From NCBI GenBank assembly GCA_964035015.1, contig OZ036001.1:13353783-13417782 (forward strand): a DNA stretch of 64,000 nt, given 5' to 3'. Below the pieces are notes generated by a model that was not told the DNA's origin, ran no database searches, and worked only from the letters and a program-made list of their open reading frames with translations. The stretch comes from Corallium rubrum. Lineage: Eukaryota; Cnidaria; Anthozoa; Scleralcyonacea; Coralliidae. The translations under genes were made by a program, and so were the position numbers. Shown in pieces: positions 1-64,000 of the stretch. Every line of letters starts with the position of its first letter. Positions within the stretch are counted from its first letter, which is position 1.

Positions 1-1135
1 GAGGCTGGGGCTGCTGGGAGATATTTGGTTAAATTTAGCCCTGTATTTTGCCAATTTATAATGATGAATCAGGGGATGTGTAGCATTTCAGAGTGGAAGG
101 GGCAGTCAAACGGAAAAGATTGGGGGGAGGGGGGATGCAGTTGCGTGCATTGGTCTAAAGTTCTAAACACTGTGTGCTATTTGGTTATGAATCAGTTTTT
201 TGCAGCAAAGTATGTATTTCAAACTTTTTAGATCCAATAGATTGAATAATGTCAACTGAATAATTAGAACCACTCTATACCCAGTATAAACAAATTAATA
301 TCAGGAAAGTTCCCCCCCCCTCTCACTCTGTGGCCCCTTTGAATGTATTAGACCTCAGTGGTGGCAGATGTTTTATATATTGGCAGGGGGGGGGGGGTAA
401 TTCATCAAATAATAAGACACGGCAATGCATTGTGACCCCTTCAAACATTTTAGTCAATTTTTAGCCCTATCTTTCTTACCAGGATGTGAGATATCTCACT
501 GTGTGTTCCTCCCTTTGCATACTGGATTCATCAAGGAGAAAAAAAATTTTCATGGACCAACGATACAAAGTGGATACAAAGGGGGGGACCACATGGACTA
601 TGTGAATTTGTCCAAAAAAGATTCATGGACCGATGATGCAAAGTGGGGACAATATGGGACAATGCACTGCCATGCCTTATTATTTGATGAATTATCCACC
701 CCCACCACCACCACACACACACACCCACCCACCTCCAATATATAAAGCATCTTCTGCCACCACTGAGATCTACTACATTCAAAGGGACTGCAGAGTGAGG
801 GGGTCACTTTCCTGATATTAGTTTGTTTATACTGGGTATAGAGTGGTTCTTTACAATATTATTCTGCTGACATTAATCAAATAGAAAATGTGGATCTAAA
901 AAGTTTGAAATACATACTTCACTGCAAAAAACTGATTCATAATCAAATAGCACACAGTGTTTAGAACTTTAACTTTGTGCAACGCACACAACTGCATTCC
1001 CCCCCCCCCCCCCCGCAATCTTTGCAACTTGACTGCCCCTTCCACTCTGAAATGCTACACAGCCCCTGATTTGTCATCATAAATCAGCAAAATACATGGC
1101 TAAGTTTAACCAAATATCCCCCAGCAGCCCCAGGC
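1..1135. repeat. Large foldback element, arms about 440-480 bp
   Basis: The first 440 bases reappear in reverse complement in roughly 655-1135. Examples are the block around 90-130 (a CCACTCTGAAATGCTACACA motif read on the other strand) and the block around 640-700. The arms differ mainly in the length of G/C tracts (370-380, 1000-1015). The element may begin outside the window. No open frame inside looks coding; the apparent ORFs on the two arms are mirror images. Confidence 0.8.
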
Positions 1136-1149
1136 TCTGTTTAGCTCCC

Positions 1150-1616
1150 TTTTATAAGGGAAATAAATAAGCCCCTTAAATAAATGACGCTACCCTTACT
1201 TTTAAATGCATGACTGGAATGGTGCCTATTTATTTAAGTTCTCAATTTTTAACTAGAGGTAGTATAAGTGGAAGTCCAACTAGAAATGCTAATCAATTAA
1301 ACATTCCACTTCTTAAAAGTGCAACAGGTCAGAGAACCTTTCATTATCACGCTGTAAAATTATGGAACAAATTACGCCCAGAACTAAAATTAAGCGAGAC
1401 AATTCAGGAATTTAAATGTAAATTAAATGTAATGATTATGACCTACTAGATAGCTTTACCATAAGGCATATTATATCTTGCAGTATTCTAATTATGTTTC
1501 TTGTATCTAATTTTTAACATTGTAAATACTTTAGGTAGTAATTTTTTATTACGTTGTATTATTTAGCAACTCTCCCTATGGGGAGTGGTCAATTAAATAT
1601 TGTATTGTATTGGGGG
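1150..1616 (+). mobile_element. 3' end of a non-LTR retrotransposon (LINE), degenerate
   Basis: The frame 1210-1449 encodes the C-terminal tail typical of invertebrate LINE reverse transcriptases: P.YLSS, a TRN motif, a GQRTFHY..VKLWN.L block and a terminal FK.KL. The preceding RT domain is missing, so this is a 5'-truncated copy. The ORF is followed by a short 3' UTR and a TTGTATTGTATTG tail at about 1603-1616, as in families ending in short tandem repeats. Related but different tails occur at 26.0, 30.5, 46.5 and 49.4 kb. Confidence 0.7.
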
Positions 1617-1757
1617 GGCTACATAGAGGAAATTACAGTACACATATAATTTCATAGCACAAGTCTTTACAAATATCAGGTTACTTTTTGAACTAGACAA
1701 GTACTCAGTAAACCTTTCAATTTTTTTCCAAATCTGATAAAGTTTGAAGGTTTGAAG

Positions 1758-2748
1758 CATAGAAATAATAGACCTAGAATGCGTGCTCTGTCACGTGACA
1801 GGGGTCCAAATTAAATTTTATTTTGCCCTTATAGATCCGCCATTTTGAATTTTGCTAAGGGGTGGGATATATATACAACAATGATCGTCTCTCAAAATAA
1901 AGAATTGGAGGACGTTTCATAGGGATAAATTGGATACATGCACGACAACAAATCAGCCACATACACATTAGCATAAAATAAAACAATTTTCAAGACACTT
2001 GTTTCATTAAACGTATAAAAACTATAAGTTCAACATTATATTTCGATCAATTCACCACAATTACAAAAAGCAATAAAAAGTGCTAAACTTGAAACTCAGA
2101 AATCGTCTGCATCAAAGCCCGTTTAAAAGAAAAGAAAATAATCAAGTACGTAATGGAAACTAGGAGAAAATCTTTAAAAAAACACGGATTTAATATGTCA
2201 ATATAAATAATTGGCGAAAAGACTGATGTATAAAAAGTATGACAGGTGCATAAACATATTTTATATTTCAAAAATCACAAGCTAGAAATCCTTATTAGAT
2301 TGGATAAAAAAGAAAAAACCCACTTACTGTCTCCTGGATTAATCCTCCACATTCAGTATAAATCACATACAGATTGGCAAGTGGGAATCATTCAAATATA
2401 ATGTATTAAAAACAGTAAAAACACTAAAACCATTCGTATTAAAAGGCCGCTATCGTCGCTGCATGTCTACATCCAGAGTTTAATGTTCGAAATGTTTTGG
2501 CGAAGGATATTGCACTTCATCTTTATAAAATTCACCAATCCAGCAAGTTTTCCGGTACAAAAAAACAAAGAAATTCAGTGCTAAAATACATCCATCACTC
2601 CACAACATCACCAACCGCAGCCGTGTTAAAAACTGTTAAAAAGTCCTGGGGCGAGTTGCTTTTGCCCTTATAAATCCGCCATTTTGTGGCGACAATTTTT
2701 TGACTGACGAGAGATAGGAGCACGCATTCTAGGTATAATATTTCTATG
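1758..2748. mobile_element. Non-autonomous DNA element with 8-bp TSD
   Basis: The ends are inverted: CATAGAAATA opens and TATTTCTATG closes, and the inversion continues with an AGAATGCGTGCTC block and further in with the block around 1820-1850 against 2660-2690. The direct repeat GTTTGAAG flanks it at 1750-1757 and 2749-2756. The interior has no credible coding frame. An 8-bp duplication fits the hAT or P groups, but the termini do not identify the superfamily. Confidence 0.8.
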
Positions 2749-2756
2749 GTTTGAAG

Positions 2757-3140
2757 GCATGCTGTGCACAACTCTGGCTGTTTATTCTACTTTAAAACAG
2801 TTATTACACCGCAATAAAATTTGAAACCACATTAAAACAAGTCAAAATAATGGTAATTACCTCAACGGAAACGTCCAAATGACCCCTGTAGCCCTATAAA
2901 TACTCCTTTCAATGAAATAATTCCACTCCTTAATCGCCGCCATCTTGACTTGTCTATTTCCGATTTTACGTACCGAATCTTTCCGACGAATCGTCGGAAT
3001 GACGTCACTACATCAACTGAGTGCAGAATAACCTCACCCTTAAATATATTTAATCCAGTCCTCCATCGGTAAAAAAAAGTTTAATACTGTAGTTCACTAT
3101 TAAAATAATACTCGGTTGTCTGTTTGTGGTTTGGATCTGG
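2757..3140. other. Unassigned stretch
   Basis: Nothing coding is visible. There is a GACGAATCGTC palindrome near 2983 and a GACGTCA site just after it. GCCGCCATCTTG near 2937 resembles the promoter-like motif common in this genome's repeats. Confidence 0.5.
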
Positions 3141-3143
3141 GAA

Positions 3144-3335
3144 TCGAAAGAGTGAAAGACTGGATTCTACAGGGAAATTATACCCAGGGAGCAACTCCGG
3201 GGTAACAGATTTCACGGGTAACAGATTTCACTGCGCTATCACAGTGAAATGTGTTACCCGTGAAATCTGTTACCCTGGATATATTCCAGCTCCATTGGTG
3301 TAATTTCCTATAGACTCCAGTCTTTCAATCATTAT
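3144..3335. repeat. Nested hairpin
   Basis: An outer pair (GAAAGACTGGA near 3150 and TCCAGTCTTTC near 3318) encloses an inner near-perfect hairpin at about 3202-3284 built on GGTAACAGATTTCACGGGTA. A partial direct copy of the inner arm lies at about 3628-3660. Confidence 0.75.
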
Positions 3336-3664
3336 TCCATTATTTCCCTAGACAAGAAATAATATATTAAATCATGAAGAGCAAACCAAGTGTCATTCGT
3401 CTTGAGGCATTCTGGCATTGTTCGCTTCGGCATTTCGGCGCTTTATATCTGTCTTGAAAAGTTAAGAATTGTTCACATTGGCGAGTAATGTAGATAGTTC
3501 GTAGCTTCTATTTGATATTGGATGACTAAAAGAACACATTTGATTTATGATTTTACCATTGCGATACACATAATATATAAAAGAAGACTAAGACATTGCA
3601 TGTAGCCGGTAGGAACTTTGTTCCGTGGTAACAGATTTCACGGGTAACACATTTCACTGTGACA

Positions 3665-4309
3665 GCGCCAAATCTCAAGTTATTGATATTTTTGTCGAGT
3701 TAATGGAAGTTCAAGGTATTGTTGAAGCATTTACGATATAAATTGAGTATTTCTGGCATTCTGTGAAAGTTATTTGATTTCCCGAACGAATCGAATGCAT
3801 TTTAATGTCAAATGAAGGTGAATTCGTGATTGTAGTGTAAACGTTCGCCACGTGCATGGCCAATGCTTCATGATTTTCTGTTGATGTTTCTCTGAAGATG
3901 ATTCTGAAATAGTAATATATTTGCTAGGAGTATTTTACGCTTGAAAGATGTCATATTTTCATGTGTCTATAAATAGTCGAATCCAGAGCGTGAAGTTGAT
4001 AGGAATCGATCAGAGGACAATTGCTAAACATCATTTTAACTTATATTATGGTTGAAATATAGATTTGATATTTAAGTGATTGCTCGATGCCAATGGTTAT
4101 AAGACTTGCAACTGTGAGAAAAATGAATAAATACAGTGGTCTGGGACGAATTCACCCTCATTTGGCATTAAAATGCATTCGATTCGTTCGGGAAATCAAA
4201 TAACTTTCACAGAATGCCAGAAATACTCAATTTATATCGTAAATGCTTCAACAATACCTTGAACGTCCATTAACTCGACAAAAATATCAATAACTTGAGA
4301 TTTGGCGCC
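3665..4309. repeat. Foldback element, arms about 165 bp
   Basis: Arm 3665-3828 is matched in reverse complement by about 4145-4309 with few differences (for instance GCGCCAAATCTCAAG at the outer end). The 300-bp loop has no coding frame. Confidence 0.85.
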
Positions 4310-4362
4310 ACCAACTTTGAGAATCTAGAGTGTGGCAGTTTTGGGGCAGTTTTGAATTGGGA

Positions 4363-4466
4363 AATCTACTAGGCCTTCTATTTCCCGTTGTCTCTGCCCA
4401 GTCCCCTCGGCCATCCCGGCTTCAAATTTATAACTCCCAAATAGGAAATAGAAGGCCTAGGTCTAG
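4363..4466. repeat. Short imperfect hairpin
   Basis: CTAGGCCTTCTATTTCC near 4370 is mirrored by GGAAATAGAAGGCCTAG near 4444. Confidence 0.65.
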
Positions 4467-4753
4467 GCTGCTAATTGCTAATTAGCCTTTTCGTGGCAAG
4501 CGTTTTTATTGGTCGGGTTTTAATTAGATTACTACAACATGAAAGTGAGATTGGCGGCGTCTTCGACCAGAGGTTTTCTCGCCGCTTTCAGCATTTCGGG
4601 GGGGGGGGGGGGGAGCGGGCGGCGTAGGACCTCTGGGACCAGGGTAGGCCGCTGGCGGACTGCCTCGGTTCTCATATAAACGCAAGATGAAAATTAACAA
4701 GAAAAATAGTAACAAACGCACGATCTCGGCAAAGCGGTAGTCCGGGTACCTAG

Positions 4754-5947
4754 CAGGGGCGGATCTAGACTGTTGCAAATGCAACAGTCAAAATGTCCGG
4801 AAAAACGAAAAACGACATTAAAAGATAATAAACTTAAAGAATAATTCAAATTGCAAAATTACCTAACGGTTTATAACTCGAAAGCTCAGCCTCGGCCCTC
4901 CAGTCTTCGCTTCGAGCAAAATCCGGGAAAATTCTAACCCGCAATTGGGTGAGATTGTCATCACCCCGAAAACCCGCAATATACAATATTTACGGCCGAA
5001 GCACCCCCCCCCCCCCCCCCCCCATCTCCTTGTGCAACATGCTTGTGCAACAGGCCTGGTCCGCTGTTGCACCAGATCAGTCTGAAGTCGTTTGTGCAAC
5101 AGTTGAGCTAAATATAGTCCGTGAAACAGGCTATATTTAGCATTTGTGCAACAGCTAGGGGTAGCTGTCCAATCAAAACACTAGACTGGCGACAGTTGCA
5201 ACAGATATGCGAAATCTGTTTCGCTTCTCAGATGATGTTATTGAGTACGCTTCATTCGACCTACTCGGCTTCTTTCAAGAATAAATGGCTTCTAACGATG
5301 TACGTGTTACAACCGCTGTTGAATATATTGAATGGAAGTTATTCTCGAGAGGAAACAGACTGTAAACTTATCGCTCTCAAGCGCGAGTGTGAGCGTAATA
5401 TTTCAAAAGGATGCGGACAGAATCTTGGTGAAGATATACGCTGTACTTTGTGCAGGAATCGCGCGCCTCGAATCACTACCCAGTGAGGTAAGCCTTAGCA
5501 GCTTAGCTTATGAATAATATTCTATAAATTAATATTATATTATATTATACTGTATGCTAATGAGTCCTCACTCAGTGTTTCATGGGAGTCAGCTCTCCGC
5601 TGTTCGGTTTCAATATTTACTGCAGTCAGTGAGTCAAGTCTGACAGTCGCTTTCCATATTAAATACATTTTGAGTTTAGACTAGTCTCTTTCTCTCGTTT
5701 ATGCTTATTACTAAGCGCTTCTCGGTTGTATTTATGTTTAATTGTGTATCTAATTACAATACGTTATCTTAAATATATGCAAAACGGTCTTCCAAGATGG
5801 CTTTAACTTGCTCTCAGAATGTGGGAAATGCGTTTTTAGAGGTCCTAATTTTCAAAATTTTCCGGGGGGCATGCCCCCGTACCCCCCTAGATGGAGTGAA
5901 CCACGCCATGCGTCCAACAGTCAAATATTTTCCTAGATCCGCCCCTG
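4754..5947. mobile_element. DNA transposon-derived element with 15-bp TIRs and 5-bp TSD
   Basis: Both ends carry CAGGGGCGGATCTAG in inverted orientation, and the insert is flanked by CCTAG at 4749-4753 and 5948-5952. The right part (about 5830-5900) contains a segment, GGAAATGC..TTT followed by GGGGCATGCCCCC, that recurs at 11.5, 23.6, 34.2, 37.75 and 51.8 kb, so this belongs to an abundant family. A 121-codon frame at 5121-5486 has no recognisable domain and may be residual or chance coding. The superfamily is uncertain: the termini look hAT-like, but the visible duplication is 5 bp rather than 8. Confidence 0.78.
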
Positions 5948-5952
5948 CCTAG

Positions 5953-6437
5953 TGTATGTCTACGGCCCGTCTACCGCAATCGGTGCAATTGTAAGAATTG
6001 TGAGCGTATATAAAGAAGATCAGGATACTTGCCAGCGACATTACTGATCAAGAATTAAGTATATTTCAGTGAACAGCTCCAAGCACGCCTCAGTTTCGCA
6101 AAGCCTGACGGGATGACGTAATGTTTGCCATTTCGAAACATAGACAAAACGAAAAACGGAGTACTCGGTCTACCATAGGTAGCCCGAGTAATAATAACAT
6201 AATCCTCTAAACTAACTCTAGCTATAATATTCACGCACATGCAGCCTTGGTGCTATGGAAAGTGGTCCAACCGTGCCGGTGGCTACGGCCCTAGCTGGTA
6301 TTTATCGAATCTAACATTTTATTCAATGTCACATTCGATACATTTTTTATTTAACAACGTGACACATTTTGCTGTTAAAATTTTGCATTTATCTCACTAC
6401 AAGCAGAATTTCAAACGTGTGAGAGCATTCAAGTTTA
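5953..6437. other. Unassigned stretch
   Basis: No domain-bearing frame, splice-like exon or clear repeat is seen. Confidence 0.4.
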
Positions 6438-6886
6438 AATACCGTAGAATCCCGAAAGTAGCGTCCCCCCGAAAGTAGCGACAAATTTGAGATGTCTACA
6501 AAATTTCCAAAAGTAGTGGCACCCCGTAAGTAGCGGCCCCCAAGTCATCGCTTGATTAACTCGAAAGTGTTAAGTTTCAACTATCAACGTACCAAAGTGT
6601 ATAACAGTCAGAGTTGAAATGGCATAAGGAAAAACTAAAGCATATTAAATGTGGTAAATAGGAAGGAACAAAGAAGAATATTCCCACAGTACGTTAACGT
6701 ATTTTACCACCCGAAAGTAGCGGCCCCGCGTAAGTAGCGGCGCCCCGAAAGTAGCGGCCCCGCGTAAGTAGCGGCCACCCGAAAGTAGCGGCCCCGCGTA
6801 AGTAGCGGCCACCCGAAAGTAGCGGCCCCGAACAGCGGATAAAACCGAAAGTAAGGGGGCCCGCTACTTTCGGGATTCTACCGGTT
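6438..6886. mobile_element. TIR element with internal 33-bp tandem repeats
   Basis: The terminal inverted repeats read ACCGTAGAATCCCGAAAGTA at the left and its near-complement at the right (about 6864-6886). Inside, about 6712-6830, a 33-bp unit containing CCCGAAAGTAGCGGCC and GCGTAAGTAGCGGC recurs three to four times. The units resemble the terminal repeats, as if the TIR itself had been amplified inward. The overlapping minus-strand ORF is a by-product of the repeat. Confidence 0.72.
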
Positions 6887-6954
6887 AAGAAACTTTCAAC
6901 TAAAGATATATTGCATGCAATGGGCTTCATATATTGGGCTTCTTATGTACGGCT

Positions 6955-8140
6955 ACAGTGTGTGAGCTGAGGTCAACGTTAGTACTACGGTTAGTTTCTT
7001 AGGGTTAGTATAAGAGTAATATTACGTTTATCTTGCACTGCATATCATCAGTTTCGCTAAGGCGGCGACGGGAAATACAGCCTGCCCCAAAACCATGTGT
7101 TTTTGAATTCCGCCCAACGAATATGTAAGAGATAAAGCCCGAGGACATTCCGACGTTCGAGGGTTTTATCTGACTTATTTCATGATTGAGGAGGTTTTCC
7201 AACAAAGTTTTGTCTTTTTTTCTACCTTGGACAAAGATTTTCTAATTAGTATACAAGCAACGTCGTCCCCAGGGAATTTTGCCTCCACGTTGGGAGTCGG
7301 CGAAAATGGCCCTGGCATCGGCTGGTCGAGTCTATAATCGGATTGGCCGGTTTAAAAACTTGATTAATTCAGATACAGTGTAATTTATTCATCAAAATAT
7401 GAATTGCAATAAATCCACTCTGCGAAGTTCATCCAAAGAATTGTAACGATAGCTTTGGTTAAAGTCAAGAACAACATTAGATATATGTTTCTTCCCGGCA
7501 TTTAAATGTATCCTGGATAATCGTGGGGAGTATCATGATGAATAATGCTAGCCAGTTGCATTTTTGATAAAGGTTCACATGAGTGATTCGGCAGAGCGTT
7601 AAATATTTCTTATTTATTATTCATGTATACGTATTATACAAAAACGAAACACAAAGACCGCATAAATTTTCTTGCCAAAACACCCCAAAATTCTGGGTGT
7701 CACGTGACCAGCCGATGCCAGGGCCATTTTCGCCGACCTCCCAACGTGGAGGCAAAATGCCCTGGGGACGAGGTTGGTATACAAGGGCTGTATGCTATAT
7801 ACAGCCCGCGGTACATCAAAGAAAACCGACTCAATCATGAAATAAGTAAGAGATAAAGCCCGAGAACGAGGGCTGTATGCTATATACAGCGAGGATTCGA
7901 GGACGCGAAACGTCCGAGGGCTGTATATCGCATACAGCCCGACGTTCGAGGGATTTATCTGACTTAATTTATTATTAAGGAGGTTTTCCAACAAAGTTTT
8001 GTCTTTTTTTCTACCTTGGACAAAGATTTTACTAGTTTTTTTCTTCATTTCTTATCTAATTAGTATTCAAGGGCTGTATGCTATATACAGCCCGTGGTAC
8101 ATCAAAGAAAACCGACTCAATAATAAATTAAGTTTGTTTA
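6955..8140. repeat. GGGCTGTATGC hairpin repeat block, interrupted by a MITE
   Basis: Repeated modules contain self-complementary GGGCTGTATGCTATATACAG and related cores, an AAGTAAGAGATAAAGCCC block and a GGAGGTTTTCCAACAAAGTT block. Modules occur at about 7125-7257, 7777-8040 and 8055-8135, and again at 62.5-63.0 kb. The 7258-7776 element sits between the first two. Confidence 0.75.
7258..7776. mobile_element. MITE with 9-bp TSD (Mutator-like size)
   Basis: The ends are inverted (CAACGTCGTCCCCAGGG at the left, CAACCTCGTCCCCAGGG read from the right). GTATACAAG is duplicated at 7249-7257 and 7777-7785. Two related repeat copies lack the insert and keep a single GTATTCAAG at 8063-8071 and 62691-62699, which proves the insertion borders. 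A 9-bp duplication is typical of Mutator-like elements. A truncated relative lies at 58126-58577. Confidence 0.87.
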
Positions 8141-8378
8141 AAGACCATCTTTGTGAGCCAATAATAGCGATGTCAATGTTTTGACAACTTTCGAAATGTG
8201 ATTTATGAAACCCGTGAAGCGTGGAAAAATAGCGAACTAATTTGCCGTCAATCAAAAGCAATATTCTGACCAATCAGAATTCTCCGTCACCCAGCGGACG
8301 GACAATTCAAAAACATTTGGGCAGGCGGTATTTCCCGTTGCTCGCCAGCTACGCAGGCAGCAGTTTCGATCGCTTAAT

Positions 8379-8690
8379 ATGTAATATATCATACACGAGG
8401 AGGAGTGTTTCATCAGGATATCCAAACACCGAGACGTTTGTTGAAAACCGAGGCGAAGCCAAGGTTTTTGAACAAACTTCGATGTCTTCGGATTTCCTGA
8501 TGAAACACTCCTCCGAGTGTATGATATAGCATCTCAAACAAATCAGTATTTTAAGAGAAAACCGAGATGAAAGTTTGCTTAATTTATGTAATTTCTTCCT
8601 CCGATATTCAAACCACAGACACGGTACTGATTTCCTTTGTGTTTTCCTCATGAATTATTAATGAGTTTGAGATTGATATATGATGTGCAG
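8379..8690. repeat. Foldback with CGAGGCGAAGCC core
   Basis: The arm from 8379 (GAGTGTTTCATCAGGATATCC and flanks) is matched by about 8475-8529. The loop is centred on ACCGAGGCGAAGCCAAGGT (about 8447-8465). The tail at 8651-8672 (CATGAATTATTAATGAGTTT) is shared with copies at 31.38 and 53.93 kb, marking one family. Confidence 0.72.
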
Positions 8691-8899
8691 GAAATAGCGT
8701 TTCAGAGTGGGCGCTCGCAACCAACACGCCCAACCGGACCACTTCAAAATTAGTGGCTACGTGTACCTCCAATAACTGTTCAGCCTCCGTTCCAGACCAA
8801 GCTGTGGCCTATATGAATACTTCTGTTATACTTTTATTTCCTACAAAGTGGCAAAACAGCAAAATATATTATAAAATAACATGTATACTACGCGAGCCC

Positions 8900-9825
8900 T
8901 GATTGGTCAATTGCCGTGTTTGGATCAGAGTATCCAACCACTGATCTCTAAATAACAATCGAAATATAGTAAGGTTAGATATACTGACGAAACAGAGAAC
9001 GTAGGAGTCTAACGAGATCTCTGACGAAGGGCCTTCGCACGAAACGTTAGAGTACTCCTACGTTCTCTGTTTCGGCAGTATATCTAACCTTACTATATTT
9101 CGATTGTTGTTTCTACACTGCCTACGCAGCACGCTACTTTTATTACACTATTTGGATCGAGATAAACTGGATAGGCCCTTCCCTATGGCAAGCAGTCAAA
9201 CATTTCGTGGCAGTCGCCGCCATCTTACATAGTGGAACATATGACGCATTGCGGCCTTAGAACTTGTTCCCAATCCTAAAGTTGACTAGCATAAGCAATC
9301 TTGACGTCAGCACGGTCAGATTATCCGGGGAGTCGGAAAAGCCGTAAAGCAAACAACAGATGCCGGTTCGTTTAGTTTTCACTGTTCAACAACAAATACA
9401 GTCAAACGATGGCAAGTACACAACACGAAATATTGTTAAGGCATTAAGATTACTATACTGAAAGACTTGAAATTGAATTCTTCGTAGATTTCAGTCTGTT
9501 TTTCAGTTTATATTATCGTGAAGTTTCTTCGTTGTCGGCACTGAAGAAAAACAACAAAATTTAAAGGTTTTATAGCTCAGTAACAGAAACAAATACAAGA
9601 AATTAACGTCTTAAACCTTATTGAGTACTTCTTGTGTCATTACATTCGCTTAAATTTTCTTAAAATAACTCTTTTTGTCTGTTTTCAATCTATCAAGCTT
9701 ATGAACTTCAGTGGCGGCCATCTTGGGTAGTGGTCACGTCATCATACAACTGGCAACGCAAAATCCGGCCCAAGGGCCCATCCAGTTTGTATAGAGATCA
9801 GTGATCCAAACACGGAAAACCATTT
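8900..9825. repeat. Nested foldback elements
   Basis: The outer ends pair CCGTGTTTGGATCA (8913) with its complement near 9802, including an AACTGGAT..GGCCC block. A second, inner palindrome lies at about 8955-9110 (AATATAGTAAGGTTAGATAT arms) with a CGAAGGGCCTTCG centre. Interior 9230-9700 shows no coding frame. Confidence 0.7.
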
Positions 9826-11270
9826 GGTATTCAGTCTTTAACAATAGTTTCAACTATACATTTTTTGCAAGATACAAATGAGGACGAGTATCATCACCTC
9901 CACCAGGATACAGGTTTTCATGAAAGTTTTTGGAAAGATTGATCGTAGATCAAGGACCAACTCTTTGAATTTTGGTTGAATTTGGTTGAAATTTGCCGAA
10001 ATTAATGAAAATCTGACCACAAGATTCTCTGTGTAGAATAAATGCTTGATTGCGCTCATTATCCTTATTTTATGGCATGCAAGGAAGCGCATTTGGCATT
10101 TTATTCATTCATACATGTGTATCAGGGACCGCGGAACGATTTTTGTATTATTTATTTATTTTATTTTATTTTCCCCGAGCCGGGCGACGGGCCGAAGGCC
10201 CGGAGCCCGGTGAGGGTGCTAATCTCGACACGCGTGGAGTCCATTTTACACGCGTGTAGTACACGCGAAATTACTCGCAAGTGGGAAAGAAATTCTGCGA
10301 GATGTTTATATATATATATATATATCTATATATATGTTATCAAATCCACAACTTGCGCAGTTCGAATAGCAGGGTACTGGTAACTAATCCGTTAAATTAT
10401 TCAAATTATTTAAATTTACGTCAGCAAATTATAATTTATAAGTTCGGTTGGATTACAAAATAGTTTTTCAACGATCATGACGAAAGAAATCTTTGCCAGA
10501 AAAAATGGTTTCAGCTAAAATGTACATTAATATTACTATGAAAAAAGACCAAAGAAAGAAGGCTAACAAGAGATGTGGCAGCGAGAAAAAGACAACAATA
10601 AATACGACTTAAAACCACTGGAAAAATCCTAAAAACTAATACAATAAGGACAGAAAACGATGCCGACCAAAATGTAACTGAAAGAAGAAGGATGTGTCCT
10701 GAAACTGTTCAAAGCCGGTAAAGAATTTTGCTCTGGTGTATTCTACATAACTCGAGAGGGAACGATGAAGAAATTTTGAAACAAACGGCTTTTTAGATCA
10801 TGAAGAGAACTGAACGATGCCTTGTCATATTTATGTGTCAACAACGAAAAAAGTAAGAAACCACGAACGAGAAAAACAATCCGAAAAGAGTAGACTGAAT
10901 TGGCAGTGTTTGTGGTCACAAAAGCAGAAGAAAGTTTAACGGTAGGAGATTCGTATTTAACAGTTTAGCTGAGTTAAAACAGAAGAAATCTTGAAAATGA
11001 AAATTAATATAAATAATATATTGTCTAGAATTGTCTTTCAACGCTAGGACGTTGACATTGTGTGATTTGTGTCTTTTCTTGGCCACTGTTTACATATATT
11101 TTTGAATGAAGATTTGTCATTTGGTTCATCTCGTTTTGTTTTTTTTAATATTGACATTGCATGTCCTTTCGGTGTGTCAATACCATAGAAATAATACACG
11201 ACTACAGATGAACCTTGCTAGCTAATTTTCTGGATGTTTTCTGATCTGTGTTCATTAATACAAAAACAGA
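9826..11270. other. Unassigned stretch with a TA microsatellite
   Basis: A TA run occupies about 10306-10336 and a GC-rich patch with CGGGCGACGGGCCGAAGGCCC lies at about 10180-10215. From 10460 to 11270 the sequence is purine-rich and full of stops in all frames. I see no gene. Confidence 0.45.
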
Positions 11271-11279
11271 AATTAGGGG

Positions 11280-11330
11280 AGGAGGGGGGGGGGGGGGGGG
11301 GGAAGGGGGGTTAAAAAATGCATATAAAGC
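11280..11330 (+). repeat. Long G tract
   Basis: A run of about 16 consecutive G flanked by further G-rich sequence. Similar tracts occur at 1000, 4598, 5004, 17928, 19932, 34098, 34425, 38124 and 38191. Confidence 0.85.
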
Positions 11331-11529
11331 GGGCGAGGGGTTGTTGCGTTCATGTATTTCTAGTATTTTATTGAATTTGTCACAGTAAATAATCACATTA
11401 AATTGGATACAAAGGTTGCTAGTACATAAGCAAATACAACAATCAAAGAACAATAAAAACGCTTACAAAACAACAACTCGGGAAGCGAGTGGTAGGCTTT
11501 AAGATAAGAAGGCAGACTGCTGTTCACAA

Positions 11530-11650
11530 AAGGGACTCTTCTAGGGGGGTCCGGGGGCATGCCCCCCCTGAGATTTAGAGTGTCGGAAATGCCATTTCCT
11601 GCATTTTGGAGGAAGAATTTACAGAATTCTGAAGGTCAGAAAACTCTCAA
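11530..11650. mobile_element. Fragment of the GGGGCATGCCCCC element family
   Basis: Contains CTAGGGGGGTCCGGGGGCAT and a GGAAATGCCATTTCC palindrome in the order found at 34.16, 37.74 and 23.6 kb. Confidence 0.65.
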
Positions 11651-11762
11651 AAGACAACACTTTGTTTGTTGCCATTAATAGATTAAGATTTATATACCCA
11701 ACTTAACACAATATATTGTCAACAGTAACAACTAACAGTCCGAAATTGTGCTGATGCAACTC

Positions 11763-12122
11763 GTGTTCAGTGTTCAGTGTTCAGTGTTCAGTGTTCAGTG
11801 TTCAGTGTTCGGTGTTCAGCGTTCAGCGTTCAGCGTTCAGCGTTCAGCGTTCAGTGCTCAGTGCTCAGTGTTCAGTGTTCAGTGTTCAGTGTTCAGTGTT
11901 CGGTGTTCAGTGTTCAGCGTTCAGTGCTCAGTGCTCAGTGTTCAGTGTTCAGTGTTCGGTGTTCGGTGTTCAGTGTTCAGCGTTCAGCGTTCAGCGTTCA
12001 GCGTTCAGCGTTCAGCGTTCAGCGTTCAGCGTTCAGCGCTCAGTGCTCAGTGCTCAGTGTTCAGTGTTCAGTGTTCAGTATTCAGTGTTCATTGTTCAGT
12101 GTTCAGTTGTTCAGTGTTCATT
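11763..12122 (+). repeat. 7-bp minisatellite, about 51 copies
   Basis: An uninterrupted array of GTTCAGT with variants GTTCAGC, GCTCAGT, GTTCGGT and a few GTTCATT. Because 7 is not a multiple of 3 and the unit lacks stops in phase, all three plus frames stay open (the FSVQCSV type of translation). These frames are artefacts, not genes. Variants are clustered in runs, a sign of local unequal exchange or slippage. Confidence 0.95.
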
Positions 12123-12289
12123 GTAGACCGTGACTCATTTCTGGTATGCTCCCTTGCCTTGTATTGTTGATATAATGTTCAAGTGCAGACCTCTGCGTGT
12201 GCTAAAGTGACTGATTGAACAATTTTTCTGTCTATTGCAGCAATAAAATTCTTTTTGGATGCACAATATTAATTTCCTTAGAAAAATTA

Positions 12290-12805
12290 TTGGGGGGGCT
12301 AAAGCCCCCCCCCCAGTTCCGCGGTCCCTGTGTTTCTGAGACCATAGTTAGTGGAGGCCGGAGGGGGATGGTTTGGAAACTCGGCAAAAGTCATTGTTCT
12401 GTGTTTTTGTTCAATTTGTCTAATTTCACGGTCACTGAACGTATTGCATTTTCTGTATAATTCTGTGCAATAATTTTATTTTCTGGCAGAAACCTCTGTA
12501 AGAATTATTTTTACAATTTATGACATGTTTACAATCTACCGTTTGGCTGTGCACGATTTTTTTCTCTGCCAAGCCTGTGCTCGAATTTCTTTTTGGCATT
12601 TGCCAAACCTCCCCCTCAAAAATGGAATGGTCCATCCCTTACAGTGTAATTCTTCGTCGTCACGTGTTGTACGTCCTTGTTCGTTGTGTAGTCGTTCGTC
12701 GTCACGTGTCCATATATAGAATTGCCTTCCTCCAACATGAACACAATAACATGACCAATCTTGAAAGACAATGGAGCTTCCAAACCATCCCCTCCCGACT
12801 AATTT
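12290..12805. repeat. Foldback with GGTTTGGAAACTC ends
   Basis: GGGGGATGGTTTGGAA near 12365 pairs with TTCCAAACCATCCCC near 12778. A relative lies at about 59363-59633 with the same termini. A C/G hairpin sits at 12292-12315. The CACGTG-containing centre at 12650-12715 is shared with the 59.45-kb copy. Confidence 0.68.
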
Positions 12806-13550
12806 AGAAATTTATTATTAATAAATTTAGGTTAATGTTAGGGAGTAAGAGATAATATGTATCTCCTGCCTCAAAGCGATCATTAAGTGTAGTTCCTGTG
12901 CCGTGTGAACAGGGTCAGATGCAAATGCCAGATAAATAAAGTGCGAAAAAATACGCGGCCAAAAAGATAAAGTCCAACCCAAACTTTATCTAAAGATTCC
13001 TCCTTATCAAAACAAAATTCCTCCTTGAGGCAATGGTATAAATGAATGAGGCAAGGGCGACGGTGGTCATTCTGTCAGAGACTCACAGTCAGAGAGCTCA
13101 CTGACTCAAATCGTTCTGTAAAATAGCAGTTTAAGTTTTCTCGGGGATTTTTATCCCACCCACCACAACCCCTTTTGTAATAACATATAAATAGTCTATA
13201 CTTATAGAAATTATAATAGTAAAAAAAATGTAATAATTTACTTATCTAATAAATGAGTGGCAGGAAGTGCTGTCATCCTTATCACTTCACAGAAGTGCTG
13301 TACCTCACACACTTCACCCACGTGAAGGATTTGAATGGGTGAGACATCCTCCTTACGAGTGCTGAGCACCACTCAGACTTAGTTAATGTCTCTTAAATGG
13401 GCGATCCCCATTATAGGCCGCCGGACAGGACACCCTCCTCCCGGTTCAGTTACTTCCTCGCTATCTCCTTTTGTCACAATTCATTACAACCAATGCCTCT
13501 GTCTCAGTTTGTATAAATACGACCGTGTTCATTAACTATGGTTTTCCTCA
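12806..13550. other. Unassigned stretch
   Basis: No coding frame with recognisable features. Around 13255-13385 there is a loosely repetitive patch with CACTTCAC and AAGTGCTG motifs. Confidence 0.4.
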
Positions 13551-13554
13551 GCTG

Positions 13555-14245
13555 TTCGAGGAAGTAATCGAGAGTATTTGGAAGCATCCATAACGACAAT
13601 ATACTTCAGAAAAGAAATATTTAAGAGGAAGATTTAGTGAGATAAAAAGCAAGACTCGTGTCAACAAAAACTAAGTTTTACGAAGATTTTAGTATGCCGA
13701 AGACAGAGAGAAGAATGGCGATCTCTAACTTCAGGCATTTCAAATTTTCAACTATTTTATGAATGATAAAACAATTATTGAATTCGTCTACCGCACTAAA
13801 ATATCATGATTTGTCAGTGTCGCTATTGCCTTCGCCTTCAGCATCGGCAAATAAAGGTGCTGTTAGACGATGCGATTTTTCTTGCAACTTGCAACAAATC
13901 ACTGAATGTTGTAAGTTGCATAAAAAATCGCACCGTGTAACACCCCGTATATATATCAACTTGGGATTTTGTCATTTTTGCTGTGTTGCAAGTTGCAAGT
14001 TGTAAGAAAAGTTGGATGGGTTCTGCTTTTTGCTGCAACTTACAACAAAAATCGCAAGTTGCTGAAAGTGTAACACCCTTCCTTGCAACTTGCGATTTTT
14101 TTTCCATATGTAAATTTGTTGCAAGTTGCAAGAAAAATCGCATCGTGTAACAGCAGCTTAACTAGTGGTTCGCCACTGACAAATCACGATATTTTGCTCA
14201 GACTCAACCAATAATTGATAATTCTTACCATTAGTTTTTCGCTGG
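13555..14245. repeat. Dispersed repeat, copy A (split by a MITE)
   Basis: About 400 bp (AATCGAGAGTATTTGGAAGC onward) also present at about 20345-20705. Here the copy is interrupted by the 13855-14158 element; the 20.6-kb copy is uninterrupted. Confidence 0.8.
13855..14158. mobile_element. PIF/Harbinger-type MITE, TAA target duplication
   Basis: Both ends read AGNTGCTGTTANACGATGCG in inverted orientation and the interior is built from GCAACTTGCAAC motifs. TAA flanks it at 13852-13854 and 14159-14161. The related copy at 20.63 kb reads GGCAAATAACTAGTAGCTCG with no insert, which fixes the borders. A 3-bp TAA duplication is the hallmark of PIF/Harbinger. A second complete copy lies at 48594-48856. 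Confidence 0.88.
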
Positions 14246-14484
14246 ATAAGTACAATTGATTCAGGTTGTTCGTTGAATGATCGCTGTCGGGTCGGCAATG
14301 AATCACCTTAACAGTTACAATCGAACCTTTAATTTAATGGCTAAATGGGGCCTTATTTTTATGTGTCTGCTTAAGAGGGGTGTCCGCTATTGCATGTAAT
14401 TGTATAGTGTTTTATAATAGAAGGGGCCACAGACAAGTGTGTGCTTAAGCCGAAGTGTTTACTTACAAAGGATTTCACATAACT

Positions 14485-15590
14485 TTTGACGAAGGCGTTT
14501 CGAAGTTTGTTCGTTATTTCCGAAATTGGCCAAGAACTTCGCAAATTCATTACGAGTAGCCAATCAAGTACGCAAGCTTCGCGGGAAAGTGGGCTCTGTC
14601 AACAAACTCGACCTTCGCCCCAAATTTAGGGCAAGTCAGACAGGTTTTCAAAAACTGGTCAAACCATAGATAATGGAAGGGGAACTGGATAGGAAACTTA
14701 CGAAACCGGAAACGATGTTTGCACAACTTGCTATGGTAATTATACACTTATAAGCAGCTAATGCATTAATGAGTGATCCCACATGGCCAGGATCAATGAA
14801 ATTAAACGATAGTGTAATATCACTTAAGTCAGTAGTGGGTGCATTAGCCCCTTATAAGTGTATAATTACCATAGCAAGTTGTGCAAACATCGTTTCCGGT
14901 TTCGTAAGTTTCCTATCCAGTTCCCCTTCCATTATCTATGGTCAAACAAGTTCTAGTTTATGAACACACGTGTAAGCAACACGTAAGCAGAAAATAAGAA
15001 GTAACGCGTTAGAGCCTGGGCCAAAAATAGTATTTTGGCAACCGTTCACGCATGCATGCTCAAAAAGAAATATCCAGTTTGTTGGCTGAGCTCACTTTCC
15101 CTGGCCGAAGCGTGCGTAGGTCGGGAAGGGATCTGACTCGCAAGGTACCAATCAAGTTGCGAGCTTCGAAACTAAGTTGCGAAGTTGCAAACTTGAGAGA
15201 TTGCGAAGTTTGAAATTTGAGTAGTTCAAATCATCAGATCGATTTGATCCGAGGTCAGCAATTTCAGCTGAAGTACTATGAGTAAATTGATTTACCGTGA
15301 GAGTACTAACTATTAAATTATACGTTTTCTCGTCAAGTTTATCTTTCAGAATGTTAATATGCATGTCGACAATTCCTCCATTAGTCCATATTTACTCTAC
15401 GTCCAACAGAGAACTCCGGAATAATGAAACAACGAACTTCGCAATCGTGCATGGTTCGCAATCGCAACGTGATTGGCTACTATACGTGTGTCTACGTACA
15501 ACGAATTTGTCAAATTCGTCGCCAACTTTGGAAATAACCAACAAACTTCGGAACGCTTTCGTCAAAAGTTATGTGAACTACTCTAAGAGA
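14485..15590. repeat. Foldback with a nested palindromic MITE
   Basis: The outer arms (CATAACTTTTGACGAAGGCG near 14478 and its complement near 15560) enclose a 279-bp near-perfect palindrome at 14664-14942 (ATAGATAATGGAAGGGGAAC ends). The inner palindrome recurs at 35297-35622 and 56079-56378. Confidence 0.8.
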
Positions 15591-15696
15591 GGTGTTCGTT
15601 GAAAAAACCCAAAAAACTTTTGAAAACTTTAATGTCAACATAAATGTCATCTCTTTCTAACATATCAGTAGTCAGGAAGTGATTAATGCGTTATAC

Positions 15697-15771
15697 CTTC
15701 CATTTCAGTGGCCGTAGTTCTTGATTCTTCTGCTGCTACAACAACAGTTTCATTTTCTGTTTTATTAGGAT
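15697..15771 (-). CDS. Receptor gene: cytoplasmic tail exon
   Basis: This 75-bp exon candidate is bounded by acceptor TTGTTTTAG and donor GTATAA. It enters with two bases and leaves with one, exactly complementing the one-base exit of the 7TM exon. The peptide is acidic and Thr-rich (NKTENETVVVAAEE, then TTATEMEG) with no recognised domain. It would replace the short RKC-stop ending available if the 7TM exon is read through. It may carry phosphorylation sites for desensitisation, which is inference. The next exon was not found. Confidence 0.5.
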
Positions 15772-16140
15772 CTAAAACAATAATTAACAGTTATAATAAT
15801 AAAGCTAAAAGGTTATATTTACAATGTAGGCCAAACGTTTCTAACTTTTAAGTTGTCATCACAAGTTAAAAAGTCAAGAGGAAGTGGCCTTTTTTATCAA
15901 GTAAATTGGTTTATGGGTCAGGTCGGGCCAGTTATATTAAACTCTTGACGACAGTTTAACTGCTCGTCGTGTAGTTAAATCGTAGTTATCTTCTGAATCG
16001 CTAGTTCTGGTTGGCTAGAATTAAGCTCTAACTACAATTAATGTTAACTTTATGATTGACTAGAATTTAACTATATATAACTACCGTTAACCTTGTTATA
16101 CAGCCGACTCCAGGTATTTTGTGTATGTGTATACCAGTGC
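15772..16140. other. Intron, unassigned
   Basis: AT-rich with repeated GTTAAC and TTAACT motifs (15950-16090). No exon or clear repeat is seen. Confidence 0.4.
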
Positions 16141-16145
16141 ATGGC

Positions 16146-16310
16146 GGTCGAAGAGCACGGGTGGCATGTGCTGTTAGGGCGCTGCATCTCACCAATATAT
16201 ATAGTACTTGGATAGGTGACCGTCGGGGAATAACCCGTTGCTCCGAGGGTTTTTCGCCGGGTTCTCCGGTTTTCCTCCCTCCGTAAAACCAACTGTGTCG
16301 TATGGCGACT
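16146..16310 (+). mobile_element. 5S-rRNA-derived SINE, partly deleted copy
   Basis: It starts GAGCACGGGTGGCATGTGCT and contains AGTACTTGGATAGGTGACCG, the box C end of a 5S rRNA gene, followed by the family body (GGTTTTTCGCCGGGTTCTCC). The segment between the two 5S promoter halves is shortened compared with the 36.5-kb copy. Confidence 0.75.
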
Positions 16311-16766
16311 GATATGCCTCGACGTGGCGACGGTGAAAAGCATTTGAGGCTTTGCAAAATGCGTGGCAAGGCCAAGAACTGTTCAACTTCCGATGCGTGT
16401 ACCAATACTGAATACGGTTCTGATCATGCGCAGTAGATCATCATATGCTTGCAGAAGTAAGACGTCTTCGAGGTTTATATTACCCGCCATGTTTCACAGT
16501 TTCAGTATTCGCATTCGAATTAACAAGCTAAGCTTAGCTTATTGGATTAATTTCGAATATGACAACGAATCCGAGGCGGAAGTGTAGAATATCAGTATTG
16601 GTATTCGCATCGGATGTCTGGCTTAACCTCCCCATTAGTATATTCCCCCCTGGGCAACAAAATTTTACGTCTTTTTAGCCCCCATGTTAAGGTATTTTGG
16701 GGAGGGGGGGAGCTTGGAGCCCTTCCTTTGGTCTGTACAGTATAACTACGATTTTCTAACACTTAC
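16311..16766. other. Intron, unassigned
   Basis: Contains a short inverted AAGCTTAGCTTA motif and pyrimidine-rich sequence. The + strand ORFs here have no domain features. Confidence 0.4.
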
Positions 16767-17794
16767 GTTTGCAACATCGCATCGCGATGCTTACAAACCA
16801 TTCTTTGCATCTAATCCAGTAAAAAGGAACGGTAATGGTGCTGACCAGTGGATTGATTGCAGAATTAACGGTTGCCACACAGATCGAAAACCAAGCATAA
16901 AATAGATTGTCCGTGTCAGTCATCTTTTCCCCAAGGGAAATGAAAATAAGCATAGCTATTGCAAACCAACAAAAAATATCAGTGAAGACGATAATAGCAA
17001 GCCTGCCAGTCATTTTGGGACCATTCTTAAGCTGGTGCCGTATGTCTGTCTTTTTGGAAATTATGCAAGCTGCGTAAAATATTGTGCAGTAGGCAATAGT
17101 CATGCCGCAAGAAACAATTAAGTTCAATGCTCCAAATATTGCTATACAGTATTCCCAAGCAGGATCTTTTTCACCAGGAAGTTGTAGCGGCACACACAAA
17201 CTGTTTGTGCCATAGTACCCTTCTCCTTTTTCCTCATTGTAAAAATAATTCTTGACTAAGGCAGGAATAACGGTGAGGACAAGAGACAGAAACCAGATCA
17301 GAGCTACAATGAATTTGACTGTAGTAGGTTCTATAGGCATATAAGACGGGCCATGCACGATTCTTCTATGTTGGTGATACGTAAGTACTGCCAAAGTCAG
17401 AACAGAAATTTCACTTGATAATAAGGACAAAACACCAAAACTTTTGCAAGCTGCACTTGAACGCCATTCACGATCATAAAGATAGTAGTTACCCCTCCAC
17501 TCTAGGTCTCTATTGACTATAGCAGCAACACATATCCCGATCAAAAAATCACCAATGCTCAGATTGAGGAGAAGAATGTTTTGAACATAATTAGTTTCCC
17601 GACATGCGATTCGTAAGATTATTGCAATTATGTTTCCTCCAAAGATGCCCACAAGTACTATCCATGCAATGTACCGTAGTCCTGCACTTTTTATCATCTT
17701 ATCGCAATCCGAGAAGGAATCAGGTGGCGCAATACAATTGATGTCAGGCCTCTCTTTGTTCACGAAGCAACATTGAGAAAAGTCGCTGGCTCTT
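16767..17794 (-). CDS. Receptor gene: hinge plus seven-transmembrane exon, relaxin-receptor-like
   Basis: A single exon of 1028 bp, entering with one base (acceptor TTGGTTTGCAG) and leaving with one (donor GTAAGT). The first 35 residues form an LGR hinge: CC, C, PP and C spacing ending FSDCD. Seven hydrophobic helices follow. TM1 carries GGN; TM2 reads NLSIGDFLIGI. The first outer loop and TM3 (WRGNYYLYD, then LSSEISVLTLAVLT) match the relaxin receptor pattern, as do YYGTNSLCVPL in loop 2, IVFTDIFCW in TM6 and NSAINPL in TM7. The TM3 E/DRY motif is replaced by a QHRR sequence, so G-protein coupling may differ. If the donor is ignored the frame stops three codons later (MRCCKRKC). The family is Gs or Gi coupled in vertebrates; the ligand here is unknown. 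Confidence 0.9.
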
Positions 17795-18379
17795 CTGCAA
17801 ACCAAGAAATAGATTGAAAACTGTTATTTCGATTATCTATCTTATCATTAACTCCGCTCCTCTCCGAATCGGTCTTTAGTATTTTATTCTGGCTAATGCG
17901 CGGATCAAATCGAAATGTCAACATACCCCCCCCCCCCTCGGGCATACATGGGGAATTTGGATTATTTTATTTTATATTGCTCAAATTCCCCACCTATGTT
18001 CTTTTCTCCCGTTCAAATATACCATGTTTTGGAAAAATTGGAGATCAAATGCCTCACCCTCAACGATTCTATACAAAAAATTCAAACAAATATTCGTTTA
18101 ATGCAAACTCTGTGAACATAAACATAAACATCAAAATCATTGTACATATCAGTTTCCAGAATTGAAAATGTCTTAGTCCTTGCTTTTCTGTTTGTTTTTC
18201 CTTCTTGTTTCCCGTGCTTTCTGCGCACCAAGCTCTTTTGTGATAAGCTTTTTCTTTAAATGTGAGTGAAATCAGAAATCGCCGCTATCGTGGCAAAACA
18301 TTTTTTTTAATTGTCACTGAGTATAGACATGGACAGTGAACATTTCAGTGAACTACTAGTAATAAAGACAGTTTCTTAC

Positions 18380-18460
18380 CTTCAAAGATTTGTTTTAACC
18401 TGATCAGACCGTTTTCTTCCAGCCACTCACAAGCAAAAGAAATATTTTGACCAGAAAAAT
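18380..18460 (-). CDS. Possible SAM-domain exon (first half), gene unknown
   Basis: The minus-strand frame contains CEWLEENGLIRLKQIFEG directly before a GTAAGA donor, which resembles helices 1-2 of a SAM domain (WL.ENGL..Y...F). An acceptor AATTTGTCAG gives an 81-bp exon entering with two bases and leaving with one. That phase cannot be spliced between the receptor's LRR and 7TM exons without a frameshift. The open frame also extends upstream to a Met at 18572, so it could be a first exon. No second half was found. It may be a stray exon or gene fragment carried by the surrounding repeat. Confidence 0.28.
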
Positions 18461-18478
18461 CTGACAAATTACGAGACG

Positions 18479-19030
18479 ATAAATACAGACTTGCTCCGGG
18501 CTCTGATTGGTTGCTCCGAAACAATGAAATCTTTCCACGACCACAGTATGATGGATCCGCACTTGTAAACAAACGATCTCGCTCAACGCTCGACCTTATG
18601 ATCTTATTAATAAGTTAGTAAGTATACATATGGTATACTATTTTTGGGATTATTTTGATTGTTTTTAGAAAACGGTGAGATTCTTATTCATATTATGGTA
18701 AACTTACCATAAGTCTGTATTTAACAGAACATTCGCCAGTATTATTCGACTACTTAGTTGTAGAATATTTACATCTATATATTTCCAAATACTAGCTAAA
18801 CTCTCACCATTTGCTTTTAACCACAACTATGGAAGGAATATTTTAATATCCTCAGAAAGGTTTTGTAACTATCGATCTGAAGACATTGCACGAAGACATC
18901 AGTGAGTCAGTGAGACCACGGCCATGCAGACCCATCATATCGTGGCCATGCAAAGATTTCATTGTTTCGGAGCAACCAATCAGAGCCCGGAGCAAATCTG
19001 TATTTATCGACTCGTGACAAATTCGCCGCC
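18479..19030. repeat. Inverted repeat with GCTCCGGGCTCTGATTGGTT arms
   Basis: 18479-18560 pairs with about 18935-19015, including CGGAGCAACCAATCAGAGCC. CCAAT-type boxes and a GCCGCCATTTTG motif near 19025 give it a promoter-like look. Confidence 0.7.
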
Positions 19031-19219
19031 GCCATTTTGAACAGAATCTGTTCAAATTCCCCACCCTCCACTGGGTTAGAGCGTCAAATTCCCGCCACCC
19101 TAAAATGCCGCACGATCAAATTCTCCAGGTATGCCCGGGGTGGGGGGTGGGGGTGGGGGGGATGTTGACATTTCGATATTTTATTCACCTCTGGGGAAGC
19201 CGTCGGACAGGAATGAGTT

Positions 19220-19535
19220 AAGCTGGTGGCTCGATAGGAAAAAGTTGTATTTTTCTCTTAAAACGTTTTGCAGTGTACGTTAGTGCCTCATTCTAGTTAT
19301 TTGCATAGCACTAGTGTCAGTGCTTATAATTGAAAAGTTTTACAGTTGCAGCATTTGTGTATCTCATGGACAAATCACATTTATTGTAATATGCAAATGT
19401 AATGCAAATTAGAATTTCTGAACAGTTACAAAACAAAGATTTCCGTCCCCACCAGAAAACAGTACACTGTCTAATATACTTTTCAAAATTCAAGAGTAAC
19501 ACTATATAGGGCTGTGCAAGGAACTAGAACGAAGC
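19220..19535. repeat. Dispersed repeat, MITE-free copy
   Basis: Its reverse complement aligns with 32445-33240. At 19514-19520 it keeps a single CTTGCAC site where the 32.5-kb copy has an insertion. Confidence 0.8.
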
Positions 19536-19654
19536 ACGAATCTACACCGTGAAACGTTTTAGAAGGAAAAATTTGATTGTTTATAGTTTTCTCTTATTGA
19601 GCGACCTTAAGAGCTTTTAGGCCAGTTATCAGACTATGACAAACCAGGTAATGA

Positions 19655-19895
19655 AAAATTATACATGGATCGCGAATCTCGACTGGGCATCCGAATGACG
19701 CGTTCTGAGTCGGGATAAAACTTATTTCAATTTATACTCATCAGGCTGAGGAATTCAGTACATTGAGTTCAGAAATGTAAATGAAAATGCAAATGAAAAC
19801 TGCAGCTTTAGCCTGATGTTATAAAGTTGATTAAGTTTTATCCCGACTCAGAATGCGTCATTCTGATGCGCAGTCGAGATTCGTGATCCATGTAT
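19655..19895. repeat. Foldback hairpin
   Basis: ATACATGGATCGCGAATCTC near 19660 pairs with the complementary block near 19876; the GGGATAAAACTTA and TAAGTTTTATCCC blocks pair internally. Confidence 0.8.
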
Positions 19896-19989
19896 TGGCT
19901 TAGGCGCATTTATTTCAATAGACGCCACCCTCCCCCCCCCCCCCCCCCCACATAGACCTCTTCCTCCAATAAACGCCTCCTTAATTAAT

Positions 19990-20815
19990 AGTTATTCAAA
20001 TTATGGTCTGAAAAATCAGCAAAAGTTTTTGTTCTCTTTTTGTTCGCCTTTATGCATTTTTGTGCACGGTCACTAAACCCATTGTATTTTAGTGTAATGA
20101 AATCACAGCTCATTATAAATCGTTTTCATCTGATCCTATGGGAATTTAGCTCTATTCTTATTCAAATATTTCGTATTATCATTCATTTCGTTTCTACCCC
20201 GCATTCTGATTGGTTAATTTACCTGCAAATAACTGAGTGCAAATAATTTTATGGGCATGCGCACTAGCGATAACGCTGCTGACGGGCCAACGGCAAATAA
20301 TTTTCGTAAACATGGCGGCTAGTTCTTCAGCTACCTGAGGAAATAATCGAGAGCATTTGGAAGCATCCATAACGACAATGTACTTCGGAAAAGAAATAGT
20401 GAAAAGTTAGTTTTAGTGAGATAAAAAGCAAGACTCGTGCCAACAAAAATTAAGTTTTACGAAGATTTTAGTATGCTGAAGACAGAGAGAAGAGTGGCGA
20501 TCTCTTACTTCAGGCATTTCAAATTTTTAACTATTTTATGAATGATAAATCAATTATTGAACTCGTCTATCGCAAAATATCATGATTTGTCAGTGTCTCG
20601 CTGCTAGTTATTTACCTCTGTCTTCGGCATCGGCAAATAACTAGTAGCTCGCCACTGACAAATCATGATATTTTGCTCAGATTCGTCCAATAATTGATAA
20701 TTGTTTCTCCGCCCCAATAGGGCCACCGCGGATCACGTGAGTGAAAACGATCTATATGGCGCTTTGAAGTTCGCCGAGTTTCCAGACCATATCTCTATTG
20801 ACTATATATATCAAA
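19990..20815. repeat. Composite of nested MITEs
   Basis: The left end has the TTTTTGTTCGCCTTTATGCA body and the right end TTTCCAGACCATATCTC..GATTGACTAT of the 32.5-kb MITE family. Inside it sits an element bounded by AAATCGTTTTCATCTGATC (20117) and GATCACGTGAGTGAAAACGA (20732), and inside that the uninterrupted copy of the 13.6-kb repeat (20345-20705). Confidence 0.65.
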
Positions 20816-20911
20816 TAAACGTCCCAGTAAACCAAATTAACGGTTCCGGACGGAACTGGACACACAAAAAGTAGAAAGAAAATCCAATATGCATGTCGGA
20901 TTTCTACTTAC

Positions 20912-20986
20912 AATTCATTAAGATTTTTCATTTGCAACAAGAATCTCCAGTTTTTTATATAAAGACCAGGCATCCCAGAGATATCC
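20912..20986 (-). CDS. Receptor gene: LRR exon, block 2 repeat 4 (divergent)
   Basis: 75-bp exon, acceptor TTGTATAG, donor GTAAGTAG, entering with one base and leaving with two. The encoded repeat (DISGMPGLY, then FLLQMKNLNEL) keeps the C-terminal LRR consensus but has lost the Asn of the LxxN core and gained one residue. It is the last LRR before the hinge and 7TM exon, where capping repeats often diverge. Confidence 0.65.
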
Positions 20987-21060
20987 CTATACAACATATT
21001 TGTACACACGAATAAAGAATTAAAATGAAATAACGCTTTGAAGTATATATCATAAGATAA

Positions 21061-21248
21061 ATAAAACTTATTTTATAGTTAGCATTAATTTCAAAAACTC
21101 CAAACCTACAGTATTTTTAAATTTTCTAGGTTTTTCATACTGCTTGGATAAATTGTTTTGAGAAGATTATTTCCCAGATTTCTAAAGAAAGAAAAAAGAA
21201 GACATGGTTTTTAGTGTATATAATATACATGAGAAAATTTCTCAATTT
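21061..21248. repeat. Direct repeat, copy 1 of a 190-bp intron segment
   Basis: Nearly identical to 22888-23080 (AACTTATTTTATAGTTAGCA onward). Both copies lie 75-90 bp on the acceptor side of an LRR exon. Confidence 0.85.
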
Positions 21249-21616
21249 TGATAAAAATGAAATACAGTGCAAGTTTTTGAAGCCAATGAACCAATCAAAA
21301 ACAATAAAAATTGAAAAGAGCCAATCACGTTCTACAGCAGATTTTAACGAATGACATTTACCAATCTGGTACCCAGGCTGTTTCTGCACGAAATAAACAA
21401 AGATGGCGGCCAACATTTGGAATAAAAGAAAACATTTTTGAAGCTAATTATTCCATATTATTGTTAAGTAAAGTGCCTGCAAGAAAACTAGAAGATTCTT
21501 AGTGCTTTAAGTAAACTTTTTCAAGTAGTGGTAGAAGAAGCAAAGCATTTTTAAATAACCAAATATACGAGGGGAAAAAACAACTGTAAGTACAGTTGCT
21601 TGAACATATTATTAAT

Positions 21617-21772
21617 AAGTAATAGCATGGTTTTTCGTGCAATTTGAAAAACATGCACTCGTGAGTTTTTCAAAGACCTCGTCCTTCGGACTCGTGCCAT
21701 TTTGATAATCTTTGAAAAACCCACTCGTGCATGTTTTTTCCAAATTGCACTCGAAACCATGCTATTACCAAC
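21617..21772. repeat. Hairpin with CCTCGTCCTTCGGACTCGTG core
   Basis: AATAGCATGGTTTT arms at the outside (21620 and 21760), a CTCGTGAGTTTTTCAAAGA-type inner arm, and the GC-rich core at 21677-21696. Confidence 0.8.
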
Positions 21773-22264
21773 ACCGCTACCAAACGTTCGCGCATGCGTG
21801 AATTCGCTAAGTAAACATTGCAAGAGAAATGGGAACTAGCCGTGGCGACAACAACCAGACAGTGAAGACTAAGTAAGACTCGACTATTCATTTGTGTTTT
21901 AAAAAAAGGGTAAAGAAAATTACGAAGGGGTAAATTCAGAATATGTTACAATATTGATAAAGAAGCCATGCACAAATTACCTACCTTATCTTTTTGGTAG
22001 TATGCTTATAATTTTAACTTTTGTGTCGGACTCTCGGACCAGTCAAAATATTTCAGTGTTTTCCCGCTCTTTTTCTGAGGACGAGCTCGGACGTCGCACA
22101 TGCGCAAAAGTTTGGCAGCGGTGTTGCTATTACCTATACTAATAAAAAGCTAACATTCTGCCGAGCTGATAACAAACTAACGTTTCAAGAGAAGCCTTTC
22201 AGCTCACCCCTGGAAACGTCAGTATATCGTTACTAAAAACCTTCTCAGGTTTTATGTATGAAAA

Positions 22265-22500
22265 ATGATTCTCAATTTTGAGATTTTGAGTACAGACAAA
22301 AGTCAGGAATTACAGTGCAAATATTTGGAATCAATAAACCAATCAAAAACAATAAAAACTGAGAAGAGCCAATCATATTCTACAGCGAATTTTGACCAGT
22401 GGTATTTTGTAACCTGGTTACCAGGCTTTTCCTGCCCAAAGAAACAAAGATGGCGGCCAAGATTTGGAATAGTGGAAGACGCTACCGTAATGGAAAACAT
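22265..22500. repeat. Second copy of the segment at 21240-21425
   Basis: Shares CCAATCAAAAACAATAAAAA and AACAAAGATGGCGGCCAA in the same order and spacing. Confidence 0.75.
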
Positions 22501-22727
22501 TATTCATCAGTTTTTCATTCCATTGATAACAGATATTTACCTTGGCCGCATGTGAGAAGAGTGCTTCCAGTTTGACTCTACCAAACACCTCAGGTTTCCT
22601 CCAGGTACTCAGGTTTCCTTCTGTAGTAACACTGGACCAATGAGGGTGGGCCCTTACTGGACCTCTGAGGATAACAGTTTGTTAATTAGTCTAGTTTAGT
22701 ATTTGACTTGAATCAATTTTTACTTAC

Positions 22728-22799
22728 AAATATTCCAATTGATTTCCAGGAGAAAAGATTGGCTGGGGTAGCTTTTCAAGTATGTTGTTTGAAAGATCC
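22728..22799 (-). CDS. Receptor gene: LRR exon, block 2 repeat 3
   Basis: 72-bp exon between acceptor TTTATATAG and donor GTAAGTA. It encodes one 24-residue leucine-rich repeat (DLSNNILEKLP, then GNQLEYL), entering with one base and leaving with two. LRRs form the curved ligand-binding face of LGR ectodomains. Confidence 0.85.
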
Positions 22800-22887
22800 C
22801 TATATAAATAGAATAAATATGCAAATTTTATTCAAGACCACATGTCCCTTGTTTTGAACGTGTTCAGCCAAAGCAGAACTATTCTAA

Positions 22888-23080
22888 ACAAAACTTATTT
22901 TATAGTTAGCATTAATTTCAAAAACTCTAAACCTACAGTATTTTTAAGTTTTCTAGGTTTTTCATACTGCTTGGATAAATTGTTTTGAGAAGATTATTTC
23001 CCAGATTTCTAAAGAACGAAAAAAGAACACACATGTTTTTTAGTATATAGTAATATATTTATGAAAAACTTCTCAATTTT
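22888..23080. repeat. Direct repeat, copy 2 of a 190-bp intron segment
   Basis: See 21061-21248; the match spans almost the whole segment with few substitutions and one small indel near the end. Confidence 0.85.
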
Positions 23081-23212
23081 GATTGGCTAAGAGCAGTGCA
23101 GCTTTAAGGAAATACAGTGCAGAGAAAAGGAAATAAAGTGAAAAAAAAATTGTGCCAAGGTAGGTTCGAGTCAAGTATATGAGGGATATTGTTATACATG
23201 ATCAACTTTGTT

Positions 23213-23707
23213 CAAGGCCGTAGATATTGGGAGGGCAGCAGGGGCAACTGCCCCCCAGAGAACATCCAAAATATTATTTTTATAATGTTGATTATTTTTT
23301 ATTGGTATCAGACAGTTATATAGTTAACTGCCCAAGCACTGAAATGCGACATAAATATGGTCCCTAGTAGCCGGCAATCATTTGCGTAGTTCAAAACGAG
23401 CTTTGAACTTCCCAACGAACATTTTGGTGAAAAGTGACAAGTGAGTTGCAAATGACTGTAGTGTAGTTGTCTTTGTAAATATGTAATAATATAGTTTTAG
23501 ACAAAATCTCTTGTAAAAATGAGAGAATGTGTCTTAAAAATCGTTTTAAAATGTTCAAAATTTTTCTGAAATATGATGTCAGATCGCGGGAAATGCCATT
23601 TCAGAGACTCAGATTTCAAAAATTTCCCGGGGGCGCATGCCCCGGACCCCCCTAGAAATTGGGCAGTCTTATTGCCCCCTGACTAAAAGGTCCTGGCTAC
23701 GGCCCTA
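23213..23707. mobile_element. TIR element of the GGGGCATGCCCC family
   Basis: AAGGCCGTAG (23213) and CTACGGCCCT (23698) are inverted at the ends, followed inward by GGGGGCA-type sequence. The interior right side holds GGAAATGCCATTTCAG and GGGGCGCATGCCCCGGACC. Confidence 0.68.
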
Positions 23708-24008
23708 ACTTTGTTAGATAAACAATATTGTTTATCTTTAAATTTTAACAGTATTGTTCGCAATGGTGAAGCAGGAAAAAGTTTATGTACATCAGGAGGA
23801 ATCTGCAAATGTGACATCTTGATTTCTGTTGGCTTGACCAGGTGACCACAATCAGGTTTAAGTCATTTTGTGTAAGAACTTGGTCTAAAAAGTTATTTAT
23901 CTATATAGTTATTAAGTGACTCGTGTTTAACAATTCAATTAATGCACAGCTTTACTTCTGAAGTTTCCAGCTCAAAATTTCAACATAAGAGTCGTGATAA
24001 GACAATAG

Positions 24009-24431
24009 ACCTTTTCACCAATAGCGGCGCCATCTTGAATGCGCAATGCATTATGGTTTATCCAGGGTAGCAAGCTCCATTAAAAGGGCGATTGCGTAGT
24101 GTTGAGACAAAAGGCGGTTATTTTCCCTTTATAAATATTTTCGTGGCAACAATATCTAAATATAAGAATTGTCATACTGGTAAAAGCAACAATTCTCAGA
24201 CGTGTAAGGATAGATTCATGACAAATGTATCCTTATACGTTCGAGAAGTATTGCTTTTACCAATATGACAACGATCATATCCAGACATCGTTGCCATGAA
24301 AGTGTTTATCAAGAAAAAATTACCGCATTGTGTCTCAACACTAAGCAATCACCCTTTTAATGCAGTTTATTACCCTGGATAGTCATAGACCACAATCCAG
24401 TGCGAATTCAAGATTGGTGAAGAGGTCCATT
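24009..24431. repeat. Foldback element
   Basis: ATAGACCTTTTCACCAATAG at the left is mirrored at 24412-24431. Inner pairs include TGTGTCTCAACACTAAGCAA against the 24095 region. Confidence 0.8.
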
Positions 24432-24852
24432 GTGACTCAAACTATGGTGACATATATTATCCCCATAAATTTGTCAGAATTAAGACATGCATGTACACTG
24501 CCAAACAGTGTACATCTTTGCAAACCCAAAACTATACAGTGTTCTCAATCCGTTTTACTTCACTGTGAAAAAACACAAAGGGAGCACTGATGTTGAGCAA
24601 ACATATTGAACACATTTCGAAATTTTGGGCAATCGATATGTATTGATGTGAATTGTTCGAGCAAAATTCATACATTAAACTTTGGACTAAAAAATATGAC
24701 CTAAAAACCCATAGTTGGTTCTTAATTTTTCGGACAAACTGACATATATTTCCGCGTTATGGGGAGCTTGTGGAGATATTCCTGCGTTCTTGGGGGATTG
24801 GGGCCAACCCGAAGAAACGCCTGCAGTGCAGGCTAATATGGGAGTTACTCAC

Positions 24853-24924
24853 AATTCTTTCAGTTGCAATAATCCATAAAAGAAAGTTGAAGGTATCTTT
24901 GTAATTTGATTGTGTGCCATATTC
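24853..24924 (-). CDS. Receptor gene: LRR exon, block 2 repeat 2
   Basis: 72-bp exon between acceptor TATTTTTCAG and donor GTGAGT. It encodes NMAHNQITKIP followed by FYGLLQLKEL, a canonical 24-residue repeat, entering with one base and leaving with two. Confidence 0.85.
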
Positions 24925-25980
24925 CTGAAAAATAGTTAAATATTTTTTACTAGTAAAAAGAATTGCTTAGCTAATAGAAAAATCAGAAGTTTCAATTAAA
25001 ACTGAGTATTTGTCAAATTAATATATTATATGCAAACTTTAAGCCCTCCCGGATATAAGCCCACCTTCTCCCGTTAGCACCTTTTATAGTAAAAATAATT
25101 ACTGTTTTTGCACTTGCGTTATTAAGCAAAACGTTGAGCAATGAAGCGCCAACATAGTTTGTCTGTTGCGTTTTGAAACGTTTTTTCTACACCAGGGATT
25201 ATTTTAACGTGCAGTGATAACCAATTTGTGCACTGATAAATGAGATTTGTGCAGTGATAAGCGCAATTTTGTGCAGTGATAAATTTTCTTTAATATTTAA
25301 GAATGGGTGTTATTCGTGAAAGGATGGATTATAGTATGTACTGTGCCTTTGAACATAATTTCTGATGCATCAGAAATTATGTTCAAAGGCATAGTACATA
25401 CTATATTCCAACATATACTATTTAATATCAATATTTAAATTAGCAAATACACAATAAGACGATAAGTTAAACGACCCTGGTCCATTATCTTCTGATAACG
25501 TTAAGCGTACCGAAAACTAACAGCCTTATGCCCTTAATTTCAACTTTCAAGATACATGAATACAGCTACTATGGCAGGCCCTACCGCCCTAATAAACAAA
25601 ACGCTAGTGTTCTTACTATTTAGCCGGACTACCCAACGGTGCAAACCAGTCGACCCCATATAACATGCTTGAGGCTTCTCTCAGGTCGATGCGTCTGTGC
25701 GCGTGTGCTACTGTTTGACCATTGTTATTTTGAAAATGCGAATGCATGCTGTGCAAAAGGATTAAATTATTAAAAATTTGGAAAAGGAGGGCCGCTTAGT
25801 GTGACTAGTTGATTACTGACGAGCTCCCGAGCTACTCAGTGCTCCATCGATGTTTTGCTACTGAAGTTAAATTTTATGCCTTTTTCAAGCTCTTTGTGCA
25901 GTGATAAAAAATCCTTAGAATAATCCCTGTACACCACTTATAAGTTCCCCGGTTATAAGCCCATTCAAAAGAAGAGCAAA
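24925..25980. other. Intron; hairpin at 25330-25411
   Basis: 25330-25411 is a near-perfect palindrome centred on TCTGATGCATCAGA with ATAGTATGTACT arms. GTGCAGTGATAA recurs several times between 25208 and 25282 and once near 25899. No exon is seen. Confidence 0.6.
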
Positions 25981-25984
25981 AAGT

Positions 25985-26475
25985 TTTGTACCTGAAGATA
26001 CACCACTAAAAATGTATAAATCACTTGTTCTACCCCACTTTACATATTGCTCGACCATATGGAATGATGGCAATTGTACAAATATTGACAAATTATATAA
26101 ATTGCAAAAACGAGCTGCTCGAGTGATAACGGGTTCGACTTATGAAGTCAGATCAAACGATATTTACCAAAAACTAAAATGGGAACCAATTAAAACTATT
26201 CTGCAAGAACGAGAAGATTTAATGACATTCAAGGCCTTACAAAATATGACACCAAATTATTTATCAAATTTGTTCGTTACTAGTCATAATAATACATACA
26301 ATTTAAGAAGCAATGACCGAAAACTCTATTTAGAAAAACCAAACACAAACTTACCAGCTTCTCCTATCGCGGAGCTACGTCGTGGAATAAACTACCGATT
26401 GAAATTATCGAGAGCTCTGACTTATCAATTCAATCATTCAAAACATTAATTAACAAATACTATAATGAACAATAG
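25985..26475 (+). mobile_element. LINE reverse-transcriptase C-terminal fragment
   Basis: The frame 26012-26449 starts YKSLVLPHFTYCSTIW and continues with LQKRAARVITG, then L.WEPIKTIL and AELRRG. This is the thumb and C-terminal part of jockey/CR1-like LINE RTs. The catalytic YADD part is missing (5' truncation), and the coding continuity ends about one motif early in a frameshift (the GINYRLKLSR stretch replaces the usual WN.LP motif). Confidence 0.82.
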
Positions 26476-26677
26476 AGAAGAACCTCGATAATTTTAATGA
26501 TGTAATTATCTCATACACATCCACAAGACGTATTTTATTTTTTAGAAATCATAGAACATTTTCTCATGTCTCTGAGGATGATTCTGTAATAGAATTGAAA
26601 CACTGCACGTCCTCAAGCGTTAAGTTGTCGCGAGAATATCTCGTGCACTTAAGTTGGATAAAACTCGCCTCCAGTCC

Positions 26678-26752
26678 CTGTGCGGCTCGATAGCTCAACA
26701 GGTAGAGCAGCGGATCGGAATCCCGAAAATGCGAGTTCAAATCCCGCTCGAG
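26678..26752 (+). tRNA. tRNA-like sequence, probably a pseudogene or SINE head
   Basis: GGCTCGATAGCTCAACAGGT carries a box A and a D-arm, and GAGTTCAAATCCCGCTCGAG carries a box B. The acceptor arms GGCTCGA and TCGAGTC pair. The anticodon stem does not fold properly (the loop begins TCGGAAT), so a working tRNA is unlikely. The flanks on both sides repeat a CTCATGTCTCT(G)AGGATG motif (26556, 26811). Confidence 0.45.
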
Positions 26753-27117
26753 TCAGACGAAATTTTTCGGTTGAATTTAGCAGTGTAAGAAATCATGAAA
26801 AATTTACCTCATGTCTCTCAGAGGATGGTCCTGTAATGTTACCCTATAATTTATTTCTTCTTTCAAATAAGACAAACTTAATTTTCGTTTGATATATAGG
26901 CACTTTAAGTAATAAGGTGACTTTTCAATAGGTTAAGCTACACTGATACTCACAAGTGTGTCAAGTTTCTTGAAAATTTCAGCAAATTATTGTTTAGGTC
27001 ATAGATTGAGTTTGACGAGATGTCTCTATAAACACATACATGAAAATCATTAATATATGTATATGTGGCAGAGAAAAGTTAATTATTAGTATAGAGGATA
27101 GAGGATATTACACGGGA

Positions 27118-27430
27118 AGCATGGGTGGCGTGTGCTGTTAGGGCGCTGCCTCTCACCGCTGTAGTTAAGCCCAGTTGGACGGGTTAGCACTTGAATGGGT
27201 GACCGTCTGGGAATAGCTCCGTTCTCGAACTTGAATTTCATGTGAGCAGAGTTTAGTTGGTGTCTCCTGTGCTTCGAAGGTTTTTCGCAGGGTTCTGCGG
27301 TTTTCCTCCCTCCGTAAAATCAACACTTAAGTCTTAGATTATGTCGTGCACTTTAATCATGAGCCTCTGGCTCGGATGATCGGGCGACCACATCCTGTGT
27401 TTATCGACGTTAAATAAATCATTACTCACT
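27118..27430 (+). mobile_element. 5S-rRNA-derived SINE
   Basis: Head GGGTGGCGTGTGCTGTTAGG, a 5S-like promoter region AGTTAAGCCCAG..GGTTAGCACTTGAATGGG..GACCGTCTGGGAATA, a body with GGTTTTCCTCCCTCCGTAAA, and a tail of short ACTCACT units (27411-27460). Confidence 0.85.
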
Positions 27431-27459
27431 AAATCACTACTCACTACTCACTACTCACA

Positions 27460-27720
27460 GTGGCGCGAAGATATGGATTTTATCTTCGAGTGGCGAAAAC
27501 AATATTTTACGAATGAGCGTAGCGAATGGGTAAAATATCATTAATTCTTTGAACGTTTTCATGGCGATAAAGTAATATAAATAAGTTTTGTGGAAACACC
27601 ACGTAAAATATTTCTTTCTCAGCAAAGAAATACTTTACGTGGTGTTTCCACAAAACTTATTCATATGGGTAAAATATCGTTTTTTCCACGAGAAGATAAA
27701 ATTCATATCTTCAAGCCAGC
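27460..27720. repeat. Foldback hairpin
   Basis: GTGGAAACACCACGTAAA arms at 27592 and 27632 surround a short loop. The outer AAGATATGGATTTTATCTTC region (27468) is mirrored near 27700. The GTGGAAACACCACGTAAA arm is shared with 48.42 and 55.73 kb. Confidence 0.78.
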
Positions 27721-27889
27721 GTGTAATTTTCTTTTTATTATATAGATTCAATGCAAAAAGAGGTAAAATTCTTAATGACGTCATCGATATCTTCACTAGT
27801 GAGGATATGGAAAATACGACACTGCATCATTTCTAATAAAACACTCGCATCTATATAATAAACATGAAACAACAAACATTTGCGTGTTT

Positions 27890-28350
27890 TTAACTTGCCT
27901 AATGAAACGAAAATTAAGTCAGTCTTATTTGAAAGAACACTTAAAATGATAGAGTAACATCTTTTGCAGTTTTTCGTTTCCTTGCTTCGTTCTTGAGATA
28001 TTTCAGTTTGTTTGATATGTAAATTAAACATTTTGACGTCATAACGTGCAGTTATTGAAAAAGTTATATATCTTTGCTGTTGTAAAATATAATCACTTGA
28101 AAATCTACATGTTTAGTGTTGCAAAACACACGCACATGCTTCCTTCGAATTATTTTGGTTTGATAATAGCAAAGATATATAACCTCCCAGATAACTCACT
28201 CGTCAAAATGTGCAATTTACATATCAAACTAACTGAAATATCTCAAGAACGAAGCAAGGAATTAACGAAAAAACTTTCGAAAAGATGTTAATCTATCATT
28301 TTAGTGCTCTTTCAGATAAGACAGACTTAATTTTCGTTTCATAAACACTT
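27890..28350. repeat. Foldback element
   Basis: The arm around 27900-28040 (TTGATATGTAAATTAAACAT, CTCAAGAACGAAGC complements) is mirrored by 28200-28345. A half-copy is at 48130-48290. Confidence 0.78.
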
Positions 28351-28420
28351 TAAAGTTTTCCTAACTTTAAAAGATTTATGTACATTTTGGCTAAAAGTTC
28401 TCCTAGAGTCATAAAGGATG

Positions 28421-29128
28421 TATATACCAAAGACTTTCGTTTGCCAAAGATGAAATCCTACTGGTCAAATCATGGTCACGTGTTGTTCAACAAACTCGAT
28501 GTTTCTTTCAGCTGAGGGAAACATTGCACTGTTTCCCTCTGACGTCAACAATGAAAAAGGAAACAGTGCAATGTTTCCATCTGACGTCAACAATGAAGAA
28601 GGAAACAGTGCAATGTTTCCCTCTGACGTCAGCTTTAATCATGCGTTGTTCACGTGAATACACAATGACTATTGCATCAGATTCAGAACTTTGGACTTTT
28701 CGGAACATTTTGAAAACAAGAGCTTATTTCGAGCTTGTTTGGTACGAAATAGTCCATTTTCCAAAGGAAAGAATATCTATACATATCTTCAAAGAAGGTC
28801 TGAAGAAAACCTGGATAAATTTAAAGCTGTTCTTTGTACTTGTTGAGTCTGGTGTATTTGTTTACTTGAATTGAAATACGAAGACAAAGTCAAAGTGTTT
28901 TGGTAAGTCTTTTTGCCTTTTACAAGTTTCGAGTCAGTTTGGTATTTTGTATTTTAAAAGTCTTTGGTATATAACAAAACGCTTGTTGACTTTTGCCTCG
29001 AGAAACATCGAGTTTTACGGTCTCTCAGACTTCAATGTCACCCTCGGGCTAAAGCCCTCGGGTGACATTGAAGCCTTCGGGTCCGTAAAATTCGATGTTT
29101 CCCTCGGCGCCAGTCAACAAGTATATAT
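28421..29128. repeat. CTCGGG hairpin repeat, copy 1 of 3
   Basis: Begins TATACCAAAGACTTTCGTTT and ends GCGCCAGTCAACAAGTATAT. The inside has GGGAAACATTGCA blocks repeated around CTGACGTCA, and a hairpin CACCCTCGGGCTAAAGCCCT. Copy 2 follows immediately in tandem. Confidence 0.85.
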
Positions 29129-29790
29129 TGTTATATACCAAAGACTTTCGTTTGCCAATAATGAAATCCTATTGGTCAAATCATGGTTACGTGTTGTTCA
29201 ACAAACTCAATGTTTCCTTCTGCCGAGGGAAACATTGCACTGTTTCCCTCTGACGTCAACAATGAAGAGGGAAAGTGCAATGTTTCCCTCTGACGTCGCT
29301 TTAATCATGCGTTGTTCACGTGAATACACGATTATTGCATCAGATCAAGAACTTTGGACTCTTCGGGCAGTTTGAAAACAAGAGCTTGTTTCGAGCTTGT
29401 TTGGTACGAAATAGTCCATTTTCTGAAAGAAAGAATTTCTATACATATCTTCAAAGGTCTGAAAAACATTTTAAAGCTGTTCTTAGTGTTGAGTCTGGTG
29501 TATTTGTTTAGTTGAATGACTTGAATTGAAATTACGAAGACAAAGTCAAAGTGTTTTGGTAAGTCTTTTTGCCTTTTACAAGTTTCGAGTCAGTTTGGTA
29601 TTTTGTATTTTAAAAGTCTTTGGTATATAACAAAACGCTTGTTGACTTTTGCCTCGAGAAACATCGAGTTTTACGGTCCCTCAGACTTTAATGTCACCCT
29701 TGGGCTAAAGCCCTCGGGTGACATTGAAGCCTTCGGATCCGTAAAACTTGATGTTTCCCTCGGCGCCAGTCAACAAGTGTATATTATTAT
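29129..29790. repeat. CTCGGG hairpin repeat, copy 2 of 3
   Basis: Head-to-tail with copy 1, shortened by small deletions in the GGGAAAC block. Copy 3 lies at 59681-60312. The predicted peptides from these blocks are repeat by-products. Confidence 0.85.
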
Positions 29791-29965
29791 ATGGCTGGGT
29801 TTGATTTCCGGTCCGTACGCAAAACGACGCACGCTGATTGGTTTCCGAGAGGTCGGGAATTTACGATATTAACCGACCGGTCAATACGCTTTTTTCTCGG
29901 CCCTGCAAGTTTTGGCGGGAACATTTCTGAGTTGATTTGAATACAAATAAAAGAGAAATAGTCCC
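29790..29965. repeat. Dispersed repeat GGCTGGGTTTGATTTCC
   Basis: 175 bp almost identical to 52857-53031, containing GGTCCGTACGCAAAACGACG. Confidence 0.85.
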
Positions 29966-30282
29966 CGTTCTCCTTCTTAATACAACGCCACTTAGAACAT
30001 TTTCACGTCTTCAGGATGACGTTAACGGCCAAAATATGAGAACTGCATTTGCTTGAAATTGACTTCCATGCGGACACTACAATCATTTTAGCAATACTGG
30101 GGTATTTGGGAAGTCATTAAACTAATTTCAAATATCAAATATACTATTCAGTTAACGGTGATCTTTTTAAATTGAAAAAATTATCTTGCATGCTTTTTAA
30201 CCGCGTTGTCGTCCTGGCATATAACATGGCCGCTGTGACGTCAGATGAAAACGATCTATTGTTGTCTTATCAGAATACTTAC

Positions 30283-30357
30283 AAAGATTTCAATGCTGGA
30301 AAAGTAGCAAACAATCCAGTCCAGATTTTTCTTATCTTGTTATTAGATATGTTAAAC
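30283..30357 (-). CDS. Receptor gene: LRR exon, block 2 repeat 1
   Basis: 75-bp exon between acceptor TTATTGAAAAG and donor GTAAGTAT. It encodes FNISNNKIRKIW followed by FATFPALKSL, an LRR with one extra residue, as in the first repeat of block 1 (also 75 bp). It enters with one base, completing the Arg codon split from the second LRR cap, and leaves with two. Confidence 0.83.
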
Positions 30358-30439
30358 CTTTTCAATAATAAAAACACACCATTAAAAGATAAACACAGCA
30401 CATTGTATGTATATATACAAAATTTCATTCTTTTAATCT

Positions 30440-30590
30440 TTTTAAATCCTGTTTCCTTCAATTTTCAATATTTCCACTTCAACCGAATTATTCCCCTCTG
30501 GAATTCAGTTTGTAAAATAGCACTGTCTAATAATCTCTGTAATCTGGCTTCGTTTAAAACTTTTCTATCCAATACCAAAGTCAATCGAGA
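30440..30590 (+). mobile_element. Small LINE RT tail remnant
   Basis: FNRIIPLWNS and LASFKTFL in one plus frame match the terminal motif of LINE RTs. Only about 40 residues remain. The longer ORF around it overlaps the minus-strand LRR exon and is not a gene. Confidence 0.45.
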
Positions 30591-30860
30591 TATGGTCTCG
30601 GTCTTCGGTCTATCTTTTTGTTCGCCTTTATGCATTTTTGTGCACGGTGCACGGTCACTGAACACATTGTATTTTAGTATAATGAACGAATTGTCCAATA
30701 GCAACGTTTCAGTTCAATCACTCAACCGTGCTATTTAAATATTAATATACCTAAAACAAAGAATGTGCACGGTGTAAGGTACGGTTCAACATAAAATCAC
30801 AGCTCATTATAGGCGCTTTGAAGTTTGCCGAGTTTCCAGACCATATCTCGATTGACTATG
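30577..30860. mobile_element. MITE of the 32.5-kb family, second copy
   Basis: AGTCAATCGAGATATGGTCT at the left end and its complement ending at 30860, with an identical body (TTTTTGTTCGCCTTTATGCA). Confidence 0.82.
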
Positions 30861-31009
30861 CCGATACATACTTATCATTATCGACTTCTACTTTTGACGT
30901 TCATATGACCTGTACATGGTCATTATACCGTAGCAGTTCCTGTCACCGAGAGTAGTTTTGTAATGTACCAATTGCTTAAATTCCGCGGTGCGCGGAGTTT
31001 TGAGTTTGA

Positions 31010-31400
31010 GAAGTCAGATCAAATACTCGACGTCGGAATACAAAGCCCTCGTGCATTAAAAAGGCTCGCCTTTGCTCGCCTTTGGCTCGCCTTTTCAAAA
31101 AGCACTCGGACTTTGAAGTACTGTTTAATAAACGAACAGGAGTGTTAATTATCAGATATAAAGACACGAGGCGAAGCCGAGTGTTTTTATATCTGATAAA
31201 ACACGAACTGCGAGTTTATTGAACAGCTTCAAAAAACGAACCACTTAGTAAGTTCATTGGCGTAGTAAGTTTGAAAAATAACAGAAAATCAAACTGCTAA
31301 AGTTTATGTAAATCAGGAGGTATCTTTATCACATATAAAGACACTGATTAAACTTTAATTTCGTTTGAATTTGTCTCATGAATTATTAATGAGTTTTTGA
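31010..31400. repeat. Hairpin family with CACGAGGCGAAGCCGAGTG core
   Basis: The stem ATCAGATATAAA / TTTATATCTGAT at 31151-31197 encloses the core at 31165-31183. The end CATGAATTATTAATGAGTTT (31378) is shared with the 8.4- and 53.6-kb foldbacks. Confidence 0.7.
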
Positions 31401-31583
31401 AATCCCGGTAAAGTCCTCCTGTCTCGTATTTGAATTTGTATTGACAGCGGAAAGTTACATCCCCCTATTCGTCATTGATTTGATCTGTCAAACGTATCAA
31501 GTTATATCATTGGACAACGTTAGTTTCAAAACTCGAAAACAACTAGTTATTCGCTAAACGCAAATGGTAGTAACGTATTAAGA

Positions 31584-32177
31584 CATGGCTAAACGCTTTT
31601 AACACCGCATTCAACATCATTCAACTTTGTTGAACGATGTTGAATAATGTTGAAAGCACGAGTGGCCAAATGAATTCAACATTGTTCAACATTCATGAAT
31701 GACAATTAATTGAACGCGGGCTACCACAAAAGCTGGAATCGACAATATCCCGCATGGTGCATGTCTCTGTTCAACAAAGTTGAATGAAATGTGGCCAAAT
31801 GCGTTCAACACCTTTCAACATTTTGAGAACAATAGAAATATTGAACGCGTGTTGAACGAAAATTTGAACATGTTCAAATTACGTTCAACATCATTCAACA
31901 CCATTCAACACCATTCAACAACGTTCAACACCATTCAACACCATTCAACAACGTTCAACATCATTCAACACCATTCAACAACGTTCAACACCATTCAACA
32001 CCATTCAACAACGTTCAACACCATTCAACACCATTCAACAACGTTCAACATCATCCAAAACCATTCAACAACGTTCCACATCATTCAACAGGGGTGGCCA
32101 AACGCTTTCAACATGTTGAATTCAACAATGTTGAACGATGTTGAATGAAAGTGTTGAAAGCGTTTGGCCAGGCCTTT
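31584..32177. mobile_element. TIR element containing a 10-bp minisatellite
   Basis: The ends are inverted (GGCTAAACGCTTTTAACAC and GGCCAAACGCTTTCAACAC). Subterminal GTTGAACGATGTTGAA palindromes occur on both sides. The centre (about 31885-32090) is a 10-bp array of CATTCAACAC and CGTTCAACAC with a 30-bp higher period. The overlapping ORF (NTIQHHSTTF repeats) is an artefact. Confidence 0.78.
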
Positions 32178-32197
32178 AGTAGTAATTTATTATATAC

Positions 32198-32309
32198 CTC
32201 GTCATTGTTTGGCCAAACGTAGTCCGGGACCAAGGCACATGGAGAAGGTGCCTGTTAGAGCAATCTATTGAATAACTTGTACAATTGCATACTTTACAGA
32301 GACGTTCGC
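32198..32309 (-). CDS. Receptor gene: second LRR N-terminal cap exon
   Basis: 112-bp exon after a strong acceptor (CCCTTTTTTCAATAG), donor GTATAT. The peptide CKVCNC followed by SIDCSNRHLLHVP is an LRRNT cap, with the C-x2-C-x-C-x7-C pattern that shields the hydrophobic start of an LRR solenoid. It enters with two bases, matching the SRCR exon's one-base exit, and leaves with AG, completed to Arg by the next LRR. An LRRNT in mid-gene is unusual and is the key evidence for a second LRR block. Confidence 0.83.
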
Positions 32310-32444
32310 CTATTGAAAAAAGGGGCTTTAAGTTTTGGGATGCAATCTTAATGTATACCAAGGCTTTGAAGCTTAGCATGCTGATGTATTTATGTAATAA
32401 ACTGTCAAAATGTTTGCAGTTATGACCCCATGTTTAAGGTGACT

Positions 32445-33240
32445 CGATAGGAAAAATTTAAACAATCTGATTTTTCCCTCTAAAACGTTTCACGTGGTGT
32501 AGATTCGTGCTTTGTTCTAGTTCATTGCACCATAGTCAATCGAGATATGGTCTGGAAACTCAGCTAAAGTCTTTGGTCTATCTTTTTGTTCGCCTTTATG
32601 CATTTTTGTGCACGGTGCACGGTCACTGAACGCATTGTATTTTAGTATAATGAAAGAATTGTCCAATAGCAACGTTTCAGTTCAATCACTCAACCGTGCT
32701 ATTTAAATATTAATAAACCTAAAACAAAGGATATGCACGGTGTAAGGTACGGTTCAACATAAAATCACAGCTCATTATAGGCGCTTTGAAGTTTGCCGAG
32801 TTTCCAGACCATATCTCGATTGACTATGATTGCACCGTCCTATAGTGTTACTCTTGAGCATTGAAAAGTGTAAGCCAGCCCACAATTAATTTTCGAAAGG
32901 GGAGAAATATTCGTTCTAATGAGTTCAAAAACTCTAACTTGCATTCAGAATACAGTATTACAATAAATGTAATTTGTGCAGATACACAAATTCTTCATGC
33001 AAGTGTAAAACTTTTCAATTATCAGTACTGACACTAGCCTGGTACCCTTTGGCCCAATTTCAAAAAAAAATATGGGCCAGGTAACCACTAATTACAATCT
33101 CGCATCATCCAGGGCTAAATCCACTTGTACGTCTGCGCATGCCTTTAATGCGCGAAAGTTTCAACCAATAGGAAAGCAGAAATCTTTAGTGGTTACCAGG
33201 CTACACTGACACTAGGGCTATGCATGTGCAAGGAACTAGA
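32445..33240. repeat. Dispersed repeat carrying a MITE insertion
   Basis: Matches the reverse complement of 19220-19535 on both sides of the 32531-32828 insert. Confidence 0.75.
32531..32828. mobile_element. MITE, 7-bp TSD, with empty-site proof
   Basis: TIRs begin CATAGTCAATCGAGATATGG and extend over 30 bp. ATTGCAC is duplicated at 32524-32530 and 32829-32835. The related sequence at 19514-19520 has one CTTGCAC and no insert. Copies or pieces lie at 30577-30860, 37558-37636 and about 19990-20815. Confidence 0.9.
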
Positions 33241-33805
33241 ATGAGACAAAAAAGTACACTGCAAAACAATAAAGATATTGAGCAATCATTTAGGATAGAA
33301 AGTTTAATTAAAGTGTCTATGAAATGAAAAATTCGTTGGCATTTTTGTTGTTTTATTGTACAGAAGAGCATGACAAGAGCACTCACTGAAAATTTCAAGA
33401 GAATCTGATGCGTAGTTTTCGCGCTATAAACTCTCAAAGTTTGCCGTGGATAGTTTGTTTTGGGGAAATTTGGGTTTCTTGTAACAATGCCTCATGACGT
33501 ACGCAGATGGATCACTAATAGTGAAATCTATTGTTCTTATGCATAGTTGTCCATCTGCGTACGTCATAAGCATTGTTTCCGAAAGCCCAATTTTTCTCCA
33601 AGAACGAACTAGCCATGGCAAACTTTGAGAGTTTATAGCGCGAAAACTACGCATCAGATTCTCTTGAAATTTTCAATGAGTGCTCCTGCCATGCTCCTCT
33701 GCACAATAAGACAACAAAAATGCCAACGAATGTTTCATTTCATAGACACTTTAAAGCAATTATTTAAAAAAAGTCAGTGGGATTTTTTATCAGATATAAA
33801 ACCAT
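33240..33805. repeat. Foldback element
   Basis: The block AGAGAATCTGATGCGTAGTT (33398) and AACTCTCAAAGTTTGCC are mirrored at 33620-33660. The centre (33480-33570) has CTGCGTACGTCAT arms. Confidence 0.8.
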
Positions 33806-34067
33806 GATACCAATTTCCTTTGTGTTTTCCACATGAATTATTATCATTAATTTTAGAAGTAAAGTAGGTTTTCTTTATTTATATATGCATGTCTGTCAAA
33901 ATATAGACCCACCATAGTGTATTTTCATCTTATTGGTTTGTTTTTCAAAACTTTTTGATGGCCATATCTTTAAATTAACAACTAAGATGCCTGCTTAGGC
34001 GTTCACTCGGGTTACTATTCAGGTCAAGGCTCCTTCTGTATTTATAAAACACAGCATGCATTTTTCC

Positions 34068-34509
34068 CATAGGCGTAGAGTTTTCTTTTTGTCCGGGGGG
34101 GGGGGGGGGTGCTGAACAAGGCCTTTAAGAATTTTCCCGTAGGGGGTGTTCACAAAAAGGGATTCTTCTAGGGGGGTCCGGGGCATGCCCCCTGGAAATT
34201 TTTGAAACTTAGAGTCTCGGAAATGCCATTTCCTGCATTCGGAGGGGTGATTTTTAAGAACACTGAAGGTCATAAAATGTCATAAAAACTAGTTAAAATA
34301 CAACAATGTTTCGATGTTGTGTTTACTGGGTTGTCTTATGTGTACATGGGTGCTTTTGGCTGACAGGAATGAGGCTGTAATACAGTTATTTTAGATTGAT
34401 GAGTCAGTTGCTGCAAAATTTCGGGGGGGGGGGGGGGGGGCTGGGCCCCCCATTAAGATTTCTCGGGAGGCTAAAGCCCCTCAGCACCCCATAGTACTCC
34501 TACGCGTAT
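34068..34509. mobile_element. TIR element of the GGGGCATGCCCC family
   Basis: CATAGGCGTAG at the left and CTCCTACGCG at the right, with long G tracts at 34097 and 34424 and the TCCGGGGCATGCCCCC core at 34178. Confidence 0.62.
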
Positions 34510-34704
34510 GATTTTTCCGTCTACTTTGCAACTCGTCCTGTTCCTGTCTTCATGAACAAACCTTCTTTGTGTTTTTCTCGTATATTTTGGAAAAGTTTTG
34601 AAATAGTGTGCAGATTTGGAGGTCTTAAATAAACATTTCACTGCGTTTTGTTGACACAACATCCCCTGTTTCGGAATCGCTTCCAGCGGGGCATCTTTCT
34701 ATAG

Positions 34705-35215
34705 GCTTTAAATGTTAGTACTGGCAATAAAAAATAAGTTTGTCTCATTTGAAAGAACTCGTCAAATGGTATAAGAAGACCTTTTACAATTTTTTCGTAT
34801 TTGTTTTTGTTTTGGAAATATTTCGACCAAAGACAGCGTGCTGTCCGCCATCTTGTTGTAATATTGGTGACGTCACAAGCAGGGTAAACCTGATGAAACT
34901 ACTCCGTGGGTGACCAAATTTCCACGAAAGGCTTTTTAAAAGTTGTGGGTCAATTTAAAATGGAAATAGCGAACTTCTAGCTCATAATGTCACAAGGTTG
35001 GAAAGATAAAAATTTCACTTTACCCTGGTTATGTCGTCACATGCATAATTTTGCATATCGAAAATAATTCCAAGATGGCGGACAGCACGCTGTCTTTAAT
35101 CAAGATATTTCCAAAACCAAAACAGATACGGAAAAATTGTAAAAGGTCTTCTTATACCATTTGACGAGTTCTTTCAAATGAGATAAGCTTAATTTTTATT
35201 GCCAATACCCTTTAA
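34705..35215. repeat. Foldback element
   Basis: CATTTGAAAGAACTCGTCAA (34749) and GACAGCGTGCTGTCCGCCAT (34832) have complements at 35155-35180 and 35070-35095. GACGTCA lies in the loop. Confidence 0.82.
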
Positions 35216-35296
35216 GCGCTGTTGATGTTTCGTGCTTGATTTTACGAATCCTCTCTTTTAAACCAGCTTTGCTTTGGCCAAGGTGTTGGTGGGTTC

Positions 35297-35622
35297 ATAG
35301 ATCATGGAAGGGGAACTGGATAGGCAACTTAACAAAACCAGAAACGAAGTTTGCACAACTTGCTATGGTAATTATACGCTTGTAAGCGGCTAATGCACTT
35401 AACGGGTTGGTCCCACATGGCTAAAATCAGACACTACTGAACTTAAGTATCATCATTACACTATTGCTTAAATTCAGCAAATAGCTGAACGTAGCCATGT
35501 GGGACCATCCGTTAAGTGATTTAGTCACTTATAATTGTGTAATTGTCATATCAAGTTGGGCAAGACGTGCAGAATGCTAAAGCAATTGAACCTATTCCTC
35601 GTCTATTATCTACGGTGGGTTT
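35297..35622. mobile_element. Palindromic MITE, copy of the 14.7-kb family
   Basis: Begins ATAGATCATGGAAGGGGAAC and contains GTTTGCACAACTTGCTATGG on one arm; the other arm has decayed. Confidence 0.75.
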
Positions 35623-35903
35623 TCCTAGTACGTAAGTTGCTTATGTGGTTGATCAGTGATGTGCTTGACACAGCCACAGAAATGACAGAATAGGCATGAC
35701 TACCTGTCAATTTTCGAAGTGATCGAAGACTCAAAGCGTAGGCTCCATATATGGGAAGTATTGCGCAATAATTGCAATATTCGTGACCCCCCCTCCCCCC
35801 CCCCTCCCCCCCAAAAAAAAGGGGAAAAAAAGGAAGAAACAGAACCGAAATCTAGACTCGGCCTACAACAGATAGCCCGAGTAATAAGTTTAAGAGTAAA
35901 TAC

Positions 35904-36251
35904 CTTCACTTCTGCATCGAACACCAGCGGTCTTGTTAGTACACTGATTAGCTATGTTGTCAGTACTGTGACCAGTTTTCAAACATTTTCTCAGATAATC
36001 TTCATTTCCAGTACACCTATAATCTTTAGATACCACAGTTTCATTCCAACTATAATCAGTTGGTTTTAAGATCAGTTCTTCCACTGCATCTGGAAATCCT
36101 AACTCTTGACATGTCACATCAGCATCAGCCTTTGTCCAGTTAACATCAGAAAACGGTCTCCAACCTTCATTGCCATAAACGTTAACAAGTCCTACTGAAG
36201 TGTGATTTGTTACATTAGCTCGAGTGTCTTTTTCTGGGATTATTCGTAAAC
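35904..36251 (-). CDS. Receptor gene: SRCR domain exon
   Basis: One exon of 348 bp, acceptor TGCTGTGTAG, donor GTATTT, entering with two bases and leaving with one. It encodes a full scavenger receptor cysteine-rich domain: LRII start, VNVYGNEGWRPF, DADVTCQELGF, YRCTGNEDYLRKCLKTG and NKTAGVRC. SRCR domains are extracellular binding modules. The Cys usual in the W-G-T-V-C-D-D segment is absent (WRPFSDVNW), so one group A disulfide should be missing and Cys in NQC may be unpaired. It continues the frame from the hinge exon at 39.1 kb and into the LRR cap at 32.2 kb. Confidence 0.88.
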
Positions 36252-36496
36252 CTACACAGCATTCAAACATAATATCATTAAAGCATAAATCATATTTACA
36301 TAACTTTATTAGGCTGGCAATTTTGAAAACGCCTCAACGTGGTACTGCAATATATGAAATATATTATTATTTATAATATCTTTTATTAAATAATATCTTA
36401 TATATATTATATTATATAATATCTTATATCTAATATATTATTTTTTTTAATTTATTTATTTATTTACTTATTTGCTGTTTGTTTGTTTATTTGTTT

Positions 36497-36850
36497 GGGA
36501 AGCACGGGTGGCGTGTGCTGTTAGCGCGTTGCCTCTCACCAATAGTTAAGCCCGGTGAGACGGGGTTAGTACTTGGATGGGTGACCGTCTGGGAATAACC
36601 CCGTTCTCGAGCTTGCGACTCATGTGAGTAGAGTTTAGTTGGTCTCTCCTGTGCTTCGAGGGTTTTTCGCCGGGTTCTCCGGTTTTCCTCCCTCCGTAAA
36701 AATCAACACCTTCATCTTAATAACTTTTTCATGTATTGTAAATATATAGCTATACCTATTTATCTATTCTGTTGTACACTGTAATGCGCATTCGATCATT
36801 ACGTCATGAAGAATGCGCAATATAAATCACTAATTATTATTATTATTATT
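36497..36850 (+). mobile_element. 5S-rRNA-derived SINE, best-preserved copy
   Basis: AGCACGGGTGGCGTGTGCTG head, AGTTAAGCCCGGT, GGGGTTAGTACTTGGATGGG and GACCGTCTGGGAATAACC match the internal promoter half of 5S rRNA. The body follows, and an ATT tail (36833-36860) runs on into GATT repeats (36861-36912). Confidence 0.88.
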
Positions 36851-36883
36851 ATTATTATTGATTGATTGACTGGCTTAACTGCC

Positions 36884-36912
<29 letters not shown>

Positions 36913-36915
<3 letters not shown>

Positions 36916-37557
36916 CACGATCGGAAATTGCGGCTGTCGACTGGGATTAGCTACGCATGCGTAGAACGAATGTCTTGCGTGTAAACGTCATTAATACACG
37001 GCCGACAGGAGCGAGGACATCCCGAACTGAAAGTCAAATAGTCTCCGCTCAAAATTGTCGCTCGACCATAATTCTTCCACGAGCGCATAGCACGAACGTT
37101 GGGCTTGCCATAGAATACGGTTTGTTGACAACTCGTGGAATTTTCGCGATGTACGAACCCATTTCAGAACTCACTTGAGCCAGCACGCACGTGGACTGCG
37201 AACTGTCCCATGAAAGTGGCCGATTTTCTATGCGATTTTCGATCGTGGACTCTGGGATAATCCGTTTCACATCGATATTTCATTGGCTGATAAACACAGT
37301 GAACTCCATATAACTCTTCTTCCAGATAACAAGAATCCTGTGATGGCGTGAACGGATTATCCCAGAGCCTCTCGTTTCCCGCCCGCTGGGTAAGGGGTAC
37401 GTGGGCTGGGAACTAGATTGGATTTCAGCTTGAAGTTTGTAAAGATTTTTCGTTTGTTTCTGCTGTACAAGCGTTCGTAAGTTAAACTCAGAGAAAAACT
37501 CCAACCCACAACCTTCCGAAGAGTGTTTGTTTCCCACATGAAACATGTAGGTTCACA
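36913..37557. other. Intron, unassigned
   Basis: No exon-like segment or recognised repeat. The short ORFs on both strands have no domain features. Confidence 0.4.
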
Positions 37558-37636
37558 CATAGTCAATCGAGATATGGTCTGGAAACTCAGCTAAAGTCTT
37601 TGGTTTATCTTTTTGTTCGCCTTTATGCATTTTTGC
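37558..37636. mobile_element. Truncated MITE of the 32.5-kb family
   Basis: Left end only: CATAGTCAATCGAGATATGG through GCCTTTATGCATTTTTGC. Confidence 0.8.
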
Positions 37637-37683
37637 ATTGACTCATGCAGCATTGCAGTTGCAAGACAGGGGGGTGCTACACG

Positions 37684-38242
37684 CAGTGGCAGCGCTAGGG
37701 TACGAGAAGGGGGGGGCAATGCGGGCGCCGAAGGCGCGAACACTAGGGGTCCGGGGGCATGCTCCCCCCGGAAAATTTTGAAATCTAGAGTCTCTGAAAT
37801 GCCATTTCCTGCATTTTGGGGGAGATTTTACAAAATTTTGAAAATTATAAAACGTTATAAAAAACACTAAAAACTACACATTTCAGGGATATTTCATGGA
37901 CAATTACTAGATACTGTCAAAAAATTAAGAGAGATATCTAACAGCGCCATTCTATTTCGAATCATCGATATTAAAAAAGAAATAAAATCACGATAATTTT
38001 CAGGTGTTCTATTACTTGTCTTCATTCTTATATTCAAAAGTTTATTTAGGTAGGTTGCCTGCCCTTATGCCAGTAGTTCCCATTTCAAATCAGTCAGATT
38101 TCAAATCTCAGTCAAAAACCTACCCCCCCCCCCCCCCCAACTTTTCTCCTCGAATTTGGACGAATTGGAAAATCGACCTTGGAGAGAACTGGGGGGGGGG
38201 GGGGACGTGTCCCTCCCAGTCCTCCCCGTGGCGCCGCTACTG
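37684..38242. mobile_element. hAT-type MITE
   Basis: The ends read CAGTGGCAGCGC and, from the right, CAGTAGCGGCGC. The flanks GCTACACG (37676-37683) and GTTACACG (38243-38250) match at 7 of 8 positions, fitting an 8-bp hAT duplication. It contains the GTCCGGGGGCATGCTCCCCC and GGAAATGCCATTTC-type core, linking that core family to hAT. Confidence 0.75.
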
Positions 38243-38489
38243 GTTACACGCTGCAACGCGTTTATGCAATTTTCCAATGATTTGGATTTCGATAAAAGCG
38301 GGTAGACTGGGGAGAGGCTCGATTGAGTGCCAAATCATAACAAAATATTGCGAGACAAGTTGCTGAAGGGGTGTTACACGGTGCAACACTGAAACAAATT
38401 GCTGCAATCGTTGCAGAAAGTAGAACCTGATTCTACTTTGTGCAACGATTGTTGCAACTTGTCTCGCAACGATTTTGACCATTGCACAG

Positions 38490-38945
38490 CATGCTATACG
38501 GTGCAATGGTTCATGCAACTTGTCTCACAATGATTTTGACCATTGTACAGCATGTTACACGGTGCAATAGTTCATGCAACTTGCATGTCTCACAACGATT
38601 TTGACCATTGCACAGCATGTTACACGGTGCAATGGTTCATGCAACTTGTCTCGCAATGATTTTGACCATTGCACAGCATGTTACACGGTGCAATGGTTCA
38701 TGCAACTTGCATGTCTCACAACGATTTTGACCATTGCACAGCATGTTACACGGTGCAATGGTTCATGCAACTTGTCTCGCAATGATTTTGACCATTGCAC
38801 AGCATGTTACACGGTGCAATGGTTCATGCAACTTGTCTCGCAATGATTTTGACCATTGCACAGCATGTTACACGGTGCAATGGTTCATGCAACTTGTCTC
38901 GCAATGATTTTGACCATTGCACAGCATGTTACAAGGTGCAATGGT
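38490..38945 (+). repeat. Tandem array of 61/67-bp units, about 7-8 copies
   Basis: Units contain TTACACGGTGCAATGGTTCA, TGCAACTTGTCTCGCAATGA and TTTTGACCATTGCACAGCAT. Some units carry a 6-bp insertion (CATGTC region), giving two length classes. Each unit is self-complementary at GTGCAATGG / CCATTGCAC. Confidence 0.9.
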
Positions 38946-39050
38946 TCAGGCAATTTGTCTTGCAACGGCGAGATCCAGAGCCTTACAGGGCCTGCCGTGT
39001 AAAGGGCCTTACGTGTGTTCAAGCTCAAATCAGAATATCAATTGGCTTAC

Positions 39051-39148
39051 CACATTGTTCATACGGCGGTGGTCTGTCATTGCACTCTACCAAGCCTCCA
39101 AGAGTTATCCTGTATGCATTACAACAATCAATTAAGCCACTGGTATAC
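39051..39148 (-). CDS. Receptor gene: first LGR-type hinge exon
   Basis: 98-bp exon, acceptor TCAACGCAG, donor GTAAGC, entering with one base (Leu codon completed from the last LRR of block 1) and leaving with one. The peptide YTSGLIDCCNAYRI, then VECNDRPPPYEQC, has the CC..C..PP..C spacing of the LGR hinge. The same pattern opens the 7TM exon. In an ordinary LGR this would lead into helix 1; here the frame goes into the SRCR exon. Confidence 0.78.
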
Positions 39149-39241
39149 CTGCGTTGATGAAATTCACAACTTTAGTATTTAAAAATAAAGGCACAGTTAT
39201 TAAAAGGGCAGAGCTGACATTTTCATAGTATTATGGTATTA

Positions 39242-39620
39242 TGGGGAGCACGCAGGTGCCTCTCACCAAAGGTCAAGCCCGGTTACGTGGAGTTAGTACT
39301 TGGATGGGTGACTGCTTGGGCATGACCCCGTTGTCGAGCTTGGAACTCATGTCAGTAGAGTTGTAGTAGCCTAGTTTCTAGGCCTTCCTCGGTTAACGCA
39401 TTTCGGAAGTGATCCGAACCCCAGTCAGTACCCAAGAACCCAAACCGACTACGCGGCCAAGCTCATGGCGGAAACGAAAGGCTTAGAAACTAGGTTAGAG
39501 TTGTAGTTGATCTCTCCTGTGCTTTGAGGGTTTTTCACCAGGTTCTACGGTTTCCCACCCTCCGTAAAATAAACACCTACATCTTAGCTGTGACTGGAGC
39601 GCCTTTAAAATGCCTTCGAC
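39242..39620 (+). mobile_element. 5S-rRNA-derived SINE, interrupted copy
   Basis: Shortened head, then GGAGTTAGTACTTGGATGGG and the family body, split by the 39367-39496 insert. Confidence 0.8.
39367..39496. mobile_element. 130-bp MITE inside a SINE, 10-bp TSD
   Basis: Inverted ends CCTAGTTTCTAGGCCTT and, from the right, CCTAGTTTCTAAGCCTTT. AGAGTTGTAG is duplicated at 39357-39366 and 39497-39506. Uninterrupted SINE copies (36.63, 47.57 kb) show a single AGAGTTTAGTTGGTC there. Confidence 0.87.
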
Positions 39621-39703
39621 ATGGCCACGTTGATCTGCGTCCTTCACAATTCAGCCACTGGCTGCAAGTAAGGATGATAAGCCCCCAATCCTGAAAGTGC
39701 CTA

Positions 39704-40022
39704 TCTCACGTTTGGGGATTTTACATATTCGTAATATTTGGGTCTTCCTGAGCAAAAACATAATATATCTTGTCAGCCGAAAATTTCATCTTCATGGCCT
39801 TTTTTCGCTGACAAATTTACCGGATGTGATGTCACAAGAGACATTCCAAACCAGTTTTCTTTTGTTACTTGCCACAAAAAATGCTTCTTGTGACATCACA
39901 TCCGGTAACTTTGACAGGAAAAAAGTCCATGAAGATGAAATTTTCGGCTGTACAAGATATATTATGATTTTGCTTAGGAAGATCCAAATATTACGAATAT
40001 GTAAAATCCCCAAACGTGTATT
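39704..40022. repeat. Foldback element beside an LRR exon
   Basis: Ends ACGTTTGGGGATTTTACATA and its complement at 40003-40021. The arms are about 100 bp with a CGGATGTGATGTCACAAG inner pair. It lies 47 bp from the LRR exon donor side. Confidence 0.88.
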
Positions 40023-40069
40023 ACTTTAACACTTTAACATGTATTAGTATCAATTTGTGTGACACTTAC

Positions 40070-40141
40070 AGAAACTGAAGCTTGGGCATTCTAGAAAATA
40101 CATCAGGAGGAATGACGAGTATCTTGTTTCCTGTGAAATAC
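40070..40141 (-). CDS. Receptor gene: LRR exon, block 1 repeat 9
   Basis: 72-bp exon, acceptor TTAAATATAG, donor GTAAGT. It encodes YFTGNKILVIPPDVF, then MPKLQFL, entering with one base and leaving with two. It is the last repeat before the first hinge. Confidence 0.87.
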
Positions 40142-40169
40142 CTATATTTAAAAGTGCATATTAATTAAC

Positions 40170-40320
40170 GCCAAGGGGAAACATTTGTGGCCCCAAGACT
40201 GCCGTTGTTTCCCGAGGCGAAGCCGAGGGCAACAACGAGCAGTCGAGGGGCCACAAAACACACTGTTTTCCCGAGGAACCAGTAAATAAGTGTTTTGTAA
40301 AGTAAATAAGTGTTCCGTAA
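40170..40320. repeat. Hairpin with CCCGAGGCGAAGCCGAGGG core
   Basis: GGGGAAACA..GTGGCCCC on one side and GGGGCCAC..GTTTTCCC on the other; the core is at 40211-40229. Confidence 0.82.
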
Positions 40321-40539
40321 AAATTAGACAAATTTCAAACGGCATTATTACCATGGTAACGGCAAATATTAGCACCATTCAAGAAATACTTCATAAGTGT
40401 TGTTCTCTTTCTGCAGTTCAGTATACAGAATAATTACGTAATAGTTATTTTAAAGACAGCAATGACTGAAGGAACAAGCCATGAAAAAACTAAAACTCTA
40501 GCGAGCCACCTTAACGCGTCTGTTAGAACAATGAAAATT

Positions 40540-42742
40540 GCATGGTACTCATTTGCATGGTACTCATTTGCATGGTACTCATTTGCATGGTACTCATTTG
40601 CATGGTACTCATTTGCATGGTACTCATTTGCATGGTACTCATTTGCATGGTACTCATTTGCATGGTACTCATTTGCATGGTACTCATTTGCGTGGTACTC
40701 ATTTGCATGGTACTCATTTGCATGGTACTCATTTGCAGGGTACTCATTTGCATGGTACTCATTTGCATGGTACTCATTTGCATGGTACTCATTTGCGTGG
40801 TACTCATTTGCGTGGTACTCATTTGCGTGGTACTCATTTGCATGGTACTCATTTGCATGGTACTCATTTGCATGGTACTCATTTGCGTGGTACTCATTTG
40901 CGTGGTACTCATTTGCGTGGTACTCATTTGCAGGGTACTCATTTGCACGGTACTCATTTGTATGGTACTCATTTGCAGGGTACTCATTTGCATGGTACTC
41001 ATTTGTATGGTACTCATTTGCGTGGTACTCATTTGCGTGGTACTCATTTGCGTGGTACTCATTTGCAGGGTACTCATTTGCACGGTACTCATTTGTATGG
41101 TACTCATTTGCAGGGTACTCATTTGCATGGTACTCATTTGTATGGTACTCATTTGCGTGGTACTCATTTGCGTGGTACTCATTTGCGTGGTACTCATTTG
41201 CACGGTACTCATTTGCGTGGTACTCATTTGCATGGTACTCATTTGCGTGATACTCATTTGCACGGTACTCATTTGCAGGGTACTCATTTGCATGGTACTC
41301 ATTTGCATGGTACTCATTTGCATGGTACTCATTTGCACGGTACTCATTTGCACTGTACTCATTTGCATGGTACTCATTTGCATGGTACTCATTTGCATGG
41401 TACTCATTTGCATGGTACTCATTTGCATGGTTACTCATTTGCATGGTACTCATTTGCATGGTACTCATTTGCGTGGCACTCATTTGCATGGTACTCATTT
41501 GCAGGGTACTCATTTGCATGGTACTCATTTGCACGGTACTCATTTGCACGGTACTCATTTGCATGGTACTCATTTGCGTGGTACTCATTTGCACGGTACT
41601 CATTTGCGTGATACTCATTTGCACGGTACTCATTTGCATGGTACTCATTTGCACGGTACTCATTTGCGTGATACTCATTTGCACGGTACTCATTTGCATG
41701 GTACTCATTTGCACGGTACTCATTTGCATGGTACTCATTTGCACGGTACTCATTTGCGTGATACTCATTTGCACGGTACTCATTTGCAGGGTACTCATTT
41801 GCGTGGTACTCATTTGCATGGTACTCATTTGCATGGTACTCATTTGCGTGGTACTCATTTGCACGGTACTCATTTGCACGGTACTCATTTGCACGGTACT
41901 CATTTGCGTGGTACTCATTTGCACGGTACTCATTTGCATGGTACTCATTTGCACTGTACTCATTTGCGTGGTACTCATTTGCATGATACTCATTTGCATG
42001 GTACTCATTTGCATGGTACTCATTTGCAAGGTACTCATTTGCACGGTACTCATTTGCATGGTACTCATTTGCATGGTACTCATTTGCATGGTACTCATTT
42101 GCATGGTACTCATTTGCACGGTACTCATTTGCACGGTACTCATTTGCGTGGTACTCATTTGCACGGTACTCATTTGCATGGTACTCATTTGCACGGTACT
42201 CATTTGCAGGGTACTCATTTGCGTGGTACTCATTTGCACGGTACTCATTTGCAGGGTACTCATTTGCACGGTACTCATTTGCACGGTACTCATTTGCAGG
42301 GTACTCATTTGCGTGGTACTCATTTGCACGGTACTCATTTGCATGGTACTCATTTGCATGGTACTCATTTGCACGGTACTCATTTGCAGGGTACTCATTT
42401 GCGTGGTATTCATTTGCGTGGTACTCATTTGCATGGTACTCATTTGCATGGTACTCATTTGCATGGTACTCATTTGCATGGTACTAATTTGCATGGTACT
42501 CATTTGCAGGGTACTCATTTGCATGGTACTCATTTGCACGGTACTCATTTGCATGGTACTCATTTGCGTGGTACTCATTTGCACGGTACTCATTTGCAGG
42601 GTACTCATTTGCATGGTACTCATTTGCACGGTACTCATTTGCATGGTACTCATTTGCAGGGTACTCATTTGCATGGTACTCATTTGCACGGTACTCATTT
42701 GCATGGTACTCATTTGCATGGTACTCATTTGCGTGGTACTCA
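40540..42742. repeat. 15-bp satellite array, about 147 copies
   Basis: Unit GCATGGTACTCATTT. Nearly all differences fall in the three bases after TTTG (CAT, CGT, CAC, CAG, TAT). Only one phase-breaking insertion is seen, an extra T near 41431. Between about 40877 and 41146 a nine-unit pattern (135 bp) is repeated twice. As 15 is divisible by 3 and stops are lacking, very long ORFs exist on both strands (MSTMQ-type on the minus); I treat them as artefacts. The array lies in the intron between LRR repeats 8 and 9 of the receptor gene. Confidence 0.97.
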
Positions 42743-42744
42743 CA

Positions 42745-44109
42745 GGGACTGAACATTCAGCAGTTTGTCGAAGACACCCAAAAGCACGACAGATATTTTG
42801 TTGTTGTTTAGACGTCTAAATACAAAATCAGATAATTATATTATATATATCTGAGGCTGTTCATTAAAGTAGATTTTTAGTAAATGTTTAAAACACAAGC
42901 AGCAGAATTTTATTAAGTTAAAGTCCATATAAACCAAATTTTTTATCATCTGCATACGTTCTACATACAGCAAATCGTTGTTCAGTGAAATATTTTTTTG
43001 ATTGCAGCTATTCTTCAATGTTTTTTGGCGATTCGTATTTCTAGTGCGGTAATGAGATGATGTATATATGTAGGCATTTGGCTTCCTTCTCTTTTTGGCA
43101 AGATAAACTACCTGAGAATTTTTGTGGAAAAACTCATACAATATGGAACATGTTGTTCAAACACACCATTAATGGAAGAATTGGGTCATGCCACTCCTGC
43201 AAATAACTGATATTTGTATAGATAATGATGACTACTTTGGCGTCATCCATTACCATTCCGAAAACAAAAACTAAAGCAATAAAGGTTGCTCCAATCTAAA
43301 TCTAAATCTCCAAACTCCTTTATTTGTTCAACTATTTGCCAAAGGTAGAACGTATTTAGATGATAAAAAATTGGGTTTATATCGCACATTAAAACACGAG
43401 TAGCAGTGTTTTATTAAGTTTAAATATTCTTTTGCTTTAATTCATTTGCAAATTACGATGACAATTTTATATAAAATGACCTGACCTCATGTTGACTGAC
43501 AGGAGAGCAAAACACGGCAGAGTTGGAGAAAAGCTGCGTGTATGCGGGTACCACCCGGAGGAAGGTTTACTTTAGTGAGGAAGGTTTAAAGTGAAAACAC
43601 GTGAAACAACACATTCGGTAATCTGAGAAAGTTACAACTGACCAAGCAAGGTGTCGAGAAGAAAAGCGATTTGCAGCAAAACATTGGCTAACCAACAATT
43701 ATGCAGGACTGGCAGTGGCAGCAGTTAGTGATGTCTGTAATCTTCGCAGCAGTCGAGGGTAGTTAGTAGGCTGTCAGTCAGCAGCGGTCAGTTATTAGTA
43801 GCTATTGTAAGTATACCAAAGCGTACCTATATAGGAAAACCTAGAAAACCAAGGTACTGTAAAAGTCACGCAGTATTTATGAATGTTTCAAGACACAAAA
43901 TTCTCGCTATATATTTTGAGGAAGGTTATCTAAACTTAAAAACCCATCCGGAGGAAGGTTGAGTACTTTTTCCAACACTGAAAACACATTATTTTGCTCT
44001 GATGAAAGCCTGAGTCAATAGGTCGAAAGCTCAGCCATAAATTAATAATAAGCGTAATAATAATGAGATGTTTTTACAAATTCTCGCTTCTAATCAATGT
44101 GATACTTAC
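42745..44109. other. Intron, unassigned
   Basis: AT-rich with no exon-like segment. Near 43997 it holds CTGATGAAAGCCTGAGTCAA, a short motif shared with 48.37 and (inverted) 55.78 kb. Confidence 0.45.
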
Positions 44110-44181
44110 AGAAACTGAAGGTTGGACATATTCGAAAATATGCTCACATGAATGGTGGATATTGTGTTGTTGTTCAAGTAT
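44110..44181 (-). CDS. Receptor gene: LRR exon, block 1 repeat 8
   Basis: 72-bp exon, acceptor TATATATAG, donor GTAAGTAT. It encodes YLNNNTISTIHVSIF, then MSNLQFL, in LRR phase. The donor-side end is very like repeat 9 (AGTTTCTGTAAGT on the transcript strand), suggesting a neighbour duplication. Confidence 0.87.
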
Positions 44182-44245
44182 CTATATATAAAAAAAAGTC
44201 TTATTATAGGAGTACGTCTTATGGCAGTGTAAATATATGAGATGT

Positions 44246-44523
44246 ATATATGTTATTTACCGGCTGGGAGGTCCGTATAGAGAAATATTTCCCGAGGTCT
44301 CCAAAACTGCCCGAGGCCGCAGGCCCTCTCTCCTCCGCAGAGGTTCTTTCGGAGATCGCACTACTTATGTCCAGCTGACGGCTCCGAGCATCTCCGACGA
44401 CCCCCGAAACCTCCAATCTCCGAAATTTAGCCTCTGCGGAGGAGAGAGCCGCAGGCCGAGGGTCGTTTTTGTGAACGAGGGAAATATTTCTCTATACGGA
44501 CCGACCAAAACGGTAAATAACAT
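44246..44523. repeat. Foldback hairpin
   Basis: TATGTTATTTACCG ends (44246, complement ending 44523), an inner AGAGAAATATTTCCC pair, and a CTCCGCAGAGG / CCTCTGCGGAG centre. Confidence 0.85.
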
Positions 44524-44559
44524 ATTTATTTTTTTTATTAATCGTACGATTCATGATTT

Positions 44560-45620
44560 ACATAATTAGGTAAATTAACATAATTGAATTGCGTAATCGA
44601 GATGACATTCACGTGATATTCAAAAGTCCAAAGTTTTTCGTTCGACAGTGAACAACTGCCGACATGCAGTCTGACAGGGAAGCTTGGAACCTTTTTGGGA
44701 TAAAAAAAACCAGTCAAAACTTGAAGAGTCAAAACTTGAAGATCTAGTGTTTTTAAAGTTTAGTTGATGAAGATTCTTCGTCGTCCTTCTTCGTCACTTG
44801 CTCGTTTTGGCTGTTCGCTTGGAAAATCGCTTTCAATACTCGGCTGACTGCATGGAAATTGAAAGTGGGTCGTTCGAGTTCGAAGACGAAAATACTTGTA
44901 GTAAGCCATTTGAAACTTCTTTCAAAGACATGACACGATGAGGTTGGCACGTGGAAAATATATGATGACTGAAGGGTAAAGACTTGTAGCGGTTTTGTTG
45001 AGTACAGTTGGACAACAGAAGAATGACAGCTTAGTATCAAAAAGTTTCAGCTTTTCTGTCCTTCTCGTGGTATGTTTGTTTTATACATACTTCTATATAG
45101 TTTCATTTAGTGATTCAAAATACTGTGTTCACAAGTTTATGTATGTTTTTCCTACTGTTTTAAACTGCTTTCATATGTCGTTGAGCAATAATACTGTAAA
45201 ACTTTATAAATGTCGCTCGCTGAAATTTTGCTTTTTCACATTTTTCTCGCGTTCTTTTAAAACTCGCTGTTTTCACGTGAAGTTGTCAAAGCCATTTGGA
45301 TAATAAAACTAATTTGCATCCCCGTAGCTGTCTGTTGAGTATATTTTTTCTGTGGCAAGCGAAATAGTTATGAAAATCGATCAATTTTACGACCTATAAA
45401 ACAAATTAAAAAAAATTATCTCGAGCGGGTCCGTACGGGCTCATACGGACCGCTCGTTGACCAGTCAGAAAGCAGGATTTGGTAGGATACGGACCGAAAA
45501 AAAATAAAATCCTATATTTTTAATCTTTTTTAAACACAATGATTTTTGCTAAAAGGTTACTTTCTTCTACTTCACATGTTAAAAAATTCAAATATTAATA
45601 ATAACAACCCTAACAACCAC
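44560..45620. other. Intron, unassigned
   Basis: No exon recognised. A short hairpin GGTCCGTACGGGCTCATACGG sits at 45428. Confidence 0.4.
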
Positions 45621-45622
45621 TA

Positions 45623-46815
45623 CGGATCTCTATGCAACTGGATTGCTCATCCACAATATGGTCAGCACTAAACACTTTGAAGCCAATGGCGGCCATATTG
45701 GTAATCCAGGTCCAGTGTACTTTGCGGTCGTAAAAGTAGTAAGAGTTTACAGGGAGTAGTAAAAGTCGTAAAACAATTGTCAGATGCCAATTTATCATTA
45801 CCACTGGAAAACAGAATTGAGATACAAATACAGTCCGGAATTCAGTCAACTACATACTTCAAGGCTTTGTGAAGACATGTTTTACTACCAAAGGTATATA
45901 AATACTTTTATAACGAAGTTATTGACTGATTTCCTTTGGGGTTTTTTACGAGTTTTGTTATATAGGCAAGTTTATCGATTACCGGGCAGAGTAAAAAACT
46001 ACGAAATAAAACGTTTAATTGCTTAAATGCTTAATAATACTAATAAATGCAAAAACTAAGCTTCTAAACATTTTACAGTGTTCCTTGTTTGATACCAATA
46101 GCAAAAAATGTCTTAATGTAGCTCTTTTCATTTTATTTTTATTCATTCTATTTTATTAACTTCGCCATATGTAACATACATAGAAATAAACATAGAAATA
46201 ACAGCAGGTTTAACAATGGCAAGGGAACCGCAACAGCGTTAGCCAATTACTGTGGGCCCTAAACATACAAAGGATATAGAGAGATAACTATGAACAATAA
46301 AATTACAGTACATTATAAGTATTACATAATTACATACAACAAGAAATGGGTCAGTGAGACTCCGAACAGAGTTGCACTTGAGACAAATTGTTTTAAACGT
46401 GCGAGGGTCTTCACAATTATAAGAAGTTACCAACGGTAAAAAATAATACTTAAGCATAACTGATTTAAATAAAGAAAGAGTATCTGTGTTGAGGTCAAGT
46501 TTGTCTGCAAGAGATTTCCAAATTCGGCAGGTTCTGATGACGTAGGATTTTTGATAGGTAGTTGTTTTACATTTACGAATGATGAATTTACTTGTGTTGC
46601 CATTAGAGGATCTAGTTTGTCTGTATGTACGGATAACTGGAAGAACGGAAGATTTTAAACTGATTAATCCATGTGTTATTTTGTAAAAGAAAACCATGTC
46701 TAAATACTCGTGCGAAGTTTCCGTGGCGGCCATCTTGGTACTCCAAATTCGTCATCTCCAGTCACTTCATTTTTGGAGCCGAATGAGCAATCCAGTTATA
46801 CACAGAGATCAGTGC
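45623..46815. repeat. Foldback-flanked segment carrying a LINE fragment
   Basis: GGATCTCTATGCAACTGGAT near 45624 is mirrored by ATCCAGTTATACACAGAGAT near 46790, and both ends carry a GGCGGCCAT motif further in. The LINE remnant below lies inside. Confidence 0.6.
46239..46733 (-). mobile_element. LINE reverse-transcriptase C-terminal fragment
   Basis: The minus frame reads DMVFFYKITHGLI, then KFIIRKCKTTTYQKSY and RIWKSL, with a VRSLTDPF-type tail. This is the C-terminal region of a LINE RT. The RT core and endonuclease are absent. Confidence 0.75.
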
Positions 46816-46899
46816 TAACAGCCCTAACACCCCAACGGCAATTATAATGAGTTGAATAGAAGATTTCGTTATCCAAAAATTTCCACTGAATTAAAGGGC

Positions 46900-47355
46900 T
46901 TATGTAGCGAAAAATAATTACTTAAGATAATTTTTGAAGTTATAAAGATGGACGTTTGCTGCTCTTCGATCCATATCTCACTTCGTTTAGTTATATTGAG
47001 AGTTGTTTTATATGTAAATAACATCACACTGCATAATGACTTGTTAGAATATCGTGAATATCAATTTGAGATAATTTAACGAAATCACATTTAACTGTCT
47101 GTGTATCGCAGGATACTGTACATGAAAAGTTTTCAAGTAATTTACTTGAATTATTGCAAGAATAGACATGATTTTCCAACAAGTCATTATACAGTGTGAC
47201 GTCTAGCTATGTTATTTGCATATCACGCATATCTCAATATCTAAAGAACGAAGTGAGATATGGAAGAGCTGCAAACGTCAATCTTAATAACTTCAAAAGT
47301 CCTTTGAAATAAGAGAATCTCTCCCGAACTTATTTTTCACTACATAAGCCCTTTA
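46900..47355. repeat. Foldback element
   Basis: GGGCTTATGTAGCGAAAAAT and AGATGGACGTTTGC near 46895-46955 are mirrored at 47265-47350. Confidence 0.82.
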
Positions 47356-47436
47356 ACTTGTTACTTTTTTGAAGACGGCTCGAGAATACAGATAAAAAGC
47401 TCAAAAACTCAACAAACACATGCACGACTAATCCAA

Positions 47437-47770
47437 GCACGAGTGGCGTGTGCTATTAGGACGCTGCCTCTCACCAATAGTTAAGCCCGGTTCGACGGGG
47501 TTAGTACTTGGATGGGTGACCATCTGGGAATAACCCCGTTCTCGAGCTTGGAACACTCATGTGAGTAGAGTTTAGTTGGTCTCTCCTGTGCTTCGAGGGT
47601 TTTTCGCCGGGTTCTCCGGTTTTCCTCCCTCCATAAAATCAACACCTAGGTCTGTGATTCGTGGTCTGACATGTGTGTCATAAATGTGTCGTAGGGCGGC
47701 TGCTTCGAGCGCCTTTAATATGCCTTCGACTCTGTCACTTGAAATTTAGTTATGTAAATTGCTCTTGAAA
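47437..47770 (+). mobile_element. 5S-rRNA-derived SINE
   Basis: Head GAGTGGCGTGTGCTATTAGG, promoter block GGGGTTAGTACTTGGATGGG, body GTTTTTCGCCGGGTTCTCCG and a 3' region with CTTTAATATGCCTTCGAC also seen at 39.6 kb. Confidence 0.87.
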
Positions 47771-47854
47771 AGCCCCTTGTGGGAAGAAGTAATTAAAATA
47801 TGTAATCTGTAAAATTACCATTCAAAGATTCAAACAATGTAACTTGTTACTTAC

Positions 47855-47926
47855 AGGTAGAGCAGATTAAATAGTTTTGAAAATGCATCAGAAGGAATGA
47901 CTGATATTTTGTTGTTTGAAAAATCT
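47855..47926 (-). CDS. Receptor gene: LRR exon, block 1 repeat 7
   Basis: 72-bp exon, acceptor ATTTTTAG, donor GTAAGTAA. It encodes DFSNNKISVIPSDAF, then LFNLLYL, in LRR phase. Confidence 0.88.
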
Positions 47927-48129
47927 CTAAAAATAGAAATGGAAAAGTGATACGTCCTACACCTATACCTTATTCCTAAATGGCCAACGATTTAAAATCC
48001 TTTTATGTGCAAAATCCTCTTATGTGCATATAAATTAGCCCCTTTGACCTCGTTTCAGAGTAAAGATTCTTTTGAATTTCGCACATGAAAACGAGTTCAG
48101 AGGGGCTAATTTAATTTAAAGTGCCTATG

Positions 48130-48300
48130 AAGTGAAAATTATTATTGTCTTAAATGAGAGAACTCTTAAAACGACAAAGTAACATCTTTTGCAGATCTTC
48201 GTTTCCATGCCTCGTTGCTGAGATATTTCAATTTTTTTGATATGCAAATTAAACACTTTGACATCACACGTGTATAATGAGGATTTTTAAGGTTTTTACT
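48130..48300. repeat. Half-copy of the 27.9-kb foldback family
   Basis: AGTAACATCTTTTGCAG and ATATGCAAATTAAACACTTT match the 27.9-28.04 kb arm. Confidence 0.72.
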
Positions 48301-48486
48301 CGATTACGTGATTTAATTGATCAGTTGCTTAGTTTATAAATGACGTGAGCCAACAACTTGTTGTCATTGCTCTGATGAAAGCCTGAGTCAACAGGCCGAA
48401 AGATTAGCAAACAAATATTTTACGTGGTGTTTCCCGACAACTTATCTATAAAAAAGATTATTCTAAATTTACTAACTTTTACTTAC

Positions 48487-48558
48487 AGGAAAGATAGTTT
48501 GTGGATATCATCAAACAGACCTGGAGGAATGACGGTTATTTTATTCTTTGACGAATCC
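48487..48558 (-). CDS. Receptor gene: LRR exon, block 1 repeat 6
   Basis: 72-bp exon, acceptor TTTAATCTAG, donor GTAAGT. It encodes DSSKNKITVIPPGLF, then IHKLSFL, in LRR phase. The acceptor is 36 bp from the Harbinger-type MITE at 48594. Confidence 0.87.
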
Positions 48559-48593
48559 CTAGATTAAAATAGAAATAATTTGATTTGGAGTAA

Positions 48594-48856
48594 AAGTGCT
48601 GTTACACGATGCGATTTTCTTGCAACTTGCAACAAATTTACATATGGAAAAAAAATCGCAAGTTGCAGGAAGGGTGTTACACGTTTTGTTGCAGCAAATA
48701 GTAGAACACACCCAACTTTTTTTTTCAACACGGCAAACTGAATAACAAAATCCCAAGTTGCTACAGGGTGTTACACGGTGCGATTTTTTATGCAACTTGC
48801 AACATTCAGTGATTTGTTGCAAGTTGCAAGAAAAATCGCATCGTGTAACAGCACTT
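48594..48856. mobile_element. PIF/Harbinger-type MITE, second copy
   Basis: Ends AAGTGCTGTTACACGATGCG in both orientations, flanked by TAA at 48591-48593 and 48857-48859. Same GCAACTTGCAAC body as 13855-14158. Confidence 0.88.
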
Positions 48857-48859
48857 TAA

Positions 48860-49382
48860 GTTAGGTTTGCAGCTTTTGGCATTGGAAAATTTATGCTTTT
48901 TAAATTATTGGTTTTACGTTAATTCCTTATATATACTGAACAATTAGTCTTATTCTTTAAGAAGTAATCTTATTTAAAACTATGATATGGACCTTTCAAC
49001 AAGAATACGTAATTTTTGCCTTATGAAATCAATTTCTTTTCAATTTTTCTTTTGAATTTTTTCAATTTTGTTTTAATATTGAATTCGAAAAGCTGAAAAT
49101 GACGTCTACGGTGGGAAATGATGTACTCTGTACTTTTAAAAGACAGACCTCAACTCTCACACATTTGACGTGAGACTCACTCATTCGGTTTCACTCTTAC
49201 GCTCTCACGTAGCTATCTGTAAATTTCATGCACTGGGCATGGTTTGTGTTAAATTTTAGAAAGAAATATCGTACAATCAACTACTGGGAAGTTTTATGTT
49301 AAAGTGTCACTAAGATGAAAAATCGTCAGTCTTTTTTTGATCTAATCATAAAGTACACTTAAAATGAGGAGGAACGGCGTTT
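48860..49382. other. Intron, unassigned
   Basis: AT-rich; GACGTGAGACTCACTC and ACTCTTACGCTCTCACG near 49168-49208 are weak repeats. No exon is seen. Confidence 0.4.
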
Positions 49383-49660
49383 GTGGTTTGTAAAGATAGG
49401 TTGACAATGATGTACCAGATTAGTTACAATCTTATCGATTTTAATGCTGAAAGGTACCTTATACCACACACAGAATCCAGAACACGTGGTAGTCATCCCT
49501 TAAAATACCGGATTCCAAAGGTAAAAAAAGATGTTTTTAAATATTCTTATTTTCCTAGAACGATTAAGGACTGGAGCAACCTGCCACATGACATTGTCTT
49601 AGCAAATTCATTAAACGAATTTAAAGTGAAATTCAGATAGCTATTTTTAGTAATTAATTT
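49383..49660 (+). mobile_element. LINE reverse-transcriptase C-terminal fragment
   Basis: RLTMMYQISYNLIDF, TRGSHPLKYRIPK, YFPRTIKDWSNLP and SLNEFKVKF are the terminal motifs of a LINE RT, in order. Only the last 80 codons survive, with a natural stop. Confidence 0.85.
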
Positions 49661-49749
49661 CATTTTAGAATTTTAACATTAGTATCATCACTTTTATCTA
49701 TTTTAAAATTTGTATTTTGTAAATTTAATAGTTGGTGTGATCTTGTATG

Positions 49750-50200
49750 AGTTTACCGACTTAATAATATAGAGGGCAAAATTTCTCGAATATGATTGGC
49801 TAATGAAGAGGGCATGTTTTTGTAATTCAAGGCAAAATTACTTGCACTTGATTGGTTCCTTGCATTGATCAGCAGTATTTGCATGTGATTGGTCGCTTGG
49901 TTACTTAGTAACAGTGAGCCTCAGAGGACTGACAATGTTTTCAACAAATCTGCAAGGTTTTTCGGTCTGAAAATGCTTTTTTGTTTACTTTGAACTAATT
50001 TGAACTATTGATCAGGAGTGTAAACTATTAGTGAAAATGAATACACTACAAAATTTACGAACTTTTGCCTGTGTTTACAAGAAGAAAGCTACATACACAG
50101 CGATAGAGCGAGGGAAATTTTGAATGTTGCTGAGCACCGACCGTGATAAGGTACATGTACTTCGACATTTTCTGGACATAATATAGCTTTTAAATAATTT
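49750..50200. other. Intron, unassigned
   Basis: Contains several ATTGGT and TGATTGG motifs (49792-49890). No exon is seen. Confidence 0.4.
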
Positions 50201-50204
50201 TGCC

Positions 50205-50400
50205 CGCTATATTATTAACACTTAATCGCACGAGTTCTCGTAAAATTAAGGTTTAATTTCACTCGTGTTTTCAAAATCTTACAAATTACCCTCGTCGCTT
50301 CGCGACTCAGGCAATTTTGTAAAATTTTGAAGACACTCGTGAAATTAAACCTTAATTTTCCTCGGCCCCATGCGATTACCTATACTAATAAATTCAGATT
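50205..50400. repeat. Hairpin with CCTCGTCGCTTCGCGACTCAGG core
   Basis: ATTAAGGTTTAATTTCACTC (50247) pairs with GTGAAATTAAACCTTAAT (50338); the core is at 50289-50311. Confidence 0.87.
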
Positions 50401-50459
50401 CAGATTCAGATAACTCATCTCGTTCAAGACATATTCACATTTTTGAAATATGCAAATTA

Positions 50460-50985
50460 TATGGCCGATGACGTCATTTTCTCCAAACGAGCGAAATAAA
50501 AATCATAAAATTAAAAATATCTCTAGAAATAAACAATAGAAAGTGCTCAAATTTTGCATGCTTATAGTATTAAATAAAATACGTTTCACTGTGGAACTTT
50601 AGTTGTTTTCGTGGAAACTGCTGGTTCCTGGCCCCCTCCAATGATAAAATTAAATTTTCTTATTTATCAGCAATCAAGTAGCGTTTACTCCAGCGAATAA
50701 ATGTGACGATTAGGGCTTATGTAGGCATTGTAATTCAAACGTTTAAATCTTTCTATTTTTGAACAATGAAGCAAAAATGATAATTCCCTTTTTAAGGTTT
50801 AGAGTAACCTGAGAGCATGCGCTTACCATGGCAATCACAAAAGTTCCACAGAGAAGTGTACTTTATTAGATACTATAAGCATACAAAGTTTAAGCACATT
50901 CTATTGTTTATTTCCAGAGATATTCCTTATTTTACGATTTTCATTTCGCTCGTTTGGAGAAAATGACGTCATCATCTTTAAAAAC
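50460..50985. repeat. Foldback element
   Basis: GATGACGTCATTTTCTCCAA (50466) and AATAAACAATAGAAAGTGCT are mirrored at 50900-50975. Confidence 0.85.
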
Positions 50986-51479
50986 AAATTACGATGCAGT
51001 CCAGTTCCAGAGAAGACAGACGCCAAAATCATTCACATCAGCAACTTGTTTCTTGTTGGCCATTTCTTATGGAGCTGTTACTAGGTTGCCAGGGTTTTAA
51101 CCGCTGTTATTATATAGCTAGAGTTTCACTGGATACAACGATGACTGTCATTGGTTGGTTTGTGGTCACATGAACTTAGCTAAATTTCAACGTACACCGT
51201 GCGGGCAATAATTGAAAACTTATTGCCTGTTCGGTCAATAAGTTTTCAATTGTTGCCCGCTAGAACTTTGAACTCTTCACGGTTTCCTATAAACAAAAGC
51301 TTGTTTGATAAGAAAAAAAGAATATTTATAGCTTCAAAGCATGTGTGAAGATTAACTGGAGAAATGTCTTGCTGTTCTTTTGTTCTGAGACTCATATTTG
51401 TTTGTTTGATGTGAAATTACAGAGCCAGGCGAAATGTTTTGGTAAGTCTTTCAGTTTGTCTTTTCGTTTGTGTACTTTC

Positions 51480-51670
51480 CCTTGATAAACGTCGAAAATA
51501 TTCAGCGAAACTCAAGCTATACAACAAACACTTAATGTCTGATCCCCTCGGGAAACAGTTAATTTTGTTTTCCCTTGAGTCTCGATGTTTCCCTCGACTT
51601 CGTCTCGGGAAATATGAAGACTCTCGGGAAAACAAAACTGTTTCCCTCGGGAGCAAACATTAAGTGTATA
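51480..51670. repeat. Hairpin with CCCTCGACTTCGTCTCGGG core
   Basis: ACACTTAATGTCTGATCCCC / GGGAGCAAACATTAAGTGT arms, core at 51591-51609. Resembles the 28.4-kb family in using CTCGGGAAAC blocks. Confidence 0.82.
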
Positions 51671-51971
51671 TTATTATTATATGTGACTGTGGATTCAAAT
51701 TGATTGAAGAACGTAAATGCTTTAGATTTCATTTCAAAGTGCTCTCAAAACGCAGGAAAACGGCATTTCAGACATTTGCGATTCAAAACTTTTCCGGGGG
51801 GCATGCCCACGGATTCCCCTACGTGGGTGTTGTCCCAAATCTCACTCCGTCACAAATTTCAAAGTTGAGAGGTCTGAAAAGAGTCTATATAATTTTGCCA
51901 TAATTTCACCATGATGGTATTTACGGTTCCTCAAGCAATATATAACTGGTAAGATAATTTAGCATACTTAC

Positions 51972-52043
51972 AAATAATTTAGGCTGTGCAATGAAGCAAA
52001 CGCATCAGAAGGAATAACAGATATTTGATTGCTTGACAAATCT
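51972..52043 (-). CDS. Receptor gene: LRR exon, block 1 repeat 5
   Basis: 72-bp exon, acceptor TCTAG, donor GTAAGTAT. It encodes DLSSNQISVIPSDAF, then LHSLNYL, in LRR phase. Confidence 0.88.
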
Positions 52044-52129
52044 CTAGATTTTAGATACATATATTTAATAAGAAGTCGTGTAAAAAATTAAAAAAATATA
52101 TATTAATTTTCATTGATATATGATATAGA

Positions 52130-52345
52130 CTATATTCCGCTTTTTGTTGCGAAGTTCGTTGGGAAGATCAGATATTCGTTCGGAAGTTCGAAATTGCGTT
52201 GCCAAGGTTGTATTATCCAATCAAATCGCGAGCTTTGGATCAAAACTCGTTCTGATTCGATAATTTTCAACCTTGGCAACGTAATTCCGAACTTCGGAAC
52301 GAATATATCTGAACTTCGCAACGAACTTCGCAACACAAAGCAGAA
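52130..52345. repeat. Foldback with GCGAAGTTCGTTNGGAA arms
   Basis: 52149-52225 pairs with 52265-52340 (AACCTTGGCAACGTAATTCC and complement). Related to the outer arms of the 14.5-kb foldback. Confidence 0.8.
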
Positions 52346-52570
52346 AAGTAATGTGAAATCAACTGTAAACATTGCAATTGTGTGCAAAAGAATGGTATTA
52401 AAAAAATATACAAACAATTAAGAGCTTGGGCAAAGCATTACGATGGAAGATTTAAAAACACAAATCTTATTATTTTTTTACTCTATCAGCTCATAGAAAA
52501 CTCGGTCTCATTGTCTAATTGTTAATTATAACCTTATTCGAGTATGTACAATGTTTAATACGTTACTTAC

Positions 52571-52642
52571 AGATGCTCTAGGTTTGTCAGTTTGTCAAAC
52601 ACGCCCACAGGAATAACAGATATTCTGTTCTTGTACAAGTCT
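52571..52642 (-). CDS. Receptor gene: LRR exon, block 1 repeat 4
   Basis: 72-bp exon, acceptor TATTATCTAG, donor GTAAGTAA. It encodes DLYKNRISVIPVGVF, then LTNLEHL, in LRR phase. Confidence 0.88.
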
Positions 52643-52856
52643 CTAGATAATATAGAAATATACAAATACAACCGCGTTTTAAGTTTGTTGGCTAACATTA
52701 GCACGGCAGATTTCTGTATGCACCATTTGACAAACGAGTGGAAGTCTAGCTTTTTATCAAAAAAATTATATTGATAAATTAACTAAAATAATATTCATTA
52801 TATTGACACGGTTAAAGGTAAATAATTTTTTGTTAGTTTTCCTATACATTACATTA

Positions 52857-53031
52857 TTATATGGCTGGGTTTGATTTCCGGTCCGTACGCAAAACGACGC
52901 ACGCTGATTGGTTCCTCAGAGGTCGGGATTTTACGATATTGACCGACCGGTCAATACGCTTTTTTCTCGGCCCTGTACGTTTTGGCGGGAACATTTCTGA
53001 GTTGATTTGAATACAAATAAAAGAGAAATAG
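52857..53031. repeat. Dispersed repeat GGCTGGGTTTGATTTCC, second copy
   Basis: Nearly identical to 29790-29965. Confidence 0.85.
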
Positions 53032-53269
53032 GTATCTTTATTCAAATATTCTGAACAATAAAATGTGTTGGAACATCACTGCTGGTTTTCTTTAAAGCTG
53101 CTTATCTAAAAACACGACAAATAAAAGGCGAACTGGTGTAAATAAGAGGGCCAAGAAGCGACACGAAAAAGCGAATATGTAATAAGGTAAACAGCATACT
53201 CCGAAGACGAAAACAACGCTCGAAGCTTAAAATAAAATGAACCAATAGCCATATAATAAATTCCTTATT

Positions 53270-53410
53270 AACCTTGTTTGCTCGGTCTGTACTGGAAAGT
53301 ATTTGCCCTCGGTTTTTTCGCACAAACCTCGCTCCTTCGTCGCTCGGTCTGTACGAAAACCTCAGGCAAATGCTTTCCCGTACAGACCTCGCACTCGGTT
53401 AATAAGTCTT
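53270..53410. repeat. Hairpin with CCTCGCTCCTTCGTCGCTCGG core
   Basis: CGGTCTGTACTGGAAAG arm and its complement CTTTCCCGTACAGACC near 53380; core 53327-53347. Confidence 0.82.
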
Positions 53411-53475
53411 CAATACATACGTCGCCGTACATTACACGAATGGGTATAAGTATGGATTTTATTATCAGTACTTAC

Positions 53476-53547
53476 AGGTACTGTAATTGGGACATATTAG
53501 CAAACACACTCAGAGCAATGACAGATATTTCGTTTGTAGACAAATCT
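53476..53547 (-). CDS. Receptor gene: LRR exon, block 1 repeat 3
   Basis: 72-bp exon, acceptor TAAATTTAG, donor GTAAGTAC. It encodes DLSTNEISVIALSVF, then MSQLQYL, in LRR phase. Confidence 0.88.
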
Positions 53548-53589
53548 CTAAATTTAACACAACGATTGTTTGTCAGAGTTGGCGTTAAC

Positions 53590-53960
53590 ATGTAATATAT
53601 CAACGAGTTTGAGTGTTTCATCAGGGAATCCAAATACGAGAAAACATGACGAAACATCAGTTGTTTTCGATCGAGTGTTTGGATTCCCCTGATTAAACTC
53701 AATCGAGCGATTTCAATTGAAAAAAAAAAGCAATTAAAATAAATCCTCATGAGATTTTATTCATGAGTGTTGTAAAATTTATTCATACAACAACTTGTTT
53801 GTTTTGCATAGATAATTGAGAACTTAAGAATTAGATGAACACCGGTTTTCATCAAATATCTTGGGCTTTACTACAGTATCCAACTTCAATCAGGTGATTA
53901 AATGAACTATTGTAATTGGCTGATTATTCATGAATTATTAATGAGTTTGAGATATTCAAA
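53590..53960. repeat. Foldback of the 8.4-kb family
   Basis: GAGTTTGAGTGTTTCATCAG and GGAATCCAAATACGAG with inverted counterparts at 53670-53710. The end CATGAATTATTAATGAGTTT (53930) is as in the 8.65-kb copy. Confidence 0.7.
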
Positions 53961-54006
53961 AGAACGTTTACTTTAAAACGAGGTCATTATAATAAGGCTA
54001 ATCACT

Positions 54007-55465
54007 GACCTATATATATAACTGGACTGCGTCTCCTATTACCTTTGAGTTAGGAAAAGTGTCCCCATTTTCACTTTCAAAATGGCGGCATTTATGGGTC
54101 CTTTTGCTAATGGTGAAGGTCGCTGACCGATACCTAAGATCTCTAGTTCGTGTTGGACATGTTCGGTATTTCGCTTTTTTTAAGAAAACTAAGCTATTTG
54201 GTCGGATAAACTGTACGTATGTTGTAGCAAGATGAATTATCTTTCTTCCAGTATATTTGATAGCTTCTACAGTGGTTTATTTCTCGAGAAAACGTTCGGA
54301 GAAAACATTATAATACATACGGAAAAAAATTTCAAAATAGTGGTCGCTATTATGATTTGGACATGTTCGGTATTTCGCTTTTTAAGGGAAACTAAGCTAT
54401 TTGGTCGGATAAACTGTACGTATGTTGTAGCAAGGTGAATTATCTTTCTGCCAATATATTTTATAACTTCTACAGTGGAGTATTTCTTAAGAAAACGTTC
54501 GGAGTAGACGGACTAGGCAAACTTTGTCGAATTTTTGCCAAATCAGCATAATATCGTCCTGGTCTCGAGTTTGTGTAAACAAAATATTTCGGTGGTTTTT
54601 CATTCATGTATATTTAATATTTATGTTTGTTGCTGAGCGGCCCGGGATGTTTTCATGATAAGAGTCTTATTGTAGTTCTGAACTACAATAATAATAATCC
54701 TAGACTATTACAGTTGTAGCTTTCTACGAACACTTCGCAATAAAATAAACAAGACTGTCAATACACATGGTCATGGAAATCTACAAACGTTTTGTTTTAT
54801 GAAGTCGCCAGTTCTATAAGGAACCGCTAAAGATCACGAGAAAATCGTAAAGAAGCGAGGCGTACCAAGTTCTTCTTAGGGGCTGTTTACATGGGAGGTG
54901 ATATTCCTATTTGGTCAGACAAATAATCCAGCAGGCCTCTTGAGTCATTCCACAAGAAATTGACAATGACCAACCTGCATGCATTAACTCTTTCCTGTCC
55001 GAATTTATTGCTCTTTAGACGATTTTATTCACCTCTTGGGGAAGCCTTCACAGGTACAATTTTTAAACTATGTCTCTAACTCTTTCCCGTCCGAATTGGT
55101 GTTTAGTATTTTATTCTGGCTAACGCCAGACGATTTTATTCACCTCTGGGGAAGCCCTCGGACAGGAACGATTTATAAACGATCTCTCTAACTCTTTCCT
55201 GTCTGAATTGGTGTTTAGTATTTTATTCTGGGTAACGCCAGACGATTTTATTCACCTCTGGGGAAGCCCTCGCATACGAACGATTTATTAATAGAGTAAG
55301 AAAATCGCTTTGTATTTACAAAAATATTCTGTTTCTCTACAATAAGTACATGTCAGTGGTCGCTACCATTAGCAGAAGGACCCATAAATGCCGCCATTTT
55401 GAAAGTGAAAATGGGGACACATTTTTGGCCAGCACCTGCAGTCCAGTTATATATATAGGTCAGTG
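54007..55465. repeat. Long foldback enclosing direct repeats
   Basis: Ends TATATATAACTGGACTGC and CAAAATGGCGGCATTTATGG at 54010-54105 have complements at 55375-55460. Inside are a two-copy 195-bp repeat (about 54155-54310 and 54355-54505, starting TTGGACATGTTCGGTATTTC) and three copies of a 115-120-bp unit at 55000-55285. Confidence 0.82.
55000..55285 (+). repeat. Tandem units with CTGGCTAACGCCAGACGATT
   Basis: Three direct units carrying TTTAGTATTTTATTCTGG, the palindrome GGCTAACGCC and CACCTCTGGGGAAGCCCTCG. The same core appears singly at 17.87, 19.18 and 56.59 kb and doubly at 57.11-57.27 kb. Confidence 0.85.
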
Positions 55466-55576
55466 GGGCTAATTTATATGCACGTAAACATTTTTGAAGT
55501 GTCCGCCATTTTGGTGAATAACAATTTTTACATATTTCATTATGTAGCTTTTATAAAGAATAGTTGACTAACTTAC

Positions 55577-55648
55577 AGTTTTTGTAAATATCTCAAGGTA
55601 CCAAATGCGTTAGACTGAAGGACCGATATCTTGTTGTCTCCCAAATCT
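55577..55648 (-). CDS. Receptor gene: LRR exon, block 1 repeat 2
   Basis: 72-bp exon, acceptor CAATCTACAG, donor GTAAGTT. It encodes DLGDNKISVLQSNAF, then LRYLQKL, in LRR phase. Confidence 0.88.
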
Positions 55649-56078
55649 CTGTAGATTGAAATAAAGAAATAATTTAGACTGGAAACCCAACATATGAAAT
55701 TTATAGCTTTTAAATTATAGATACGTTTTGTGGAAACACCACGTAAAAGATTTATTTGCTAAGCTTTCGATCGGCCTGTTGACTGCAAGGGCTTCATCAG
55801 AGCAATAACAACAAGACGCCCGCTAGGCGTTAACTCGGGCTACTTTAATTAGTGGTCGCATCGTTCGTTCAAATAAAGCTTGAAAAGATTATATAGTTGG
55901 TTTATAGTGAGTTCTGTTTCTTTCCTGTTTCTAAGACTAATTAAACAGCGGCAATTTTTCCTGTTTTAGGAGTGAAACAGCCTAACTGTTTTGCTCAAAA
56001 ATGTAAGCTGATCGAAGCAAACTAAGGTCGTCGTGCATTCTGGTAAAAAAGTGCATAAACGCGATGAGAAAATTAACC

Positions 56079-56378
56079 ATAGATATACAAAGGGGAACTG
56101 GATAGGAAACTTAAAACGATGTTACGAAACCGGAAACGGTGTTTACACAACTTGCCATGGTAATTATACACTTATAAGCGGCTAATTGTACCTAACGGGT
56201 GGTCCCACATGGCTACGATCAGCTATTGATGAAATTAAACAATAGTGTAATATCACTTAAGTTCAGTAGTGTCTGATGGTAGCCATGTGGGACCTTCCGT
56301 TAGGACCATAGCAAGTTGTGCAAACATCGTTTCCGGTTTCGTAAGTTTCCTATCCAGTTCCCCTTCCATTATCTATGA
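56079..56378. mobile_element. Palindromic MITE, third copy of the 14.7-kb family
   Basis: Begins ATAGATATACAAAGGGGAAC, ends with CCAGTTCCCCTTCCATTATC; the inner arms are largely intact, with the AGCCATGTGGGACC centre. Confidence 0.82.
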
Positions 56379-56705
56379 ATTAACAAAACAAAAACCAAGG
56401 CGAAACCTAGGCTCATGCTACCACAGTGCCCCAAGTAAATATATACAGAACAACAATGTATTATCAATTTTTTATATCTATTTATTAAGAATTGAAATGA
56501 ATGTTGTTATTGCTATATATACTGTAATATTGTACTTTTCTCGAAATTGTTTTTTAGCCACAGTTGCTTTTTGTCAACTTTTTAATTTTACTCTCGCTAA
56601 CGCCAAACGATTTTGCTCGTCAAGGGAAAAGCTCCCAGAAACCTGACCTGCAATAAAGGATTAACCCCATATATCTATATTGGAAATAATGAAACTCGTA
56701 CGTAC

Positions 56706-56780
56706 AAGGTTTCCAGATTTGGGAATTGTTGCAGATTAAACTTGGAGACGCTCTTTATATGATTTCCAGTCAGGTAATAA
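56706..56780 (-). CDS. Receptor gene: LRR exon, block 1 repeat 1
   Basis: 75-bp exon, acceptor ATTTTCAG, donor GTACGT. It encodes YYLTGNHIKSVSKF, then FPNLETL. Like the first repeat of block 2 it is one residue longer than the rest. It enters with one base, completing a Ser codon from the cap exon. Confidence 0.82.
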
Positions 56781-57084
56781 CTGAAAATGCAAAAGAAAAA
56801 CAACAAACATTATTTTTTAATGGTAGTATTGTATCATGTCAAACTCCGTTAGCAATTCCGTTATAACTTATGCGAATAATTAGCTTCAAATTTGAACAAA
56901 TTGTCTTTCACTCCTCCAAAATTTGGCCGCCATATTTGTTTATTTTGTTGCAAGAAATTAACATCCGTCAAAATCCGATGTAGAACGTAATTGTCTCTTT
57001 TCAGTTAGTTTCAGTAATTTTTATTAGCTCGTTGGCTTAAAAAATATTACAACGCATTTCGTTTTTTTTGCATTACATGTATTT

Positions 57085-57305
57085 TCTTAACACTTTGAAG
57101 CCTGAAGACGAATCTTTAGTATTTTATTCCGGCTAACGCCAGACGATTTTATTCAGCACAGGGAGAGGTCCAGGCCTCAAAGTGTTAAAACCTATCTCTT
57201 CAATACTTTGAAGCCTGAAGACGAGCCTTTAGTATTTTATTCTGGCTAATGCCAGACGATTTTATTCAGCACAGGGAGAGGTCCAGGCCTCAAAGCGTTA
57301 AAACG
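57085..57305 (+). repeat. Two direct copies of a 115-bp unit
   Basis: Each copy has TTTGAAGCCTGAAGACGA, TTTAGTATTTTATTC, the GGCTAA(C/T)GCC palindrome and GGGAGAGGTCCAGGCCTCAA. Confidence 0.87.
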
Positions 57306-57404
57306 GGACTGCTTTCAGCTTATCAAACTTGAGTATTTGTTTTATGAATATTGCTAACTTTACAGTAGAAATTCTTTGTTCGTTTACTTATTGATATGTC
57401 TTAC

Positions 57405-57546
57405 CTTGTAACAGATTTATTTACATATTTAGACCGAAGATCAGGCATTTTTGGTAGTACTCTATTTGAGCAATCAATCGAGATGCGATAAAGATTCCAA
57501 TGGTCTCGTCTGCATGTGCAAAGTTCACAGATGCCACTGTGATTAC
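57405..57546 (-). CDS. Receptor gene: first LRR N-terminal cap exon
   Basis: 142-bp exon, acceptor TTTCCACGCAG, donor GTAAGA, entering with two bases and leaving with AG. The peptide contains CELCTC, then IDCSNRVLPKMPDL: an LRRNT cap with C-x2-C-x-C and a longer spacer to the last Cys than in the second cap. NKSVT gives a possible N-glycosylation site. Confidence 0.83.
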
Positions 57547-57560
57547 CTGCGTGGAAATGA

Positions 57561-58080
57561 TTATTTTAGATATAACGTTACATTACGCGACCCTGGAAGT
57601 TGACATGCATGTGGCATGATGCGAGTTTTATAGCAATTTGTTGTCACAAAATGGCGGACATCAATACGATTAGACTTCCTCCAAGTCCGCCTCTTAGCGC
57701 TAGTTTTTGCGGGCGAGCGGAAAGGCGGGAGAGCGGGAGGAAAGAGGCGGACTTGTTTCGCTTGCAGATTTTTGAATCTAATTAAATATTCTGGCGGGAA
57801 ATCGCTGAAATGTACATCGCCCTGTTTTGACGTGTTTCGGGTTGTCGTACATGCAATAGAAAGTGGTTCTACCCCTACTAAAACGTTTTCAAGAGTCTGT
57901 TTAACTCCAACTTTCAAAGATAGCACTTGCATAGCAATTTAGCCTGAATATAATTACTTCCCGAATTACGTCACCGGTCGTTAAATTCACCGGTGAATTT
58001 TCGAAAGGTCAAAAATGTTTGAAAAGACGATCTGAGTCAGAATACAATGAAATGAGGATATTGATGAATTATTTAACCAA
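57561..58080. other. Intron, unassigned
   Basis: A minus-strand 123-codon frame (57561-57932) lacks any recognisable domain and begins near the MITE cluster. I do not call it a gene. Confidence 0.4.
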
Positions 58081-58125
58081 ATAAGAATGCAATCCATGGG
58101 AATGTTGAATACGATGACAAAGTAA

Positions 58126-58577
58126 GTTCAACCTCGTCCCCAGGGCATTTTGCCTCCACGTTGGGAGTCGGCGAAAATGGCCCTGGCATCGGCTGGTCAC
58201 GTGACACCCATGCGGTCTTTGTGTTTCGTTTTTGTATAATGCGTATACAAGAATAATAAATAAGAAATATTTAACGCTCTGCCGAATCACTCATGTGATT
58301 CTTTATCATAAATGCAACTGGCTAGTATTATTCATCATGATACTCCCCACGATTATCCAGGATACATTTAAATGTCGGGAAGAAACATATATCTAATGTT
58401 GTTCTTGACTTTAACCAAAGCTATCGTTACAATTCTTTGGATGAACTTCGCAGAGTGGATTTATTGCAATTCATATTTTGATGAATAAATTACACTGTAT
58501 CTGAATTAATCAAGTTTTTAAACCGGCCAATCCGATTATAGAATCGACCAGCCGATGTCAGGGCCATTTTCGCCGAC
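58126..58577. mobile_element. MITE of the 7258 family, right end lost
   Basis: Left end CAACCTCGTCCCCAGGGCAT. The interior matches the reverse complement of 7300-7740 including GCCGAATCACTCATGTGA. TACGATGACAAAGTA lies on both sides (58110-58124, 58578-58592). Confidence 0.8.
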
Positions 58578-58805
58578 TACGATGACAAAGTATAAGTTAT
58601 TTTGAATTGCCATAAAACTCATGTCGACTGCAATATTTCCGCCTTGGTCGCATAATTTTGAAAACAGGATGTAAAAGCTGTTACTTAAAAAAGGCCTCGT
58701 TCACACCATACCGGATACGTTTTCGTACCGGCACAAAAATACCCAATATAGTGTGAGCGGCAGTATAATGTGAAAAGTTAAGTAATTTATATTAGTACAT
58801 TGTAC

Positions 58806-58904
58806 CATATTCTTTTGCGTTTGTCCAACCATGTGAAATGCTTGATAAAATAAAAAACAATATGTACGTTGTCCCAGACATTACTTGGTATTCTTGGATT
58901 GATG
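58806..58904 (-). CDS. Receptor gene: start and signal-peptide exon
   Basis: The acceptor CTTTCTTTTTACAG is at 58905, followed by a 23-base 5' UTR and ATG at 58881-58879. The peptide MSGTTYILFFILSSISHGW is a classic signal peptide (short n-region, hydrophobic core, small residues). Coding bases 58806-58881 leave with one base, matching the two-base entry of the LRR cap exon (joined codon Gly). The donor TATG/GTACAA is weak; an alternative in-phase donor is CATG/GTTGGA 18 bases upstream. The acceptor upstream of the ATG implies a further non-coding exon beyond. Confidence 0.6.
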
Positions 58905-58991
58905 CTGTAAAAAGAAAGAAATTGTTTTAAACTAAAATTACATCAAGTCAATAGAGTGCAGTACTCAGGGCTTTAATTAAGTCATTTCATA

Positions 58992-58997
<6 letters not shown>

Positions 58998-59085
<88 letters not shown>
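58998..59085 (+). repeat. ATT microsatellite, about 29 units
   Basis: An uninterrupted (ATT)n run just upstream of the first coding exon. Confidence 0.97.
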
Positions 59086-59086
<1 letters not shown>

Positions 59087-59362
59087 GGGAATCTAAATCT
59101 AAAATACATGAAAAAGAGAAACCTTAATTACCATGCATTAACATTGAAAGTTAAAATTATACTAAAATTTAAATTTATAAAACACATTTAAAAATCATCA
59201 CTTAGAAATATAAATTGTTGAGTTACGCTAATTTGCTATTATAGCTATTAATAGCGTACACCAGGGGACTGTTCTTAAATCTCTCTGTTGTGTACTTAAA
59301 GTTATAGTACATATCAACATTAGACCTAGTTTCTCTTTGTCTTATACAACATAGAACATATA

Positions 59363-59640
59363 CATGGTTTGGAAGCTCTATTGTCCTTCAACATGAAGCA
59401 TGGTCATGTTGAACTGATAATGGAGTTCCTTATATGGAAGTAAATTCTATGGACACGTGTCGATGAAACACCACAACACGTGACGATGAAGGACTACACT
59501 AATTAAACCCGATCGTTGCCATTGGATGACTGCTTCATTATACAGAAAATACAATACCTGAAATTGCACAAATTTCCATAAACTTGAACAAAACACAGAA
59601 CAATCACTTTGGACGAGTTTCCAAACCATGTATATGTTCT
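59363..59640. repeat. Foldback of the 12.3-kb family
   Basis: ACATGGTTTGGAAGCTC and its complement GAGTTTCCAAACCATGT; the GTCGATGAAACACCACAACA segment is in the loop. Confidence 0.75.
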
Positions 59641-59680
59641 ATTGACTATGGTAATTTAGATAATGGGTACGTAAGATATA

Positions 59681-60312
59681 TTGTTATACACCAAAGACTT
59701 TCGTTTGCCAAAGATGAAATCCTATTGGTCAAATCATGGTCACGTGTTGTTCAACAAACTCAATGTTTCTTTCTGCCGAGGGAAACATTGCAATGTTTCC
59801 CTCTGACGTCAGCTTTAATCATGCGTTATTTACGTGAATACACAATGATTATTGCATCAGATCAAGAACTTTGGACTTTAAGGAACATTTTGAAAACAAG
59901 AGCTGTTTCGAGCTTGTTTGCTACGAAATAGTCCATTTTCCAAAGGAAAGAATATCTATACACATCTTCAAAGAAGGTTTGAAGAAAACCTGGATAAACT
60001 TAAAGCTGTTCTTTGTACTTGTTGAGTCTGGTGTAATGTTTAGCTGAATTGAAATTACCAAGATAAAGTCAGTGTTTTGGTAAGTCTTTTTGCCTTTTGC
60101 AAGTTTCGAGTGAACTTGGTATTTTATGTTTTAAAAGTCTTTGGTGTATAACAAAACGCTTGTTGACTTTTGCCTCGAGAAACATCGAGTTTTACGGTCT
60201 CTCAGGCTTCAATGTCACCCTCGGGCTAAAGCCCTCGGGTGACATTGAAGCCTTCGGGTCCGTAAAACTCAATGTTTCCCTTGGCGCCAGTCAACAAGTG
60301 TATAATATTTTC
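59681..60312. repeat. CTCGGG hairpin repeat, copy 3 of 3
   Basis: Same order of blocks as 28421-29128 from ACCAAAGACTTTCGTTTGCC to CAGTCAACAAGTGTATA, with internal deletions. Confidence 0.85.
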
Positions 60313-60391
60313 AGATTAAGACCACCGGACGAATTGAGAACCGGTCTCGAATAATTCGTCCTGTACCGTGTAAATGTATTAAATTTATAGT

Positions 60392-60574
60392 ATGGATCGT
60401 TTTCACTCACGTGATGGGTGGGCCCATTGGGGGTGGTGAAACAATACGAAATTTTTGAATAAGAATAGAGCTACATCCCCATAGGATAAAGATGGTACAC
60501 CAATACGGCCGCCATTTCATTGTTTCGGTACACCAACATGGCCGCCGTGACGTCAGATGAAAACGATCTATAGT
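60392..60574. mobile_element. MITE with GATCGTTTTCACTCACGTGA ends
   Basis: The right end TGACGTCAGATGAAAACGATC is the inverted counterpart. The inside has two GGCCGCCAT/GTGACG-type blocks. The 30.22-kb and 20.12/20.73-kb sequences are relatives. Confidence 0.8.
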
Positions 60575-60640
60575 ACTTTAAGTTTAGGGTTTGTAAAGTT
60601 TTATTAATCTTCTTGCTTAACAAGCTGTCCTTAAATGATT

Positions 60641-61014
60641 ATTAGGGACCTTAAGATGACAGGACGACGACGGTGGTTAAGAAGCAATACGAATTTTAGC
60701 ATTAAAAAGAAGTCACGGTTAACTGATTACTGTATTCAATACTTGAAGCTTGTTTTATAATTTTCAAAGTGTTAAAACGGTCGCAGTGTCTGTGTTAAGG
60801 CAATCTCAGACAACAGTCCTCATCACCCCACGAGTCATCGTCGTCCTGAAGACGTGAAAATGGTCTGAGTGGCGTTGTATACAGAGCGAGGATGGTGTTC
60901 AGATTACTCTTGGGACTAGAAATTATTCATTATCTTTGTTTTGCAAGAAGAATTCTTTGTTTGAAGGACGTCGTCCTCGAAGTTGCCGTCGTAGATCTTA
61001 AGGTCCCTAATATG
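60641..61014. mobile_element. TIR element AGGGACCTTAAGATG
   Basis: TTAGGGACCTTAAGATGACA at the left and GTAGATCTTAAGGTCCCTAA at the right. CGTCCTGAAGACGTGAAAAT in the centre is shared (inverted) with 29.99-30.02 kb. Confidence 0.8.
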
Positions 61015-61084
61015 GGACAGTGAACTCGAGTGGAGAATAATAATAAAGGTGTTACTCCGAGTGACGAACCATACTGGAGAAGTA

Positions 61085-61165
61085 GAGAAAACTCTACTTG
61101 GCCCGGCTGGGATTCGAACCCGCGACCTTCGGTTTACTAGTCCGATGCACTAACCAAGCTACAGG
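61085..61165 (-). tRNA. tRNA-like sequence (Thr AGT-like), likely SINE head or pseudogene
   Basis: The minus strand has box A GTAGCTTGGTTAGTGCA, loop CTAGTAA and box B GGTTCGAATCC. The acceptor TTGACCT/GGGCCAA pairs with one mismatch, and the anticodon and T stems carry mismatches, so function is doubtful. Confidence 0.45.
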
Positions 61166-61262
61166 TCAAGTTGGGAGCTGAAGGTCGAATGGATAGTACT
61201 TAGGCTATTTGATATTTCGAAACAAGACTAGTTTCTTCAGTTTTTCGAGCTTTGGTGCAATG

Positions 61263-61447
61263 CAGGCCCGCACAGAGACTAAAGTGGGCCCGGGGCAAAA
61301 TAAAGAATTGGGGCCCCCCTTGCAAAAATTTCGCATGCCATTTATCTATATGTATAATATATAATATAATTAGGGGGCCCCTCTCGAGCTGGGGGCCCGG
61401 GGCAAGTTGCCCCAGTTGTCCCCCCCTCCCCCCTCTGGGCGGGCCTG
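61263..61447. mobile_element. hAT-type MITE, 185 bp, exact 8-bp TSD
   Basis: Ends CAGGCCCGC and GCGGGCCTG. GTGCAATG is repeated at 61255-61262 and 61448-61455. The interior is rich in GGGGCCC. Confidence 0.9.
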
Positions 61448-61504
61448 GTGCAATGTAACCAACGTTTGGTAGCTAGACATTCGTCAATCTCAAGAAAACT
61501 GACT

Positions 61505-61575
61505 CAATGGTTTGAGCGTCTAACCGGTCATTAGAAGGTTGTAGAACGCAGGTTCGAACCCTGTCTGGGGCTCAG
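61505..61575 (+). tRNA. tRNA-like sequence, likely pseudogene
   Basis: Has TGGTTTGAGCG (box A-like) and CAGGTTCGAACCCTGTCTGG (good T-arm and box B). The acceptor stem is not convincing. Confidence 0.35.
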
Positions 61576-61622
61576 AAACCTTTTCTGAGTACTTGACCTT
61601 GAATGTCTACCAAATGTTGGAG

Positions 61623-62370
61623 CGAATCGGATATTGTGATACTATCACGAAAATCTTATCACAACTATTTGAGAAATGCAAAATCACATAACGAAGCAAA
61701 ATTGGGTTCGTTTTTCTGTAGGTATAGCACACGAAGTATTATAATTCCTTTGTGTAGTCAGAGAAAGGTTTTCATGACATAAAATCAGCCCCAGTAACCG
61801 GACTCGCCCCAAACTTGGGGCGAAGATCGAGTTTGTTGGCAGAGCCCACTTTCCCCCAAAGCTTGCGTAGGTCGGAAAGGGGCTCCGATTCGCAGGGTAG
61901 AGGTATGGAAAAGAGGAGAATGATTTGAATAAGAAATACGAAGTGTGGAAATCAGCCAAGTTGTCACAAACATGCAGCATAAAACAAACATATTTAGATG
62001 TGTATTGTGCATTTCAAATAAACCATATTTGTTACTTCTTTATTGCTGAAATTTCCCCAAGTATTCGACCCCGAAGTATACTCACGTCAGGAAGAGCGAA
62101 ATGAGAACGCGAATAATTTACACAACACTTGAGAACGCATTCATTTTCAAAGGAAACCGGGTTTTTTGCCATTAGGTTTATATCCTTCTGACTTTCAAGT
62201 ATCACTTAAGAACCAAATGCATATAGATATAAGTTTTCTACAACTTACAGTATACTTGTGGTGATATAAATCATGCAGGCATGTGAAAGTAATTAAGACA
62301 TTTTTCGCTAAGTGAGTGCATAAATTCTCAATGGATATTCTATACCATGAAGTGGTGCAACGTATAGAAC
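61623..62370. other. Unassigned stretch
   Basis: 61796-61890 (CCCCAAACTTGGGGCGAAGA) has a short inverted motif and resembles the 14.6- and 15.1-kb sequences (CTTCGCCCCAAATTTAGGGC). No gene is seen. Confidence 0.45.
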
Positions 62371-63322
62371 TTAGGGGGCGATTACATGGACCAGGCTAGC
62401 CGGCACTTTCTGTATAAACGCATGTTGTTTTAACATTTCGATTACGTGGCAAGCGGGCTACTCTGAGCCCGGTTTGCCGGGATCCCGGTTGTCGCAACTG
62501 GGCTAGCCTGCGGTTAAGTAAGAGATAAAGCCCAAGAACGAGGGCTGTATATCGCATACAGCCCGACGTTCGAGGGATTCAGTATCTGACTTAATTTATT
62601 ATTGAGGAGGTTTTCCAACAAAGTTTTGTCTTTTTTTCTACCTTGGACAAAGATTTTCCTAGTTTTTTTTCTTCATATCTTAACTAATTAGTATTCAAGG
62701 GCTGTATGCTATATACAGCCCGCGGTACATCAAAGAAAACCGACTCAATAATAAATTAAATAAGAGATCTGATAAAGCCCAAGAACGAGGGATGTGTGCT
62801 ATATACAGCCCCGAGGACGCGAAGCGTCCGAGGGCTGTATATCGCATACATCCTGACGTTCGAGGGTTTTATCTGACTTATTTCATGATTGAGGAGGTTT
62901 TCCAACAAATTTTGTCTTTTTTTTCCCTTGGACAAAGATTTTCCTTGTTTTTTTCTTCATTTCGTTTCTAATTATTATTCAAGGGCTTTATGCGATATAA
63001 AGCCCTCGAAAGAACAAAGAAAACCAACTCAATAATAAATGAAAGGATGAAAATGTCGATCCATGTAATCGTTTTCATCCCGGCAAACCGGGCTGAAAAA
63101 CTGTTGAACTCGCTTCGATACGCGTTCGTTTGCTTGACTGTGTGGATAAATAGTCCTGAAAGGAACTGAAATAGAACATCAACGTTGTTTGTGTGTTTCG
63201 TGATTAGTGTAAAACTAAAGTAAAACAAACGTACTTTGCCCTTATTTACTTGATAATTGCGAATTTTGGCCTGAAATCATCCCGGCTTACCAGCCAGCCC
63301 GGTCAATGTAATCGCCCCCTTA
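62371..63322. mobile_element. TIR-bounded composite with GGGGGCGATTACATG ends
   Basis: TAGGGGGCGATTACATGGAC at the left and its near-complement ending CGCCCCCTTA at 63322. A CAGGCTAGCCGG / CCGGCTTACCAGCC inner pair is seen. A GGGCTGTATGC hairpin block (62510-63045) lies inside. Confidence 0.75.
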
Positions 63323-63324
63323 TA

Positions 63325-63652
63325 CAGGGTGTATAAAAAAAAAGGCTACCCTTAGAAAATATAATTAACATTCTTTTCAGATAACCTATTGTATATTGAC
63401 AGCCCTGGACACCTCTGAAGTCACGGATGCGTAAAAAACAAATGGTCGTATACACCTGGGAAATTACGATAACTTCTAAACGTATGAAGGAGCATACACT
63501 TCAAGTTATCTTAATTTCCCAGGTGTATAAAACCATTTGTTTTTACGCATCCGTGACTTCAGAGGTGTCCAGGGCTGTCAATATACAATAGGTTATTTGA
63601 AAAGAATGTTAATTATATTTTCTAAGGGTAGCCTTTTTTTTGATACACCCTG
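63325..63652. mobile_element. Tc1/mariner-type foldback MITE
   Basis: 328 bp with arms of about 140 bp, ends CAGGGTGTATAAAAAAAAAG and, from the right, CAGGGTGTATCAAAAAAAAG, flanked by TA at 63323-63324 and 63653-63654. The arms are almost identical, so insertion was probably recent. Confidence 0.9.
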
Positions 63653-63662
63653 TAGTGTGGTA

Positions 63663-64000
63663 TATGGCCATGTCCACACGTATGCGTTTTCATAGCGTTT
63701 TTATATTGTTCTCGGTCCTCAGGGGAGCAGAAAACAATGGTCTCATTACGTGAAACAGTATGAAAAGCTAAGGAAAACGTATACATGTGGATGGGGTCTA
63801 TAGTGTCATGAAAACATGAGCTCCCGTAGGATTTGCATGTTAAAGTTGGGTTTTTTATTTTTTGAGTTGACTATAGGACTATGTGCACACAGTAACGTTT
63901 CCAAGCGTTTTTGTATTGTTTACTGTTCTCAAAGGAATCGGGAACAATCAGCACATTGCAACAATACGAAAACGCTCGGAAACGTCACCGTGTGCACATA
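63663..64000. repeat. Tandem inverted MITEs, the second cut by the window end
   Basis: ATGTCCACACGTATGCGTTT / AACGTATACATGTGGAT pair at 63667-63796. A similar palindrome with GTGCACACAGTAACGTTTCC starts near 63881 and closes at 63998. Confidence 0.75.

What the first reader, a model, noticed from the sequence alone, without database searches (positions are those of the whole stretch)
15697..58904. Receptor with two LRR blocks separated by an SRCR domain, ending in relaxin-receptor-like helices
About 18 hand-found minus-strand exons join in frame into signal peptide, LRRNT, 9 LRR, hinge, SRCR, LRRNT, 4 LRR, hinge, 7TM, tail. Known LGRs have a single LRR block; type C LGRs add LDL-A modules. 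I know of no LGR with an SRCR domain between two capped LRR blocks, and two blocks suggest two ligand surfaces or a tethered partner. The exons and phases are seen in sequence; the single-transcript model is inference.
Basis: partly seen in the sequence, partly recalled or inferred. Interest (0 to 1): 0.87.

Follow-up and report, generated by a model that had tools for sequence, protein, structure and literature searches.

The report
Double-headed hormone-type receptor with scavenger domain
An animal (coral-like) genome encodes a hormone-receptor-type protein that carries two complete outer heads joined by a scavenger-type domain and whose switch motifs have changed, so it may catch signals rather than pass them on.

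Summary
On the minus strand 24 exons (not about 18) join in frame into 1041 aa: signal peptide, LRRNT, 10 LRR (not 9), hinge, SRCR, LRRNT, 7 LRR (not 4), hinge+7TM, tail. The 7TM is closest to RXFP1 among solved structures. One gene was inference; relatives in the same genome now support it. A sister on contig C8 (7TM 41% identical) has the same order, LRRs – hinge – SRCR – LRRNT – LRRs – 7TM, with matching phases at the hinge-1 and LRRNT2 exons, though its SRCR exon is frame-broken in the assembly. Two further relatives have SRCR exons directly before LRRNT-LRR-7TM. So SRCR before the LRR cap marks several receptors here, and the doubled ectodomain is shared by two sisters. New: this copy alone lacks the DRY arginine, CWxP proline and NPxxY tyrosine that 8 of 8 compared relatives keep; a second haplotype agrees. 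Best reading: an atypical LGR that captures ligand rather than switching G proteins. There is no RNA evidence. The papers searched showed no SRCR-bearing LGR. New variant of a known kind.

The parts
58806..58904 (-). exon 1: start codon at 58881, signal peptide MSGTTYILFFILSSISHG..., phase 1 out (weakest exon)
   Evidence: donor score lowest of 23
57405..57546 (-). exon 2: LRRNT1 (CELCTC...DC), phase 1 in, 2 out
56706..56780 (-). block 1 LRR 1 (75 nt)
55577..55648 (-). block 1 LRR 2 (72 nt)
53476..53547 (-). block 1 LRR 3
52571..52642 (-). block 1 LRR 4
51972..52043 (-). block 1 LRR 5
48487..48558 (-). block 1 LRR 6
47855..47926 (-). block 1 LRR 7
44110..44181 (-). block 1 LRR 8
42744..42815 (-). 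block 1 LRR 9; its donor is the first unit of a 2.2-kb minisatellite
40070..40141 (-). block 1 LRR 10
39051..39148 (-). hinge 1 exon, LGR-type CC...C...C hinge cut before TM1; phase 2 in, 1 out
   Evidence: C8 counterpart
35904..36251 (-). SRCR exon, phase 1-1, 5 cysteines
   Evidence: Pfam SRCR 57.3 bits
32198..32309 (-). LRRNT2 exon (CKVCNC...DC), phase 1 in, 2 out
   Evidence: counterparts
30283..30357 (-). block 2 LRR 1 (75 nt)
26954..27025 (-). block 2 LRR 2
24853..24924 (-). block 2 LRR 3
22937..23008 (-). block 2 LRR 4 (duplicate exon, copy 1)
22728..22799 (-). block 2 LRR 5
21110..21181 (-). block 2 LRR 6 (duplicate exon, copy 2, identical protein)
20912..20986 (-). block 2 LRR 7 (75 nt); read by eye, the one LRR exon not found by the relatives' profile
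16767..17794 (-). hinge 2 and 7TM exon; HQH for DRY, CWFA for CWxP, NPLVS for NPxxY
   Evidence: Pfam 7tm_1 96.7 bits; RXFP1 best
15683..15771 (-). last exon: cytoplasmic tail and stop
   Evidence: identical on C291

Best explanation
[quoted passage not shown] It belongs to a group in which SRCR modules sit just before the LRR cap, the place held by the LDLa module in relaxin receptors. In this gene and its sister on C8 a second LGR ectodomain (LRRs and hinge, here with its own cap, cut before TM1) stands upstream, joined through phase-1 introns, giving head 1 - SRCR - head 2 - 7TM. In this copy the 7TM has lost the arginine of DRY, the proline of CWxP and the tyrosine of NPxxY. I therefore think it works as a membrane-anchored capture receptor: head 1, SRCR and head 2 bind ligand (one at two sites, or two ligands), which is sequestered, internalised or handed on, with weak or no classical G-protein switching. 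Shown: exons, phases, domains, sister-gene order, motif loss on both haplotypes. Inferred: single transcript (about 0.85), second ectodomain by fusion, capture/decoy mode (about 0.5), every statement about ligands.
For: In-frame 24-exon model and domains. Sister C8: five LRR exons, hinge-1 exon YTSGFSDCC (2/1), SRCR, LRRNT2 exon (1/2), five LRR exons, 7TM on one strand. C15a and C20: several SRCR exons, then LRRNT2 (1/2), LRRs, 7TM. Tree: window+C8 96/96, the five-gene group 90/94. No signal-peptide-like start with a phase-1 donor in the hinge1-SRCR or SRCR-LRRNT2 introns. Switch residues R3.50, P6.50 and Y7.53 kept in 8 of 8 relatives, 0 of 3 here; the C291 haplotype lacks them too. Reading frame and splice sites intact on C291 over 8 of 8 exons covered. 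Precedent: decoy chemokine receptors with degraded DRY, and sites in CWxP and NPxxY flagged (PMC3405870, passages).
Against: No transcript evidence. The C8 SRCR exon is frame-broken in the assembly, so SRCR may not be needed in every double-headed copy, and no LRRNT1 was found for C8. RXFP1 itself has lysine, not arginine, at the DRY position (EKY), so that loss alone does not exclude signalling. No ligand or uptake data. The SRCR has 5 cysteines and lacks an early one that 7 of 8 aligned SRCRs have. On C291 the 4 differences in the 7TM exon are all amino-acid changes, which could also mean decay.
Confidence: 0.5

Rival explanations
1. Same single gene, but an ordinary ligand-activated receptor: the SRCR or head 1 takes over the tethered-activator job of the LDLa module and the odd 7TM still couples to G proteins or arrestin.
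For: SRCR stands where LDLa stands in RXFP1, where the LDLa module is essential and may act as a tethered ligand (PMC4561518, passages). RXFP1 lacks the DRY arginine and is in the PDB as a Gs fusion. N1.50, D2.50 and the two extracellular cysteines are kept (numbering recalled).
Against: P6.50 and Y7.53 are lost as well, unlike RXFP1 and 8 of 8 relatives.
Confidence: 0.3
2. Two neighbouring genes: a secreted LRR-hinge-SRCR protein (58.9-35.9 kb) and a separate LRR-7TM receptor (32.3-15.7 kb).
For: The SRCR exon reads on into GIYS-stop just past its donor, so an unspliced end would give a secreted protein; the intron between is 3.6 kb; 3 AATAAA motifs lie in it, but 57 lie in the 14-60 kb stretch examined.
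Against: Same order in C8; SRCR directly before LRRNT2 in C15a and C20; no signal-peptide-like start with a phase-1 donor in that intron, though 4 of the 9 other introns tested also have none.
Confidence: 0.1
3. A decaying gene: the 7TM has lost its switches because the gene is becoming a pseudogene.
For: Longer branch than C8 (0.96 against 0.50); relative-rate chi2 above 3.84 with 3 of 7 outgroups; on C291 the 7TM exon has 4 replacement and 0 silent changes against 2 and 7 in the LRR exons, Fisher p 0.021, post hoc.
Against: 24 of 24 exons are open with intact splice sites; over 517 codons the haplotypes differ by 7 silent and 6 replacement codons on about 335 silent and 1216 replacement sites, ratio about 0.24 (ratio by hand).
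Confidence: 0.1

Closest known systems
Relaxin receptors RXFP1/RXFP2 (type C1 LGR)
   Same: 7TM best match among solved structures (RXFP1 127.8 bits, next FSHR 73); LRRNT-LRR-short hinge-7TM; an extra cysteine-rich module before the LRR cap.
   Different: SRCR instead of LDLa, two LRR blocks each with cap and hinge, NPxxY and CWxP lost.
GRL101 (type C2 LGR)
   Same: LGR with a series of small cysteine-rich modules besides the LRRs.
   Different: GRL101 was found with twelve LDLa repeats and six LRRs (PMC8286064, passages); here SRCR and a second LRR ectodomain.
'Novel' cnidarian LGRs outside types A, B and C (Nematostella)
   Same: Expanded LGRs with odd LRR counts; Nvec-LGR-8 has 4 LRRs and its own hinge (PMC9545775, first of two parts of its LGR section).
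   Different: No SRCR or doubled LRR block is described in the part read ('scavenger' 0 hits in the main text); its Nvec-LGR4 extras are CUB and fibronectin II.
SRCR-bearing adhesion GPCRs of amphioxus
   Same: An SRCR domain in the ectodomain of a GPCR (PMC2246102, passages).
   Different: Adhesion family, not LGR; no paired LRR blocks in the passages read.
Atypical (decoy) chemokine receptors
   Same: Degraded DRY and changes in CWxP/NPxxY in receptors that bind without signalling (PMC3405870, passages).
   Different: Different class A branch and ligands; no large ectodomain (recalled); uptake is not shown here.

Membership tests
LGR family (LRR-containing class A GPCR) | capped LRR ectodomain, cysteine-rich hinge, rhodopsin-type 7TM in one protein | tested here: met
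   one transcript is inferred, supported by C8
LGR family | a single LRR block | tested here: not met
   two blocks, each with cap and hinge; two LRR blocks with a hinge between also in C8
Type C LGR / relaxin receptor | 7TM closest to RXFP | tested here: met
   RXFP1 127.8 bits, FSHR 73, LGR4 33
Type C LGR / relaxin receptor | LDLa module at the N-terminus | tested here: not met
   none in the joined protein at E 0.01, none by pattern in the window; an exon outside the window is not excluded
Type A LGR | 7TM closest to FSHR/LHR/TSHR | tested here: not met
SRCR domain, group A or B | SRCR profile above cut-off | tested here: met
   57.3 bits, cut-off 26.1
SRCR domain, group A or B | six (A) or eight (B) cysteines (numbers recalled) | tested here: not met
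   5 cysteines; an early cysteine present in 7 of 8 aligned SRCRs is missing here and in the C15a SRCR
G-protein-switching class A receptor | R3.50, P6.50, Y7.53 (numbering recalled) | tested here: not met
   Q, A and S here; R, P and Y in 8 of 8 relatives; RXFP1 lacks R3.50
Decoy / atypical receptor (works like) | binds and removes ligand without classical signalling | not testable with these tools
   only the motif loss was seen

The most novel reading that the evidence does not exclude
A lineage of animal LGRs uses SRCR modules in the place of the relaxin receptors' LDLa module, and one branch captured a complete second LGR ectodomain. One member then lost the 7TM switch motifs and became a two-headed, membrane-anchored trap or co-receptor for relaxin- or glycoprotein-hormone-like ligands: a decoy LGR beside a switch-competent sister.
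Probability: 0.4. Interest if true: 0.78.

Novelty: new variant of a known kind. Interest (0 to 1): 0.6.

Why it matters
How relaxin-type LGRs are switched on by a small module before the LRR cap was still called unknown in a 2015 review (PMC4561518, passages). A group of receptors with SRCR domains in that place, sometimes several, and in one branch an entire second ectodomain, is a natural experiment on that question. SRCR domains are common in proteins linked to recognition of microbes and debris (PMC6321704, passages), so the join also puts an immune-type module on a hormone-type receptor. A pair of sister genes, one with intact switch motifs and one without, makes the decoy idea directly testable.

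Tried and rejected
Two-gene reading: looked for signal-peptide-like starts and TM-plus-stop ends in the 35.9-32.3 kb intron; 0 starts and 1 end with a poor acceptor, where the 9 other introns had 0 or 1 such ends each. Poly(A) motifs: too many to be informative. LDLa: none found in the window; the genome-wide LDLa list (150 of 213 candidates scored) shows none in this stretch of C15, but weak ones would be missed. Block 1 as a query to the genome found its own exons and generic LRR matches (E up to 1). The hinge-1 piece alone found nothing among solved structures at E up to 10. Exon duplicate as assembly artefact: rejected, both copies are on C291. A structure prediction was not run: the tool takes the window's own sequences as the DNA gives them, the joined ectodomain is spliced, and the relatives' loci are not of the kinds its description names; a lone exon would say little.

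Not settled: whether C15b (C15:6.37-6.40 Mb) has an SRCR (LRRNT2 at 6371103, none in the 4.8 kb before it); the N-terminus of C8 (5 block-1 LRR exons seen, no LRRNT1 found); whether C37 and C52 have SRCR beyond the 10 kb fetched, since their LRR exons run close to the edge of it.
Full report
What was checked. The window is C15:13353783-13417782 of an unnamed 474-Mb animal genome in 312 contigs. I read the minus strand for exons. LRR exons here are 72 or 75 nt, flanked by AG and GT, phase 2. Scans gave block 1 exons at 56780, 55648, 53547, 52642, 52043, 48558, 47926, 44181, 42815 and 40141, and block 2 exons at 30357, 27025, 24924, 23008, 22799 and 21181. A seventh at 20986 was read by eye. Caps are at 57546 and 32309, hinge 1 at 39148, SRCR at 36251, 7TM at 17794, tail at 15771, first exon at 58904. 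Joined, these 24 exons give an open frame of 1041 aa with GT/AG at every intron.

Is it more than chance? A profile made only of relatives' LRR exons found 16 of 17 window LRR exons on the minus strand and none on the plus strand at score 8 or more. The first profile, built from window exons, gave 15 hits on the minus strand, one on the plus strand (its weakest) and none in 5 letter-shuffles. In six relatives' loci, 0 LRR exons lay on the strand opposite the gene at score 10 or more (that profile included some exons of those loci). In 4 of these loci 1 further hit scored 3-10, on the gene strand. Pfam finds LRR, SRCR and 7tm_1 above cut-off. The SRCR exon alone scores 57.3 bits; it is missing from the 150 genome hits (150 of 196 candidates scored), whose lowest score was 58.3.

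What the protein is. The 7TM exon matches RXFP1 (127.8 bits) far better than FSHR (73) or LGR4 (33). Hinge 1 (CC...C...C, 4 cysteines) is built like hinge 2 (4 cysteines). By sequence the link is weak: the C8 hinge-1 piece matches hinge 2 of C15b and of C8 at E 0.034 and 0.45, among unrelated hits down to E 0.17, and hinge 2 of C52 at 0.065. Hinge 1 is entered in phase 2, as hinge 2 is, and then cut by a phase-1 intron before any TM helix. So head 1 looks like a whole LGR ectodomain, not just extra LRRs. That it came by fusion is inference.

Relatives in the same genome. The 7TM query found 16 matches at E 0.001 or better, itself included. C291 is a second haplotype of the 3' half (below). Next is C8 at 41%. 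There, on one strand, lie five LRR exons (50460800 to 50451167), a hinge-1 exon reading YTSGFSDCC (50450945-50450842, phase 2/1, donor gtaagaag), an SRCR (50450041-50449783), an LRRNT2 exon (50446440-50446308, phase 1/2), five LRR exons and hinge 2/7TM (exon ends picked by eye among the candidates listed). The C8 SRCR exon starts after an acceptor in the same phase but its frame is interrupted in its 5' half in this assembly, and a DNA search with it found only itself. No LRRNT1 or signal peptide was found for C8. C15a (7TM 34%) has an SRCR exon 7275331-7275657 (1/1) before LRRNT2 7276557-7276671 (1/2), and at least three more SRCR-like exons upstream. C20 (40%) has at least five SRCR-like pieces and LRRNT2 11965421-11965307 (1/2). 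No LRR exon lies before LRRNT2 in the 26 kb (C15a) and 32 kb (C20) examined, of which about 11 and 20 kb lie beyond the outermost SRCR seen. C37 and C52 have LRR exons in the 10 kb fetched for each; the one SRCR hit below E 0.05 there (C37, E 0.038) is a simple repeat with a stop. Their LRR exons run to near the edge of what I fetched, so their N-termini were not seen. C15b has LRRNT2 at 6371103 and no SRCR in the 4.8 kb before it. Of the nine 7TM loci compared, SRCR stands upstream in four: window, C8, C15a, C20. The other five were not examined to their N-terminal ends.

Tree. Nine 7TM rows: window+C8 96/96; window, C8, C15a, C20, C15b together 90/94 (below the tool's mark for firm support); C37+C52 98/99 (the C15b row holds its first piece only and fills 44% of columns). 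So the four loci with SRCR fall in one group, and the doubled ectodomain in one sister pair.

Second haplotype. C291 carries exons block 2 LRR 2 to the tail, 8 of 8 with intact sites; introns differ by insertions. Over 517 codons there are 13 differing codons: 7 silent, 6 replacing; about 335 silent and 1216 replacement sites, so the ratio is about 0.24 (by hand). The 7TM exon has 4 replacing and no silent change, against 2 and 7 in the LRR exons (Fisher p 0.021; post hoc and tiny). C291 ends before the SRCR and head 1, so I could not test their constraint.

Switch motifs. Column by column, the window has Q, A and S where 8 of 8 relatives have R3.50, P6.50 and Y7.53; in C15b the arginine codon spans an intron. 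The motifs read HQH, CWFA and NPLVS; C291 reads HQH, SWFA and NPLVS. RXFP1 reads EKY, CWIP, NPILY, so the first loss alone is not telling, but the other two are. Position numbers are recalled conventions. The window branch is about twice C8's (0.96, 0.50); relative-rate tests exceed 3.84 with 3 of 7 outgroups, not with the other 4.

One gene or two? Phase agreement alone is weak, since phase 1 is common at module borders (recalled). The C8 order and the SRCR-LRRNT2 neighbourhood in C15a and C20 carry the argument. Also, no signal-peptide-like start with a phase-1 donor lies in the 39.0-36.3 or 35.9-32.3 kb introns; of 10 introns tested 5 had none, so this is modest support. I put the single gene at about 0.85.

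Mechanism. In RXFP1 ligand binds the LRRs while the N-terminal LDLa module, joined by a linker, is essential for activation and may act as a tethered ligand (PMC4561518, passages). Here SRCR occupies that place. In C8, with switch residues intact, SRCR or head 1 might do that job, though its SRCR exon is broken in the assembly. In the window gene the switches are changed, so the simplest reading is capture: two heads and an SRCR on a 7TM anchor, like decoy chemokine receptors, whose DRY is often degraded (PMC3405870, passages). A soluble LGR4 ectodomain acting as antagonist (PMC4154783, abstract) shows that LGR heads can trap ligands. Binding, uptake and ligand are all inference.

Known or not. 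Searches of the open-licence paper library: 'SRCR' with 'relaxin receptor' gave 0 papers. Five broader searches and one on corals showed no SRCR-bearing LGR in the titles and abstract starts listed. The cnidarian scavenger-receptor survey has 0 mentions of GPCR, 7tm, LRR or leucine (PMC5119243, term search); a starfish and an ambulacrarian relaxin-receptor paper have 0 mentions of SRCR (PMC11863921 and PMC8286064, term searches). Placozoan CTLD-GPCRs (PMC6321704, passages) and amphioxus adhesion GPCRs with SRCR (PMC2246102, passages) show that immune-type modules on GPCRs are known. Subscription papers, most preprints and protein databases were not searched, and other cnidarian proteomes were not available, so automatic database models with this order may well exist.

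Noticed in passing
40538-42742: A 147-copy, 15-bp minisatellite fills most of the intron after LRR exon 42815-42744, and its first unit (GTGAGTACCACGCAA) is that exon's splice donor; 144 other units read ATGAGT, so only the first offers GTGAGT.
   Followed up: partly
23083-22885 and 21252-21058: An LRR exon and its surroundings (200 alignment columns, 92.5%) are duplicated, with identical exon protein in the window; both copies are on both haplotypes.
   Followed up: partly
L002/L013/L014 (C291:50001-68825): An unplaced contig collinear in pieces with window 6.5-27 kb, with intron and repeat insertions that differ between the two: read as a second haplotype.
   Followed up: partly
25919-26449 (+) and 46239-46751 (-): Open frames that look like retrotransposon reverse-transcriptase remnants, judged by eye.
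   Followed up: no
C23:7.81-7.96 Mb, C61, C152, C15:14.53-14.73 Mb: Large clusters of SRCR matches in this genome.
   Followed up: no
L015-L018 (C8:50449783-50450146): The sister gene's SRCR exon is frame-broken in the assembly while its hinge-1, LRRNT2, LRR and 7TM exons read open; being phase 1-1 it could be skipped in frame.
   Followed up: partly
window SRCR 36251-35904 and L032 (C15a): The SRCR next to LRRNT2 lacks the same early cysteine in both genes, while 7 of 7 other aligned SRCRs have it.
   Followed up: no
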